Shown here in pieces: positions 1 to 64,000 of a stretch of DNA of 64,000 nt. The position numbers and the translations under genes were made by a program. The DNA is taken from positions 730,501 through 794,500 of the forward strand of contig NW_024881617.1 in NCBI RefSeq assembly GCF_019059575.1. The letters are read 5' to 3'. Position 1 is the stretch's first letter. Each line of letters begins with the position of its first letter. Source of the stretch: Amphibalanus amphitrite (taxonomy: Eukaryota > Arthropoda > Thecostraca > Balanomorpha > Balanidae). The notes under the pieces are model-generated. The model was not told where the DNA came from. It made no database searches and saw only the letters and a list, made by a program, of their open reading frames with translations.

Positions 1-277
1 CCGGAAAGACATATTTTATTTGGATGCTAGCTGTTTAGAGTTGTTTTATAAGGAGCGTCATGAGCGTGGTTTTTGTCTTCCGTGTTTCTAAGCGTGATCG
101 TTTTGGGGGAATTTCTCTTATATAGGTCGCTCTGTGTGGCTTATTTATAATTTTTATGCTGATTTCGATCATTCCTCATGCCCATCCTACCAGGCCTTTT
201 GCCACTTACACTCATCAAGAAAGGAAAAAACTAGATTTTCATAGGGACTAGGTGTTTTGAGGGTGTAACATATACAG

Positions 278-934
278 CGTTCCCATTTTTGGATACTTCC
301 TTGTGCTCGTCAACTATCGGTGATAAACGGACAGGTGCTTGACATGTCTCCACCCTAGGCGCGGACGGTGGATATAGGTATGGAAGACCTTGTTGAACAT
401 CGCTGAGCGTTGTGAATTACGTAATCCTGCAGAGGGGGGCGTGCCCGCTGCGAGATCGACGGGAATAAAAGCGCAGAAGACCGGGCGAAACATTCGACGG
501 TCTTGCCGGAAAGGTCATCTGATGATTGTTGCGTTAACAATAATTTGCGGCGTTGGACGTGATGCTTTTTAATGAAAAGAGCCGCTGAAAGGCGTCAGTG
601 AAATCGTTCCCAATTTTGGGTACGCCGTTCCCATAATAAGGAACGCTTGCAGCGCCAGCGTACGAGAGCGTTCCCAAATTTGGGCTCGCGGCCCGGATGA
701 TGGACTGCTTTAGAAATAGGGGAACGATTTGAAACTACGATGGGCTTTACAATATCAAACTCTTTCCCAACAATATTGAGACAAATATCAGGCGGTTCAC
801 GATTGTTTTATATTTTTTGGACGTCATTTAATGGTTCTTTTTCTGGTTTTAAATAATGCCTACATGGCGTTCCCATATTTGGGTTTATCGTTCCCAAACA
901 TGGGAACGAAAATGCGTTCCCGAAAATGGGTACG
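278..934. repeat. cluster of seven GTTCCC-AT6-GGGAAC palindromes
   Basis: Units of about 20 bp of the form CGTTCCC(A/T-rich 6)GGGTACG occur near 278, 605, 626, 668, 868, 889 and 914, with single half-units between. Four contain an exact CArG-type core CC(A/T)6GG at 283-292, 610-619, 674-683 and 873-882. The outermost units are in inverted-like relation, so the block could also be a MITE with subterminal palindromes. No gene is seen here. Confidence 0.7.
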
Positions 935-1668
935 CTTGACCATAGTTCCGCCTACTGAATTATTTTGATTAAGGTCATGAGGCGAGGTTGAGAAGATGTA
1001 GCGAAACGTATACTCAATATTATATAACCTACCACTCTTTAACCTACCTGAGATTGAGGCCAAAGATATCTGTGAAAATTCTGAATTTCTGCCCTACAAA
1101 TTACAAAATAACCACAAAAACTTGTAATAACAAGCAGTATTTAGCGGCTTTCGGGCATACACGCGCGGCGTGGCTTTCCAAAAACGTTCACACCGCGGCC
1201 ACCGCAACCGAATTAGCTGCGCCGGAATTGTCTTACAAAGGATGCTTTCAAGATTGTCTGTCTTATCACTAAATATTTGTTGATTACTACATTTTCAAAC
1301 ATCGATTTGAAACTCTCCCCGACAAATTGTGCGCCACTCAAACATCAGAAGTAAAATTTCAACACTTAATATGCTATTATTCCCATTGTTTTGAATGAGA
1401 AGTCAATTTTTTCAAAGAAATATGTATAGTGCTGATTCCGCAATATAGTAGTAAGTACAACATAAAACGTAAAAAACTTCGCTGTATGCAAAAGCCTTCT
1501 CATCACTGTTCAAAAATTGCAAAATCAGCTCTCGGTGAGAATCCTGACGACAATTGGTTGATTTTTCCGATGCCGCCATATGATACCGCATGCTTGCTTT
1601 TATCTGCGGACTTCATGAGCAATCAAGTAAGAACAAGAATCGCTGTCCCAATAGTTTATAAATATGGC

Positions 1669-1727
1669 CTTGGTTTTGCCCAAGGCTCTATAGGTTTTGC
1701 TTGGGTTTTGCTTGGTTTTGCCAAGGT
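1669..1727 (+). repeat. short tandem repeat of a GGTTTTGCYY unit
   Basis: Four to five imperfect copies of a 10-14 base unit built on GGTTTTGCC/TTGG. The surrounding sequence has no recognised coding content. Confidence 0.5.
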
Positions 1728-1936
1728 GAGTTTTGCGAGGGATCCGGTTCTGCATTGCCCTGCTGTAAATGTGTGGTATCTATCATACCTATGACCGTGA
1801 CTGTGAGGGTTGTTGTCTGTTGAAGCGTGGGTTCGGGAATTGATTAAGGACATAACATTAGTCGCGTTGGTATATGTCAAGTTTAGGTCCTAACTACAAT
1901 TGTGACGCTGTTGATACAAATATGAAACAACAAAAA

Positions 1937-2083
1937 TTTTAGGTTTTAGGTTAGGTTAGGTTGTAGGTTTGTAGGTTTTAGGTTGTAGGTAGGTAGGTTT
2001 GTAGGTTAGGTTAGGTTAGGGTAGGTTTGTAGGTTGTAGGTTGGTAGGTTATAGGTAAGTAGGTAAGGTTAGGTCAGGTTTGA
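1937..2083 (+). repeat. degenerate TTAGG telomere-like array
   Basis: Runs of TTAGG and TGTAGG (for example TTAGGTTAGGTTAGG) for about 150 bp. TTAGG is the arthropod telomere repeat. The mixture of variants and the internal position point to an interstitial or satellite origin and not a chromosome end. Confidence 0.75.
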
Positions 2084-2551
2084 TTATGTTTTTTTCTTTT
2101 ATTTGCGAGACATATGAGTATCATTTTTGGATTCAGGATGTCAAATAATGTAAGAATATGAAAAATTTATCAATGAAATCTTCTTAGGACTTAAACTTGA
2201 CATTTACCGTCGCGTTTGCATAGCATTTTTGACGATGCTGTCACTGTAGCTCGTTTATTTGGCAATTATTTTGATGCAGTGGTGGTGGTCTTCATATATT
2301 TAGAGAGGACCATTTTGTAAATTTTAAAGCACCATTAGCATTTTTTGCAACATCACGGACAGAGCTTGCAACAAACCCTGTGTAAATGCGTCTGTTATTA
2401 AAATGCTGAATTAATTGTTGGGACTCGGTAGGTACTCCCACTTGTGGTGCCCGTTCTGGTTCTGGTTCATTTTCACCTTCTCTGGTGAAGGGCTCTCCTT
2501 GGCCGGGGACTGGAATATTTTCGTATTAAGTTTTGGGACATTTCTATTTTT

Positions 2552-2580
2552 ACGTTTTAAGTGGATTACACTTAAAACGT
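2552..2580. repeat. perfect 12-bp hairpin
   Basis: ACGTTTTAAGTG at 2552-2563 and its complement at 2569-2580 with a GATTA loop. There is no clear flanking direct repeat and no gene nearby. Function unknown. Confidence 0.5.
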
Positions 2581-3649
2581 AGATATGTTATACCCCAGTC
2601 CCAATTCTTTAATCACACACAGGTACATTCCAGTCAGTGCTCCCTAGCCATGGACATTTCCCACTTTCTGGCCACAATAGTTAAGTCTCTGAACCCCAAT
2701 CACACATCTATCTCACAGCCTCCAATATCCATATTGTGCATATTTTTCACTTCCCAGCCATGTTTAGTGTTTACTCTCAGCACAACATTCTGCATTGTTC
2801 AGTCACACCCCCATTTCACATCCACCCATTTCCCATTTCACAGCTTCATATAACCACTCCTTGCTCTCCAACCACGTGTATGACATTCTTTTCCCAACTG
2901 CATGTAAGGACGTTAGCATTGCTCTGGACAAAACAAGGTAATTTTTATTCCCCAGTCACCAGACAATATGGGATGTAGGTATGGGATGTAATCTATAAGC
3001 CATCCCCAGTGGTATCAAAATATGATGTCACAGTTCCTGGCTGACCAAGTGACCACCTCTGTCTCCATCTCTTGCTGTCCCATTTGTGGCCATTGCTATG
3101 TGGCAATGGCTTGCGGTCTATGGACCACTACTGCCTTAGTAAGTCCATGTACCACTCTGCCACAGTGACATCTGGATGTGAATCATTGTAGGGGATACTT
3201 GGTTTGACTCAGCCTGACTGGCTGAACTTTGAAAGGACCTTTGAAAGGACCTTTAAAATGCTGTGGTTCGAAAATGTCACCTGCCCGCTGCAGTGGCTCT
3301 TCGCTATTGACAAGTCATACATGATACATGACCTTAATAGCACGTGATTATTAGATAATGTTGCGTCAGTTTCAATGTTGACTGATCTAAGCGAGCACCT
3401 ATGCGCTTTTTGTTTTTCTGGTTTCTGGGCGACAGTTGCGTAGAATGCCCTGTGCAAATTTTCGAGCTTATGAATAAACTAATCTATTCACCTGAGTCAC
3501 CTATGCATTGAAACTCTGCTTGTTCCGTAGATGAAAAAGCAATGTATGACCAAGGCAACTCAACCGACAGCGAACAGTGTATTTGCTAGCACTGACTAGT
3601 GACTGATCATGTCAACCGTCAGCAAACTCCAGCGTTTCCATAACCACTC

Positions 3650-3671
3650 TCTCCGCCTCTCTCCTCTCTCT

Positions 3672-3756
<85 letters not shown>

Positions 3757-4060
3757 TCCACCTCCCCTCTCTCTCTCCCTTTCCCTCTCCCTCTCCCTCT
3801 CCCTCTCCCTCTCCCTCTCCCTCTCCCTCTCCCTCCTCTCTCCCTCTCCCTCTCATTCTTCCTCTCCCTCTCCCTCTCATTCTTCCTCTCCCTCTCCCTC
3901 TCATTCTTCCTCTCCCTCCCTCTCCTCCCTCTCCCTCCCTCCCTCCCTCCCTCCCTCCCTCCCTCCCTCCCTCCCTCCCTCCCTCCTCATCCTTCTCCCC
4001 CTCTTCCTCCTCCCCTCCCTCCCTCCTCTCCCTCCGACCTTCTCCCACCGCCACCCTCCC
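3650..4060 (+). repeat. CT / CCCTCT / CCCT microsatellite upstream of frc
   Basis: A pure (CT)n run is followed by (CCCTCT)n and then (CCCT)n on the plus strand, ending about 275 bp before the frc start codon. GA/CT tracts bind GAGA-type factors in flies and can form triplex DNA. The long Ser/Leu-rich and Arg/Glu-rich ORFs here are artefacts of the repeat. Confidence 0.9.
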
Positions 4061-4333
4061 CGTCGACCATTCTACCCCTCTCCTCCCCTCCCCACGTGCC
4101 GCTCCTCCCTCCCGGTCCGTCCCCCCTGCGGGCGGTCGGAGATTTCCCGGACTCCTCGGAGCCTCGGCTGGCGGCGGTCAGTCGGCCGCCGTCGGTCCCC
4201 GCGCGAGGACCGTGCCGCGCCCGTCCGCTCCGTACTCCGTGAGACACGCGCTCCCGCCGACCCCACAATCACAGCTTGGTCGGCTGACCGAGCCAGTGAC
4301 GGCTGTGACGTCCGTGACGGCTGACGTGACTCG
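4061..4333 (+). promoter_or_regulatory. GC-rich promoter / 5' leader of frc
   Basis: CpG-rich sequence between the CT tract and the start codon. The last 70 bases hold a series of GTGACGG / GTGACGTC / CTGACGTGAC motifs, half-sites of the CRE type (TGACG), immediately before the ATG. No TATA box was seen. The transcription start is not determined. Confidence 0.5.
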
Positions 4334-7300
4334 ATGACGGCCATTTCAGTCGGTGACGCCGCCAGTGCCGGTGCGAAGGAGAAGGCGGCCAGGATGGGTG
4401 GCGCGCCGGCCAGCCCGCCCGCTGAGGCGCCCCTCTGGCTGCGCACCTCATCAGCGGCCAGCTATGCCTTCTCGTCGTTTGCCATCATGGCGGTGAATAA
4501 GGAGGTGCTCACAGTGAAAAAGTAAGTAGTTGAAGTGTGGACTGTTCCCGTGATCTAGAAATGCATGTGGTTTTAATCTGGATGCTTGGGAAAATTATTC
4601 ACACGGCACAAAGTGTAGTGTTTTGACAAACACGTTTTATAAAACGGTATGCCGTATACATCTAAGAGCCAACATGGTGCTACATTGGAGTTTATTCTAG
4701 TCGACAGGTGCTTTGCGTGGGTGTAAGGTACTTGAATGTTATTATGGGATAGGGAAAACAACTCCCCCCCCCCCCAATAAATAACTTCCTTTAAAATGCC
4801 ATCCCTATTTGGGCTGTAAATGCTCCTTCTGCTCCTTTTTCTTTCCAGGCGACTTGCGGTGTTTTCAGGCTCTGCGATTTCGATCTCGCTATTTGCGATG
4901 GGGCTCTAATTTACGTTACGGCTGTAGACTTTTATGCTTGTTTACAGTCGAGACGCGAGACTATGTTTCGAATTTACAGGCTTCTGGCGTAGTGCCTATG
5001 ATAATTTCGTTCCAACATTACAACTTGACGAACAATAGGGAGCATACGTCCGCGCTTCATACCCTATGTGGCTCATCCACATTCCACTGTTCTATCTGTC
5101 CGTATTTGACCGTATGTTCAAATGGAGTCACGGGAAATGTATTCAATGGTTTTGACTTGGTGACTAATTAAATTTTCTTTTGCAGGTTTCCGTCGTTTTT
5201 AGTGCTGGGCGTTTGTCAGGTAAGCACTAAGAATATTTTCAATTACGATGCATGTGTGGGTGTGGGTGGACCTATTGTATTTGTTGCATGCATTGGAGTG
5301 GCATCGGTTAGATGATTGCTTGTCGTCGTATTGCTTTTGTATTATTGTAATGGTAGTATGATCTGTATTCGCAAAAGAAAGTGTGATGAACTAGCGCTAC
5401 ATTACGTCATAAATTACACAAATAGAGTTTCTATGCCGCCTATTCGAGCTGCCTTTCTAACCATATGCAGTGCACACATGTGGCGGAATGTTGGAGTCAC
5501 TGACCGAAAAATGATGGTGCTGGCACATCTGTGTCCCGCATTATTTTCTGGTCAGTTGGAAACTTGTGCTAAATGACCAGAGGAAAGTTGTTTCTGCTAC
5601 CAGTGTGCCGACTAGTATTAGAGTCGTCGGGTTAGTTTTATTGTTACCTACTCTGCAAGTCCAAGTAAGCACATAACGTCGTATATGGCGTCTGGAAAGT
5701 AGGTTCTCCTCATGCATACGCTTGGTGGTTACTGATGAACAGTGGCATTTGATGCTCGGTGACATTGTCATAAGTTTTCTCGCCTGTTTCCGCATTTTAA
5801 ACGTACTACTATCTTTTATTATGATAGTTATTCCCGGATATTTGCATATGCATCCACTATTGTACGGTAACAATTGATAAGATTCTAGCGGTCCGCCCTT
5901 ATCGCGGTTTGGAGCCGCAGCGACCAGCCAGTAGAGCCGTGACCTCCCACTGGGTGTCACCGACCGCTGCGCTTGATCATGACGTCATAGTTACGTCATA
6001 GTGACGTCGGATCCTTGGTAGCCAATTTTATTGGGGTGCTCTCCACGGTTGACCTTGTGGGTGGAAGTGTGGTCCTTTTACAATACTCTGCTTGTACTGT
6101 TCGCTCGTCTGTGATTGTGAAGCGTAGGTGCTCCGATACGAGTTGCTGTGTGTGAGCGCTTCTGTGGTCGATTTCAACTAGTCGTAACGGTGTCATATGA
6201 GGAATGGTACCATATTTTGCGAGGAATTTCGAGATTAGAGGAATTTCGATCCACGACTGCACTCGTTCTATCCGCCGGTCATTTGTCTTTCCAGTGCTCA
6301 TTTCCTGAGACCGGCTGACTGGATCGCAATCCGCCGGTCAGCCCCCCGCCCACCGCCCAGTGCTCAGTACTCGGTACTCTCAGACCGGCTGACTGGAACC
6401 GGTGGCACCGCCGCTTTGTCCGGCCCTGACCTGCCATCGGACCGCGGAACATCCGCTCGGAACCGGTTGTATGGGCCCGATGCTTTCCGAGTTCTCAGGC
6501 CAGATTGCTACTGGGTCCGCTGCTAATAGAATGGCATCTACCCTATCTACTGTTTGTTGAAGTGCTGGCTATTTGCTGCCCGTCTGTTGTGCCGCTAGTT
6601 ACCGTTTGCTATCTTGCTTATCGTTTGTATATAGAGTGGTCGCTGTTGTGACCAACGTTGCATCCTCGGGGCGACTGCTGTTATTCCATGTTGTCCGCTG
6701 TTGTGTCAGGGCGGTCAATGCTCTGCTTACCGTCTACTCTTCTCTTCATGGTTGATCGTCGTTGTTTCTGCCCGGAAACACAATCCAGCAGCCGCTCTGC
6801 GGTCAGGACCGCTGGGTGTCTGGCGATCCCAATCGTGGTGTCACGGTAGCTAACGGGCACTGGGTTTTTCTTCTGCCGCTCGTGTAGCTCGATCTGATCC
6901 GGATCGAGCAAATCGGCCTTGGCGCATTGAGCTGGAGATGGCCGTTGCCGGTGGTGGGAACTCGGCTTCCGCACCGTGTCTTCGGGGACTGTCATTAGGT
7001 GACGTGATTGATTCGGTATGTCGATGCAATGAATGTATCATCGTGGGAATCATATTACCGCTCGCTGATGCCGTGGATAATAGTTTATTCTACCTGCTTA
7101 TCGTTATTTACTGATTTGGGTTCATTGGGCGCAAAATGATCTTGTCGGCGCGCCCTAAAGTCCCAATAAACAACAAAGGATTTGGTTTCATATATCCTTG
7201 CTGATAATTATTATCTACGGACTACGGAGATAGATGTTTTTGTATTTGGCACTGTACGGGGATATGCCGGGATCTTCGGCCTGTACCCACTAACGCTGCT

Positions 7301-10300
7301 GCAATGCAGGTACGATGTGATGCCATTTTTGGCGCGTTTGTTGAGTCTAATTAGGCAACGACATTTGCCATCTGAACACCGACCAAACCAGCACGAGGCT
7401 GCAGCTGCCAGTGCATAAGAGAATAATGGTCAGCATAGATAACATGAATCTATGTTATCTATGTGGTCAGAAAATCCTATCCAAAGCTCATTACGTCAGC
7501 CCGGCATCTCTTGAATCCTTGCCGGGCAAACGCTTTCAACCGGGATGGTGTACCGAAGCTCTAGCTTGACAGTGAATGTCAGCACAACTTTTTTCGGTAG
7601 CACAGCAAACGGCGTTCAATTCCCTACATTGTAGATACGGCCCAGGGGCGAGATAATAGTAAAAGAATGCTCGTATGTGCTTACGCTGATAGTGATCACA
7701 ATGATTTCTCTGTTGGCCGTAAGCCTTTGCCCGACTAATGGATGAGATAATCAGACTGCCGACAGACCCGATCACTTCGCCAGATCATAATTATTTCAGT
7801 ATTGCTCTACCCGTCAATTTTCTTTTCGATTGTCCTATTTATGAGCCACGCGTATGAAGACATGCTCCGAAGGTGTTTAGTGATGACGCGATTACGCATT
7901 ATTACGCTCAGCCCAATGGACACGTAATCTTGTCCCGTAATCTGATCTGAGGCGCCAGACGCTCCCGTGGTATCGTAATACTCTGTGTGATTTGTGACGG
8001 CTATGGATGAACCATAAAGTGACACCAAAGTTCAGTCGGTTGTGTGCCCTTTGATTGGGTTTTCTGTGAAGCTCAGTCATTGGCATATTCCAGATTATAC
8101 AGGCGTCTTGACGTTATATAAAAAAATATTTTTGCTTTGCTGTTAGAGACTGAAACTCGAATGGCGTCACACAATTTGACAAAAGCGTCGCACTCTCTGC
8201 TATGATTTAGCCTACCTGTGAACTTATGTTGTTGCCGACAGACAGTGGTTTCAGGTAGGTAGTGTTCTGCTAAAGGTTTCCGTTATCCGCGTCTTGTCCT
8301 CGATTTTGGACAATGAACATGCCATGAAGTGCGGGCACATTTTAAAAGTGATGGTGCTCAGAGTCGAACTTTATTTTTGCTCAGAGTGACCCCCGTCCCA
8401 GTCCCAGCTCTCCACTTGTAAGGGAGACCCACGCGGTGGCTTGTAACGGACGCAGCTCTGCCGTGCTGCCGTCCAGTTGCTGCTCCCCAGTCATTCCTGG
8501 ATAGCTAATGGCTGCGGCGACACCCGGCTACCCCCGAGCTGCACGTGCTGCGTCGCCGTGCTGACCGAGCACGTGGCGGCACAGCTCGGCTGTGGGCACA
8601 GCGCTCGGCAGTATCGGAATACGTACTGTCCTCGGTTACGCAATGTGCGCGGCTGGCTTGATGCGTTAGTCACACGCACGTCAGCTGCGGGGCAGTGTCC
8701 CGGGACTGCTCCGAGTGCCGGATATTGCTGGACAGAGCAATCTGGTCGAACTTGAAGCTGAATTGGAAGCTTGGGTTGAGCGTTATGCAGCGACATACGT
8801 GGACATTCTCTGACACTGGCAATATGACACTGACAGTATGCTTCTGCAGCAAAATATGGAAGTCTGTGTTTCATCGCAAAGTCGCACTTTCTTTTCTTAC
8901 AATATCTGGCAACTGGATTGTTCCGATGAATCTTGGACAGGTTTTTGAACTCGTGGAAAGAATCAATCACTTTCATTTTCACAATCATTTTCTACTATGG
9001 GCACTTTTAAGCTCTCTCCAGCTTCATAATTATTCAGCGGGGACTGTTGTATCTCCGCAATTCTAGCGCAATGGCTAGGGTCCGGGGCTCCTCGATCATC
9101 AGCAGTGCCGCCTTTTGAAACTAAAACTTTGTTTCGTACAGTACCGATGGCCACTCCCCGGCCCCACAGAGAGTCTGACCTGGCGCTGTTGGTGTGCTTT
9201 GTTTGGCCTTTGCGGTCGTGACAACCCGTGCGCCCCCATGTGTGGGAATGCATGGGAATGCGTCACCCAGCTAATCGATCGGCCGAGGGTGGGGCACTCG
9301 CCTACGGAGCAACCGTACCGCCGGTCTGGGAAGGGGTGGAAATGGTGGGAAGGTGTACCAAGTAGTAGTCTGACCATTTCCATAGCGTGTGTAGGAGCAG
9401 AAGGCATTTTGATAATCGGAAGTAGGAAGACTGAATGTAGCCATCCAGTTGCTTGTTTGAAATTCGATTAACTCAATATGCTTATACGGAGTAATCCAGT
9501 CCCTCCCCAACGCAGCATCCGTGATAAATTTATATGGCTTCATTGCATTAACATCAATTCTTATTTCTATGCCGACTTCATTTCCAGTCTTCTTATTCCG
9601 CCGCCTCAGAGCTCCAGCCAGTTCTGGACTTAGGCAACCAACACAGGCTGGATGCTCAAAACCCAGAATCAGCGCCACCTCAGCCGAACTCAGAGTGTGG
9701 CTGTTTTACCATGTGGCTGACGCAGCGTTTGCCTTGTTTCAGATGTTGGTGACCATTGTCACCCTAGGTGCACTGCGGTTCGTAGGCTACGTACAGTTTC
9801 CAGCCCTCGACAGGAGTATACCACGCAAGGTGAGCGGTTATGTTGATGCGAAAGACGTATAGTTTATCATTAATGTCTGTGGTAGCATGGTTTGTGTGAA
9901 CTGGTACGATGAGGTTATTTTAAGGCTGTTATGGCGACGGCCAGAATTAGACACCTATGAGTCAGGTGGGAGGGCACGGGGTGCTATTAGAGTTATGGCT
10001 TCCCGTGATCAGCTGCCTTGTCCCGGAGTGACGGGGAAGGGGAGGGGAGACCAGGAATAGCCACCTTCCCAGAACGCATACCTTGGAAGGTGAACAAGGT
10101 TTCCAGAAGGCCGTGAAGTTAAAGATCATAGCTGTGCAGCGCAATTATGTGTAGAGGGAGTCGATTAGGACTGAAATCTCGTGTCATCGACCAGGTGGTA
10201 ATGGCTCCAATTGAAGGGGTGGGTATTGGAGGGGGGGGGGGGATATGGGGTTTTGTCCTTGTCTTCTACGCCAGGTACGCGTCCTCTCAAGGTCAAGCTT

Positions 10301-13300
10301 AAGGTCACCGCACAAGGCTATTTTTCTAGTGCTGCGCTGGTAAAGCGAAAGGGTTTCGATTGGTAATGTGCTCGTTTGCTTTTTGCCCCGGGTTGTTTTC
10401 GCCGCAGTTCGCTGTAATTGTAGGAGGGATGAATGTCTTTGTTCTGTGACAGTCAGGTAGGTCAGCGTCCTCTCTGGGTGATTGCTGTTCGCCTGAGGCC
10501 TACGTGACGTCACTGGTGCGCAGGGAGGAGAAATGACGTCAATGGGTCTTCGCCCGACCTTCACATAGCGCCATAATATGGTCTGGTGGCTGGTGCAGAT
10601 GTCTGATCTGAGCTCTTTGTCCCTCAGATATGGCCGCTACCTGTAGTCTATCTAGGAAATCAAGTCACGGGTCTAGGAGGTACAAAAATGCTCAGGTGAG
10701 TTTTACTCCGAGGTTTGCGAATTACCGTGTACGGCACCCAGTTTTCATGCTAGGCAATTTGCTCAGCCTTTGCCAGAACTGCAAATGAAAATTGTGTTGC
10801 ATCGATCATTCAGACTTCAGAGTATTTCCATTTCATCTAAAAAGTACCAGACGAAGTGCCTCGACCATAAACATTTGATGCATGTAATGCTAACTTGAGG
10901 ACATCAAAACATCAGGTTAAACAATATCCCACAAACATCTGAATTCCCCTGTTCTATTATTCGCATCACTGAAATGTTTTATGTTGATGTTTTCGCATAG
11001 GACCAGTATCCGATAGCAACCCGATCAGGGCCGTCAGTGACGAATATCTCAACTGTTCTTTTCAGTTTACCTATGTTGACGGCGCTACGAAGGTTCTCCA
11101 TTCTGATGACCATGGGACTGGAGTTTTACCTGCTTGGGTGAGTACAAAAGTTCTGATGATTTCTTCAAATATCTTTGTCTCTCGCTTCTCGGTCACTCTT
11201 TCTCCCCATATCCTTCTACTTCACACAACTTCCAAAGCTCTTTCTAAACAGTGAGTTGCCCACATTGGTCGGTCGGTACCGGTTTGGAAGTTCCGTCGTC
11301 TCTGGTTTTGTCCAGTATTGTCTGCTATTGCTCGACACTGTCAAGTTTTCCTGGTCCTGAAATGGACGGTGAGTCTCTCTGCCCCTCGCCCCGCGCCGCC
11401 CTCAGTGATAGACGCTACCGGCGCATTACCGCCGGCCCCCTTGTCACGGTTGACCGGTCAGTGTCGGCTCAGTAATCCTACAGACCCTGATTTAATCGGT
11501 ACCCGGCGGACAAAGCGAAGACGGTGGTGCGTGGGGGGGGGGGATTGATTCGGGATTCCCTGACAGCGTGGCCCGTCCCTCCAAGTCGACCCTCCCCGAC
11601 TCCGCCCCCTCTTTCCCGCACCACCCCTCTCACTGACTCCACCCCTTCTCCTCTACCCCTCTCCCAAATCCACCGCGGGTCTAACCCTCTCCCCGGCGCC
11701 ACCCCTGTCGTGGCCCTCTGCCTCTCGACTCCCTCCCTCGACCCGGCGGGACTGCCGCTGTGGCCTTGAACTTGGCCGCTGCCTGCTTACCTGGGGTTCG
11801 ACGGGCTTGTTTTGCGCGGTGGGTCGGTCTGCCTGACTGCGGCTGCCAGTTACAGTGGCGCGCTGACCTTTCATCTTCCACCGTAACTTATTGTCCCGTC
11901 CTGCCTAGCCGAGAAGGTTGTCTGTTTTCGTATGGCAAAACATTTACCGGCGCTTCTGCTGGATGAGCTTAATTGGAAAATGTTGTGATCTGCAACTGAC
12001 TTTGAATAGAACTTAGAATAACATGGTTTAAAGGCACAACGATTATTGAACTCCTGCTGATGGGTGTCATAAATCCATTTATGGACACCGCGGTAGATAG
12101 TGTTGACTAACAAGATAAGCTTATTGCGATATCTGATTGAACGACAATGGACAGGCCAATGTCCACGATTAACAATGAAGGGTTAAAGGGAGGTCAACAT
12201 CCTCACGAGTCACGACACGACACGAGTCAAGCTTACGCTCTAACTCTGTCTCCTACGAGTATACCAACTTTTGCTTTAAATGTGTCCCGAGCTCTTACTA
12301 GCTCTATACTAACGCCGGCGAGACGAACGTGAAGAAGCGGCAGTAGCTCGGCAGGAGACGGTATGGGGGCAATAAAGTATCCGTCTGGGTAGCGCGAGGC
12401 CAACCAAGGACGGAGCGGAGCCGGCGGCGCAGGTCAATGAACGACGCTAGCTGTACGGACTGGTAGGGGAGGAGGGATGCTATGGACCGGTGGAGCCTGT
12501 ACAGAGTGTGGAGGGAACAGTATGGAATGAGGGACATTGAACTGGGGTGCGGGCTGCTTTGAGACCAGCAGTGAACGTCGCAAGTTACTACAAGTTACTA
12601 AGCTAGTCGCAAGTTGAACGTGTATTGGGAAGACATGGGGAAAGAGTCTGGGTCGCCGGTCGGTCAGTCACCGACAGGGCTGCGGATTCGATGGATTTTC
12701 GGTGACTCGAGCCGACTCCGGCTTCCGAAAATCGACTCCGACTCTGGCTCCGACTCAGGACAACCATGGATAATCTCTAATTCATGGGACAACACTGTCG
12801 ACTTGGACTTCGGCTCCGACTCCGTCTTTACAGACCTGGTCACTGACACCACAGCAACTTTTTGTTCAATATCAGCGGTCCTAAAACCAAGACATCGAGC
12901 CAACCGCTAGTGATCAGGTTTTCAGTTTTATTATAGCTGTCACAAAAAGTAACCGTCAAGCTAAGACGCCGTGATCATTTTAGTTGAGTGGGCATGGTGT
13001 GAACTGTGGAGCTTTGTTTTCAGATTTATGAGAACTGCAGTGCTTCATTTGGTCATAGCTGTCTCACGTTCTCAGCTCATCAAACGGGGTACTGAACGGC
13101 AATAGCGCGACGCCTCATAGCCGCCTACTTCGGAGGCAGTTCTGGTGAAATCATTGGCGACAAACAGCCCCGGCCACGGGCCGCTCTATCCGATCCTCAG
13201 GTGGCTACCGGTTCTGCCAAAGCTCCGCGGCCAGTGGAATCAGAGATCGAACGATTGATTATAAGATAACGGTGATGATTAGCTGAAGCGTTGACATTTC

Positions 13301-16300
13301 AAACCCTCCAGTCTGACGTATGTACCGTTTCTGGTTGGATTATGCCGTATGAGCAATGTCTGTAATGCCGTCTTTCAGCTAAGGCTGTAATGTTTGTTGG
13401 ATTCTTTGACTGGCAGGCCGATGATCGTTGAATCAGGTTAAACCGCCGCCATGACCGCTCTCATTTTGCTCACCGATCTGAGAGGTCAGTAGACTGACAT
13501 TTATCGTATGCCTGTCCATAGACCTCTGTATACAGAAGTTTATGGCCTGTCCTTTTTGTTGACTTCCCGGATCAAGGCATTTTTATCTAACCGCTTTCTC
13601 CATGTGGATCTCGGACATAGAGCACAACATTCCTCGTGCTCAGCGATAGGAAAAATTCCACCGGTGCCTTCTGGCAGCTTCTCGTCTGGAGATCCCACAC
13701 CGCGGGCCCCTGGATGGGCGCATACCTTCAGTCCCCTGCCGTCCCCCACACGGTGGTACGGTAGCAGGTAACACCACAGGAGTTCACCGACCGACCATTC
13801 GGCTAATGCACCTGTTTTCGCGGCCCAGCGCAGGTGGCCCTGGGAATTTCACCGCGTGTTGCCCCCTCCCGATCGATTCTGCGTAAACACCTGGACCCTT
13901 TGGACATGGGATTCGTTTGGCCGGGGTCTAACGAAGAGCCCAGCATGGCACGGGATAAGGTCGGCGCTTCCAAGCGCTTGACCGTAAACCTGTCTAATGA
14001 TTTCATTATTCAAGTGAGGAGGAAGATAATGCAATTGCAGTTGTATGTCTTTTGTACGGAATTGGCGGCTTGGCGGCTCGTGTGATATTTGTCACTAACA
14101 CTGGGACTCATTTATGAAATTTGATTTCATAATCGAAGAGACATAACACACTGCTGCATTTGGTGTGGTTTATGGAAAGGATACCGTATTGTGAAGAAGC
14201 TTGTGATACTGTGGCCAGCTTGCATTATGTACAAAAATTGAGTTACACACAATACACAGTCAGTTTCAGTCCTATTTCTACTGTTTATGGACAGTGATGC
14301 GTTTTCTGAACACGTTGACTCATGGCACAATCCTATGGCTTGGCTCTATGCCAACCCCTATTCAGTAGTACCTACGTTTATCTGGCCGGCGGGATACGAC
14401 TGTCGAGCAGTTCGCTTCTCTGGCTGGCCGGACTAGCGGTCGTGCTCGGTCAGCAAGCAGTCATGCAAGCACAATGAAGGCACATGCCGACTGCTGGCAT
14501 CGGGTTGTGCTCGTTTGTACAAACTCGTATATCAAATCAATGGGTGACACATAAACCGTTTGACGTGCACGATAGATGACTGCACTGAAGCATACCTATG
14601 AGATTGCGGTCAGGTATTGGACGGTCCAGTGGCGCCGGCTCTTTTCGGAGTCGGAACGGGGTCAGGACTGGGGGCTGGGCCTGAGAGGTGCACTGTCTGG
14701 TCACGATACACATTGGTGATCCTGGTCTGACCGCTGCACAATGTGTACGGGTGATCGGGTTAGACCTGTGCATTGTGCTTTGCGGTATCACGAAACACTG
14801 GTGATGTTTTATCCGATGCACATTGCCATGACTCCCTGGTTACGGTACGGTAACCACTGCAGCTGTGTAGCGTGTAGGTGGTGTCCTTCACCAATCACCT
14901 GTGCAGTGTCATGACGTGAAAGGGCTGACACGGCACTGACTCGACAGGTGGTGGCGGTGGTGTGGTGCTGTGTCAGCGCCTATTGAGTGTCAGATGAGAA
15001 CGACAAATGGGGTTGGGGCAGGGAAAGAAATGCTTCAGAGGGCAGTTTTGAACAAGTGTGCCTTTGGGCCGCTAGTGGACCGTGCTGCTAGTGCACGAAT
15101 AAGTTTGGTGGGCAGGATCGGGATTGGTTCTGTAAGTCGGCCGTGGTCACAGTAACGGACACGGCTGGTGCATGAACCAGGAAGCCAGCGGACCCTACAA
15201 CCCCAAATAGAGCCAAGCTGGAGAAGAGTCTACTGTTTGGTGTTGCTAGTTATTGCTGTGCATTGTCTACAGTGACGCTGGGCTTCGTTGTTTGTGTTTT
15301 TCATATCATCGTGTTTAATCTGTGTATTGCACAATGCACAAGGCGCACCACGCGTACATACCCGAAGTCCCGCGAATACCACACATACCACACAGTCCCG
15401 CGAACTACAAAATCCTGCTACCAGAGATCCTTAATTCCCAAAACATCCCTGCACTGGAACCAATTGCCTACGCACATACGAAACTGCCAAGAGATGAAAA
15501 AATTCAAACAAAGCATTAAACTACTACTCGGCACACCACAGCCCCCACACTACAACGCACTAGGAACTAAGGTTGGGAACACTTTGCACACACAAATCAG
15601 ACTGGGGATGTCCAAGTTAAACGCACACCAGTACTCTATACAAAAAGTAACAAGCCCCGAGTGCGCCTGTGGCTACACACAAGAAAACACAAAACACTTC
15701 ATCCTTCACTGCCCACACTACGCACTGACGAGGTCCACACTATTTGCACAAGTATCCACACACCTCAACATTGATTTCAACAACCAATCAGACACCATGA
15801 AATTAGACACACTTCTACACGGACACAACACGACAAAGCAAAACGCACCTCAGGTTCTCCTTGCCTTTCAATCCTTCCTCAAAAACACCTCCAGACTGAT
15901 ATAGCCCCGTCTCGGTGGACTGGCGCCGGCCCGCTATCACCGCTTATCAATGCAAACTGTCGCGGCAGCCGACCTGACTCTCCGCGGCCCTGGATTGTAC
16001 CATATTCATTTATTCTGTTTACGTTACCAGGTGGTGGTGCCTCGATTTAAGCATCAGCTTTTGCACCACCACCTGGACTACTTGCTTATTTCCATTTTTA
16101 TGCCTAATAAATGTGTTTTGTTGTTGTTGTTGTTGAAGAGTGCTCAGCATAGGTGACTGTTTGCCCTCCGTTTGCCCTTAGCAGGACTCATCTGACCTCC
16201 GACTTGTTACTTTGCAGCAGGGTACGCCCGGAGCTGGCCACCTGACCTCTGATCGTGCCCCCCCCCCTCCCGCCGGGTACGTTCAGAGCTGGTCATCTGA

Positions 16301-18833
16301 CTTATGGCTGTGTCTTTCCAACTGACCTCAAACTCGGCTTCTCCCGCAGGGTTCGTCCGGAGCTGGCCGTTCAGCTGAGTGTCTACGGCATGGTGCTTGG
16401 CGCCATCGTGGCTGCCTGGTGAGTTACCACACCCGTCTCTCGGACACAGACAAGGAAGTAGGATAGGAACCCTAGTCCAGACACTCCGGCATTCAGTAAC
16501 TCGGCACTCATATATCGGCACGCTAGACTCCAGGCTTTCCAAACTTTTCCAACACCGTACCCCCGAACACTCACCAGTCATCACTAAGACACCCGTTCCG
16601 ATACACCAGACACCCAAAGACTCACACATCCAGGCAGACACTTAGAACCAATTCTCGGCATCCCAGCCAAATACTCAGCTCTCCGTTAGTCCTTCTCTAT
16701 ACACTCAGCACTTGACACCAGCACTTCTGCCTAACTCCTGTCCACCGTCGCTCTTTCATGTTGGCCCTGCCCGGATGGTTCTAGCTTTGCTGTCCTGAAT
16801 GCTAATTCTTCGATGCGTCATGGCTGTTTAGCCGATGTAGTTATCCGTACACACCCATAGCTGATTCGACTTCGAGGCGCAGTCCCACTTTTAGGTGATT
16901 ACGTCCCGTTAGCCACTGGCCGTGTCTGCTCGATGCTGAGTTGTGGCCGTGAGATCACCGTGCTTGAGTGAATCACCGCGGTCGCTAAACCGCCATGCGG
17001 TGGAGATGTGCGACGTTTTTATTCATGGATATTGGTTTTAAGATGGTGGCTGCGGAAGTATGCTGTATGGCTATTGCAGTAAGGGACATCACTCATCCGG
17101 CTCCGTCATATTTTAATTTTACATTAAATTAAGAAGTACGGTAGTACGTACAGCAGAACTTCTTATGCATATTTTTGCTTACCTGCTCTCCATCTTGGTA
17201 GAAATCATGGTTCATTCTCATCCTCCTCTGCCCGCCGCACTGCCGCAGTGTGTCACCCTTCTACCGACCCGGTCTATCCGTCGCCGCATGCCGCCACTCC
17301 CGCTGACCCTGACACCTCTCCCGACAGCGCCGACCCGTCGTTTGACCTGATGGGCTACACGATGGTGTTCACCAACGACCTATTCACGGCCGCCAACGGC
17401 GTCTACTCCAAACAGAAACTGGAGGCGCGCGACCTGGGCAAGAACGGCCTGGCCTTCTACAACGCGCTGTTCATGATCGCCCCGCTGTCGCTGGTCGCCT
17501 GGTGGCTCGGACACTGGAATCTGGTACGGTGTGCAGGAAGGGAATAGGGTGGGGGTGGAAGGGTGATTGGAATCACTCTGGGATGGGAATGGGAAGGGTG
17601 ATGGGACCGTTGTGAAGTAGGGAGATAGGAGAGAGATACGGGCAGAGTGGCGGGAGATAGTGGACGTGAGGGAAGCTGAGATTGGGCGACGAGGATGTCA
17701 GAATGATGGTATGAGTTTGAGGACGCCTCAGCGACAATATATCGGAATGTGGAGATGGAGAAGCTAATGTGGGGCAGCGGATGAGAGGAAGGCTAGGTGG
17801 CGATAGACAGAGGCGAGGATCAAGGGCAATGTAGGATATGTCGATGCGAACCTTCATTGTGCTGATTTTCTCTGACATCACCAGTGCACATTCCCCGCTC
17901 TCCGCAGACCGTCGTTCCACTCAACCTCTGCCCTCACTGACGTCCCTGCGCTCTCCGCCAGGTGTACGAGTTCGCCGGCTGGTCGGACGGCCGCTTCCAG
18001 TTCCACTTTCTCACCTCGTGCGCCATGGGCACCGTGCTGATGTACACGACCATGCTGTGTACGCAGCACAACTCGGCGCTGGTCACCACAGTGATTGGCT
18101 GCATCAAGAACATCGCCATCACCTACTACGGCATGTGGTTCAACAGCGACTTTCAGGGCGGCCCGCTGGTCGTCGTCGGTCTGCACATCAGGTGGGTGGA
18201 CGTTTGCTGAAAGTGGACAGGCTGATAATATAAATACAGCAAAGAAATTCCCAGGTGGGTGGATGTCGGAAAGGATTGGAGGGAGGGAGGAGTTGTGGTG
18301 ACGGCACACTGGTCGTGTTGGGCGAGTCAGACGTGGTAGGACACGGTAGGAGCATAACGATGGGGGCTGGCTACAAAGGCTACAATACTGATGAATGATG
18401 ATATTGGGATACTATACAATGCTGCCGTGCAAAGGCAAAAAATGCTATGTTGGTTGGGTCACCCAACCTATGACCCAACATGACCCCTGACTCAACATAG
18501 TAGTTTTGCACGGTAGAATGGGGGGGCTGATGACTATCATATGTGGGCCATATGTACTAGGTGCTGACCTGGTTTAATAGTGCGTCCAGTGCGATAGTTT
18601 TTGTTGAGCTTGCTATGCCTTATCACACCAAACGTTACCTAACTCCAGCTCCAAGTACCCAGCGGTTTCGTCAGAATATTCGCTAGCTCGACCGCCCGCA
18701 AGCCCTGACGTGCCATTCCCTTCGCAGCATATTCGCGAGCTGCTGGTTCGCCTACCTCAAGTTCAAATCGAAGCCGTCCGCCACTCTGCCCGTGGCCGTT
18801 CATCAGAATGGCAACCGCGTGGTCACTGCGTAG
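4334..18833 (+). CDS. frc: SLC35D-type UDP-sugar transporter (fringe connection-like)
   Basis: Nine coding exons: 4334-4521, 5186-5219, 9743-9829, 10628-10695, 11066-11137, 16350-16418, 17328-17523, 17962-18191, 18728-18833. All have GT-AG borders and matching phases, giving 1050 nt and 349 residues, close to the roughly 355 of human SLC35D1. The protein is a multi-pass antiporter, expected in ER/Golgi membranes, that exchanges UDP-sugars (UDP-GlcA, UDP-GlcNAc, UDP-GalNAc in the family) for UMP to feed glycan and proteoglycan synthesis. Family landmarks seen: SSFAIMAVNKEVLT in exon 1, NQVTGLGGTKMLSLPM across exons 4-5, LRRFSILMTM, TAANGVYSKQKL, YNALFMIAPLSL, LCTQHNSALVTTVIGCIKN. The tail after the last membrane helix is short and basic. 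Exon 2 is a 34-nt microexon. Intron 5 carries a LINE fragment. The acceptor of exon 6 and the donor of exon 8 have decoy copies nearby. Assignment to D1 versus D2 is not possible from one sequence. Confidence 0.95.
5980..6009 (+). promoter_or_regulatory. three CRE-like sites spaced 11 bp
   Basis: TGACGTCA at 5980-5987, TTACGTCA at 5991-5998 and TGACGTCG at 6002-6009 start exactly 11 bases apart, about one helical turn, in frc intron 2. This spacing would place bZIP (CREB/ATF) dimers on the same face of DNA. Confidence 0.5.
7434..7463. mobile_element. 30-bp palindromic insertion flanked by 7-bp repeat
   Basis: CATAGATAACAT and its complement with a 6-base loop, flanked by TGGTCAG at 7427-7433 and 7464-7470. 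It starts CATAGA and ends TCTATG, like the 61-bp insertion at 48341, so the two may belong to one family of minimal hairpins. Located in frc intron 2. Confidence 0.5.
10231..10242 (+). repeat. G12 homopolymer
   Basis: Run of twelve G in frc intron 3 within a purine-rich stretch. A likely site of length polymorphism or sequencing error. Confidence 0.8.
10505..10541 (+). promoter_or_regulatory. pair of perfect CRE sites in frc intron 3
   Basis: TGACGTCA at 10505-10512 and again at 10534-10541. The full palindrome twice within 37 bp is uncommon by chance. It may be an intronic enhancer; there is no other evidence. Confidence 0.4.
12690..12835. repeat. GACTCCG-rich degenerate repeat
   Basis: GACTCCG and CGGCTCC units recur in two groups around 12700-12765 and 12795-12832. 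The pattern resembles subterminal repeats of non-autonomous DNA transposons. It lies in frc intron 5. No terminal inverted repeat or target duplication was established. Confidence 0.45.
15230..16134 (+). mobile_element. 5'-truncated non-LTR retrotransposon (LINE) in frc intron 5
   Basis: The open frame to 15904 ends in a typical LINE reverse-transcriptase tail: LHWNQLPTHIRNC, then a Cys/His region CACGYTQENTKHFILHCPHY. A GC-rich 3' UTR follows, then AATAAA at 16106-16111 and a (TTG)n tail ending at 16134. The heptamer GAAGAGT occurs at 15223-15229 and 16135-16141 and could be the target-site duplication, which sets the limits given. Only the C-terminal part of the RT ORF remains, so the copy is dead. 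It lies in the same orientation as frc. Confidence 0.75.
15340..15904 (+). pseudogene. LINE reverse transcriptase C-terminal remnant
   Basis: About 188 codons open to the stop at 15902-15904. The recognisable parts are the thumb-like WNQLPTHI segment and a following zinc-knuckle-like Cys-x-Cys...His...Cys-x-x-His cluster seen at the end of many LINE ORF2 proteins. The catalytic palm with the YADD-type motif is absent, so no activity is expected. Codon use is AC-rich, unlike the GC-rich exons of the host gene. Confidence 0.7.
16205..16375 (+). repeat. triplicated acceptor region of frc exon 6
   Basis: The exon start GGTTCGTCCGGAGCTGG at 16350 has two upstream copies: GGTACGCCCGGAGCTGG at 16221, preceded by a good pyrimidine tract and GCAG, and GGTACGTTCAGAGCTGG at 16276, where AG has become CG. 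Only the third copy continues the frame of the transporter. The copies also share a following CTGACCTC-type motif. The first decoy could act as an alternative acceptor. Confidence 0.75.
18186..18266 (+). repeat. duplicated donor region of frc exon 8
   Basis: CAGGTGGGTGGA occurs at the real donor (18191/18192) and again at 18254/18255, 63 bp downstream, with similar bases after it (GACGT / GATGT). This is a decoy 5' splice site. Confidence 0.55.
18424..18512. repeat. foldback element after frc exon 8
   Basis: Nested inverted repeats: CCGTGCAAA / TTTGCACGG at the ends, CTATGTTG / CAACATAG inside, and a central GGTTGGGT-C-ACCCAACC hairpin. It looks like a small degraded MITE in frc intron 8. 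Confidence 0.55.
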
Positions 18834-20297
18834 CGGTCGGCCCACAGCCTCTGCCGCCGCGAGCGGTGTGCCGTCCCCTACATGAGCGCCGTCTGCCGCC
18901 AGGTCGAAACTGCCGTTGGATCGCTGAGAAGGTCACAAAGGATGGTGTCTGGCCGGGGTCGAACGGGCGCGGTGTGGAAAAATCGGCCTCTTTGCTGAGA
19001 GGCTAGCTTGTCGAGGCTATGTCACCGAGACTAGCTCGTCGAGGCTAGCTCACATAAGCTGGCATGCCGAGGTTAGCCCGCTGAGGCTATCTCGCCAGTG
19101 AGTACTCTCTCGGCGGCGGCTAGCCCGGCTATGTGACCAGTTGGTTGTGCGTTTGTCAGGTCGGTGCAGACTACAGAGCCGGATACGGGAGTGGGCAGCG
19201 CGGCGCAATACGGTGCCAACTGTTAGGCATTTCATGGTGCTCTCCTTACCAGCGGCGGGCACAAAGATCGTCGCACCCGGCTGGCGTTGAGGTCAGACCA
19301 AGCAGCGGGCCGTCGCTGTGCCCCAGCTGCAACAGAGCAGCGCGTTTTACGTCCGGTGTGTCTTGCGACTGTGATCCGAGCAGTTGTGTGCTGTGTGCTA
19401 TTGTCACCACCTTTGGCCAGTGTGATCGTGGGCATTGATTCTTAATTTTCATCATCTCCGATGGCACATTCTTCCCGATTTCGTGCACTCTTACTTCCTT
19501 CTTGATCTAGTCTCTTCTCGATCGCGGTTTTATCTTGTCTCTTCACGTTTTCTCGGCACGATTATTTCGAAGGCAGCACGCGCAATAATTGCGCCGGAAA
19601 CAGCATCACCTGTCCATTGTGCGTCTGTTATATGATATGATGGACGCCCCGCAGGCGACTTTCGTGCCATCTAGCGACAGGGTGGTGCATTTCAATTCGC
19701 TCTCGTGTGCAGGCGGCGTATTGGCCGATCGCTATACTGGTATGGATGTGCCTGCTCATTGGCGTCCGTTATGGCTTTATCTGTGAATATTTTATTTGTT
19801 CAAATACATGTACATATGTACTGTTGTATTTATAGCAGTGCCTGCTACTTGTAAGGTACCTATAAGAGATTCAACTTTATGTAATTATCAGTGCTCCCTG
19901 AGACATTCAGAAATTGAACTTCGGCTCTAGGGTACAGTACAGGTAGCCAGCGTCGACGATCCAGGGCTGGGCCGAAGTACCTGGAACGCCACCGATCAGT
20001 CAATTTAATTCCACCTGCGATTATGTATAATGTGTCTGTATATTTGGAAAGGGCCTCGCTGACGTATCCATGGAAATGACGGACTTATGGCTCCGGAGGC
20101 AGGCTCGATGCTCTCCGCGATTTGCGCCGATTGCACAGATTCCAGACACGGACGAATAGCCCACTGCGTGTTTGTTGCCTTGTCTTCGTGCTAGGGTTTT
20201 ACAAGCCAACTATCTATCCAAATGAACAAAAACCTCACAACCGTCTCCCCCCACCCTATCGATAATATGCACTCAAACAAAGTAAACAATGACATAG
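18834..20297. other. frc 3' region and intergenic gap to AASS
   Basis: After the frc stop at 18831-18833 I saw no AATAAA on the plus strand before 20300, so the 3' end of frc is undefined. A short-period tandem repeat lies at 18994-19096. No gene is recognised. Confidence 0.5.
18994..19096 (+). repeat. GAGGCTAGCTCG tandem repeat
   Basis: Five to six imperfect copies of a 17-20 base unit containing GAGGCTAGCTCGTC, probably within the frc 3' UTR. Confidence 0.65.
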
Positions 20298-20303
20298 TTT
20301 ATT
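20298..20303 (-). terminator. possible AASS polyadenylation signal
   Basis: TTTATT on the plus strand reads AATAAA on the minus strand, about 950 bp after the AASS stop codon. I noticed no closer canonical hexamer; a long 3' UTR would result. Confidence 0.4.
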
Positions 20304-21249
20304 TACACTATATGGAACAAAGCTATAGCCACATGTAGGTATCAGTACCAGTGGTCAAAATTCATCGTCCAAACCAGCCTTCATAAGTTCATCATTAGCG
20401 ACATGAAAAACATCGCCCGCAAACACGTCAATGCCGTTCTAAGCTCGATCGCAAAGCTCGTAATGCTAACCGTGTATAAGCTCTCTGATACCAACGCGAT
20501 GCTGGAAGAGATAGTCGAGTTTCAAAAGCGGCACTTTGAAGCTGACCGAGTGCAATGAGATTCAATAGTTTACATCAAAGCTGTCGCACTATGGGCCCCT
20601 CAAATATGGCAAGTAACAGTTCACATTAGAAGGCACTTGTTTGAGCTATCGTTGCGCGTATGGTTTGTCATTTGTGTAACAGCATGTCTTTTAGCCGTCG
20701 CGCGAGTCTATTGACCCACGTAAGTCCCTCCGCTTGTCTTCAGTTTCTGTGAACAGCTATGAAAGTCACAAACCTGTGTTCACGGTACTATGCTGTAAAT
20801 AATACCACTAAATTGAGTATTAACTAATATCGGCACAAGAGCTACGCTTACATCATCCACAAAATGAACACACACCTAATTCAGATCATGATTCCACATC
20901 CCAACTCTTCCAACTGTGACCATGAACTACTACCACTGGCTTGACCTAACAGCTTCGATCCTAATTCTGTACTAAATATGTCTGTATCTAGCTCTGTAAG
21001 GGACGACAAACAAGCGAAGAACACATTATCTCGCCCAGCGAACCTCGTCTTATATCATTGCTGCATCGCCTTGAGACTGAGTAAGCTCGTTCGGTTGTTG
21101 GCAGGTAAATAGCTGGATCAGGGCCTTCGTCCTGAGTTCCCTGGATTGGTATCCAGTGCTCCAGCCAGACTCCCCATATTCGTTAACCATCGCGGGGCGT
21201 CGTCAAATCGGTGACATCCCCTCTGTCCTCGCACTCCAGTTCCAATTTC

Positions 21250-24200
21250 CTACAGGCTGGTCGACTTCTGGGTGGCCGTGATGCCCTCATGCTGGAGCCG
21301 CTTCAGCAGTGGCCGGAATATTTCTGGCGTCAGCGGCAGCACCATGCCCTTGCCCTGGATCTCTCCGTTGAGCACCATCTGGGTGGCGATGGCGCACGGG
21401 TAGCCGACGGTGCGCGCCATCGCTGAGAAGCCGTCCGGCTGGCCGTACGTCACCAGGTTGATTCCGCGCCGCTCCAGCCGCTTGTCGGGCCACTCGATGT
21501 CAATCTCGTGACGCAGCACCACCAGGTCCCGCTCCCCGGCGCCGAAGCGCAGCCTCTCGGCCAGGTGATCACTGAGCGCGCGCAGCAGCGAGCCGCTCTT
21601 GTGGACGGGAGCGTCGCTGAGCAGTCCGAGCTTCTCCATGGCCTGGACGCGCTGTTCGCTGCCGGCGCGCTGCAGCAGCAGCAGCCGGAGGTTGTCGTAG
21701 AACACGGAGCCCTCCTGGCCGAGCAGGGTGCAGAGCAGCTCGTACCAGGTGATGTCGGGACCGCCGGGATGCACGGCCGGGTGCGAGTCGTCGCTGAGGA
21801 GACCGGTCTCCTGGAGACCCAGCACGGCCTCTGAGTAGCCGCAGTAGCGTAGTGTGCCGCGCAGGATCGTCTGCGCCTCCTGGATGCCGTACAGCTTGCC
21901 GTAGATGGTGGAGTCGCGGTTGGCAAAGCCCTCCAGCGCGAAGCCCGGCAAGAAGTCCATCCGCTGAGAGGAGTGCAGCAGCTGGCCCGCCGGGATTTCC
22001 ACCATCTTACCGTCCTTCAGGTACGAGGCGCCCTGAGAGGGACGAGGGAACACCACGTGAGGCGATAATAAGAGCGATTAAAGGTCTGGCGCATAGCGAT
22101 ACGTTCTTATGACTACTCACTGACACCCACTCATTAGGATCACTTCAGTCATTGATGCAGCCAGGAACAGGATCATTTCGCAAACGTGCAACCACATGCA
22201 ATTGTACAAACCAATACTTCAAAATGATTCATATACTTCAGTCTGTGCAAATAAGCAAACTGTGTCACATAAGTTTCAAAAGCAGATTTCGTACCTGAGT
22301 TGTGTTGCGGAGGACACCGATCGGCGACCAGGAGAACTTGTACCTCAGGGCGTTGTCGGAGCACTCGGGCGCCGGCAGGCCTCCGCAGTAGGAAACAAAC
22401 GACTTCACCTTGCCTGTGAAATTACCAGCAGTTGTTACTTATCATCTTATCGCAAGTTATCAGACTCGTTATTACGGTAAGCGCGGAAGAGTGAGTAGTC
22501 ATTTCTAAGAAATAGTAGCAGTCGCAGACCAGCTGTGAATGTCATGTAACCTGTCCACCTTAAAACAGCTCCTTTAACGCCATTGTCATCATTGTCAATA
22601 TGACCACAGCGAAATGACATAACAAAAACCATTCGCAAGAGTCCCTCAGCAAATCGCTTTCTTCGAGCTGGTCAAAAATCCAAAACAGACCAGAAAATCA
22701 AATGACCATGCTTTTACTTGAGGTCAAACGGCGTGTTTCAACCGACCGACTGACCTCCGCCGTGGTGGACCTCGTCGAAGCACTCCATGGCCAGCAGGTG
22801 GTCGATGCCCGGATCCAGGCCCACCTCGTTCACCACCGTTATACCGGCGTCCTTAGCGGCCTGCTCCAGAGCGCGCATCTCGGGAGTGCAGTACGAGGCC
22901 GTCACCAGATCGGTCTTGTGCTGGATGCAGGCGCGCGCCACCACCGGGTGCAGCGAGTACGGCAGCAGCGACACCACCACGTCCGCGTCCTGCGACAAAC
23001 GAGGGTGGAATTCAGTCAGTATTGAGTGTTTTCGAACCTATATCAGAAACACCGAAAACCGAAAACCCTAATATCATCGACCTTCAGTCTCCACTGACCC
23101 TGCCACACCACCGATCCCTACTGACATATTCGAGACCTCACTCATCGCTGCATCCCCATATACTTCGCCACTGGCTACTGTGACCTCACCACTGACCCCG
23201 TGACCTCACCATTGATCCACTGGCCCCCCAGTATTGATCCAGCTGACCCACCCCCGCCACTGACCTCAACCAGTCCGCTGAGGTGGTCGGGCCGCTCGGT
23301 CACGTTGAGCAGGGTTCCCACCGTGTTGTCGTACTTGGTGCTCAGTGCGTCCAGCTCATTCTGCACCGCCGACGCTGTCCATGAACATAAACGGATGTCA
23401 CAACATGGATTGGTGATAAAACAGCTGCTAACAACAAGATAGATAACTCAAACTAGAGGTGGCAAAAGATGAAAATTTTGGGAACCAGACTCGAACCAGA
23501 CCCGGCTGGACATTTCTGGAACCAGTCGGACCCGGCCTTAGTTGGAATCGGAACCAGTTGGACCCGGTTCCCCAAAGTCAATTAATACGAACTACTTGTA
23601 GGTATCATTAGTTGCATCATGTAAAACAACCTATTTCTCACTGGGAATACTCATGAGCTGCTGTGTACCAAGAAACATTCGCTTCATTCACTTCATATTT
23701 TGCAATAATGTGTAGTGTGCAAGATGTACAGTTTATGGTAGGACCCGGTTGGACCCGTCCGAAAATTTCCAGGAACCGGTCTGGACCCGTATGGGTCCAG
23801 ACTGGTTCTTTGGACCGGGTCCTCGGGTCCACATTTTGCCACCTCTAACTCAAACGGATAATAGTAGATATCAAAGCGACAAAAATAGCGCAATTATAAA
23901 TGAAATTTATCATTGATGCGGGGTAGGTAAATCAAAGATCGTAAATACGATGTCCGATATTATTAGTCAACAGAAACAATTTGGCAAAGCGTCGAAGCAT
24001 TTTCTTAACAACACCGGAACAACGCAACAGGTATGGAGGATATTAATCATCAGGCTTTCTCCCCTCATCCCCCACCCCGCCGCTACTTACCCAGGTGGAT
24101 GTGCGTCTTGGGGTCTCGCGACAGGTACTCGACCAGGGGCTCGGAGACGTACCCGGAGCCGATCACCAGCACCCGCTTATCGGCCGCCGCGTGAGCCATG

Positions 24201-27200
24201 GACGCCTTATGGCGCGACCTGCCGCCAGGTCAGAGGCGTGGTATCGCAGCGGATACCCATTGAAGACAACGATGTCTCAGAGGGCACTTTGGCTTCGGAA
24301 GGTCAGCCATACCGACGTCTGTCAATTGTCATGCTATACGTGCTGTTCTGTAGGTATAATTGCACTTCTTTTCAAAATTTATGAAATAATTCACATGAAA
24401 GTAAAAATATATCTTTACATTGGACGCTTGTAACTTAACGCCTTATTTGATAGTATTTGTTTAGTACGACCAGTAAGCCATTCGTAGAGTGAAGTCAGGG
24501 ACCATTCATGAAATGAATGCAGGGTACAGGCCAGGGGTACGGGATTCCTCCCAACCGGTATCGACTCACCAGACCGGTAAAGTAATTTTCTAGCGACCAC
24601 TAAAAGCTCGTATCACCAGCCACAGTCAAACCTACTGCTCAGGGGACAGCACAGTTGGCAGGGTGACCTACCATTGACTGCCAAGGCTACCGTTGACGTC
24701 ACAAGGAATCGTCCAATCAGGAGCAGTCTAGTGGCAGCAATGTCCGCCTGTTTATTTACAACGGGCGTTTGGTTCAACTGGGCCATGAATAATGACATCT
24801 ATGCAGCCACGAGTCCTTGCCCTGAGTCAGTTCCCATTCATGAAGGGACATAAGGCGTAGCGAACGTCGTCCTTTCTGATTTCAATGGTTCAGTAAAAGG
24901 AGCGACCAGATAACTCTTATGAACGCGGTTGCTGTTTGTCCGTCTATATGTGTAGTGTCCAAGGTATGCAAGTTAAAACGTGCAATTTTCATTTAACTAC
25001 GCTGGGGATGGTTGTATACCGAACTCATACTCGAACAGTGCAGTGATACAGTGCAAACGTTATACAACTCTCACCCATGGTGTTCATCGCGATAATGCTC
25101 TCTGAAATGCAAACGAACTGCGCAAGGCACATGCATTCAACTCTGAGTTTACAACACGCAGAGAAATATGGCAATCGATTTTAAGAGACGGGTAAATATT
25201 ACATATCAACAATTTCTTCGAAGTGATCCTGAGAAAACCTACCGGTTGCACAACATAAAAATCGTGCTTCTTGTCATTTTTATAAAATAAGGGCTACATC
25301 AACATTCAGATCACAAGAAAATTTACTGTGCATAGTCATTAAGTCCTTCCCGCAGGCGCAAGGGACTACAAAGAAGGCAGGCTTGACAGGGGACGAAACA
25401 TGGGCGCCTGGTTACAAGGAATAGTGCCGACATCGTCCAAAAAGCGGCCTTGGAATGCCACCGGGGCGCATAAACGGACGGAGGAATCTAATAGCGTGTA
25501 AACATGCAAAAGGCAACTACAAGGTGGCCATTTTACCAGGAAGATATCGGCATCTCTGTGCCATTCTTACCCCCTGCAAAAGTAAGAACAGTACTTCAAA
25601 CGATGCTTCAAACGTATTCGCAAATATATGCAAAACACCAACAAATTTACCGGTCCTGAATCCCACAAATACACTAGAAATGTCTGGTTTAAGCCTTCTA
25701 CCGAGCAACCTACCTGCTTCCCCTGCGCAGTTCGTCGATGTACTCGAAGTTGGGAGTCAGCTTTCCATTGCTGGCGATCACGGCCTGAAGAAGAAAATTG
25801 GAGCATCTCAATATGACGAATAAGCATATTCACGTTGATGAATATCCTGATAAATTCCCATGAAGCTTATAATGACGGGCCTAAGAAAACGGCGAAAGAA
25901 AACCACGAAAGAAAACGGCGAAAGGTTATTAAAACCCCACCAGACAGTGACAAACAAAAAATTTAAATGCCACGGCTGCCATGACAGCTCGTTTAAATAT
26001 CAAATACAGGAATACGCACGCCCTTGTTGACGGGGTTGAAAGGCTGCTGCTCGAAGGGCCGGTCGGCGTTCGACTGCAGGATGTTGTACACGTAGGGGAA
26101 GAGCAGGTTGCCGAAGAAGTCGGTGGCCTCGCGCGGCAGCTGAGTGGGCATGTTGTCGATACTGCACACCAGCACACCGGGACCGCGGAAACTGGAACGA
26201 CCAGAAGGGAACGTCAGAGCGGAGGCTAACGGGGTGTCAGGGAGGCAAACAAAGGCGTAAGCTATTTGTGTGCACTAAAATTTTGGGCACAGCAAACCGG
26301 ATCACCGTCTGAGACTTGTGTTGACAGTGCTGACGGAAAAAAAGACAGCAAAACCACACCAACCGTATCCACACAGTTCACTTATCCAACTTATCAAAGC
26401 TCCTGCGTTCAAAATATACAATCTGTCCATTCCACACCTGATTCACCCTATTCGCCTACGACCCTGCCCTCGCCGTCCCGGCGGGATTGCCGTCCCGGCG
26501 ACATCCGTACCTGTTCTTATCCTTGTGCTGGTCGGCGTCGTACAGACAGAACGGCGAGTCGATGGTCGTACACTCGGTCATCATCTCCAGAGAGCCACCC
26601 GGATCGGCGCTGATGTCACAGATGGCGATCATACGGTGCGGCAGACGCGGCGAGCCTGCGACAGACGGCGGCGCATGATCAGCGCTGGAGACACCTGATT
26701 CGTTCGGCACCAAGGGCAATTTCGTCGCGTGTCGCGACCTGACTGGACTGACGAAAACGAACTTATTTAAGAAATAAAAAGCCTTGGTCGCAAAGAATAC
26801 GCACAAGAAGGCCATGCCTGGTTGACGAAAAGTGAGTTTGTGTCGTGACATTAGCCTCAGTTTGAGGAAGCCAGGGCCGAATCAGATGGCACAAGCCTCC
26901 GCGTTTGGAAAAGCCAGGGGTGAATCAGTCCTGCGTCAATCACATTGGTGTCCACTCTGTACTCTTTGGGAGTTCCACATCACCCTCAGTTTGCGGTGGC
27001 CAGGTTTGGTTGACGGACTGTGTGTGTTTGGGCGTTGGTGCGACGTTACCCTCAGTCTGGGGTAGCCAGGGCTGCTGTCTCTGAGTTTTTGCGTTACATT
27101 ACCTTCGGTCTGCGGTAGCCAGGGCTGGTTGACGGGCTGCAGGAGTCGCTTAGCGTCCGGTAGGGTCAGCAGTTTGGGCGAATTCGGATCCCAGTAGATA

Positions 27201-30200
27201 CCGTTCACCAGGCAGGAGACGTTGGGACCGATCTGGCGAAGACCAGCAAAACGAAACGGCGTGCTCAATCGACAGAATTTCAGTCATAAAGAGCGCCGCG
27301 ATGCCCTCGATTTACTAGGCATTACGTTGCTCGTTCACCTAGGGTAAAAAGCACTTTATGTGTAATATTCGACGGGAAAGATGACTAATTCTAGATTTCT
27401 AGCACTTCTCAGACCAGCTGTTCGCTTATATGAATAGCGAGTAGAAAACCTCACCTCCAACGAAATGACGATTTATCACTAACGTATTTACATATTTTCC
27501 CAGTTCCCACACTAGCAACGCTCTACTCTGTTACAATGGACAAAGAGGGTCTCGATGATGACGAACATTCTTTCAGGAATGGACAGCAGCCGTTACCTTT
27601 GTGGCGAATGTAGAGATGTACCTCTCGGGGTGCTCCTCGTACTCCTCAGCGTTGTAGCCGCCGCCGTCCCGACGCTCCAGGTAGTCGGGGCGCGACACCT
27701 CGCAGCAGTACACCTTGTTTTGCGCTGAAAACGATGAAAAAATACCAGAGGTTAGATTACCAGAGGTAAACTTAGCTCAACTAGCCACAGTGGAGACAGT
27801 GAAATACTTTTTTGCGAATAGAATATCAAAAAGTTACAAGCAAACGTAAAATTAAGAACGCCGCGGCTCTCCCATTCGGTCGCCGACTTACCTCCGTGCT
27901 CTGCCACCTTCTGGAGCATATCGGGCGACACATACTCGTGGGGCAGCTCCTGAATGATCTCCTGCGCTCCCTGAGACACGTTCCCTGAGCCGGTGAACAC
28001 GAACGTCAGCGCGCCCAGCGAGCGGGGCAGCATGCCCAGAGCGATCTCGTAGCCGGCGTCGCGGACCGCCTGGCGCGCCATCTCAGAGTTGCGGTAGTTG
28101 TGGGCCGGACCGATGTGCTGTGGAGAGGACGCAAAAGTCGGCGGTTTGTTGCACTGAGTTGGACCAGCAGGGCCGTGTGCATGGTGATTGGTGACTGGTG
28201 ATGCCAGATGAAACAAAAGATAGGCTTGCTCGAGCCTCGATAGAGCATGCAAAACAGCAGCGTGATAAAAATTGTGTGCACGTCTGCAATGTGCGCAAGC
28301 AGAAATGCTGCATAAATCAAAACCGAAAAAATCAACGATAACCGATAATTTCATCACGACAGCAACAAGCGAACACAATACCATGCAGCAAGCAAGCACA
28401 TCATATACCGCTGAGCAGCCTAGCGCGGCTCAACTCACCATGAATGGAGTGTGATGACCGAGCGCCAGCAGCCGCAGTCCCATGCCGTGCATGATGTTGA
28501 TCATGCCGGCCACACCGGCGTACTTGCCGAACGCCACTACTCGCTGGCCACGCTCGTCACACATACGCTCGTAGTCCAGCAGGCGGATGTTCTGTGGAGA
28601 GAGGTGTTCGGATTACATTGATGTAATAGGCAGTAGGCACGTGACGACCAGTAGGCGGCGGATATCCAGTTCAACACTGCTCGGCTAGTGGATCTCTGCG
28701 TCTTATTTGGTGATGAATATCAGTGCATATCATTCGATCATGTAATTATCGACATTGCTGCTGAAATAGCCCTGGATCAGTCGTCAGTCCCTCATCCGAC
28801 ACTCAGCTTAAAACAATAGCCATACGAATGAGACCGAGCGTTGACAAATTGTTGCCGGTTCATAACGTCCATGCATCACACATTGCACAATACAAAATAG
28901 TCATTACGCCACACATACGAGGCATAATTCACCTATACAGCCGGGATAATTCCACCATGCCACACACCCAGCGCCCCTTCTACGCACTTGCCGTTCATTC
29001 TGTTGAATCTCTGACAGGGTTCCTGGCACACAGACACACTGCCAAGTGCCAGATGTCAACACTTCCTGTTGCAGCCAGTAGCGTCCCCCCCCCCCCCCAA
29101 CACTGCGCAGACCGAGAGTGCGTTGCGAGCGTTGGCCCCTGCTCAGCACCCCTCGGGGGGGGGGGGGGTCATTGGACTCGTAATGGCCCGAGAAGTCGCG
29201 CGAACGGCTGCTGCGTAGTGCGTAATATGCGCCCTTGGCTGCGTAGTGAAACGTAAGACGCCAGTTCCTGGAAACCTTAGACGCCCGGAATGAGCAGAAG
29301 ATGATGTAATGGAAAAACTTCAAGTGCAATGAGACTAATCGTATAAATGTTTATAAACTGATGTTAGGAAGATTCCATGGCTGACAGTCAACATTCAGTA
29401 TAACCAGTCTGGTTTATTAGCGGCTCACTGCTCACGAACTTTAAGCTCATTAGCTCACTCTCGAACTAATAGGGATAAGGAGTTCCATGAACGTAGTCGA
29501 CCAACCTTCTCCAAGCATGGAAACCAGTTACAGCCCAAGAGTGAAGGACCGAATATTTTATTCCAGACGGAAAGGACCAAAACCGTCTATTCTCATGGAC
29601 TTTGTAAATCAGCGTAGCATCGGCGAGCCAGTGATCCGACACTGTAGCGGAACGGGTAAGTGCGCCACCAGCGTCGAGGACGACGCACCAGCGGCAGTTG
29701 GCGACGCGCCAGTGACGTACGCGGCACGCTAGCTGCCAACAGGTCACCGCCAGCCGTCTGGGGCGGCCTCAGGGGGCCCGAGGGAGGGGAGGAGGGTCTC
29801 TGGGTCAGGGCCGAGAGCTAGAACCACAGTCGAGGCCAGCAGGCCACAGAGAGGATGTTTGGCGCTGACAGCTGACATTGACCACTGCTTGTGACTTCAC
29901 CAGAGAGTGGACGAAAAACTGGGTGGCTTGGAATATGGAACAACACTCAACAGACACTGAACACTAAAAATGTCACATAAACGACTGCGATCCTTGGTAG
30001 ATTCAAAAAGCAGAGGTACATTGTCTTATTACATTTTATATCAATTTAGTTCATACGCTCCAAATGAATGGACTGCTGATGCCAGCAAGCATCAACAGCG
30101 TAAAGGACCCGAGAGCGCTGTTTATAACTCAGATATACATAGTTACAGAAGTCCTGAGCTCAACCGATTTGCATAGTCCGAATCTTCCGTTCATGAAATG

Positions 30201-33200
30201 ACGGGTAGGTAGCCCAATATAATTTTAAGAAGCAGTAAACGGATAGCCGATCGTGCGTACGATATTTTGAACAATTTTCTTCACATCGACCTTAAATCTT
30301 TCTCATCATCACGGACCTGACTATGGAAAAACGTACACATTCGAGATTCAAGGTCAGTCATTAAAGAAGGACTCTCCTGGGAAATGGAAACTTGGCACCA
30401 AACTCATTTGGCTCATGTCAGCTGGCGCCTGCCAGGCGAGGGTCTAATGGGGTGTCTGCCCGGAGACCATCCCATGGCCAGCGTGCCGCGGTCAAGGAAA
30501 CGCTAAATAGAACGGAAACGGAAAACAAACCGTCCTAAAATTTACGAAAGGAGCGGTCGTCGGGATCCGACAGCAATGTCATTTGTCGAGGCCCCCATCT
30601 TGCCAAGAAATCTCGCTCGAGGTAGAATCATGCTATTTTCATATTTACAATCGAGATATCGCGTCAAAACATCGAAACCATCGTATTTCTCCGTCCCCTT
30701 CAAGGCATTTAATTTCACAGCATACATACACATAACAAAACGGTAAGCGCTCAATGAAACCGCCAACACCGTCTGGCCAAGACTCGAGACTCGAACCCTC
30801 TCACCTTCTCTAGAATGGCATCCAGCAGCGGCATGTTGGCCTCCTGCGCTTTGATGGTGTGTGAGAAGAAGCAGTACGTCTTGTTAGGGATGAGCGCGTC
30901 AATGGGCACCTGTTTGACGCCCATGATGACCGAGGCCTCGCCGATGTCCTCCTTGATCTGGGCACCGGCGTTTATGTAGGCCTGCGGACATGGAGGGGTG
31001 GAAAGAGCGGTACTAACTCGGCTTTCGTTGAGTACGCAGGCGTCGATCAGCCGTAGATCGTATTAGATGTGAAATATACATGCTCAGAGACTCAAACAAC
31101 GTTCATCGACATACTACCAAAACATTTGTACGCTAATACAATATTTCTTTTGAAGAAATGGAGAAAAAAAACATTCACCTTACGGCTTCATCGTATATAA
31201 ATAGACGAGTGCTATAGTGAATGAGCGAATAAATTACAGTGATATATTTCGAAGGTGCTAAATGTAAGAGTGGTCCATTTATGACCGTAGCTTTCTCATT
31301 TTCGTAGGCTCCGCAGCGGCAAGGCATGTCTTATCTATGGCCGACACCAGACATCTCCATTCAAGGGACCCTCCCACCTTAACATTAGATTTGAGTTGAG
31401 ATAGCCAAATTGGTGGCCATGGCCTGAAAATACCGGTTTGGGCACTCACAACATCGAAAAATGCTTTAATTCGGAGATATCGAATTTCAAACTTGCAGTT
31501 TTCGGATTCTAAGGGGCTAATGCATGGGTATGCCCCCTTAGAATTTGTGACGTCAGCGGAGATCTAACGATTTTAAATCTTTAACTAAAACGTTTGGTAG
31601 CACGCGGTGTATATGCTGCTTTGCGCGCAACAAATGCCGCACTTTTAAATAAAGTCGCTAGGAACCAGGGTATATAGGCTAGGAACAGCGGAGATTTCAA
31701 AAGGTAAACAAAAGTAAAAGTCTAATATCTTGAAAACCGGTGAATATTTTTCGATGAAATTTGGTAGATATTCGTTTTTGCTCTTTCTGAACCGAGCGAC
31801 ATCACTTTCATGCCAATTCATTAACTTTTTTGAAGGTGGGAGGGTCCCTTTCAGGGAAACCGTCCCGAATGTGTCGTGTAAACACAGGACGCGGCGCATG
31901 GGAGCAGCTGGGGAGGGGAGGGGAGGGAGACCCCTGGCGCTCGTCGGACACATCTCCCCGTCGGCCTGGGGCGTCTGCGCGCGTCGGGCACATGGTAACA
32001 GACAGACGGCGGACACGGGCGTCGTCAGACGAGCCGACACCGGAGACGGACGCTCGGGGTCGGCTGGACGGGTGTTGACGGTGGCTCGAGGTTGGGGTTA
32101 TATGGCACGGCAGTGAAGCGGTGGCTGGCGGTAAACAGGGAGGATGACCACAGGATGGAGGGCTCTGTAGCCGACAGATTTAGGGCCAAGGCCAATGAAA
32201 ACGCAGCCCACGGCCTTGACGAAAAATGTTGTGCAAACACACATACAAACAGTTAAAATTGGTTATCAAAAATGACGACTTTTCGACGGAACACAAACTG
32301 AGCCAAATTAAATCAAGTGCGACGGGAAAAGGGAGTCTGGCTCAATTTTCACGATAGTGGCCCTACTACCCACCATAGACCTCTACATACCCACACAAGG
32401 GGGGCGACCCGTTTGCCTCCCCAGGCCGCCTCACGCAGCCCTCTTACGGAGGAAAGTGGGATGAGGCATATCGCATGTAAAATAGTCACCATGCGATATG
32501 GTATGGGGCCGCTGAGGCATATCATATCGCATCTACATATATTCATCACCCCATCGATCGAGACGTGCCCACCTTGGCCCCGTCCATGAGCGGCCTAGCG
32601 ACCGCTGTGTTGGCGGGCTAATGTCGCCGCTGCCTATTTTTGCTATCCGAGACTAGAACCCCCTCCGCTGATCTCCACACGGCGCCCGACCTGGCCAGGG
32701 GCCATGGCGCCGGGCCCGCTCAGTCCCGCCCACAAATAGCAGCGCGCTGATTGGTCGACGCCGGGGGTGGCGGCCGTGACGTCACCGACCGTCGCCGGTT
32801 CGTTGATACGGGGACGGGAGCCGGAGCCGCCGGCGTGGGTTTGGGGTGTAAACCGAATACCAGACGGTAGCGCTGACTGTCCTGCTGATCTCTACCTGAG
32901 AAAGAAGACTCTGCTGACTGTCTTGCTGACTTCTACCTGAGGAAGCAGCCTCATCTGATGTGCCCCACTTGCAGGTACACTTCAGGGACGGATATTTTAC
33001 TTTTTTGCGGAAGTGGTGTTGCCTCGCGTGGTTGTCAAATAAACATAACCTCGAGAGCAGACATCGAACACACTATGAACTTTGTCATTTGTTGATGACA
33101 TAAAACTCGCCATCCAATGTCTTTGATGTTTCAGACCATACCGCGTGTAGGAATTTTCCATCGCGGCATTCAAACACCAACAATCGGTAAACAATAAACA

Positions 33201-34306
33201 TGCTCCGACAAATGACTCAGTTCTAAAAAGCTCACCACAAAAAAGACGGCTACGTTTATAATTATCATAATGATGTTTATATCATTCGGGGAAGGAGGTT
33301 TGCGCTGGATCCAAGTCTAGCAAACCCTTCCACTGCCCGCACGCTGCCTCCTCGTCTCTCACGTAGACTACCCAGGACCGAGCGTCGGGCTCAATACCAC
33401 CCGATTGCGCACCCACCTGCATCGGGTAGGCTCGCCGATTGCTGGGCTGGACCAGCACCCGTGCGCCATCCTTGACCAGCTTCCGGACGTGGTGGGGTGC
33501 GAGCGGCGCCCTGCGCTCCCAGACGGACTGGTCCTCTCGTCGGATGGCCAGCACCTTGCCGCGAATACTGTCATCCTGCCGGGCAGCGGGCGTACTGTGA
33601 TCCTACGGACAAAGAGCACAGACAGCAGGTCACACAACAGGACTAAGAGCAGATTGAACAGTGTGTGGGGTCCCAATGGTCTAGGGAGTTAACGGTCACA
33701 CTAGCGGATAAACGGGAGTTTTTGATCTGGTTTGATTGGGATCATTGGTGTGGTCAAATCTAATCTAATAATCTTCGTTTATTTCATGCAACGCCAGATA
33801 AGTTACAAAGGTAAGCCTCTCGTCTATCCCATGCATCTCCCATTCCCCCTCCCTAAAAAGTTCATCGCTCCTCAACAAATGCACGGTATTAAACACCGTC
33901 TCGGGCTCTCAAGAGGACATCCGCAAAGCATGAGTTACATGCATTTGAAGCATGCAAATTGCCCCAAGCAACATTATTGAGAACGAATCACGAGTTGAAG
34001 GCCAGGGCGGGAGAGGAGCTTGACTAAAAAATAAGATGCTTGTTGACGTTTCCCAACCGTCAGTTAAAACGATACCTTCTACCTCGTTTCCTGGCCTCCA
34101 GATTCAATCCCTATTCCTTGGTTTCCTGACCTCCCGATCCCCGCCAGGCTTTCCTGACATCCCGATCCGGGAGTCCGGACCCAGCCCCCGATTTCCCTCA
34201 GTAGCCTCAGGGCTGGGGCTTTACTCACGGAGAAGGCGCGTGCCCCGGAGGTGCTGTTGAGGTATCTCCGGTAAACGACCGGCACCGACTTCCTGAGGAG
34301 AGTCAT
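21250..34306 (-). CDS. AASS: alpha-aminoadipic semialdehyde synthase (lysine-ketoglutarate reductase / saccharopine dehydrogenase)
   Basis: Fifteen exons on the minus strand: 34306-34229, 33575-33417, 30981-30805, 28591-28439, 28117-27892, 27724-27597, 27232-27103, 26655-26511, 26191-26020, 25784-25714, 24218-24091, 23374-23265, 22989-22755, 22413-22295, 22032-21250. They sum to 2814 nt and 937 residues (human 926). The enzyme condenses lysine with 2-oxoglutarate to saccharopine (LKR half) and oxidises that to aminoadipic semialdehyde plus glutamate (SDH half) in mitochondria. Residues 1-26 are basic and hydroxylated ([11 protein letters not shown]), fitting a targeting peptide. LKR starts with [20 protein letters not shown]; the AHNYRNS and [14 protein letters not shown] motifs follow near 194-240. 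SDH has a Rossmann loop [17 protein letters not shown] near 496-512, then [50 protein letters not shown] and [10 protein letters not shown]. The start at 34306 was chosen because it gives the targeting peptide; an in-frame upstream start exists. The gene appears intact. Confidence 0.97.
23150..23275 (-). repeat. repeated GGTGAGGTCA-type donor motifs after AASS exon 12
   Basis: On the minus strand the real donor GAG/GTCAGTGG (23265/23264) is followed by further GGTGAGGTCA and GGGTCAGTGG copies to about 23190. They resemble the junction duplications elsewhere but are simpler and GT-rich, so this case is weaker. Confidence 0.35.
23454..23847. mobile_element. hAT-like MITE in AASS intron 11
   Basis: A 394-bp element with inverted ends TAGAGGTGGCAAAA ... 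TTTTGCCACCTCTA and a perfect 8-bp target duplication ACTCAAAC at 23446-23453 and 23848-23855. Eight-base duplications and this type of end are hallmarks of hAT transposons. Inside, GGACCCG and its complement recur many times toward both ends, like subterminal transposase-binding repeats. There is no transposase ORF, so it is non-autonomous. Confidence 0.85.
26850..27130 (-). repeat. fivefold tandem copies of the AASS exon 7 donor region
   Basis: The exon 7 end (minus: CCTGGCTACCGCAGACCGAAG then GTAATG, junction 27103/27102) recurs downstream in the intron near 27050 (GT kept), 26984 (GT kept), about 26895 and about 26855 (GT lost). The spacing is roughly 40-90 bp. Read on in the exon's frame, the copies translate to related Pro-x-x-Arg/Gln-x-x-Arg peptides, which shows the common origin. 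Confidence 0.75.
29085..29168. repeat. C14 ... G14 inverted homopolymers
   Basis: Fourteen C at 29085-29098 and fourteen G at 29155-29168, 56 bases apart, in AASS intron 3. They can pair as a perfect 14-bp G:C stem or form i-motif/G-quadruplex structures. Confidence 0.75.
31363..31850. mobile_element. MITE with 18-bp inverted ends in AASS intron 2
   Basis: Perfect 18-base terminal inverted repeats AAGGGACCCTCCCACCTT at 31363-31380 and its complement at 31833-31850. The interior is AT-rich without coding capacity. The flanks share only TC, so the target duplication is unclear or the true element is slightly longer. Confidence 0.65.
32680..32850 (-). promoter_or_regulatory. promoter-like CpG block in AASS intron 2
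   Basis: GC-rich block with a CCAAT box (ATTGG at 32750-32754), a perfect CRE TGACGTCA at 32777-32784 and GCCCGCC boxes. It could be an alternative AASS promoter or an enhancer. No coding exon is tied to it. Confidence 0.35.
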
Positions 34307-34343
34307 GACCGGGACGACTGGTCCCTGCCCTGGTGGTAAAGAC

Positions 34344-34469
34344 AGGTCAGAGGTCAGGTTCCCCCTCACTCGGACCCTGTTCCGAGAGGTCAGCAGAGAA
34401 GGGTCAGGTCAGAGGTCAAAAGTCTCTGTCTGAAGTCTGAACATTCAAGACGGGCCAGGTCAGAGGTCA
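34344..34469. promoter_or_regulatory. three DR1 nuclear-receptor elements upstream of AASS
   Basis: AGGTCA-G-AGGTCA occurs three times exactly: 34344-34356, 34406-34418 and 34457-34469, which is 38-163 bp upstream of the AASS start codon. DR1 is the preferred site of HNF4, RXR/USP and COUP-TF/Svp dimers, regulators of metabolic genes. Caution: AGGTCA-rich repeats are frequent in this window. Confidence 0.5.
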
Positions 34470-34699
34470 GGTCCTGATGGCACATACGGGTCAGGTCCGA
34501 GGTCACTGTAAGTGGCGATTCGGACCACCCCTGCCATGCTCCCTGGCTCTGGAATCCGACCACTTCACATAGAGATGCCTACGCTCGCTGCGAGACGGCC
34601 AGGGTTGCGTAACACCGCCGTCTTCTGGGCATTGCTGGATTGTGGATATGTAAACATATAGTGAGGCGCGGTGGAGGAAGGCATCTGGTCTGGCCTGGA

Positions 34700-35150
34700 C
34701 GCCGGCCATGTGCGCTGTACCGCGCCGGGACGTCTCTGACATAGTATGACCGAAAGATACGCCGGGATGTTTCTGGGCTCGGTTCCGGCCAAAGATACGC
34801 CGGGATCAGGTCAGCCAGTCCCTGGTTACAGATAACCCGGGACACCTCTCTTTCACTCCAGCATTTTAAATTTCTATTACACCGGGACATATCGTCCCGA
34901 GCACGGGACGTTCACTGGGATGTCCCAGTCCGATTCGCCAGGACGCTTCTGTCTCGTTGTGATCGGGACTCATGCATACCGATTACGGATACACACGGGA
35001 ACGTCTCTGTCCCTCTGTCTCACAAACTGAAATGACAAATACGCTGAGGAATGGGGATGCCGTGTCCTAGTCCAATGATACCCACACCGGGACGTTCATG
35101 TCCCACTCCCAAAGACGGACACACCGACACGTAGGAACATTTGACGTCCC
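34700..35150. repeat. cluster of GGGAC...GTCCC imperfect palindromes
   Basis: Many CCGGGACGT, GGGATGT and GTCCCA units, several forming short palindromes such as GGGACATATCGTCCC. The spacing is irregular. It resembles subterminal repeat arrays of DNA transposons. Located upstream of AASS. Confidence 0.45.
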
Positions 35151-35199
35151 ATGGCAGGTCAAAGGAGTCTGTAATGTTCCGAACACTCTAGAGAACGCT

Positions 35200-36960
35200 G
35201 GGGTGCGCGAGCACTCATGTGCGTTAGCTTATGCGCAGTGTGTGACGGGCCTTCAACAGTCGGGAGCCTGAGGCCCACCTGGGGCACCAGAAGCTCACCC
35301 TCGCAGAGGCCCGCGACAGTTCACGGTTAGGTACCAACTGTGCTGTCACCCGGACCGTGCCCCCAGGGCAATGCAGCCCTTTCTCCAGTCATAACGGGAC
35401 AACGGCAGCAACCGTCTCCCCAAATCCCTCAGGGGACGGGGCGGGGCCGGGGCCGGGGTCTCCGGGACCCTGGTCACAGGTCAAGTAGGAAGATAAACAA
35501 CAGCAAATGCACCAGCCTAGAAATCTTCACACGGCATCTGCCTGAAGGAAATGCAACAGCCAGCAGAGCATCCACAATGGATCACTAACTACTCACTACA
35601 GTACTCAAAGCAGTGACACGGCCGCACAAATAAACGCTGATTAATCGTCTCTTTTGCGCTTTGATGTTTATTATTGCTACATCTGAAAATGGCAGGGCCA
35701 GGACCAATCAATCGAATTTGAAGCACGTCAGCTGCCATGACTCAGTTCTCGTCCCACATGCCGCACTTACCCCAGTCAGCGCGTTGACCCTTTACGAGTC
35801 CTCCGTTTACGTCGGTGACCCTCCCCGTCCGAATCTGGCCGCCAACTGAGCTCGTCGCCGGCGGCCCGTGCCCTTCCGCCGCGACGCCTCAGGGGGAGGC
35901 GAGGGGCGGGGTAGGGGACAGCTGGCCACCAGCCGCGCCGGGGCGCATCGCGCCCCCATGCCACGTGACCTGTCAGTGTGAGAGGGGATGGGAGCAGTAA
36001 GGGAAAAGTCAGGCATGGGAATGGGAGATCTACGAACCGAGAGGCGAGATACGCATTGAGCAAGGTGAGCATGGGCATGCGACCTACCGGGATGCGTGTG
36101 TGGGAACTCGTAGGCGTACGTTACGAAAATTAGCGGAGAAACCAGCAAACACAGTTTATCGGACAGAAATAAGGGCACCGGCAAGGGCACCGGTATCATT
36201 CATCGAGCGAACGCCTCAGCAAAGCTGATGAGTCACGACTCACGAGTCACGATGAATGAGGCACTTAGATTTGGTGTTCTACACAATAGAAAAAAAACAG
36301 GCCATAAGCTTCAACTGGAAACAACTGGAAAAAAAATAGCAAAAAACAGCCGAACGCTATTAAAACTTTTACTTGCCAACCAACAAGTCAAGATTGAATG
36401 GGCGCCAGCGGCAAAGCGTTGCCTAAATCCTTGTACAGTCACCAGCACTTGCTACTAATCACCTCGTTTTTGTTCAGTAGTTTGAAGACCGATCAATTCT
36501 CAGTCGCGCAAGATACGTCAAACGATCCGTTTGGTCCTCCGATTTTCGAATATATAACTTGTTTTTGTATATTCGAAGCATTTTGGGATGGGGAGCCAAA
36601 AAACCTCTTTTCTGCCCTAAAGTGTGCCCCAAGAAGTCGTAGAACCTAGCCCCGCCTCTGATCCACAGACCACTAGTGCCATCTCTTGTCAGCCGAACAA
36701 GTCGCAGAAGTAAATAATGTCACGTGACCTTTGCACACGCTACAATTACTACGCAGCTGTAGTGGGGGAAGCGGGGCGGAGGCGTGGAGAGGGACGCGAT
36801 CGGTTGGCTGGGGTCAGGTCGCCGAGGTCAGAGGTCATTCGCCGGAGGGTGTTTGCGCGGTAGGGCGGTCGGGTCGTGTGGGCTCGGGCCTGCGGAGTGG
36901 GGAGAGCCTGGACCTGTCTGGAAACAAGTCCTACAACGCTGTGGCAGTCGAGAATATTGT
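35200..36960. other. intergenic, promoter-like GC-rich patches, no gene
   Basis: The sequence alternates between GC-rich patches (35420-35480, 35840-35960, 36770-36920) and ordinary sequence. 36723-36732 holds the palindrome GTCACGTGAC and 36825-36837 a DR1 element AGGTCAGAGGTCA. Either could mark a promoter, but no coding exon was found nearby. Confidence 0.4.
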
Positions 36961-36967
36961 GAGGAAG

Positions 36968-37305
<338 letters not shown>

Positions 37306-38004
37306 AAAGAAAGACTGGAGGGAAGGGATAAGGACGGGAGGAAAAAAAAGAGACAGAAAAGGAAAACCAGAGAGGGTAAAATGAGAAAGAGGACAATGGG
37401 TAAATCAGTGAGAGCGAGCGAGAGAGGAAATATTTAGTTGCGTCAGCTTGTTTCACATGTAAAATTTAAATTTGCTTTCCATCATTACAGCCTCGGATTG
37501 GAAATTAAATCTTAGCATCCTTATGAATTGATAAACCCACGTAGATGGGATGCAGTAGCGGCGGAACACCTTCAATTAAAGGGGGAGGGGGCACTGCCGA
37601 CTTTTGGTTCTATTATTTTCATGCAACGCTCATAGGGCTAATGTTGAAATGACAAAATCAAAGGGGGGCACGGTGCCCCGGTGCCCTCCCCGTTCCGCCG
37701 CCTATGACGGGAAGGGGACGCTTTTATGGTCGTCGTTGGGAGCTCGGCACTAATGGGGTCTGGGAATGATGTTGAAGGTTTTGCAAATGTTTCCTAAAAG
37801 AGATGCTATTTTTTGCACAACCTATTAAACATTTTTTTACGTTTGCTATGAAAATGTTAGGCCCAGTTCCTTCAAGATCAGGTCCATGACTCCACAGCTT
37901 ACAACAGGAGCTAGCTAACATAACAATTAACCCGCGCTGTGTTGGTGGCATGAACTTTCCGTCGAGTGCTGGGGGGAAGTAATCTTGGGGGGGGGGGTCG
38001 TTTC

Positions 38005-38870
38005 ACGCCCCTACGTCAACTCGGCTCCTGGGCCACGTAGCGACACGCGGTAACCGGCAATCGAAAGAGCGTCAAAAATAAGGAGAAAAACACTCGGGTC
38101 ATTTTAAGGTCAAGGCAAAGGTTAGGTCACCAGGATTCATCAAAGGTCAAATTTTGTTGATTTCAACGATTTTGAACACCCGACGGCTAACTCGGGTACC
38201 AACAGAGCTACAGCGCCGCGGAAAAGCGCATTCGATAGCTCTTTTAACGCTCTTTCGCCGATATGTCCTCAAATTTGACCTCAAATCAACGGTTTAGCCC
38301 CCAGAGGACACCGCTCTGATTGACCTCAAGTTTGACCTCAGATCAACGGTGTTTTCACCGCTCTAGCACGTCTCTGTCAAAAGTAAAAAACTGCTGAAGA
38401 CCTTTTATGTCCTAAAATGACCTCAGGGGCACACACAGGGGTCACAGGTGCAATTTTCCGATTCAGTGTGTCATGTTTACCCATGGACCGACGATGTTTG
38501 AGAGGGTGTAGAACAAAATTCGTCCAAAAGAAGCGCATTTCAGTTTTCTTCCATTGACTTATGCCTAATGGAGCAGACGCCCCAGAATTGACCTGACCCT
38601 AGGTCACAGACATAAAAAATCCGAGGTATCCATTTTATACATACTGTTACCCTAAGCAATTACTGAAAGTTTTTAAAGTGATCGCTCAGTCGGTGTAGCT
38701 ACAGCGAGCTTTCGAATTCTTTTCTGAGGTAAGGTCACTTGACGTTACCTGATGACCTGACCTTGAATAACGCTACACGTCGCGTCGCCGTTTTTGAGAT
38801 ATTCGCGAAAAACCTGAGGGGGGAAGGGCGTAAAAACGCCGCCCCCCCCCCCCCTAGCACGGCACGGGTG
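38005..38870. repeat. AGGTCA-rich interspersed repeat, copy A
   Basis: Matches copy B at 43590-44830 through several blocks: the start around ACTCGGCTCCTGGG and ATCGAAAGAGCGTCAAAAAT, the block AGAGCTACAGCGCCGCGGAA, the block around TCTGAGGTAAGGTCACTTGACG, and the GAGATATTCGCGAAAAACC end before a C-run. It carries several AGGTCA/TGACCT hexamers and has no coding capacity. One inner block (near 38515-38575) is inverted relative to copy B. Confidence 0.75.
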
Positions 38871-39339
38871 GTCGACATAGCGACTCGGACCTTTAACGTT
38901 TCAACGGTTGAATAAGGTGAGAGGATTGAGGTAGGCTTGTATCGGATTTTCTTCTGCTTGTCGGTAGTTTAGGTTGAACTTAATTTCGCGAGCTGTTCAT
39001 AATCATTCAAGAGGGAAAATAAAAAACAATTAGAAAAAGAATAAGCGGACCGGTTTCGTCCATCAAAGACTTCTTCAGCGCTTTTTCAAAAACGTATGAG
39101 AAGAAAACTAGCACAGTGACAATCGTTTGAAATAAAATTGGATTCAGTAAGAACTAAGAACTTCATTGTACGAAAACCGCTGACAGTTGATAGCTCAATG
39201 ACACTAAAAGCCGTGCATAAGGAGGCGTGAAGACACTCTCCTCATCTCGTTCTATTACGAGAGGACCATGTCATGACGTGAGAAAGGTGTTTTCAAAATA
39301 AATGACACTGTATGAGTGAATAAATAATCCGCGCCCCCT

Positions 39340-41000
39340 TGGGCTATTGGCGGACCCTACCACCTGATCGGGTGGTGCAGCCGTTTCGCCTTCCACCTGA
39401 GATCTCGGAAAGTTACCAACCGATTTTGAACATTCAAAAAGCGTTCGATAGCCCCACCAGGGAACTACCTTGTTACCAGATTTCGTTGACCTAGGTGCAA
39501 CCTATGGCGCCACAAGTCAGGTCAAAGGTCGCATTTTTTCACCGAGTTAGTCTAAGGAATGCGTTACAGTCAGTTAACACATCAAATAAAAGGCATGTTG
39601 TCGAAAAACATCGATGGAGCGTTGGTTGTCTAATACATATCGTTAGGCGGCACGGGCGGACATCGATAGCAGCGCCTCTATCGGTCACTAGGGAAAGCTG
39701 GGCTGTAGGCGACGATATACCGGCTGAGTTGTCACACTTTGAATAGGTTTATAGCCATCCGTCTTGTGAAAAAGTTGAACTTTTGCCTTTAATATTTCTA
39801 CAGGCAATTTTAGAAGTGTCTTCACATGGATTACAAAACCGTTTAGATTATTGTATTCACTTCAAGCCTTCCCTATTGTTCTTGATGATGCGGGAACTAT
39901 TTCTAATTAGTGTTTCTAGCTTAGTAAAAGAACATACTGTGCAAACGATGAAAAAAGCATAAATGGAAGATTTTAAATGCAATTTTCTCTTACAATTAAT
40001 GGTAAATTCTCTACATATCAAGGAAAAGGTGCATGCTATTTGATAATTTAAAGTTCTTGGGGCCAGTTGTTTTCTTCTTTTCTTACGTCGCCCCAATGGC
40101 CGGGAATACACTTGTGATAACGCCTATCGTGTTGCATAAAGAGGTCATTGATGCCAGGTCAGTTCACAGAGGTCAGGTCACTAAGGGTAACAATATGAAC
40201 CCAACTATGCTAGGATCGTGTGATTCATGTTTTATTGCCAATTTTACATTTAAAATTCAATAGTGTGGGCTAGACGGCCATTGGGGCCAGTTTAGATTAC
40301 ATTCTGGTGGAGGTCAGGTCAAGGTCAGGTCAAAGAAGGTCAAATTTCAAAGTTGATATTTTGCGTAAAAGGGGTATCTATTCGATGCAGCTCATCACAT
40401 GAAATCCAATGGTGGTCTTTGGCTTGCTCTGTGTGTTCTGTGACGGCTAAAAATAGAATTAGAAAATTTTGCGTAATAAGTTTTGAGTAGTTTTTTTGCT
40501 ATAACTTTGCTAAAAATGGAGCTATCGAGTTTAAAGTTTGGCATATCTAGAGCAGATAGTTCTATAACATATATTTCAGTTTTAATTTTGAATGTTGTTG
40601 GTATTTTCGGGGTGTTATACTTCTATAGTTTTGATGATCAAAATCAATTTTGGTTTGGAGATAAGAGTTAGCAGTTTGGTAGCGCTGTTTAGTTTACATC
40701 TTTTTGATCTTGAATACTTTTCGTTATCTTCAAAACTGTAAGCGTGACAGCTCTTCCCGCTAAACCTTTTATTGGGTCGAAAATAACAGAACATGACATC
40801 CTTCTGACGTCATTTGTGACTAACCTTTCATAAGAGCTCTGGAAAAATTTGGTCACAAGGTGTAAAAATGCATGCCCGGAGGGGTCTTGAAAGTTTGGTG
40901 GCGACATTTGCTATACTTTAGGAGATATCGACTGAAAAGGAGAGAGGGGGCCGTTTCGCCCCCCCCCCCCCCTCAACGGGGATTTCAGTTGCTGCTCTCA
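39340..41000. repeat. further AGGTCA-rich repeat fragments
   Basis: Fragments near 39360-39535, 40140-40345 and 40680-40975 share the CAGGTCAAAGGTC motif or the pattern 'GAGATATCG...gggg...C-run'. The last ends in the homopolymer CCCCCCCCCCCCCC like copy A. They appear to be members or relatives of the same family. Confidence 0.5.
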
Positions 41001-41697
41001 CAGAACTCTTGGTTATATTACGTGGAATTGCAAGTGGCAATATAAGCTTCCTGCCAGCGCCGGGCCAGAGTTTAAATTAACATGCAGGCTGAATTTTAAC
41101 ATTTAACTTTTGAATTTTTAAACCGTTGAGCTTTTTAGAAGTTGCATGAACTGTTCGGCTCCTTTTTTGGTCCATCACAGCGGGCTTGTATGTCATTTGT
41201 CAACCAAAATCGAATTAAAAAAAAAACTTTTTATTTGGTCTGGCTACCTTGCCAACTTCTTATAACTGGATCGTTTAGTAGCTTTTGATTGGGCACTGCC
41301 CACGTTGTCTGTCTAGCTTTTCGTGTCACAGACACTGTCTATGACACGAGAAGAGGCTGCTGACATCGTTTGTCGCGGTTGGATAATACCAATCCACGTC
41401 CCAGTGTGGCTGCTCGATCGCACTTTCCCTGGCCCACCTCTCCCACCAGGCTAGGCTTTGCCCGGCACAGCCGTCGCCTCAGTGCCTCGGGCGGTGACCC
41501 GTTCAAAGGGGCTCACAATACGCATGGTGCCGTGGCTCTCAAACCAATACAGAACAGTGAAACGCAAAGGCTCACTTTCCATATAAGGCGAACGGCTGAT
41601 TCTAGCGCCGGGGCTTCATTCATGCTAAGGCGCCCAATCACAGCGCCGCATTTCAGTTAGTGTCGGGCGCAAAAGCTACTATGCTCCGCCCCTCCAT

Positions 41698-41733
41698 CAC
41701 GTGACCCTGCCCTCACGTGGCCTCAGTCACGTG
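41698..41733 (+). promoter_or_regulatory. three CACGTG E-boxes, probable separase promoter
   Basis: CACGTG at 41698-41703, 41714-41719 and 41728-41733, next to a GC box (CCGCCCCTCC) and followed by an ATGGCGGCG initiator-like segment. This is the only strong promoter-like block between the AGGTCA repeats and separase, whose coding exon 1 opens with a 3' splice site at 46429/46430. CACGTG sites bind Myc/Max, USF or MITF-type factors. The link to separase is inference. Confidence 0.4.
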
Positions 41734-42540
41734 GTGTTTCCACTTCTTGGCGCATGGCGGCGCTAGTCTCGCAGGGGCGGTGGTAGCTTGCTCCCCCGCC
41801 GTCCGGGGGTGATGGGTAGCAACTGCTGGTGACTGTACAAATATTTGCTAGCCACGTGCTAAGAGATATCGATGCAGCTCTGGCGCATGAGCTTCAAAAA
41901 ACTGCGCACATTTGTTTTCAATTGTGTTCTTTAGCGTCTACGCACAGGACGAATCCGAGCCATATTTTTCTATTTGATGATATTTTGAGCAGATTATTGT
42001 ACAGTTCAAGGTATAGTTATTCAAAAATTACCATTATGTGTATATTTAAACAATTTTATTCGTATTCGAAGCCTATTTTTATAAGAATCCAAACGACATT
42101 GACAGCTTGCACAAGTCAAACACATGGATCCACTTCAGTAGAACACAGTTAAACAAATAAGGTCGCAAACGGCGCAAATATCAAATTTTACGAATGCTTG
42201 AAAGAAATCAAATTATTATAGTGCTGCGTCTCTTATCTTTGCAGCTTGTTTGATAACTTTTGTAAATGTATTTTTGATTTGAAGATGCCGATTGATTGAT
42301 GCTTTTAACAGCTTTGAACTTTGTAAGTGTCTGATTTTCATATTTTCACTTCAAAGCAGTGTATTGGTATTGCATTTGGTTTGTGTTGATTTGGAAATGA
42401 TCCATCATTTACAAGTTACAATAGACAAAGAATGTAAAGTAGCTTTTCCATGACACTCAAAATGTTTACAGATTAAAATGAGCAATGTTGGTAGCTGCCA
42501 AGAAATCTAATGATAAAGGATGTGTTGAACGAGATCTTTT

Positions 42541-42694
42541 GGACAACGGTGAAAACAGGGCGCCTGGGGCGATTTGATCAAGGTTCGTGAAATTTACACA
42601 TGACGTTTGGCATACAGAAGGCCCATGGAGCGGGAGAAGTTCCAAATGTCACGTGACTAATATGCCCTCTGGCGCCCTGTTTTCACCGGCGTCC
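42541..42694. mobile_element. 154-bp MITE with 8-bp target duplication
   Basis: The inverted ends share the 17-base core GGTGAAAACAGGGCGCC (42548-42564) and its reverse complement (42671-42687), preceded by GGAC-type outer bases. Both sides are flanked by the direct repeat GATCTTTT (42533-42540 and 42695-42702). No coding capacity. The 8-bp duplication suggests hAT or another 8-bp superfamily. It sits in the presumed leader intron upstream of separase. Confidence 0.8.
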
Positions 42695-43589
42695 GATCTT
42701 TTCAGTGCAGACTGGAGAGGCTCTCGGCTGGTGCGCTATGATGCAGATTAACAGCAGTGTGTTGTGGGTTTCTCATTGAGCGCTGTGAGCCTTAGCCTGA
42801 ATTGTGAATGTGCTGGTTAATTATTGCACATGAAAGCAAGATATGATGAGAGGAATGATCTGGATTCTGGACAGCCAGTAAAGAAACAACTAGCCCTTTA
42901 TCTCAGTATTTTGTATTGCAAGTACCTATATATTTTAAGATAAGGTATGCAGTAAATTTGTAGGTGTTGTTTGGTGTGGACTAAAACATATTTTCTGCTT
43001 GATTGTGACTGGTGTGGTGTGGGCTCAGGGCTGGGCTGGTAAAGATTTGATCGACAAGCTGGATATTTTGTGAGCTACAGTTGCCATGTTTTGCAACTGG
43101 AAAGATGGGAAAACATTGATTGAAAATTGATTTAATATAAGTGCATTTAATTTTGAAAATAATAGTTATTTCAAAAGCAGCACAGCAGTAAGGCATTTTA
43201 ACATTATATCCAATTCTCAGCTGCAAAAATTTAAGAGCTTTACACACTTAAGTCAATTTATGGCTAATTTCTGTTTGCTACCTTTTGAATTCATGAACTG
43301 GTTAATAAAAACACTTCTTTTTTATTATCTAGGTATTTAGAAGAAGAAAAAATATTGTTACTTTGGACATGCAGCAGGTACACATCGCACCTTGTGAATC
43401 AAAATGTTTTTGGAAAATATGGATGCCACATTTGGTTTGTGCCACATGTTCTTTTGTATGACATGTGTTATGTGCTGCATTGTTTTCTCTTATCGTTGAA
43501 AAATAGCCAGTTACTAGCCACCCCCAAAATCAGCTTCACTGACACTATGTTAACCCGAGCCGCGACTTCCGCGCCGGGCCGGGGGTCTG

Positions 43590-44830
43590 AAGACCCCCGT
43601 CTAACTCGGCTTCTGGGCAACGTAGCGACATGTGGTAAGCGGCATTCGAAAGAGCGTCAAAAATTATAATGGAAACACCGCGGTCATTTTTAAGGTCAGG
43701 TCAAAGGTCAGGTCGTCAGAGGTCATCAAAGGTCAAATTTAGTCTATCTCAGCAACTTTGGAAACTGCCAAAGCTAACTTGGGAATCAATAGAGCTACAG
43801 CGCCGCGGAAAAGCGCATTCGGTAGCCCTTATACACACTTTTCTGGGCAATGTTCTCAGATTTGAGCTCAGGTCAACGGTTTAGCCTCCAGAAGAGCAAA
43901 AACTAAAAATAGCAGTTTTTATTAAAAGGGGTTTTCAGTAATAAGTTTTGACCCAAGAGAGACACGGCATTTATTTTGCCATCACCGTATTCCCCTCGTC
44001 GTGACGCGTCGAATGAACTATAAGTTTACCTTGAAAGGTCATTTGGAAAATTTGACCTCAGATCAAGGTCATGACCTGTCGGGAAAGGGTCATGTTGCAT
44101 ATCAGTCGATTCGTATCGTCTAAATGAACACATCTGAGGTGCTTTCATTGCTCTAGCATGTCTCCATCAAAAATTATTGTCAAAAAAAAAAAAAAACGCT
44201 GGGAATCTTTCATGACGTGTTATGACCTCAGGGACATGACTCAGGGACAGCAGGAGCTGTAGGTCAATTTTGCGACCTATCCATTATAAGTCAATGGGAG
44301 AAAATTGAAGAATCTCTTTTGGACGAACGCCATTCCAAACACTCTAACATCGAGTTTCAGGTAAACTTGACAAGCTGAATCGAAAAATAGTAGCACATGT
44401 AACCTCTCTTTAGACCTTATGTCCCTGAGGTCATAACACGTCACCTTAGGACCTGACCTTAAGGTCACCGATAACTAAATTCCGAGATATACATTTTGTA
44501 CATACATACTGTAACTCTTATCAATCGCTGAAAGTTTCAAGACGATCGTTCTGTCGGTGTAGCTATGACGATCGTTATAGGTCATAAGTTTGAAATCGTC
44601 AAAAAAGTTTGAATCCTCGAGGATTCGAACTTTTTCTGAGGTGAGGTCACTTGACGTGACCTGATGACCTGACCATGACAGCCCTGGGTCTGAATTTTTT
44701 ACAACATGTGTGAAAAAGATGCATGAACAGGTGTGCCAAAAACGGTGGCGCTCAGCGCCGCCGTTTTTTAGATATCTGCGAAAAACCGCAGCGGGAAGAG
44801 TGTTCAAACACCCTGCTGACCCTGTGCGGG
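43590..44830. repeat. AGGTCA-rich interspersed repeat, copy B
   Basis: Longer relative of copy A. It contains overlapping half-sites including AGGTCAAAGGTCA (a DR1, 43698-43710), a near-perfect palindrome at 44602-44635 centred on CTCGAG that copy A lacks, and the same end pattern GATATCTGCGAAAAACC. No protein is encoded. Confidence 0.75.
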
Positions 44831-46453
44831 TTAAAAAGAAAAACCTACATGCCTAATATGTGTTCACTAAAAATTGAGACAAATTTTAACGGACTGTATC
44901 TTCAGTAAAAATGTACCGATTTAAACAAACGAGGCATTATTGTAAAGCGCATTGCACCTGCTGCAAGCTGTAGAGCGTCAACAGATTTTTCCTGATCCCC
45001 ATATGTCTCTTTTTGTACATTTGCTTGGAAGTGTTTTCACATGCTCTGGCACCAGTGGGCCGTGAATTTGGCCAATTCATGGCGGTAACGAACAACCAGT
45101 TGATATTTTCTATGAAATTTAAAGACACCAACATACGTTATAGCCTTCGGCAAAACACATTTCATACTCATTTCTTAAATTTCAGGCGTGGCAAACGGCT
45201 TATTGGGCCTCGTTCCAAGTGGAATTTTTACATCGGCCGGGGTCCTCAAGGCGCCCCTTGGTTAGTGTGCTGGCGCGAGGTCGGACCAGAAAACCACCTT
45301 CTGGTTACATATGTTGTTCTGCATGAACTTCTAGTACTAAATAATACATTTGGCTCCGAAAGTATCATATTATATGGGACCAGCCTGGAGGAATGAATTC
45401 CAACTGTTGATAATGATATGCTTTGAAATGACACATACACCATAGCATCCAGCGTTAGCTTGCATACTGACACTTAAATGGACGTTAGCTCTTGTGTCAT
45501 CGATAGCATCACTACAGAACACTCCATTGTCTAGTTAATTGTCGCCCTTTAACTAAAAACATAACTTTTCTTCCTTATATAGTTCGACCTTTTTCTGAAC
45601 TTTTTGGCCCTTTCTTGACCATTGCATATTTACGTCTATTGCCTAATGCTGTTCCCGGTCGCTTCGAGAAATCATTTACGCCGTTTGTTACTCAGCCTAG
45701 CCTCAGGTGTGTTATATCTTCTTCGTGTTGGTACAACTGATACCTTACTGATCAGCAGCATTGCGCCGTGAGGTGCCAAAAAGCCCCTCCACGTGCATTT
45801 TCGGGGCCCCGACCTTTCCCCAGGTCAATATCTTCACAATAACACCACTTCAGCTTTTCGGACTCCCACACCCACATAGAACTTTCTTTCCACCATGCGG
45901 TATGTAACTAAGTTCGACATTATAAGGTTTCATCAGATATTTGTACGTCCGAGACTCTCCCATTGACGCACTATTTTGGGATTAAGCCTGCCAATGGGCT
46001 TCCGGTGGTCCTTATTTAAAGCGACCTCCTACGCGACTGTTTTGAATATATCCGTGAAATTTTATGCTCCATATGATGAGAAATGTTCCTTTTATCTCTA
46101 TGGTAAGTTGCATCGAAATAGCTTGCTTCGCTTTTGGTGTGCAGTTATTCAAAGTTTGTGTCAATTTTTAGTGAACACCCAGTATTAACATTGCTGAGCT
46201 GCTGTCACTCATATTTAGCTTATTTTTAAATATTTTATGGGCATCTTTCTCCACTTAATTTACCCAGTTTGCGTCTTGCCTTTTTATATCTATGTTATTG
46301 CAAGTGCAACTTTTATGGCTGATGGGCATACAATTAGAAGTGTTGAATGGAGAGTATACAAGTGTGCTTTTATTTGTGCCTATGTATGTGATCTACTCAA
46401 ATAACTTGTGTTTATTTCTTTATTGCCAGCGCCGAGTCTGAGTCACAGTTGCC

Positions 46454-49400
46454 ATGGAGACGCTGCTGCGCGGCGCGAGCGGTCTGCGGCTGGATGACAG
46501 CGTGTCCACCGTCTCAGACCTGCTGGACACAGAGCCGTCTGCCGAGGCTCTGCCGGCGCTGCTGGAGGGGGCCGAGCGACTCTGCTGTGGCTCCTCGCAT
46601 AACAGTGAGTGTGTGGGAGTGTCGTATAACAGTGAGCTTATGGGGCGGCCACATTAAAAGTGATGGCATGGGCGATCGCGCAACAAGAGGATGATTACAT
46701 ATCAGTGAGTGTATCCGACCGTCGCACAATAGCATAGGTATGGGGTTATTGCCTGAGTGTCCCTCATACCTCAGCTGTTTCGTTTATTATCGCTCGCGCG
46801 TCTCGATCAGTGGATGACCCATACAGTGCAGTCTGCTTCGACTGCGCTTGCGACAGTACCTGTCACAGCTGCCTGTACCACTGCACCTAGATGTCTCCAG
46901 GTCTGGTGATTCAGCGCGCCGTACAGTACCAGTCCCCGCCCTGTCTGTACCACTTGATCTGCTGTCACCAGGTCTGGTGATTCAGCGCGCTCTTCAGTAC
47001 CTGTCAGCCGGACAGCCCCTAGAGGCGCTGCACTACCTCGCGGAGAGCCACTCCACCACGCTGCGACAGTACATGATCATGAAGAGCTCCTGCCGCCTGG
47101 TACAGTAAGTGGCAAACACGGGGACTGAAGGGTGGGCCTTTCCGCTACTCGGAGCTTGGCAGAATTACTCGTCGGCAGTTTTGTTTGCTTGATTTAACAT
47201 GTTAGTACGGAACCTGTACGTACAGTGTACAAGAGTTGTGATATGCTGTCGATGATCGCTGCAGTCCCGTCGCCATGGAATCTAATGCCGGGTCCGAAGT
47301 CTCGCGGACGGCAAAGATTCTAGTGCTACATCGAACGGCATTTTGGGCTCAGACGGCGAAGAATCTTAGTGGCCTTGCTTAGAATTTTCGACGCCAGGCC
47401 CAAAACGCCTTTCGATGTCGCACGGACGGCGATGATTCTGCGTGACGTCACGGAGAATCTCTGTCGTTCGCGAGACCCCGAATCCGGCTTAAAAGTTCCC
47501 ATCTGCCCTGACCTGCCGCTTCTGTCGCTAGGTCGCAGGTCAAGTCTGGCGATCGGGTGTCGGGCTGGCCGGCCGGCACCCAGGAGGCGCTCCTCGACTC
47601 TCGGCGCCGGCAGCTGCAGTACAAATCGGCCCTCGAGCGCAGACAAGAGATAGTCGACCTCATCAATCTGGTGCCGCCAGGTAGGTACAGGACTGGGGCC
47701 CTGGTGCTGGCAGGATGCAGAGGGATGACGTTGGGCGCTTGGTTGGCTACCATGGGTGGAAGCGTCTGCCTCGAAAATCCTTATAGAACAAGAGTGTTTG
47801 GCGTTAGTTTCACGCACGTCTTTTTGCTGGACAACGGTAACATCGTATGATTGATTGTTTATGTCACGAGTCGTCAGCACTAGCGACAGTTTTTAAGTGT
47901 GCCCACGACCGTTAGATTCTGTCCTTGTACCTACCTGCTCAACTTGCCCCTCCGCTCTATGTACAGACAGGACGGTGATCCAGATGACACCACTACCACA
48001 GCCAGCTGACCCGTTCTCCGCTCCTGTGTCTACAGACTGGACGGTGATCCAGCTCACAGCGGTACCGCGGGCACGCAGCCGACTCACCCGTCACGACACA
48101 CCCGAGCTGGTGGTGTCCCGGTTCCAGGGCGGAGACCCCGACTCGGTGCTGCTGACGCGCGTGCCGGCGCCCGCCTCCGACCACTGCTGCTCGTTCCTAT
48201 CGCAGTTTGAGGCGATGTTAGCCGACAACGGTTCTATTCAGCGCAGTCTCTCCAATGACCGGCACAAGTACTGGGCAGAGCGCGGTCTGCTCGACGAGAG
48301 GATGAAGGTAAGCTCTGTCGTTGTGAGAGGACGCCAAACGCATAGAGATCTTATATACATCTTATATACATCTTATATTATATGTATATAAGATCTCTAT
48401 GGCCAAACGAAGAGGTTGCAGCTGAATTCAAGTATATTAAAAGTTTATTATTAATGCATTAATTGAGGCATGACTTTTTATTGAGTTTCAAATTTATTAT
48501 ATCGACAGACTGTTGTATTGCCAACAACGATACTGAAAGATGAATAACCTTCAGGTCTGGAACTCGTAGAACTATCCACGGCTCTGCTGGATCTATGGAA
48601 AAGTGTCAATCGTATTTTGAGAACAGTCTTCTGGTCACAAATTTCCAATGCGTATCGTCAATGCCGGCGCTGGATTGTTTACTTCTATCGCTGGTGCTAG
48701 GCCACTACTCGTTACGTCGTATTGACTTTAACCTCTGTTAGGCCCACATCTGTTGTAGCTATCACTGCTGCAGCTGACTCCACGCCGCCCCATTTGCCGT
48801 GTTCCCCAGTCGATCGTCCGGAGTATGGAGGTAGCCTGGCTGGGCCGACACGCCTACCTGCTGGCGGGCTGTCTGCTGCGTCCGCAACACCGGCGCGCCG
48901 TCGCCGAGACGGTGGCCGCTCTGCCGGCCTCTCTGAGCGGGGAGCAGCGCGCGCGACTGGCGCTGCTGGCGGCGCGTCTCCCGGAGACCGCTGGTGACCT
49001 AGCGGACGGCGTGGCGGCGGCGCTGGGCCCGTCGGCGCCCGTCGAGCTGCGGCGAACCGTCACCGAGACGCTGGCGGAGCGGCGCGATGATCTGGAAGAC
49101 GCGTCGGCCGGCGCGCGCCGCGGTCAGGTGCTGCTCGTGCTGGACCGCGAGGTGCAGCGCTACCCGTGGGAGACGGTAGCCGGCCTGGCGCTGGGACCTG
49201 CCTGCCGCCTCCCGTCGCTGGCTATCCTCGGCCTGTGTCTGACCAGTCGCAGCCAGCGGCCCGCGCCGCCGGCGGCCGCCGCGGGCGCCACCTACATCCT
49301 GAACCCGGCCGGAGACCTGGTGAACACGGAGCAGCGCATGGGACCGTTCCTGGAGCAGCGCGGCTGGAACGGTATCGTCGGGCGGCCGCCCACGCTCAAA

Positions 49401-51555
49401 GAGTTCTCCGCGGCGCTCACCGAGGGACAGGTCATGGCGTAAGTGACGGGTGTCGATAGTCGATGCCAATACCCAGACCAGACCAATACTGCTCCTGAAA
49501 CCCAGACATAGGTAGGCGCGTATGGGTATTGGGTAGCCGGCAGGGAGGGCCTACGTAGAGGTATGTTAGCTTATGTGTATGCCTACGTATACTGCATAGA
49601 TACTGTGTCTACGGCAGCGACAGAGCCTCCCAACCTTTGAGTTTTGACTGAACTGTACTGTACTCGCAGGCCCGACTGCTGATTGAACTGTACTGGACGC
49701 GCAGGCCCAACTGCTTCTGTCAGGCAGCAGCTGTTACTCCCTTCCAACTGCTAACTTCGGGCTGTTGTACTTTTCTCGCAGGTACTGCGGCCACGGCAGC
49801 GGCAGCCAGTACCTGCCGACGGAGAAGCTGCGCGCGCTGCACTGTAACGCCGTGGCGCTGCTGTTCGGCTGCAGCAGCGGTCAGCTGGTGCAGCCCGGGC
49901 CGACGGCCGACCCGCACGGCTCGGTGCTAGCTTACCTGATGGCCAACTGGTGAGACAGCTGGGTGGAATGTAAGGTAGAAAAAGATGGCGGGCGAATACG
50001 CACTACACAGGAGTTGAAATGAAATGGACCACGAAAACTGTGTTTGTGGGACGAGGGCGATCCTGGTAGCCGCGTTAGTTCTCTGTGGCAGTATGACAGT
50101 TACCGTGATCTTTGGTAACCTTTGGACTGCTCACTGTGGTATGTAGTCGTACGTCTGAGTTACTGCGACCCTCTGAGCTACCTGTGGTAATATGGGACAG
50201 TATATCTGTCAGCTATCGTGGTCCCTAGTAACTTGTGGTCGGTCATAGTGTTTCTGACAGTTACTCTTCGTCTGTTCCACAGTCCGGCGATTCTCAGTGT
50301 GTCTCATTGTGTCCTTCTTTACCCACAGTCCGGCGATTCTCGGTGTGTCTCACAGTGTCCCTCTTTACCCACAGTCCGGCGATTCTCGGTAACCTGTGGC
50401 CGGTGACAGATAATATGCTGGACACGTACTCCAAGGCCGTCATTGAACAGTGGACAGGTGAGGACTGAGCGGCATCAAACTGAGTGTCAAAGGACTGTCT
50501 CTCGTGGGCGTCGGCCTGTCAATGAGATTCCTGGATTAAGATTCCGGATGGGGAAAGTGCAACTGATGTTTACAAAACGCTTACAAGAACTGGATACTTT
50601 GTAATAAAGTTTTACAAAAAAAGTTATAGTGGGTTTTATTTGTGTTGTGTAGAGTAGGACAGTGGTAGCTCCAGCGTTCAAGGTTTGTTCTTTCTGCGCT
50701 TTGATAGCAGGACGGTTTGACAACTCTTCGTTGGTATGAACTTCAACTAAATGTTCAACTAAATGAAAAATGAAATGAGACTTCTAGGTATGACGTAGTG
50801 TGTACTGAAAAGGTGTTTGACGCATCTGTTCTAAACTGACACCTCCCGTTGCAGACGGCCCCGGTGGCCGCAGTCTGCCGGAGGCGGTGTCGGCAGCGCG
50901 CAGCTCAGTCACCTCCTGGTTCATGGCGGCAGCACCGGTCGTGTACGGCCTCCCGGTCACTGCCGACCACATCCGACCTCGCCAGCCCGAGACCCCCTGT
51001 CCGGCCGCACAGACGATGGGCGACACCTCCCGGCTGAATGCTGCCGGTGACCAGTCCAAACTGGACGCCAGTGTCAACAAGTCCAGGTTGAATGCCACCA
51101 TGGAGCGGTCCAAGGCGAGGCGGGGAGAGGACCGGCTCGGACTAGATGCCACCGCTGACAGCTCGAAACTGAACGCTCTCACCGACCGAACCAACATGAC
51201 GGGAGTGCCGGACAGCTCCTGTGTCGGGCTGCTGGAGGCGCTGGACAGAGATGATAGGGCGACAGAGAAGTCGCGTGCCGACACGACGCGGGATAGTGTC
51301 AGCACGGAGCCTCCCCTGGACCGCACTCAGTCGGAGAAGGCGTCACAAAAGGATCCTGTGGAGAGCAAGAAGACCGCGGCGCGGGGCCTGACGCGGATAC
51401 CCACCAAGGTGGCATATGGCACCGCCAGGAGCGCGGCCGGCACGGAGCGACCGCGCAGCGCTGGACGGGGTGGAAAGAAAGCGGCAGCGACGGCAGAGGT
51501 GGCTGCCGAAACCAAAACGACGGCCCGACCGCAGCGCGCCAGCCGCAGAATATGA
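46454..51555 (+). CDS. Sse: short separase (cohesin-cleaving cysteine protease) with C-terminal tail
   Basis: Eight exons: 46454-46604, 46972-47104, 47532-47680, 48036-48307, 48810-49438, 49782-49949, 50375-50457, 50855-51555, total 2286 nt, 761 residues, phases consistent. Separase cuts the kleisin subunit of cohesin at anaphase and is held inactive by securin. The C50/CD-clan landmarks are all present: LVLDREVQRYPWE (about 344-356), YILNPAGDL (397-405), the catalytic His in YCGHGSG (His449), the catalytic Cys in LLFGCSSG (Cys475, 26 residues after the His as in human), GNLWPVTD, and FMAAAPVVYGLPV (551-563), where human separase ends. About 198 more residues follow, with nonapeptide repeats and a basic end. 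The start ATG has a good context (GCCATGG), and an in-frame TGA lies at 46439-46441 just upstream in the same exon, so the protein seems genuinely short, like the fly enzyme (about 630 residues) and unlike human (about 2100). Splicing of the N-terminal exons is the least certain part. Confidence 0.93.
46850..46998 (+). repeat. duplicated acceptor region of separase exon 2
   Basis: The acceptor and first exon bases CCAGGTCTGGTGATTCAGCG occur at 46900/46901 and, 71 bp later, at the real junction 46971/46972. Only the second copy continues into LQYLSAGQPLEALHYLAE. The first could serve as an alternative acceptor but would run into a different sequence. Confidence 0.75.
47287..47488. mobile_element. 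foldback/MITE in separase intron 2
   Basis: The two ends form long imperfect inverted arms: a left part containing AAGTCTCGCGGACGGCAAAG and a right part whose complement contains GGTCTCGCGAACGACAGAG. A second inner inverted pair surrounds the centre (GGCATTTTGGGC / GCCCAAAACGCC). The ends are GCCGG / CCGGC. I saw no clear target duplication, so the outer limits are approximate. Confidence 0.6.
47945..48056 (+). repeat. duplicated acceptor region of separase exon 4
   Basis: TACAGACAGGACGGTGATCC (junction 47966/47967) is repeated 69 bp later as TACAGACTGGACGGTGATCC at the real junction 48035/48036, with similar upstream TCCGCTC-rich tracts. Both have usable AG dinucleotides. Confidence 0.75.
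48341..48401. mobile_element. 61-bp palindromic insertion with 8-bp target duplication
   Basis: Perfect 20-base inverted arms (CATAGAGATCTTATATACAT and its complement) enclose a 21-base AT-rich spacer. The octamer GCCAAACG is present on both sides (48333-48340, 48402-48409). The element lies 33 bp inside separase intron 4, just after the donor of exon 4. It is extremely small for a transposon-derived element. Confidence 0.75.
49649..49715 (+). repeat. duplicated acceptor-like unit before separase exon 6
   Basis: TGAACTGTACT...CGCAGGCCC(G/A)ACTGCT occurs twice about 34 bp apart. The real acceptor (TTGTACTTTTCTCGCAG, 49781/49782) is related but diverged. Confidence 0.5.
50273..50396 (+). repeat. 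triplicated acceptor region of separase exon 7
   Basis: CACAGTCCGGCGATTCTC occurs at junctions 50282/50283, 50328/50329 and 50374/50375, spaced exactly 46 bp. Only the third reads through GNLWPVTD; the first two run from GATTCTC into GTGTGTCTCA. Confidence 0.85.
50603..50608 (+). terminator. intronic polyadenylation signal in separase intron 7
   Basis: AATAAA lies 135 bp after an in-frame TGA (50466-50468) reached if the exon 7 donor is not used, and is followed by a GT-rich stretch (GTGGGTTTTATTTGTGTTGTG). A transcript ending here would lack the last exon, including FMAAAPVVYGLPV and the tail. Confidence 0.5.
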
Positions 51556-52145
51556 ATCAACTCGTAGGCAGGCTCTGTTACCTCGACGCGGCGGGAGGTG
51601 ATTGATAGTACTCTTGTGTGAACCTGCCCATCGTGATTTTTAAGTGACTCATCCCCTGCGTTGTGCTCCGTGGTGTATCCCGTTTTAGCGCGATGTAGTG
51701 ACTGTTACCATTTCGACTATGTATCGCAGACGTACGCCACTGAGTGCAGTTTTAATTCATGTTATAGTAAACGGCACATCGAGTATAGTCGAGTGTATTT
51801 GTAATGGTGTTCATAGCTTAGCCGTTTACGATACACGATTCACGGAGGCGCAAGCACCCCGAAGACATAAAGGCGCAAAGATTCACAGTACGATCCGTCG
51901 ATTCCCGCGGTCCTTATTCCAGCGGATCCCGCACGCAGTGTTTGTGGTTTGTGTCTATTTGTAGTGCGTACCGTACACGCTCCGTTTGTAGTACTTAAGT
52001 CCTAAATGTTAGTATCGGACGGGACCGACCTGCTCGTGTCCCACTTCGATCACATTTCACAGCGCGTCAATAACTTAGGACCCTCCTGACTCCACGACCC
52101 TCGCCCAGCGGAAGCCTGCCCTCAAAACCCCTACCCATCCACTCA
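51556..52145. other. convergent 3' region between separase and TFIIE beta
   Basis: About 590 bp. I saw no AATAAA or ATTAAA on the plus strand for separase. On the minus strand ATTAAA (plus TTTAAT at 51751-51756) could end TFIIE beta transcripts. Confidence 0.45.
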
Positions 52146-54521
52146 TCAACCCTCATCATAGGTCTCCAGCACGTCCTTCAGATGGTCGTTGTCCTTGGGC
52201 GCCTTGTTCTTCCGCTTTCCTCCGCGAGACTTCCGCTTGGGCGGCACCAGCTTCTTCAGGCCGTGGTCATGCATCGCCTGGAGACCCTGGCGCTCCAGGT
52301 ACTCCTCGATTTTCTCGTCGTCGACGCCGCGGACAGGCACGCTGCGCCACAGCTTGGCCAGCTCCTCGTCCACCTGGAAGCGGGCCGTGCGGTCGTTGTA
52401 GAAGATGACCTTCTTCTTGTCCTGCGGCCGGACGATGTAGGTGATGTCGTTGGCTATTTGCTGAAAATGGAGAAGGGAAAAGATCAGAGGGCGGCCGGGG
52501 ATGCTGCTGCATACACAGCGCTGTGTTTGAGGCGGTGGAAATGTTTCAGACCAAATCGACGCACGTACCAAATACATTACAATGGAGTGAGATTTTTATT
52601 TGTAAAATGCTGACATTTTCACAACATACAATGAGCCTAGTGAACACCAGGCAAAAACAGTGGGCACATAACAACTAGCACTGCAACATTTACTTTCATA
52701 AAACGAACCAGCCTTTAAACGCCCATGTAAATAATGTGCAAATAGCAAATGTGCTCAATTATAAGCAGCTAGTTTAGTCATACAGGATAGTGAAAACAGC
52801 GCAATGCAGAGAACTAAGACGATAAAAATAAAAACAAATCAGGATCGGAAGATACCTAGAGTAAAGTTTAAATTTCGTCTCGACCTTTTTATCTGGCACA
52901 ATTGTTTGTCATCCAAATTCGCTGATGTCCTGCTTTCGCCTAAGTAAGTTCAATATGAAGCCTTATGACTATTCGCCTCTTCCCGAGCTCCATCGTACCC
53001 CATCACCCACTACTGACTTCTCTATTCCTGCCCCGGCCCGCCTGTCCCTCCACACAGACCCCTCAATGTCTCGTCCGTACCTTCATAATGCGGTCGCAGT
53101 TGGGCAGGCTCTCCTGCACGTCCTCTAGCAGCAGGCCGCCATAGCCCTTGAGGTCGTGCTTCCGCAGTAGCTTCAGCATCGTCTTGCGGTCCCGCAGATC
53201 GTACGGCGGCTTGAACTGGTACTTGCCCTCCGGCGTCACCATGATCTTCGGGTTGCTAGGCAACGCCTCTGTCTGTAGCCACTGTGGGCGATAGGCAGTG
53301 CATTTCGTCAATATGTAGACACATTACCTGTGGGAAGGGACCACACCAGGAAGAACGCAATATGTATTATCGACACCGTCTGAATTAAAGCTACGCTGGT
53401 CAGTCAACAAACACAAAATTATCCGTAAAAAGAAATTCGTAGAAGCTACATACCAATGTATCCCCATGTCAGATAAATCAGGTAACAAACTTGTAAAGCA
53501 TATCGCCGCTCGACCGTTTGTGAATTATAATGAGGTTGACTGGAACGCTATGATGCCACTCATACGCCGCACGTCCGCGCCTTATTCCACGAATTCCACT
53601 TCTCCCCACGCCCCTTCCACATTCGGCTCTCACCTGCTTGACTTTGGAGCCGGCGTCCAGCTGGTTGGTCTCATCTAGGATCTCCTCTAGGGTGAGCGGG
53701 TACAGATTGCCCTCCTGGTGGCGCTTGCGCATGTGTTTGACGATTTTGGCCAGCACGCCGAAACGGTACTGAGAGCTGCCCGATACCATTTTCAGGCTGG
53801 ATGACAGAAGGGAGGGTGGTGAGTGTGTCGGGTCGGGTGGTGGGACCACCACAGGCTGGGGGACAAGCCATATCACTGCCAACTAGCTGGAAGGACCGGT
53901 CGCACCCGGGCGAGACCACGGAACGGTCCGAAATAAAAGGTGCGTTTTGCACACATATTGCGAAATGAGCTTACACTTATAATAAAATGCTCTTGAAGTT
54001 AACGAAGTAAATACGCTACAAGGTAAGCCAATCGAGTTGATAAAATGATTCTCTGTAAGTGCTAGTATACTTTTGGTCTTTCTAAATCCAGGTTAGGCAG
54101 GGCTAGCTTACCTGTGAATGTCGCCAGGGGTCGGTCCAGTTTTAGCCTTCTTTTTTGGAGGCTCGCTGACACTGGGTTTTGAAGGTGCCTTCTTTGGTTT
54201 GGTTTCCACCCTAGAAACACACAACATATACAATTCTTACCACCTGACACGCATTGGCATAAGTGTCCCACAAAATTGCATGGAAAAATGGAAACACACT
54301 AGATATTTCTTAAATGAGCAAGCAGTGCCAATGATCTGCAACAATACAATATCAAAGAGTCAATAATGAACATTGAAAAGCAGCATCATTATTGTAGGCA
54401 TGTGATTGTGAAAAAAACATTCAATTGGTTGCACTCAGAGTCCTCCAGTTTAAACTTACACAGGGGTGGCCATTGCCTTCTTTCGGAAGGCATCTCTCTC
54501 CTTCAGTAGTGATGGATCCAT
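52146..54521 (-). CDS. GTF2E2: general transcription factor IIE subunit 2 (TFIIE beta)
   Basis: Five coding exons on the minus strand: 54521-54460, 54210-54112, 53796-53634, 53281-53081, 52460-52146, 840 nt, 279 residues (human 291). TFIIE beta pairs with TFIIE alpha in the nucleus and helps recruit TFIIH and melt the promoter for RNA polymerase II. Seen: start [21 protein letters not shown] as in the family; a Lys/Pro-rich linker (PPKKKAKTG); the first winged helix from about residue 60 ([30 protein letters not shown]); the second around [20 protein letters not shown] to [16 protein letters not shown]; then [22 protein letters not shown] and a very basic segment [12 protein letters not shown] before a short acidic end. 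A splice acceptor 15 nt upstream of the ATG (exon starts at 54536) predicts a non-coding first exon further upstream, probably near 56100. The gene converges on separase with a gap of about 590 bp. Confidence 0.97.
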
Positions 54522-54536
54522 AATGGTTATGTATTC

Positions 54537-56100
54537 CTGAAAAAGAGCACATATGTTGGACTTAATTTACATGCAATGCATAGGATGACAAAACAAAAGC
54601 CAACATCAACCAAGACCATACTGATTACTGATCAAAGGCTCACCCTTTGTCTTTTTAAAATGATAAAATGTACACTCTACAGACCTACCAGGTTTATATA
54701 GCCTTGCTACAGACCCATAAAGAATTAACATTTGAGCAGCCCTGCTATCAGACGTAAGTTTAAAAGAGCAAAAGTCTACAAGCTGAAGGCTTTCAGCCCA
54801 AGGACTTGCTGCCACTAGGATCAAAATAGAGCTACATGCCTTCTTATGGGATAAAGTAAATAAGAAGTACATTTAAGTACTACCCAAATTTTCAGATATC
54901 CCCATAGTTTTTGGGTATCATAACCTGAATCATGAAAAAGGTACTCTCCCAACAAAAAGGACACATATTTAAATCCCAATAATGATCCATCAATCATGGA
55001 CAAAATAAAAGCAGAAAATAATATGCAAATCAGGAATGACTAGAAACAATGTCTTAGAATTGAGATTCTGACACTGCAGTGTGCCAGCACAATCACCATA
55101 TGGCACACAGTACACAATCAAAGCACTTTCACTTTCAACATGATTCCCAGTACAATAACATTATTTACTTGCCGACAATCTGAGCAAAAACAAATGAGAT
55201 ACCTATGGTCTCCTTTGGCATCAGGCATGCTTTATAAATTGCCAGGACTGTACAGATACCTATAAGTTGGTAAGCACTTAGCTCATGCGGACACCAAGCA
55301 AAAAAAACACTCATATTGAAGACCTTGGTGACGGTCCCTACAAGACAATAATTGGAATAGACTGACGTGGCCAGACAGCGTAACCAAGGACTGACGTTAC
55401 CAGACAACTACCAATTCTGAATTCATTGGCGCAAATCTTCGTCCAATATAGGTACTTTTATGCAAGGCTTCTACTACCTTAAGACTAGTCAAACTATCAA
55501 ACTAAAGCTACAATGTGCACGGTGAGGCCAGGTCAGGTAATGCTCATAAAAATCAAAATGCTCTTTATTTGATATTTTCTGGTTGAAAACAGTCATAAAC
55601 GCAGAATTCAATTTGTTTTGGAATCGACGGCTACATAAACGGCTCAGTAAAAGAAAGCTTTAACCTTTCCCATACATACTTTTCACAACTGAAGAATTCA
55701 AATATAGACAAATATGAAGACGCCCTGTGAAAGACTCCCCCCGAAGCACAAAAAACAAATAACGCTCCCGACGTTCCTACAGTGAATCAGCGAACGACAA
55801 AAATGCACAAATATTCATTAAAATAAATTGTCTCTTCTGCGCCATTATTCCTTATTTATGTTCAAAAGCAGATGTCAGTCTGTGCTGCTTTGTTATTGTT
55901 GCGTTCATTTTGCATTATTTAAACAGTTTTTGAGATATGTTGCATAATTTTAATTTTAAAATATATTGATGCCTCATAAACTAGGAATTCAAGTTACAAG
56001 TTCGACAAAATTTTAACAAAAGTATTTACGATATCAAACTATTCTGTTGACGACAGATTTTTCAGAACATGTTTCGTGAAAGGCTCGTTTATTTGCTCAC
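54537..56100. other. presumed leader intron of TFIIE beta
   Basis: AT-rich sequence between the acceptor in front of the TFIIE beta start (54537/54536) and the CpG-rich promoter block. No coding sequence, RNA gene or clear mobile element was recognised. Confidence 0.4.
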
Positions 56101-56112
56101 TGCGCATGCGCA
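56101..56112. promoter_or_regulatory. palindromic NRF1-type site in a likely bidirectional promoter
   Basis: TGCGCATGCGCA is a perfect palindrome matching the consensus YGCGCAYGCGCR of NRF1 (Drosophila erect wing). It lies between the divergent genes TFIIE beta (-) and nemo-like kinase (+), at the edge of a CpG-rich block 56100-56400. NRF1 sites are common in housekeeping promoters. On the minus strand a donor-like GTGAGC directly follows the site, so it may sit at the end of the TFIIE beta leader exon. Confidence 0.55.
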
Positions 56113-56269
56113 AAAGCAAGGTCTTGTTATGCGAAGATTTCCGCGTCCGCTTCACTCGCACTCCCCTCTGCGCGGCGACAGCTGCGCCCGATCGTCTCTC
56201 TGAGAAACGGGCGACGCTGGTTAGGGGGTGAGTCGGGTCGACTTTCACGAGGAACGCGTCGAGGGGCAC

Positions 56270-56491
56270 TAGGGTTGTTGTTCGTCGAGCAGTGAGGTGC
56301 GGATTAGTCGCGTGCGCGAGGCTAAGTGCTCCGGAGGTGTGTCGTGTGTCTCAACCTGTGCTCCGCGTTGCGTTGTGAAAGTTCTCTCTGAGAATAAGTG
56401 AAATCTTGTTCTCTAGTGTTTCTGAATTTCAATTATCAAGCAGCAAAGCTAGAAGAAATTTGGAACCGCTCAAGCTCTAGCCAGCAAGCAG
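56270..56491 (+). other. probable non-coding first exon of nemo-like kinase
   Basis: GC-rich, CpG-containing sequence that changes to AT-rich intron-like sequence after a donor-like GCAAGCAG/GTCAGT at 56491/56492. The next acceptor on this strand that leads into coding sequence is 58766. The left end is not defined; the start given is approximate. This is inference from composition and splice-site context only. Confidence 0.4.
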
Positions 56492-58793
56492 GTCAGTACG
56501 AATGCTCTCCAGGCTGAGGTCCAATGTCGATTCCGGAATGTGTTGATGTGGCAGTGGGTAATTGGGCTGTGACTTCAATTTTTTCAGTCCTCATCATGCT
56601 TCAATGCATTAGTAATTTTTATTTAATCATTTCAGCATTTTTTCCTTTTTACAAGCATACTGTTTCTATCCTGAAGTGCTAAACTGACTGAACCCTTCTT
56701 GACGTGGCACCTTGAGCTGTTCTGTGCTATTCATTTCAATTTTGATAGGCTATGGCCATTGTTTTCTCTTTAGGAATAATGTTATCTTTTTTCATTGCCT
56801 ATTACATTTTCAATAACTTTCAAAAGTTCTGTAAGCCAGTTGAGATGTTTAAACTCCTTGAAAATAGCTTTTCAGCTTGTTGGAAACCTATTCTATTCTT
56901 GCATAATGGGTACCTACCTGCTACACCTTTGTCAGCATGCTCTCTGAGTGATAGAAATGTGATTCAGTGATGGTCTTCTGCTGGTTATCAATTTAGTCTT
57001 GCTCGATTTTTTTTTCCTTTCTAGCCATAAATGATATTTTGAATTAGACTTGATATAAAACTTGCACCCTTGCCACTCTCCAGCTCTTACAAGAGTTGGA
57101 ACTTGGATTTGATGCAGACTATTTACAATTTCTTCATACTTCGTAGTCCCATCATTAGGTACCTATTCAATTCAGCTATATTGTTTATGTTATCTTTTTA
57201 TTTTGTGTGAATGCTCACTTCTAATGATTTTTAGAATCTACATGTGCCCTATGCACTCACTACATCCTACATATATCTTCTTTAATTGCGATTATAGCAG
57301 ATTTTTCTCGTTCGAAACTGGAGAAGTTCCCTTCGGTCGTCGGTAATGGGTCTGATTTGAAAGTTGGCCCGTTACATCAGCCAGCTGTACGCCAGTAGGG
57401 TCGTCACTTGCCGATCGGTCGCGAGGCATACACCGTAGGGAGGTCGCTGATCGATGACGCTGCTTGGTTGAAACGAAGCATTCACAAACCCTTGGAGGGT
57501 CTTCGTTTCACACCGATTATGGAGCTAAATCACCGTTACCTGATGACTCTCTTGTGTATCGTTTTATTCATTTGTCTGTGAATGGAGTGGATGGGATCCA
57601 GCCGGTGGAGTACCGAAGTATTAAAGTAACCTTTCACCGTCAAAGTCCCCGGAAAACTGGCAAACACAAGAACGTCATCAGCATCGAATTCTTACGAAGA
57701 AGTCTTGTTCGCAAACACCCACCGTGGACCTCAGCGTCTTGGACGTCGTGTCCTTGGTGCTGCCGGCCGCCATTATGTCTGCCCTAATCCGCGCCGCCCT
57801 GCCGGCCGTTTTTGCCACTCCGCGGAGGGCTTTGTAGGGCCCGCTGTTAGCCATCTATCGGAGCCCGGAAATGGAGAGATGACCTGGCCTCGAGGCCTTC
57901 AACTCCCAAGACAAACATCTGCACGGCGGAGATGGACGTTTCAGTATGCACGCGGCTCGCGGCCTCTGTCGGCGCTTCCCTCCCGTTCACTTTGTCACAA
58001 GAACTGGCTCACCTCAGCCGAGAGGCGGCCGGCGTGTCCGAGAGGAATGTCCCGCGCCGAGCAGCACTCCGGCCGGTTCTTTTTGCTCGTGTCAATCGGG
58101 CTGGCTGCGTGTTGTGTACTTACTAACAACTCGTCGCATATCGTGGCACGTCAGGGTCGTTTGCCGCCACCCTGCGCTCTGTAGACGGGTTATGCACGGT
58201 GGGCTATCTAGCAGCGAGTGATGGATGTCTTCTGACGCGAGCTCTGACGAGCCGTCCCGTGTCCGCGTCCCGGCGAGCCGTGGCGGGCCGCCATGGCCGC
58301 GGCGGGACCTCGAGACTGGAATGTGTTCCGAGGACAGTTGGCCATAGCTCTTACCATATAGGTCGCGAGAAGTGACAGGGCGCCCGTTTCGGTGGGACGC
58401 GTGGACGTTTTATACATGGAAATCGTGCGCACGTGGGATCTCACACTCCTCCGTATCGATATGGAATAATTGCATGTTAACAACCAATATATGAGGATAA
58501 AGATGCCAACTTTATGACCAGTTTGACGTCAAACCTATTGCTTTTCCCTAACAAGTGTGTTACTGTTATCTCATGTGCTATTTTGGATTTTGTTTCGTTC
58601 TTTATTTGTCGTTTTCCCTAGCAATCCTTAACACCCTTTTTGCCCGCTATGTCTAATCTGCTGTTTCGTTCAGCTGAAGTTGATATTTTAACCTCCGTCT
58701 TCTCGCCCTATCCCGTGCTCCGAGTGAACCCAACCCAACCTGACCTGCCTCTCTCCGCTTTTGCAGGTGTCTCGGCGTGCCGCCGCCCCTCCG

Positions 58794-58963
58794 ATGGCCG
58801 TGGTCGGCACACGCAGCTCCCGGCAGTGCATGATGGCGTTCCACGCAGTGAACGGGCCCCACAACGCCATCCTGGCCGCCGCGCAGCCCACCTTCTCGTC
58901 AGTAGTGCCCACGGACGCGCAGCCCGACAGGCCCATCGGCTACGGCGCGTTCGGTGTCGTCTG
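58794..58963 (+). CDS. nmo: nemo-like kinase, first coding exon only (gene continues past window)
   Basis: Exon from acceptor 58766/58767 to donor 58963/58964, with ATG at 58794; 56 codons plus two bases. The end reads QPDRPIGYGAFGVV (residues 43-56), followed by a Trp codon completed across the intron. This is the glycine-rich ATP loop of Nemo/NLK, a proline-directed MAPK-like kinase acting on TCF/LEF and other Wnt, Notch and TGF-beta pathway factors. The N-terminal part (SSRQCMMAFHAVNG) resembles the family's short start but lacks the long His/Ala runs of vertebrate NLK. The reading frame is open upstream of the ATG back to the acceptor, so a start in an earlier exon cannot be excluded, although none was found. 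I searched by eye to 64000 for the next exon (the segment with the catalytic-lysine strand) and did not find it, so intron 1 exceeds 5 kb. Confidence 0.88.
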
Positions 58964-60066
58964 GTGAGTAGAACCTCTGGGGTAGCTGTAGCAGTGGGGT
59001 GGGGTGGTTACGATGCTGGAAGAGTATGATGGATATACGGTACAGTCTAATGGTTGGAGTGTGAGATGTTTTTCGTCTCTCACTGAGAAAGAAAGGTTGG
59101 GGACCGTAAATATGCTTCAGTGGAGCCTAATTGTTGAAAATGTAGTGGTATGCCTTAGTCCGGGGTATGCACTAAACCCCAGAGTCTTATGTAAATCTGT
59201 CTATGATGGGCGATATCTGGTAGGTGTATATGCGAGTCGCCATCTGGACGTTGGTGCCTTTCAGAGCCGCATTGCAGAACTGAATGTCCGATATGTCGCG
59301 TCACTGCCGAGCACCGTTTCCCTCGCTGGAGCTCAGACAAGGAAGTTATTCCAATGTCAGTGTCCGGATTCGATACGTGGAAATGGACCGGTGCCGTCCT
59401 GATGGTAATCGATAGCGGTCCTCGCTCCCCATCCTGTCGTGGAGGTTTAGAGAGCACTGGTCGTCACCGACTGGACCTCTAAATCGTGGGTCACAGCTGC
59501 TAACGAGAGACGACCAGCAGCTCAGCGACGGACGGCCCGCGGCTGCCGGGTGATGTCCAACCGTCGGACAGCCGCGGGGATGGATGGGAACTGGGATGGG
59601 TAATGGAAAGGGAGCAGCCCTGATTGCTGTCTGCTGTGCTGCAGAGAGAAAACCCATTCACAGTCGATCATTAGCTGGAAGTTTAATGTTTTGATAAGCG
59701 AATTTTTGGTGGGCTTGGTCGTGGCAACTTCTACATATATGTCCACTCCGCTATGTCTGTCACAGCCCATGTTCACAAACGAACACCGTCGCCCCCTCCT
59801 CGCCAGTCACCGGAGACCAGTATGTCGGTTCTCGATACGCCCAGTAGTGCTAACTTTGGGAAATACCTGGTCATACCGGCTGCATAATCCATGACGTCGG
59901 TGGCCATGTTCGACGGTTTTCCTGTTTACTTTTGGCTGCCGAAGGTGGTGTGCTTGACTATGAATTGCGCGCCAGTTGTTGCGATGACTCATGGCAGTTT
60001 TGGAAGCTTACCCGTGCGTTCGTCGTAAGCCATGTAAAGTTCAGATATATCAGATTATAATGTGTC

Positions 60067-61570
60067 TGTTACAGGCAATGTGTGGAATCAGGCATTCTAT
60101 AGAATGCCTAGGCATTCTATAGAATGCCTGACCGACCAGGCATTCTATAGAATCCCTAGGTATTCTATAGAATCCCTGACTGCTTAGGCATTCTATAGAA
60201 TGCCTGGCTTAAGCTCCCAGGCATTCTATAGAATGCCTAAGTATTTTGATTGTCCGAAACACACTTCGAAAATTAGGGGTCAGTGGCAGTAATGCTATTT
60301 GTTTACCTAATTTTCATTGTTGGCCTAGGCCGGTCGTCACCTCACACCATTTCAGGGCAATGAGCTGAGAGGAAGCGAGGGAGGTATTGGGCTATGCCGA
60401 CCACCAAATGGTGCGCCGCAAGCAACAGCTGATCCAATTCCGTTGGCACGGGAGAGCCACGGCGCAAGGCACGCGGGAGAGTCACAGGCCAACCAGTCGC
60501 TTAAACGGTTACCCTCGGAGGATTATGCTGCTACAGATACGAAGCTGCATTAGAAGAGTGTTGGCTGGGAGGGTGGACCGTAGGCTTGAATCGAAAGTGA
60601 TTGCGAATGACGATGGTTTTGTTCTGATGTTAGAAATGAAGGTGAAAAATACACCAAAGGTCACATTTTATGTCGTCATAAGCACTTCGTGTAACGACTC
60701 TCAATATACATACATGGACAGCTCAACCTACACCGTAATGTCAGGGAATAACCTGAATAAATGGTTCATTATTCCACGTCTGGGCGGTGGCCCGGCCGTA
60801 ACAAGAGCCGGATTAGGTGTTGTTCGATCTCCCCTTCCAGCTTGACTTCTGGGCCATGCGGTATTCGAAAGGTCGTCAAAGACTCAAAATTATGAAATTT
60901 TACTTCAGTTCTTCTTTGGCAATGTTCGAAAGGGTGCCATTTCTAAAACAAATAGCTAAGCCATTTTTTAGGTCAGCCCAATTTTTGTCCATTTTTGGCT
61001 CGTAGCCGTTTTCTTCAGTTTGACCTTAAATCAATTCCTTAGAAGGCAAACACCTCCAAAAATGGACGATTTGTCAATTTTTTTCTGTGTATTTTTTTTT
61101 TTTTTTTTACCAAAGGCGTTTCCGATATTGACATTACCACCATCGTCTTTCTAGCGTTAAGATAAATACTCTGTACTCTCAGAATGAAATCCTGATACAA
61201 TTTGACCTAATAAGGTCAGATTGAATACCTGACCGGAAAATTTGACTGAATGAACATTTGACTGAATGAACATAAATAGCTGAACGCAAGGTAGCCTGGC
61301 AGAAAATAATACTGTTACATGTCGGTCTGTGCTCATAATCTTATACAACATACAATATATGTTGGAAAGATTCGTGTATTTCCTAGGCATTCTATAGAAT
61401 GCCTGAAAATCAGGCATTCTTTAGAATGCCTAGGGATTCTATAGAATCCCTGGTGGGTCAGGCATTCTATAGAATACCTAGGGATTCTATAGAATGCCTG
61501 GTCGGTCAGGCATTCTATAGAATGCCTAGGCATTCTATAGAATGCCTGATTCCACACATTGCCTGTAACA
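60067..61570. mobile_element. 1.5-kb foldback transposon with palindromic tandem arms
   Basis: The arms start TGTTACAGGCAATGTGTGG and are near identical for about 100 bases in inverted orientation, at 60067-60240 and 61384-61570. Each arm is built of six or seven tandem copies of the 20-bp palindrome AGGCATTCTATAGAATGCCT with few changes. TGTC flanks both sides (60063-60066, 61571-61574). The interior holds a partial copy of the AGGTCA-rich repeat and no recognised transposase. It sits in nemo intron 1. Confidence 0.8.
60815..61100. repeat. AGGTCA-type repeat, partial copy inside the foldback element
   Basis: TTCTGGGCCATGCGGTATTCG and AAAGGTCGTCAAAG parallel the start of copies A and B; a TTTGACCTTAAATCAA block follows, ending near a T-run. 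It shows that the foldback element carries or was invaded by the same repeat. Confidence 0.5.
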
Positions 61571-61639
61571 TGTCGATTGGTTAGCTGAGGTAAGCCTGTG
61601 TAATGAAGAGAATAGCCAGATTACGGGGAGTGAAGTCTC

Positions 61640-63640
61640 GCTGGTACCGAATCCAGTACTGACTCGCCCCGGGCGCTGTCCACGAGGGCGGAGCTGCGCG
61701 TTCGCTTTCGTTGGTCGCCAGCCCGGCCGGCGGCGCCAGCTCGCTGGTGACCTGGTGACCCACTTCAGATGGGCCGGCGTCCACGCACCGCCAGAAAGCG
61801 AGAGCCACGCTGGTCGCTCGTCCGACCTGCTCTGACGCGTATCGTCCCCCGACTTTCTCATCCATCCGCTGGTCGCAGTCTGTCCCTTTGCGCTCTCTCG
61901 CGTCGTCTTCCTGCGGCCCTGCCTATTTATCCCTCCCAGCCGCGCGGTGGCCTCGGCGCAGAGGAGGTGGCGGGTGTTTTGAAGACGGCGCGGGCCGGTC
62001 CGGCAGTTCCCGAGCCATCCTACGACTACCATCTGCTGCCGTTCAGACGGCGAAAATAGGCCGACCCGCCCCCTGTCCGCCGACCCGGCGTTCTCGATGT
62101 GTTTGCGCGCGACGACTCTCCGGGGCTTCTCAGGACCGGGTGGCCGCTCCTGCCCACCTGTACCGCCGTGTTTGTGCGCGTGTTTGCCGGCTCTGAGGAG
62201 CCGAGGGTCGGCCGGACGGACTGCGGTGAAAGGAGGGACTGGCTTGTGGGAGGGGCTGGCCAGGACTCGGCAGACAGGATCAACAAACGCTAAAGAGGCG
62301 AGGAGGGGACGGGGGGAGGCTAATAGAGACAAACAAGTCGCCGGATAGAGTAGCTGACCGCTGTACCTCGTAATGATGATGTGCTCAAATTCCTTCATGT
62401 GATGATCAGCACTCTGACCTGAGTAAGTCACACCGTCCAGTAAGATCCGTATTGCTCGGTACGGACGAGCCGGGCTTACATCTAAGAGGGCGTACCGAGG
62501 GAGAGAGTTTGAGTGATGGCGTGCGCGCGCGGCAGCACTTAGCCTTGGTGCCATCCCTGCCCGCCCGCCCGCCGGGTGAGAGAGTGCCGGGTCAGGGGGT
62601 ACGTCAGTAGACCAATGGCGCCGAGCGGCGTCTAACCTCTGCATCCACTGCACGACCTCTGCTGTCCTTAGCAGGTCCTGAAAGCGGCACCGCTCAATTG
62701 ATCATGTTGATTTCGGTGTAACGTAAGCTGAGGAGACAGGCGACTCATCCCGCCGCGTCCCGTCTCCGCTGAGCTGAGCCCCAGTGTCCCGCAGTGGTGA
62801 TGTGGTGGGCAGAGCTCATTGGCACCCCTCTACGGTCGGTCACGACCTCTTGGTGCGGTGGCGCCCCGGCTGCAGACCTCTACACCATGACCCCGTATCG
62901 TGCGGCGCGGCGCGGCCGTCAGCGCTGCACGCCGCCCCACGCGTCCCATCAATTTTCACTGCGGCGTCCCTGCCGTCTAGTCGACACAGCCCGGCGCGTG
63001 TAGCCCATCGCTGGCTCTCAGTCCCAGTCCGTGTGAGTCAGGCTGGCTCAGCCGGGCCGATTGGGCGCAGCCGGTCCCGACCGGCTGGGTGACGCCACTC
63101 GTCGCGGCTCTGATTGCCTAACCCAGTTGGTGTGTGGCCGCCAGCGCGTGGCCGCTGGGCCGGCCGAGGTCGGTCGGTGGGTGACGCGCTGGGTCGACCG
63201 TCCCACCGCGTCCCCGGGTGCCCTCGAGCGGCGCTGGGCGGCCGGTGGCCGAGCTGCCGCGGCCGCCGGTGACCGGATGCCGTCCGTTTGGAGGCCGGCT
63301 GCTCGCCAGCCGCCGGCGACTGACCTCCAGCTCGGCGCCGGCGTCGGGCCTGCCTTTGTGCGCGACGCCGGGCAGGTGTGTGCGCGTTCGCAGCCACCAC
63401 CTGCTGATAACGCGCCGGAGACGCGGCGGGCTGGTCTTCACGGCCGCCCGGCCCGCCCCGCCGCCGCCCGCCGGCCTGTCCCGCCGCCGACAGCCGCCCT
63501 TTGTCGTCTGGTCTGCTTGGTCTGCCGCGGAGACGGGCTCGAGTTGCGACTGGGACAGCTGCCCTCCATTGGTGACCTCACCCTACGCTCCCGAAATGTC
63601 TTTGGCAAAGCAGGCGGCGCTTTCCTGATCTGGGATGTAT
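61640..63640. other. GC- and CpG-rich island in nemo intron 1
   Basis: About 2 kb of GC-rich sequence with many CpG, in contrast to the AT-rich flanks. It supports long stop-poor frames on both strands without recognised domains. It may be an alternative promoter or enhancer of nemo, or an unrecognised antisense gene. Confidence 0.4.
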
Positions 63641-64000
63641 TTCATGTTCTGCGCGTTAGTAGTGGAACGGCAAAACAATAGCTACTGCCCTCAATGAGTG
63701 GCTGTAAATGGGCTGCTTATCGGGTGATCTGCTTTCAACGTGTGGCTCAACAAATAAGCGGGAACGCTCTCCACCAGCCTGGCTAGATTTATATTTAATT
63801 GATTTGTGCATCCAAATTGTTATTTGCTCTTCTGCTGCCTCCATCGTACGCTAAATTGCAGGACTCCGCGCAGTGCTGGACTAGTCTAGTCGAAATCGGA
63901 CCTCGACATGTTTTTTTTTTCGTCTGACAGCCTCCCCGGCATGGAATGGTATCTCAATGCCCTCTCTCTGCCGCCCTGTGTTGTCATAAGGGACGGCTGC

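Follow-up and report, generated by a model that had tools for sequence, protein, structure and literature searches.

Close to 7% of the exon-intron junctions we sampled in the barnacle Amphibalanus amphitrite are copied into the neighbouring intron, a frequency several times above that of intron interiors. The copied segment consists of a few to about 40 nt of exon together with the adjoining intron, several per cent of junctions are affected, both acceptors and donors, and some of the arrays reach 3–7 copies. We consider it probable (roughly 0.65) that these arrays are minisatellites of the mirage type, i.e. short tandem duplications with lags of 27–129 bp whose unit spans an exon-intron boundary. 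The window (the whole stretch of 64,000 nucleotides that was analysed) comes from an assembly of 807.55 Mb in 2644 contigs, and further loci of the same genome were sampled for comparison.

Hand-built models of the genes in the window give open frames for frc (9 exons, TPT family domain), AASS (15 exons, minus strand, saccharopine dehydrogenase domains), separase (8 exons, Peptidase_C50 domain) and TFIIE-beta (5 exons, minus strand, with the expected domain). An additional model of 2 exons is called NLK-like from reading alone, and a Pfam search of this short fragment found no domain match. We find a collinear second copy of the window region on contig C284, which, to judge from the alignment, we read as the other haplotype. 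Specifically, 38 of the 39 window exons map on C284, the remaining one lying beyond the fetched stretch, and exon identity is 93–100%, except in separase exon 3 (90.5%), while longer aligned stretches are mostly 82–94% identical, with one at 73%. Paired loci are also frequent in a kinase search of the genome; both haplotypes appear to have been kept in the assembly, which is repeat-rich.

Several other repeats are found in this region. On C284, the interval between AASS and separase holds about 9.5 kb of a 144-bp satellite (positions 41054-50587 of L003-L009, joined and reversed), an array that we did not detect in the window. An element of about 1.5 kb occupies positions 60072-61572 of the window; its ends are inverted (TTACAGGCAATGTGTGGAATC...), a 20-bp palindrome forms subterminal arrays at 60089-60245 and 61382-61549, and it looks like a non-autonomous DNA transposon. 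At 1940-2078 there is a degenerate TTAGG-like interstitial repeat, which we take to resemble the arthropod telomere repeat, and off-diagonal matches reveal a diverged repeat family common to the intergenic stretches 37988-38701 and about 43540-44811.

We searched the window for self copies that span a junction, lie within 300 bp of it and score at least 16. Such copies are present at 5 of 68 junctions (the acceptors of separase exons 7, 2 and 4, the donor of AASS exon 7 and the acceptor of frc exon 6), vs 26 of 2368 intron-interior points. An earlier note on this DNA had named the same five junctions as its main cases, and all five are real, including the three copies in frc and the separase spacings of 71, 69 and 46 bp. 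For the AASS donor the note had counted five units, of which four are clear (the authentic junction and three copies) and the fifth is visible only by eye. The arrays are listed in Table 1, together with tandem duplications from intron interiors.

Table 1. Tandem copies at junctions and within introns of the window genes
Feature	Position	Strand	Remarks
frc exon 6 acceptor array	16217..16368	+	authentic exon start 16350; also on other haplotype
AASS exon 7 donor array	26847..27139	-	authentic donor 27102/27103
AASS intron, 41-bp x2 tandem duplication	32872..32958	-	no junction spanned; counted interior
Separase exon 1 donor, x2, lag 27	46595..46644	+	score 13, below array-count thresholds
Separase exon 2 acceptor, x2, lag 71	46892..47005	+	authentic exon start 46972
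Separase exon 4 acceptor, x2, lag 69	47962..48066	+	authentic exon start 48036
Separase exon 6 acceptor, weak copy	49600..49810	+	182 bp upstream of exon start 49782
Separase intron 5, 35-bp x2 tandem duplication	49645..49715	+	no junction spanned; counted interior
Separase exon 7 acceptor, x3, 46-bp unit	50277..50390	+	authentic exon start 50375

The copies differ in how well the splice site itself is kept. In the frc array, the exon-start copy at 16221 (offset -129) keeps its AG and the one at 16276 (offset -74) has lost it. The three copies of the AASS exon 7 donor have boundaries near 27049, 26983 and 26854 (offsets 53, 119 and 248), the last one without GT; on the other haplotype, copies are found at 52, 119 and 198. 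The unit at the separase exon 7 acceptor is made of 16 nt of exon and 30 nt of intron, repeated at exactly 46 bp. The separase exon 1 donor copy is additional to the earlier note and was found on each of the two haplotypes (scores 13 and 14). If the copy lying upstream at the separase exon 4 acceptor were used, it would, by hand reading, add an open in-frame stretch (47967-48035).

The three cases that the note had called weaker fared differently. At the separase exon 6 acceptor, the window has a copy with 4/20 mismatches at offset -182, and on the other haplotype an additional copy, clear and 94% identical, lies at -69, with unmatched filler between the two acceptor copies. The other two, the donors of frc exon 8 and AASS exon 12, were rejected: their score of 8.0 is not above background, four junctions for which no copies were claimed (the acceptors of frc exons 9 and 2 and of AASS exon 2, and the donor of frc exon 3) score at least as high, and the other haplotype shows no match for either donor at the corresponding offset.

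Outside the window, we sampled every seventh contig with one 10-kb stretch each, twenty in all, plus one neighbour stretch (L033), which was picked as the neighbour of a gene-rich locus after stretch L015 had been seen; the stretch L032 includes 2500 N. Exons in these stretches were predicted with a small model of codons and splice sites that was trained and tested on the window only, where it finds 24 of 29 internal exons exactly. One intron, at the end of L014, was added by hand, and predicted exons inside repeat arrays were dropped (L015 8502-8902, L023 6937-7808 and L029 7394-7577). The latter three are minisatellite arrays with open frames that the exon finder read as exons. The stretch L015 also includes, at 4850-5025, the end of a dispersed repeat with at least 38 further matches of about 93–100% identity to the first 176 query bases.

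Junction copies are present in four further genes outside the window. One of these, in a single sampled stretch, is MAP3K4, identified by its MEKK4_N domain (E 2e-109), with a 31-bp unit in four copies at the exon 5 acceptor, an authentic exon 5 donor followed by three copies, two copies at 104 bp at the exon 9 acceptor, and a weak array of identity 0.73 at the exon 4 acceptor (L015 3171-3263). A donor of an exon with a RhoGAP domain is present seven times in a 44-bp unit, with six copies beside the authentic one, of which five are identical over 26 nt and the sixth matches on the exon side only; a second haplotype was searched for this array and none was found. Read by hand, this array (L014 9678-9964) terminates in a partial unit of about 23/44 nt, which suggests either that the initial duplication took in no more than the junction segment with a spacer, or that the end was deleted later. 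A third gene (L016) has two acceptor copies at no more than 8/26 mismatches, and more by eye, about 41–45 bp apart, while the acceptor of a fibrinogen-domain gene is duplicated at 87 bp, the copy holding only 6 nt of exon.

Copy number differs between the two haplotypes in 5 of the 11 arrays compared. The separase exon 2 acceptor has 2 units in the window vs 3 on the second haplotype, the separase exon 6 acceptor has its extra copy on the second haplotype, the MAP3K4 exon 5 donor is accompanied by 3 copies vs 1, the MAP3K4 exon 9 acceptor is found 2 vs at least 3 times, and the L016 acceptor array is longer by one unit (about 40 bp) on the second haplotype. The number is the same, as read, for the separase exon 7 acceptor, the separase exon 1 donor, the frc exon 6 acceptor, the AASS exon 7 donor, the MAP3K4 exon 5 acceptor, and the separase exon 4 acceptor, whose duplicate on the second haplotype is diverged, visible only in alignment and missed by the mismatch search. 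Such differences speak for units still being gained and lost, and make assembly error less likely.

With window and sample taken together, spanning copies that score at least 15 are found at 12 of 164 junctions, compared with 73 of 5059 intron points. Acceptors (9/81) and donors (3/83) are both affected, as the earlier note had it. The 12 include an acceptor at L033 6545, probably a false exon start with an exon-side copy, and excluding it gives 11/163. Sequence composition was rejected as the cause, given that splice-like sites inside introns have copies at 2/143, significantly fewer than real junctions (Fisher p 0.014). Outside the window, the corresponding numbers are 7/96 junctions vs 46/2133 intron points. 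Copies can also be recovered from the exon side alone: a search with 20 nt and at most 4 mismatches gives 19 copies at 10/164 junctions, against a background, obtained with the exon ends of other junctions, of 0.0012 copies per junction. The reverse, intron ends copied into exons (up to 4/20 mismatches), is found at 0/164 junctions, so the claim that the copies lie on the intron side is borne out, the doubtful L033 acceptor being the exception.

Counting whole arrays leads to the same result. We compared tandem duplications in 66 introns (53.7 kb) with their expectation under random placement (5000 permutations), and 10 of 20 arrays span a junction vs 1.48 expected (0/5000 permutations as high). 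The numbers are 6/12 vs 0.86 for arrays of identity at least 0.88 (2/5000), 4/7 vs 0.57 for young arrays of identity at least 0.90 (8/5000), 6/13 vs 1.11 without the window (1/5000), and 2/4 vs 0.26 without the window and contig C17 (104/5000). The second haplotype of the window, which is not independent of the window, gives 4/11 vs 0.78 (27/5000). The MAP3K4 exon 4 acceptor is counted among the 10 junction arrays, while the acceptors of frc exon 6 and MAP3K4 exon 9 miss the 5-nt rule and are counted as interior; separase and MAP3K4 together provide 6 of the 10. The earlier note had proposed that junction duplications exceed chance, which these counts bear out; the result it had named as refuting this, an equal frequency of copies in intron windows, was not obtained, and the junction excess repeats at other loci.

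Tandem repeats cover 5–8% of the sequence between 20 nt inside the exon and about 120 bp into the intron; farther into the intron coverage is at most 3.4%, and at 41–60 nt inside exons it is 0.4%. Tandem repeats are clearly abundant in the genome at large, and a spanning repeat that scores at least 16 is present at 298/3991 points located over 100 bp away from any predicted exon. Relative to these general genomic points, junctions show no excess (8/84, before the repeat-lying exons were dropped). Many of the repeats at genomic points are long intergenic satellite, and for this reason intron points and array counts were used as the fair control.

Between copies and authentic junctions, mismatch is 27% on the intron side and 13–14% on the exon side, and this 2:1 ratio is what one would predict with the real exon frozen and everything else drifting. 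As a consequence, junction copies should be recognisable about twice as long as copies in intron interiors. The earlier note did not consider this longer detectability beside a constrained exon, which must give part of the excess. The question is therefore whether random tandem duplications, falling evenly along introns and staying recognisable longer at junctions through their selected exon half, would be enough. We regard this as possible and no better than that: the twofold longer detection is expected and the genome is rich in tandem repeats, but the excess outlasts an allowed bias of twofold (p = 0.0001 for the 10/20 arrays; 0.0095 for the 6/13 outside the window) and even threefold (p = 0.002 and 0.045), and repeat coverage drops with distance into the intron. 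Young arrays (at least 90% identity) are likewise still in excess at junctions (4/7, p 0.012 under a twofold bias), so that neutrality and detectability are not clearly sufficient; detectability explains part of the junction excess, and not clearly the whole of it. On the second haplotype, 7 of 11 intronic arrays lie away from junctions, which favours random duplication and runs counter to a neutral mirage view.

The earlier note had also raised selection of the copies as splice decoys. Redundant sites could make splicing more efficient, protect a very polymorphic species against splice-site mutations, or serve regulation by nonsense-mediated decay. In a first count, AG or GT was intact in 37/39 copies, which is striking as a sign of function, but this was rejected because it does not persist in the less biased count of copies picked by their exon side only (21/23 at up to 5/20 mismatches; 22/28 at up to 6, chance matches included). 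From 57/460 exon-side mismatches, the neutral expectation is about 17.6 of 23 (p ~0.07, by hand arithmetic and with copies that are not independent), so AG/GT lies slightly above neutral expectation and may be weakly retained. Some copies do score near the authentic site (10.7 vs 8.6 for the MAP3K4 exon 9 acceptor on the second haplotype; 8.4 vs 8.5 for the separase exon 7 acceptor), but only 7/23 offsets are in frame and 16 are not, which also led us to reject protein diversity through in-frame alternatives. With mixed frames and near-neutral AG/GT retention there is no clear support for selected decoys, and together with copy numbers that differ between haplotypes and diverged copies that persist without AG or GT (frc exon 6 acceptor, AASS exon 7 donor), this makes selection improbable. 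When the exon-proximal splice sites are used, the models of the window genes and of MAP3K4 read as open frames and contain the domains expected of them. This bears on whether introns are being born or moved here through duplicated AG|GT segments, as proposed for amphioxus globins: the geometry is that of the model in PMC3087553 and several acceptor copies read CAG|GT, but no copy is needed for an open frame, and we find this explanation more doubtful still. An assembly artefact, i.e. false expansion of heterozygous or noisy long reads, could be invoked for an assembly that is repeat-rich and apparently keeps both haplotypes, and for the six identical 44-bp RhoGAP units without a second haplotype found. 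However, most copies are 80–95% identical, unlike duplicated reads, and 11 arrays are represented on two contigs that were assembled separately and show substitutions specific to single units, the separase exon 6 acceptor having a clear copy on one only. As judged by this comparison of contigs, in which the haplotype contig differs from the window in copy numbers and substitutions, artefact is very unlikely.

Under the preferred reading, that the arrays are mirage-type minisatellites, a first copy would arise by ordinary tandem duplication, through either a break with fill-in or slippage; the separase exon 6 acceptor copy that is on one haplotype only has unmatched filler beside it. Units would then be gained and lost by slippage or unequal exchange, while purifying selection would hold the exon-proximal splice site in use. 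With that site kept, surplus units would survive on the intron side only, tolerated and drifting neutrally. Part of the junction excess would be the longer detectability, since the exonic copy is preserved, and part would come from a genuine tendency of boundaries to seed or retain copies. More tentatively, a process aimed at splice boundaries, e.g. breakage coupled to transcription or splicing followed by fill-in, might seed junction copies throughout the genomes of very polymorphic animals, independently here and in amphioxus, and boundaries would then be hotspots of mutation that keep spare splice sites in constant supply. With a second very polymorphic genome and about 7% of sampled junctions, mirages become a measurable mutational pattern that bears on the origin of new splice sites, alternative exons and introns. 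They also matter for annotation, because decoy junctions carry real exon ends and gene finders can be misled.

In the human gene IFI6 (6-16), an exon-end minisatellite with a 12-bp unit reportedly repeats the splice donor, and alternative donors are said to be used; this is a single gene with a short unit, whereas the barnacle has several genes with longer units, whose copied sites are candidates for splicing. Human genes in segmental duplications have variable internal tandem repeats with units of 30 bp on average, some at exon-intron boundaries (PMC2812944); these are recent paralogues with changed gene structure, whereas the barnacle genes are conserved and their exons are read through without the copies. 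In the potato RdRp gene, an intron was reportedly gained by tandem genomic duplication linked to splice signals (PMC4974935); there the result is a new intron, in contrast to existing introns that receive junction copies here.

The closest match is the amphioxus mirages of Adh3, the globins BflGb6 and BflGb9, troponin C and PGBD5 (PMC3087553, PMC3902484). Units are 10–72 bp in Adh3, 60 and 108 bp in PGBD5 and about 150–160 bp in the globins, and BflGb6 haplotypes have 6 and 3 copies. As in the barnacle, the unit spans an exon-intron boundary, either acceptor or donor, lengths are comparable, AG/GT is present in many but not all units, and copy number varies among haplotypes. Boundary-spanning units, both boundary types, haplotype copy-number variation and partial AG/GT retention are thus all found here, and a lineage-specific process, as the earlier note had suggested, does not stand as a general claim. 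Another barnacle, Balanus improvisus, has about 20% diversity at fourfold sites (PMC8270832); by analogy, very high diversity may be common to mirage-rich animals, which is an idea only. Among the matches listed in our literature search, which covered few subscription papers, there was no report of mirages outside cephalochordates, nor of a measured junction excess for them. Somatic length instability is described for amphioxus Adh3, whereas the barnacle arrays are known from assembled sequence alone. The amphioxus reports, in the text at hand, treat single genes, while in the barnacle 7/96 junctions of an arbitrary sample are affected and the excess over intron interiors is measured. The kind of array is already known from amphioxus; new here are a second, distant genome with mirages and the measured junction excess.
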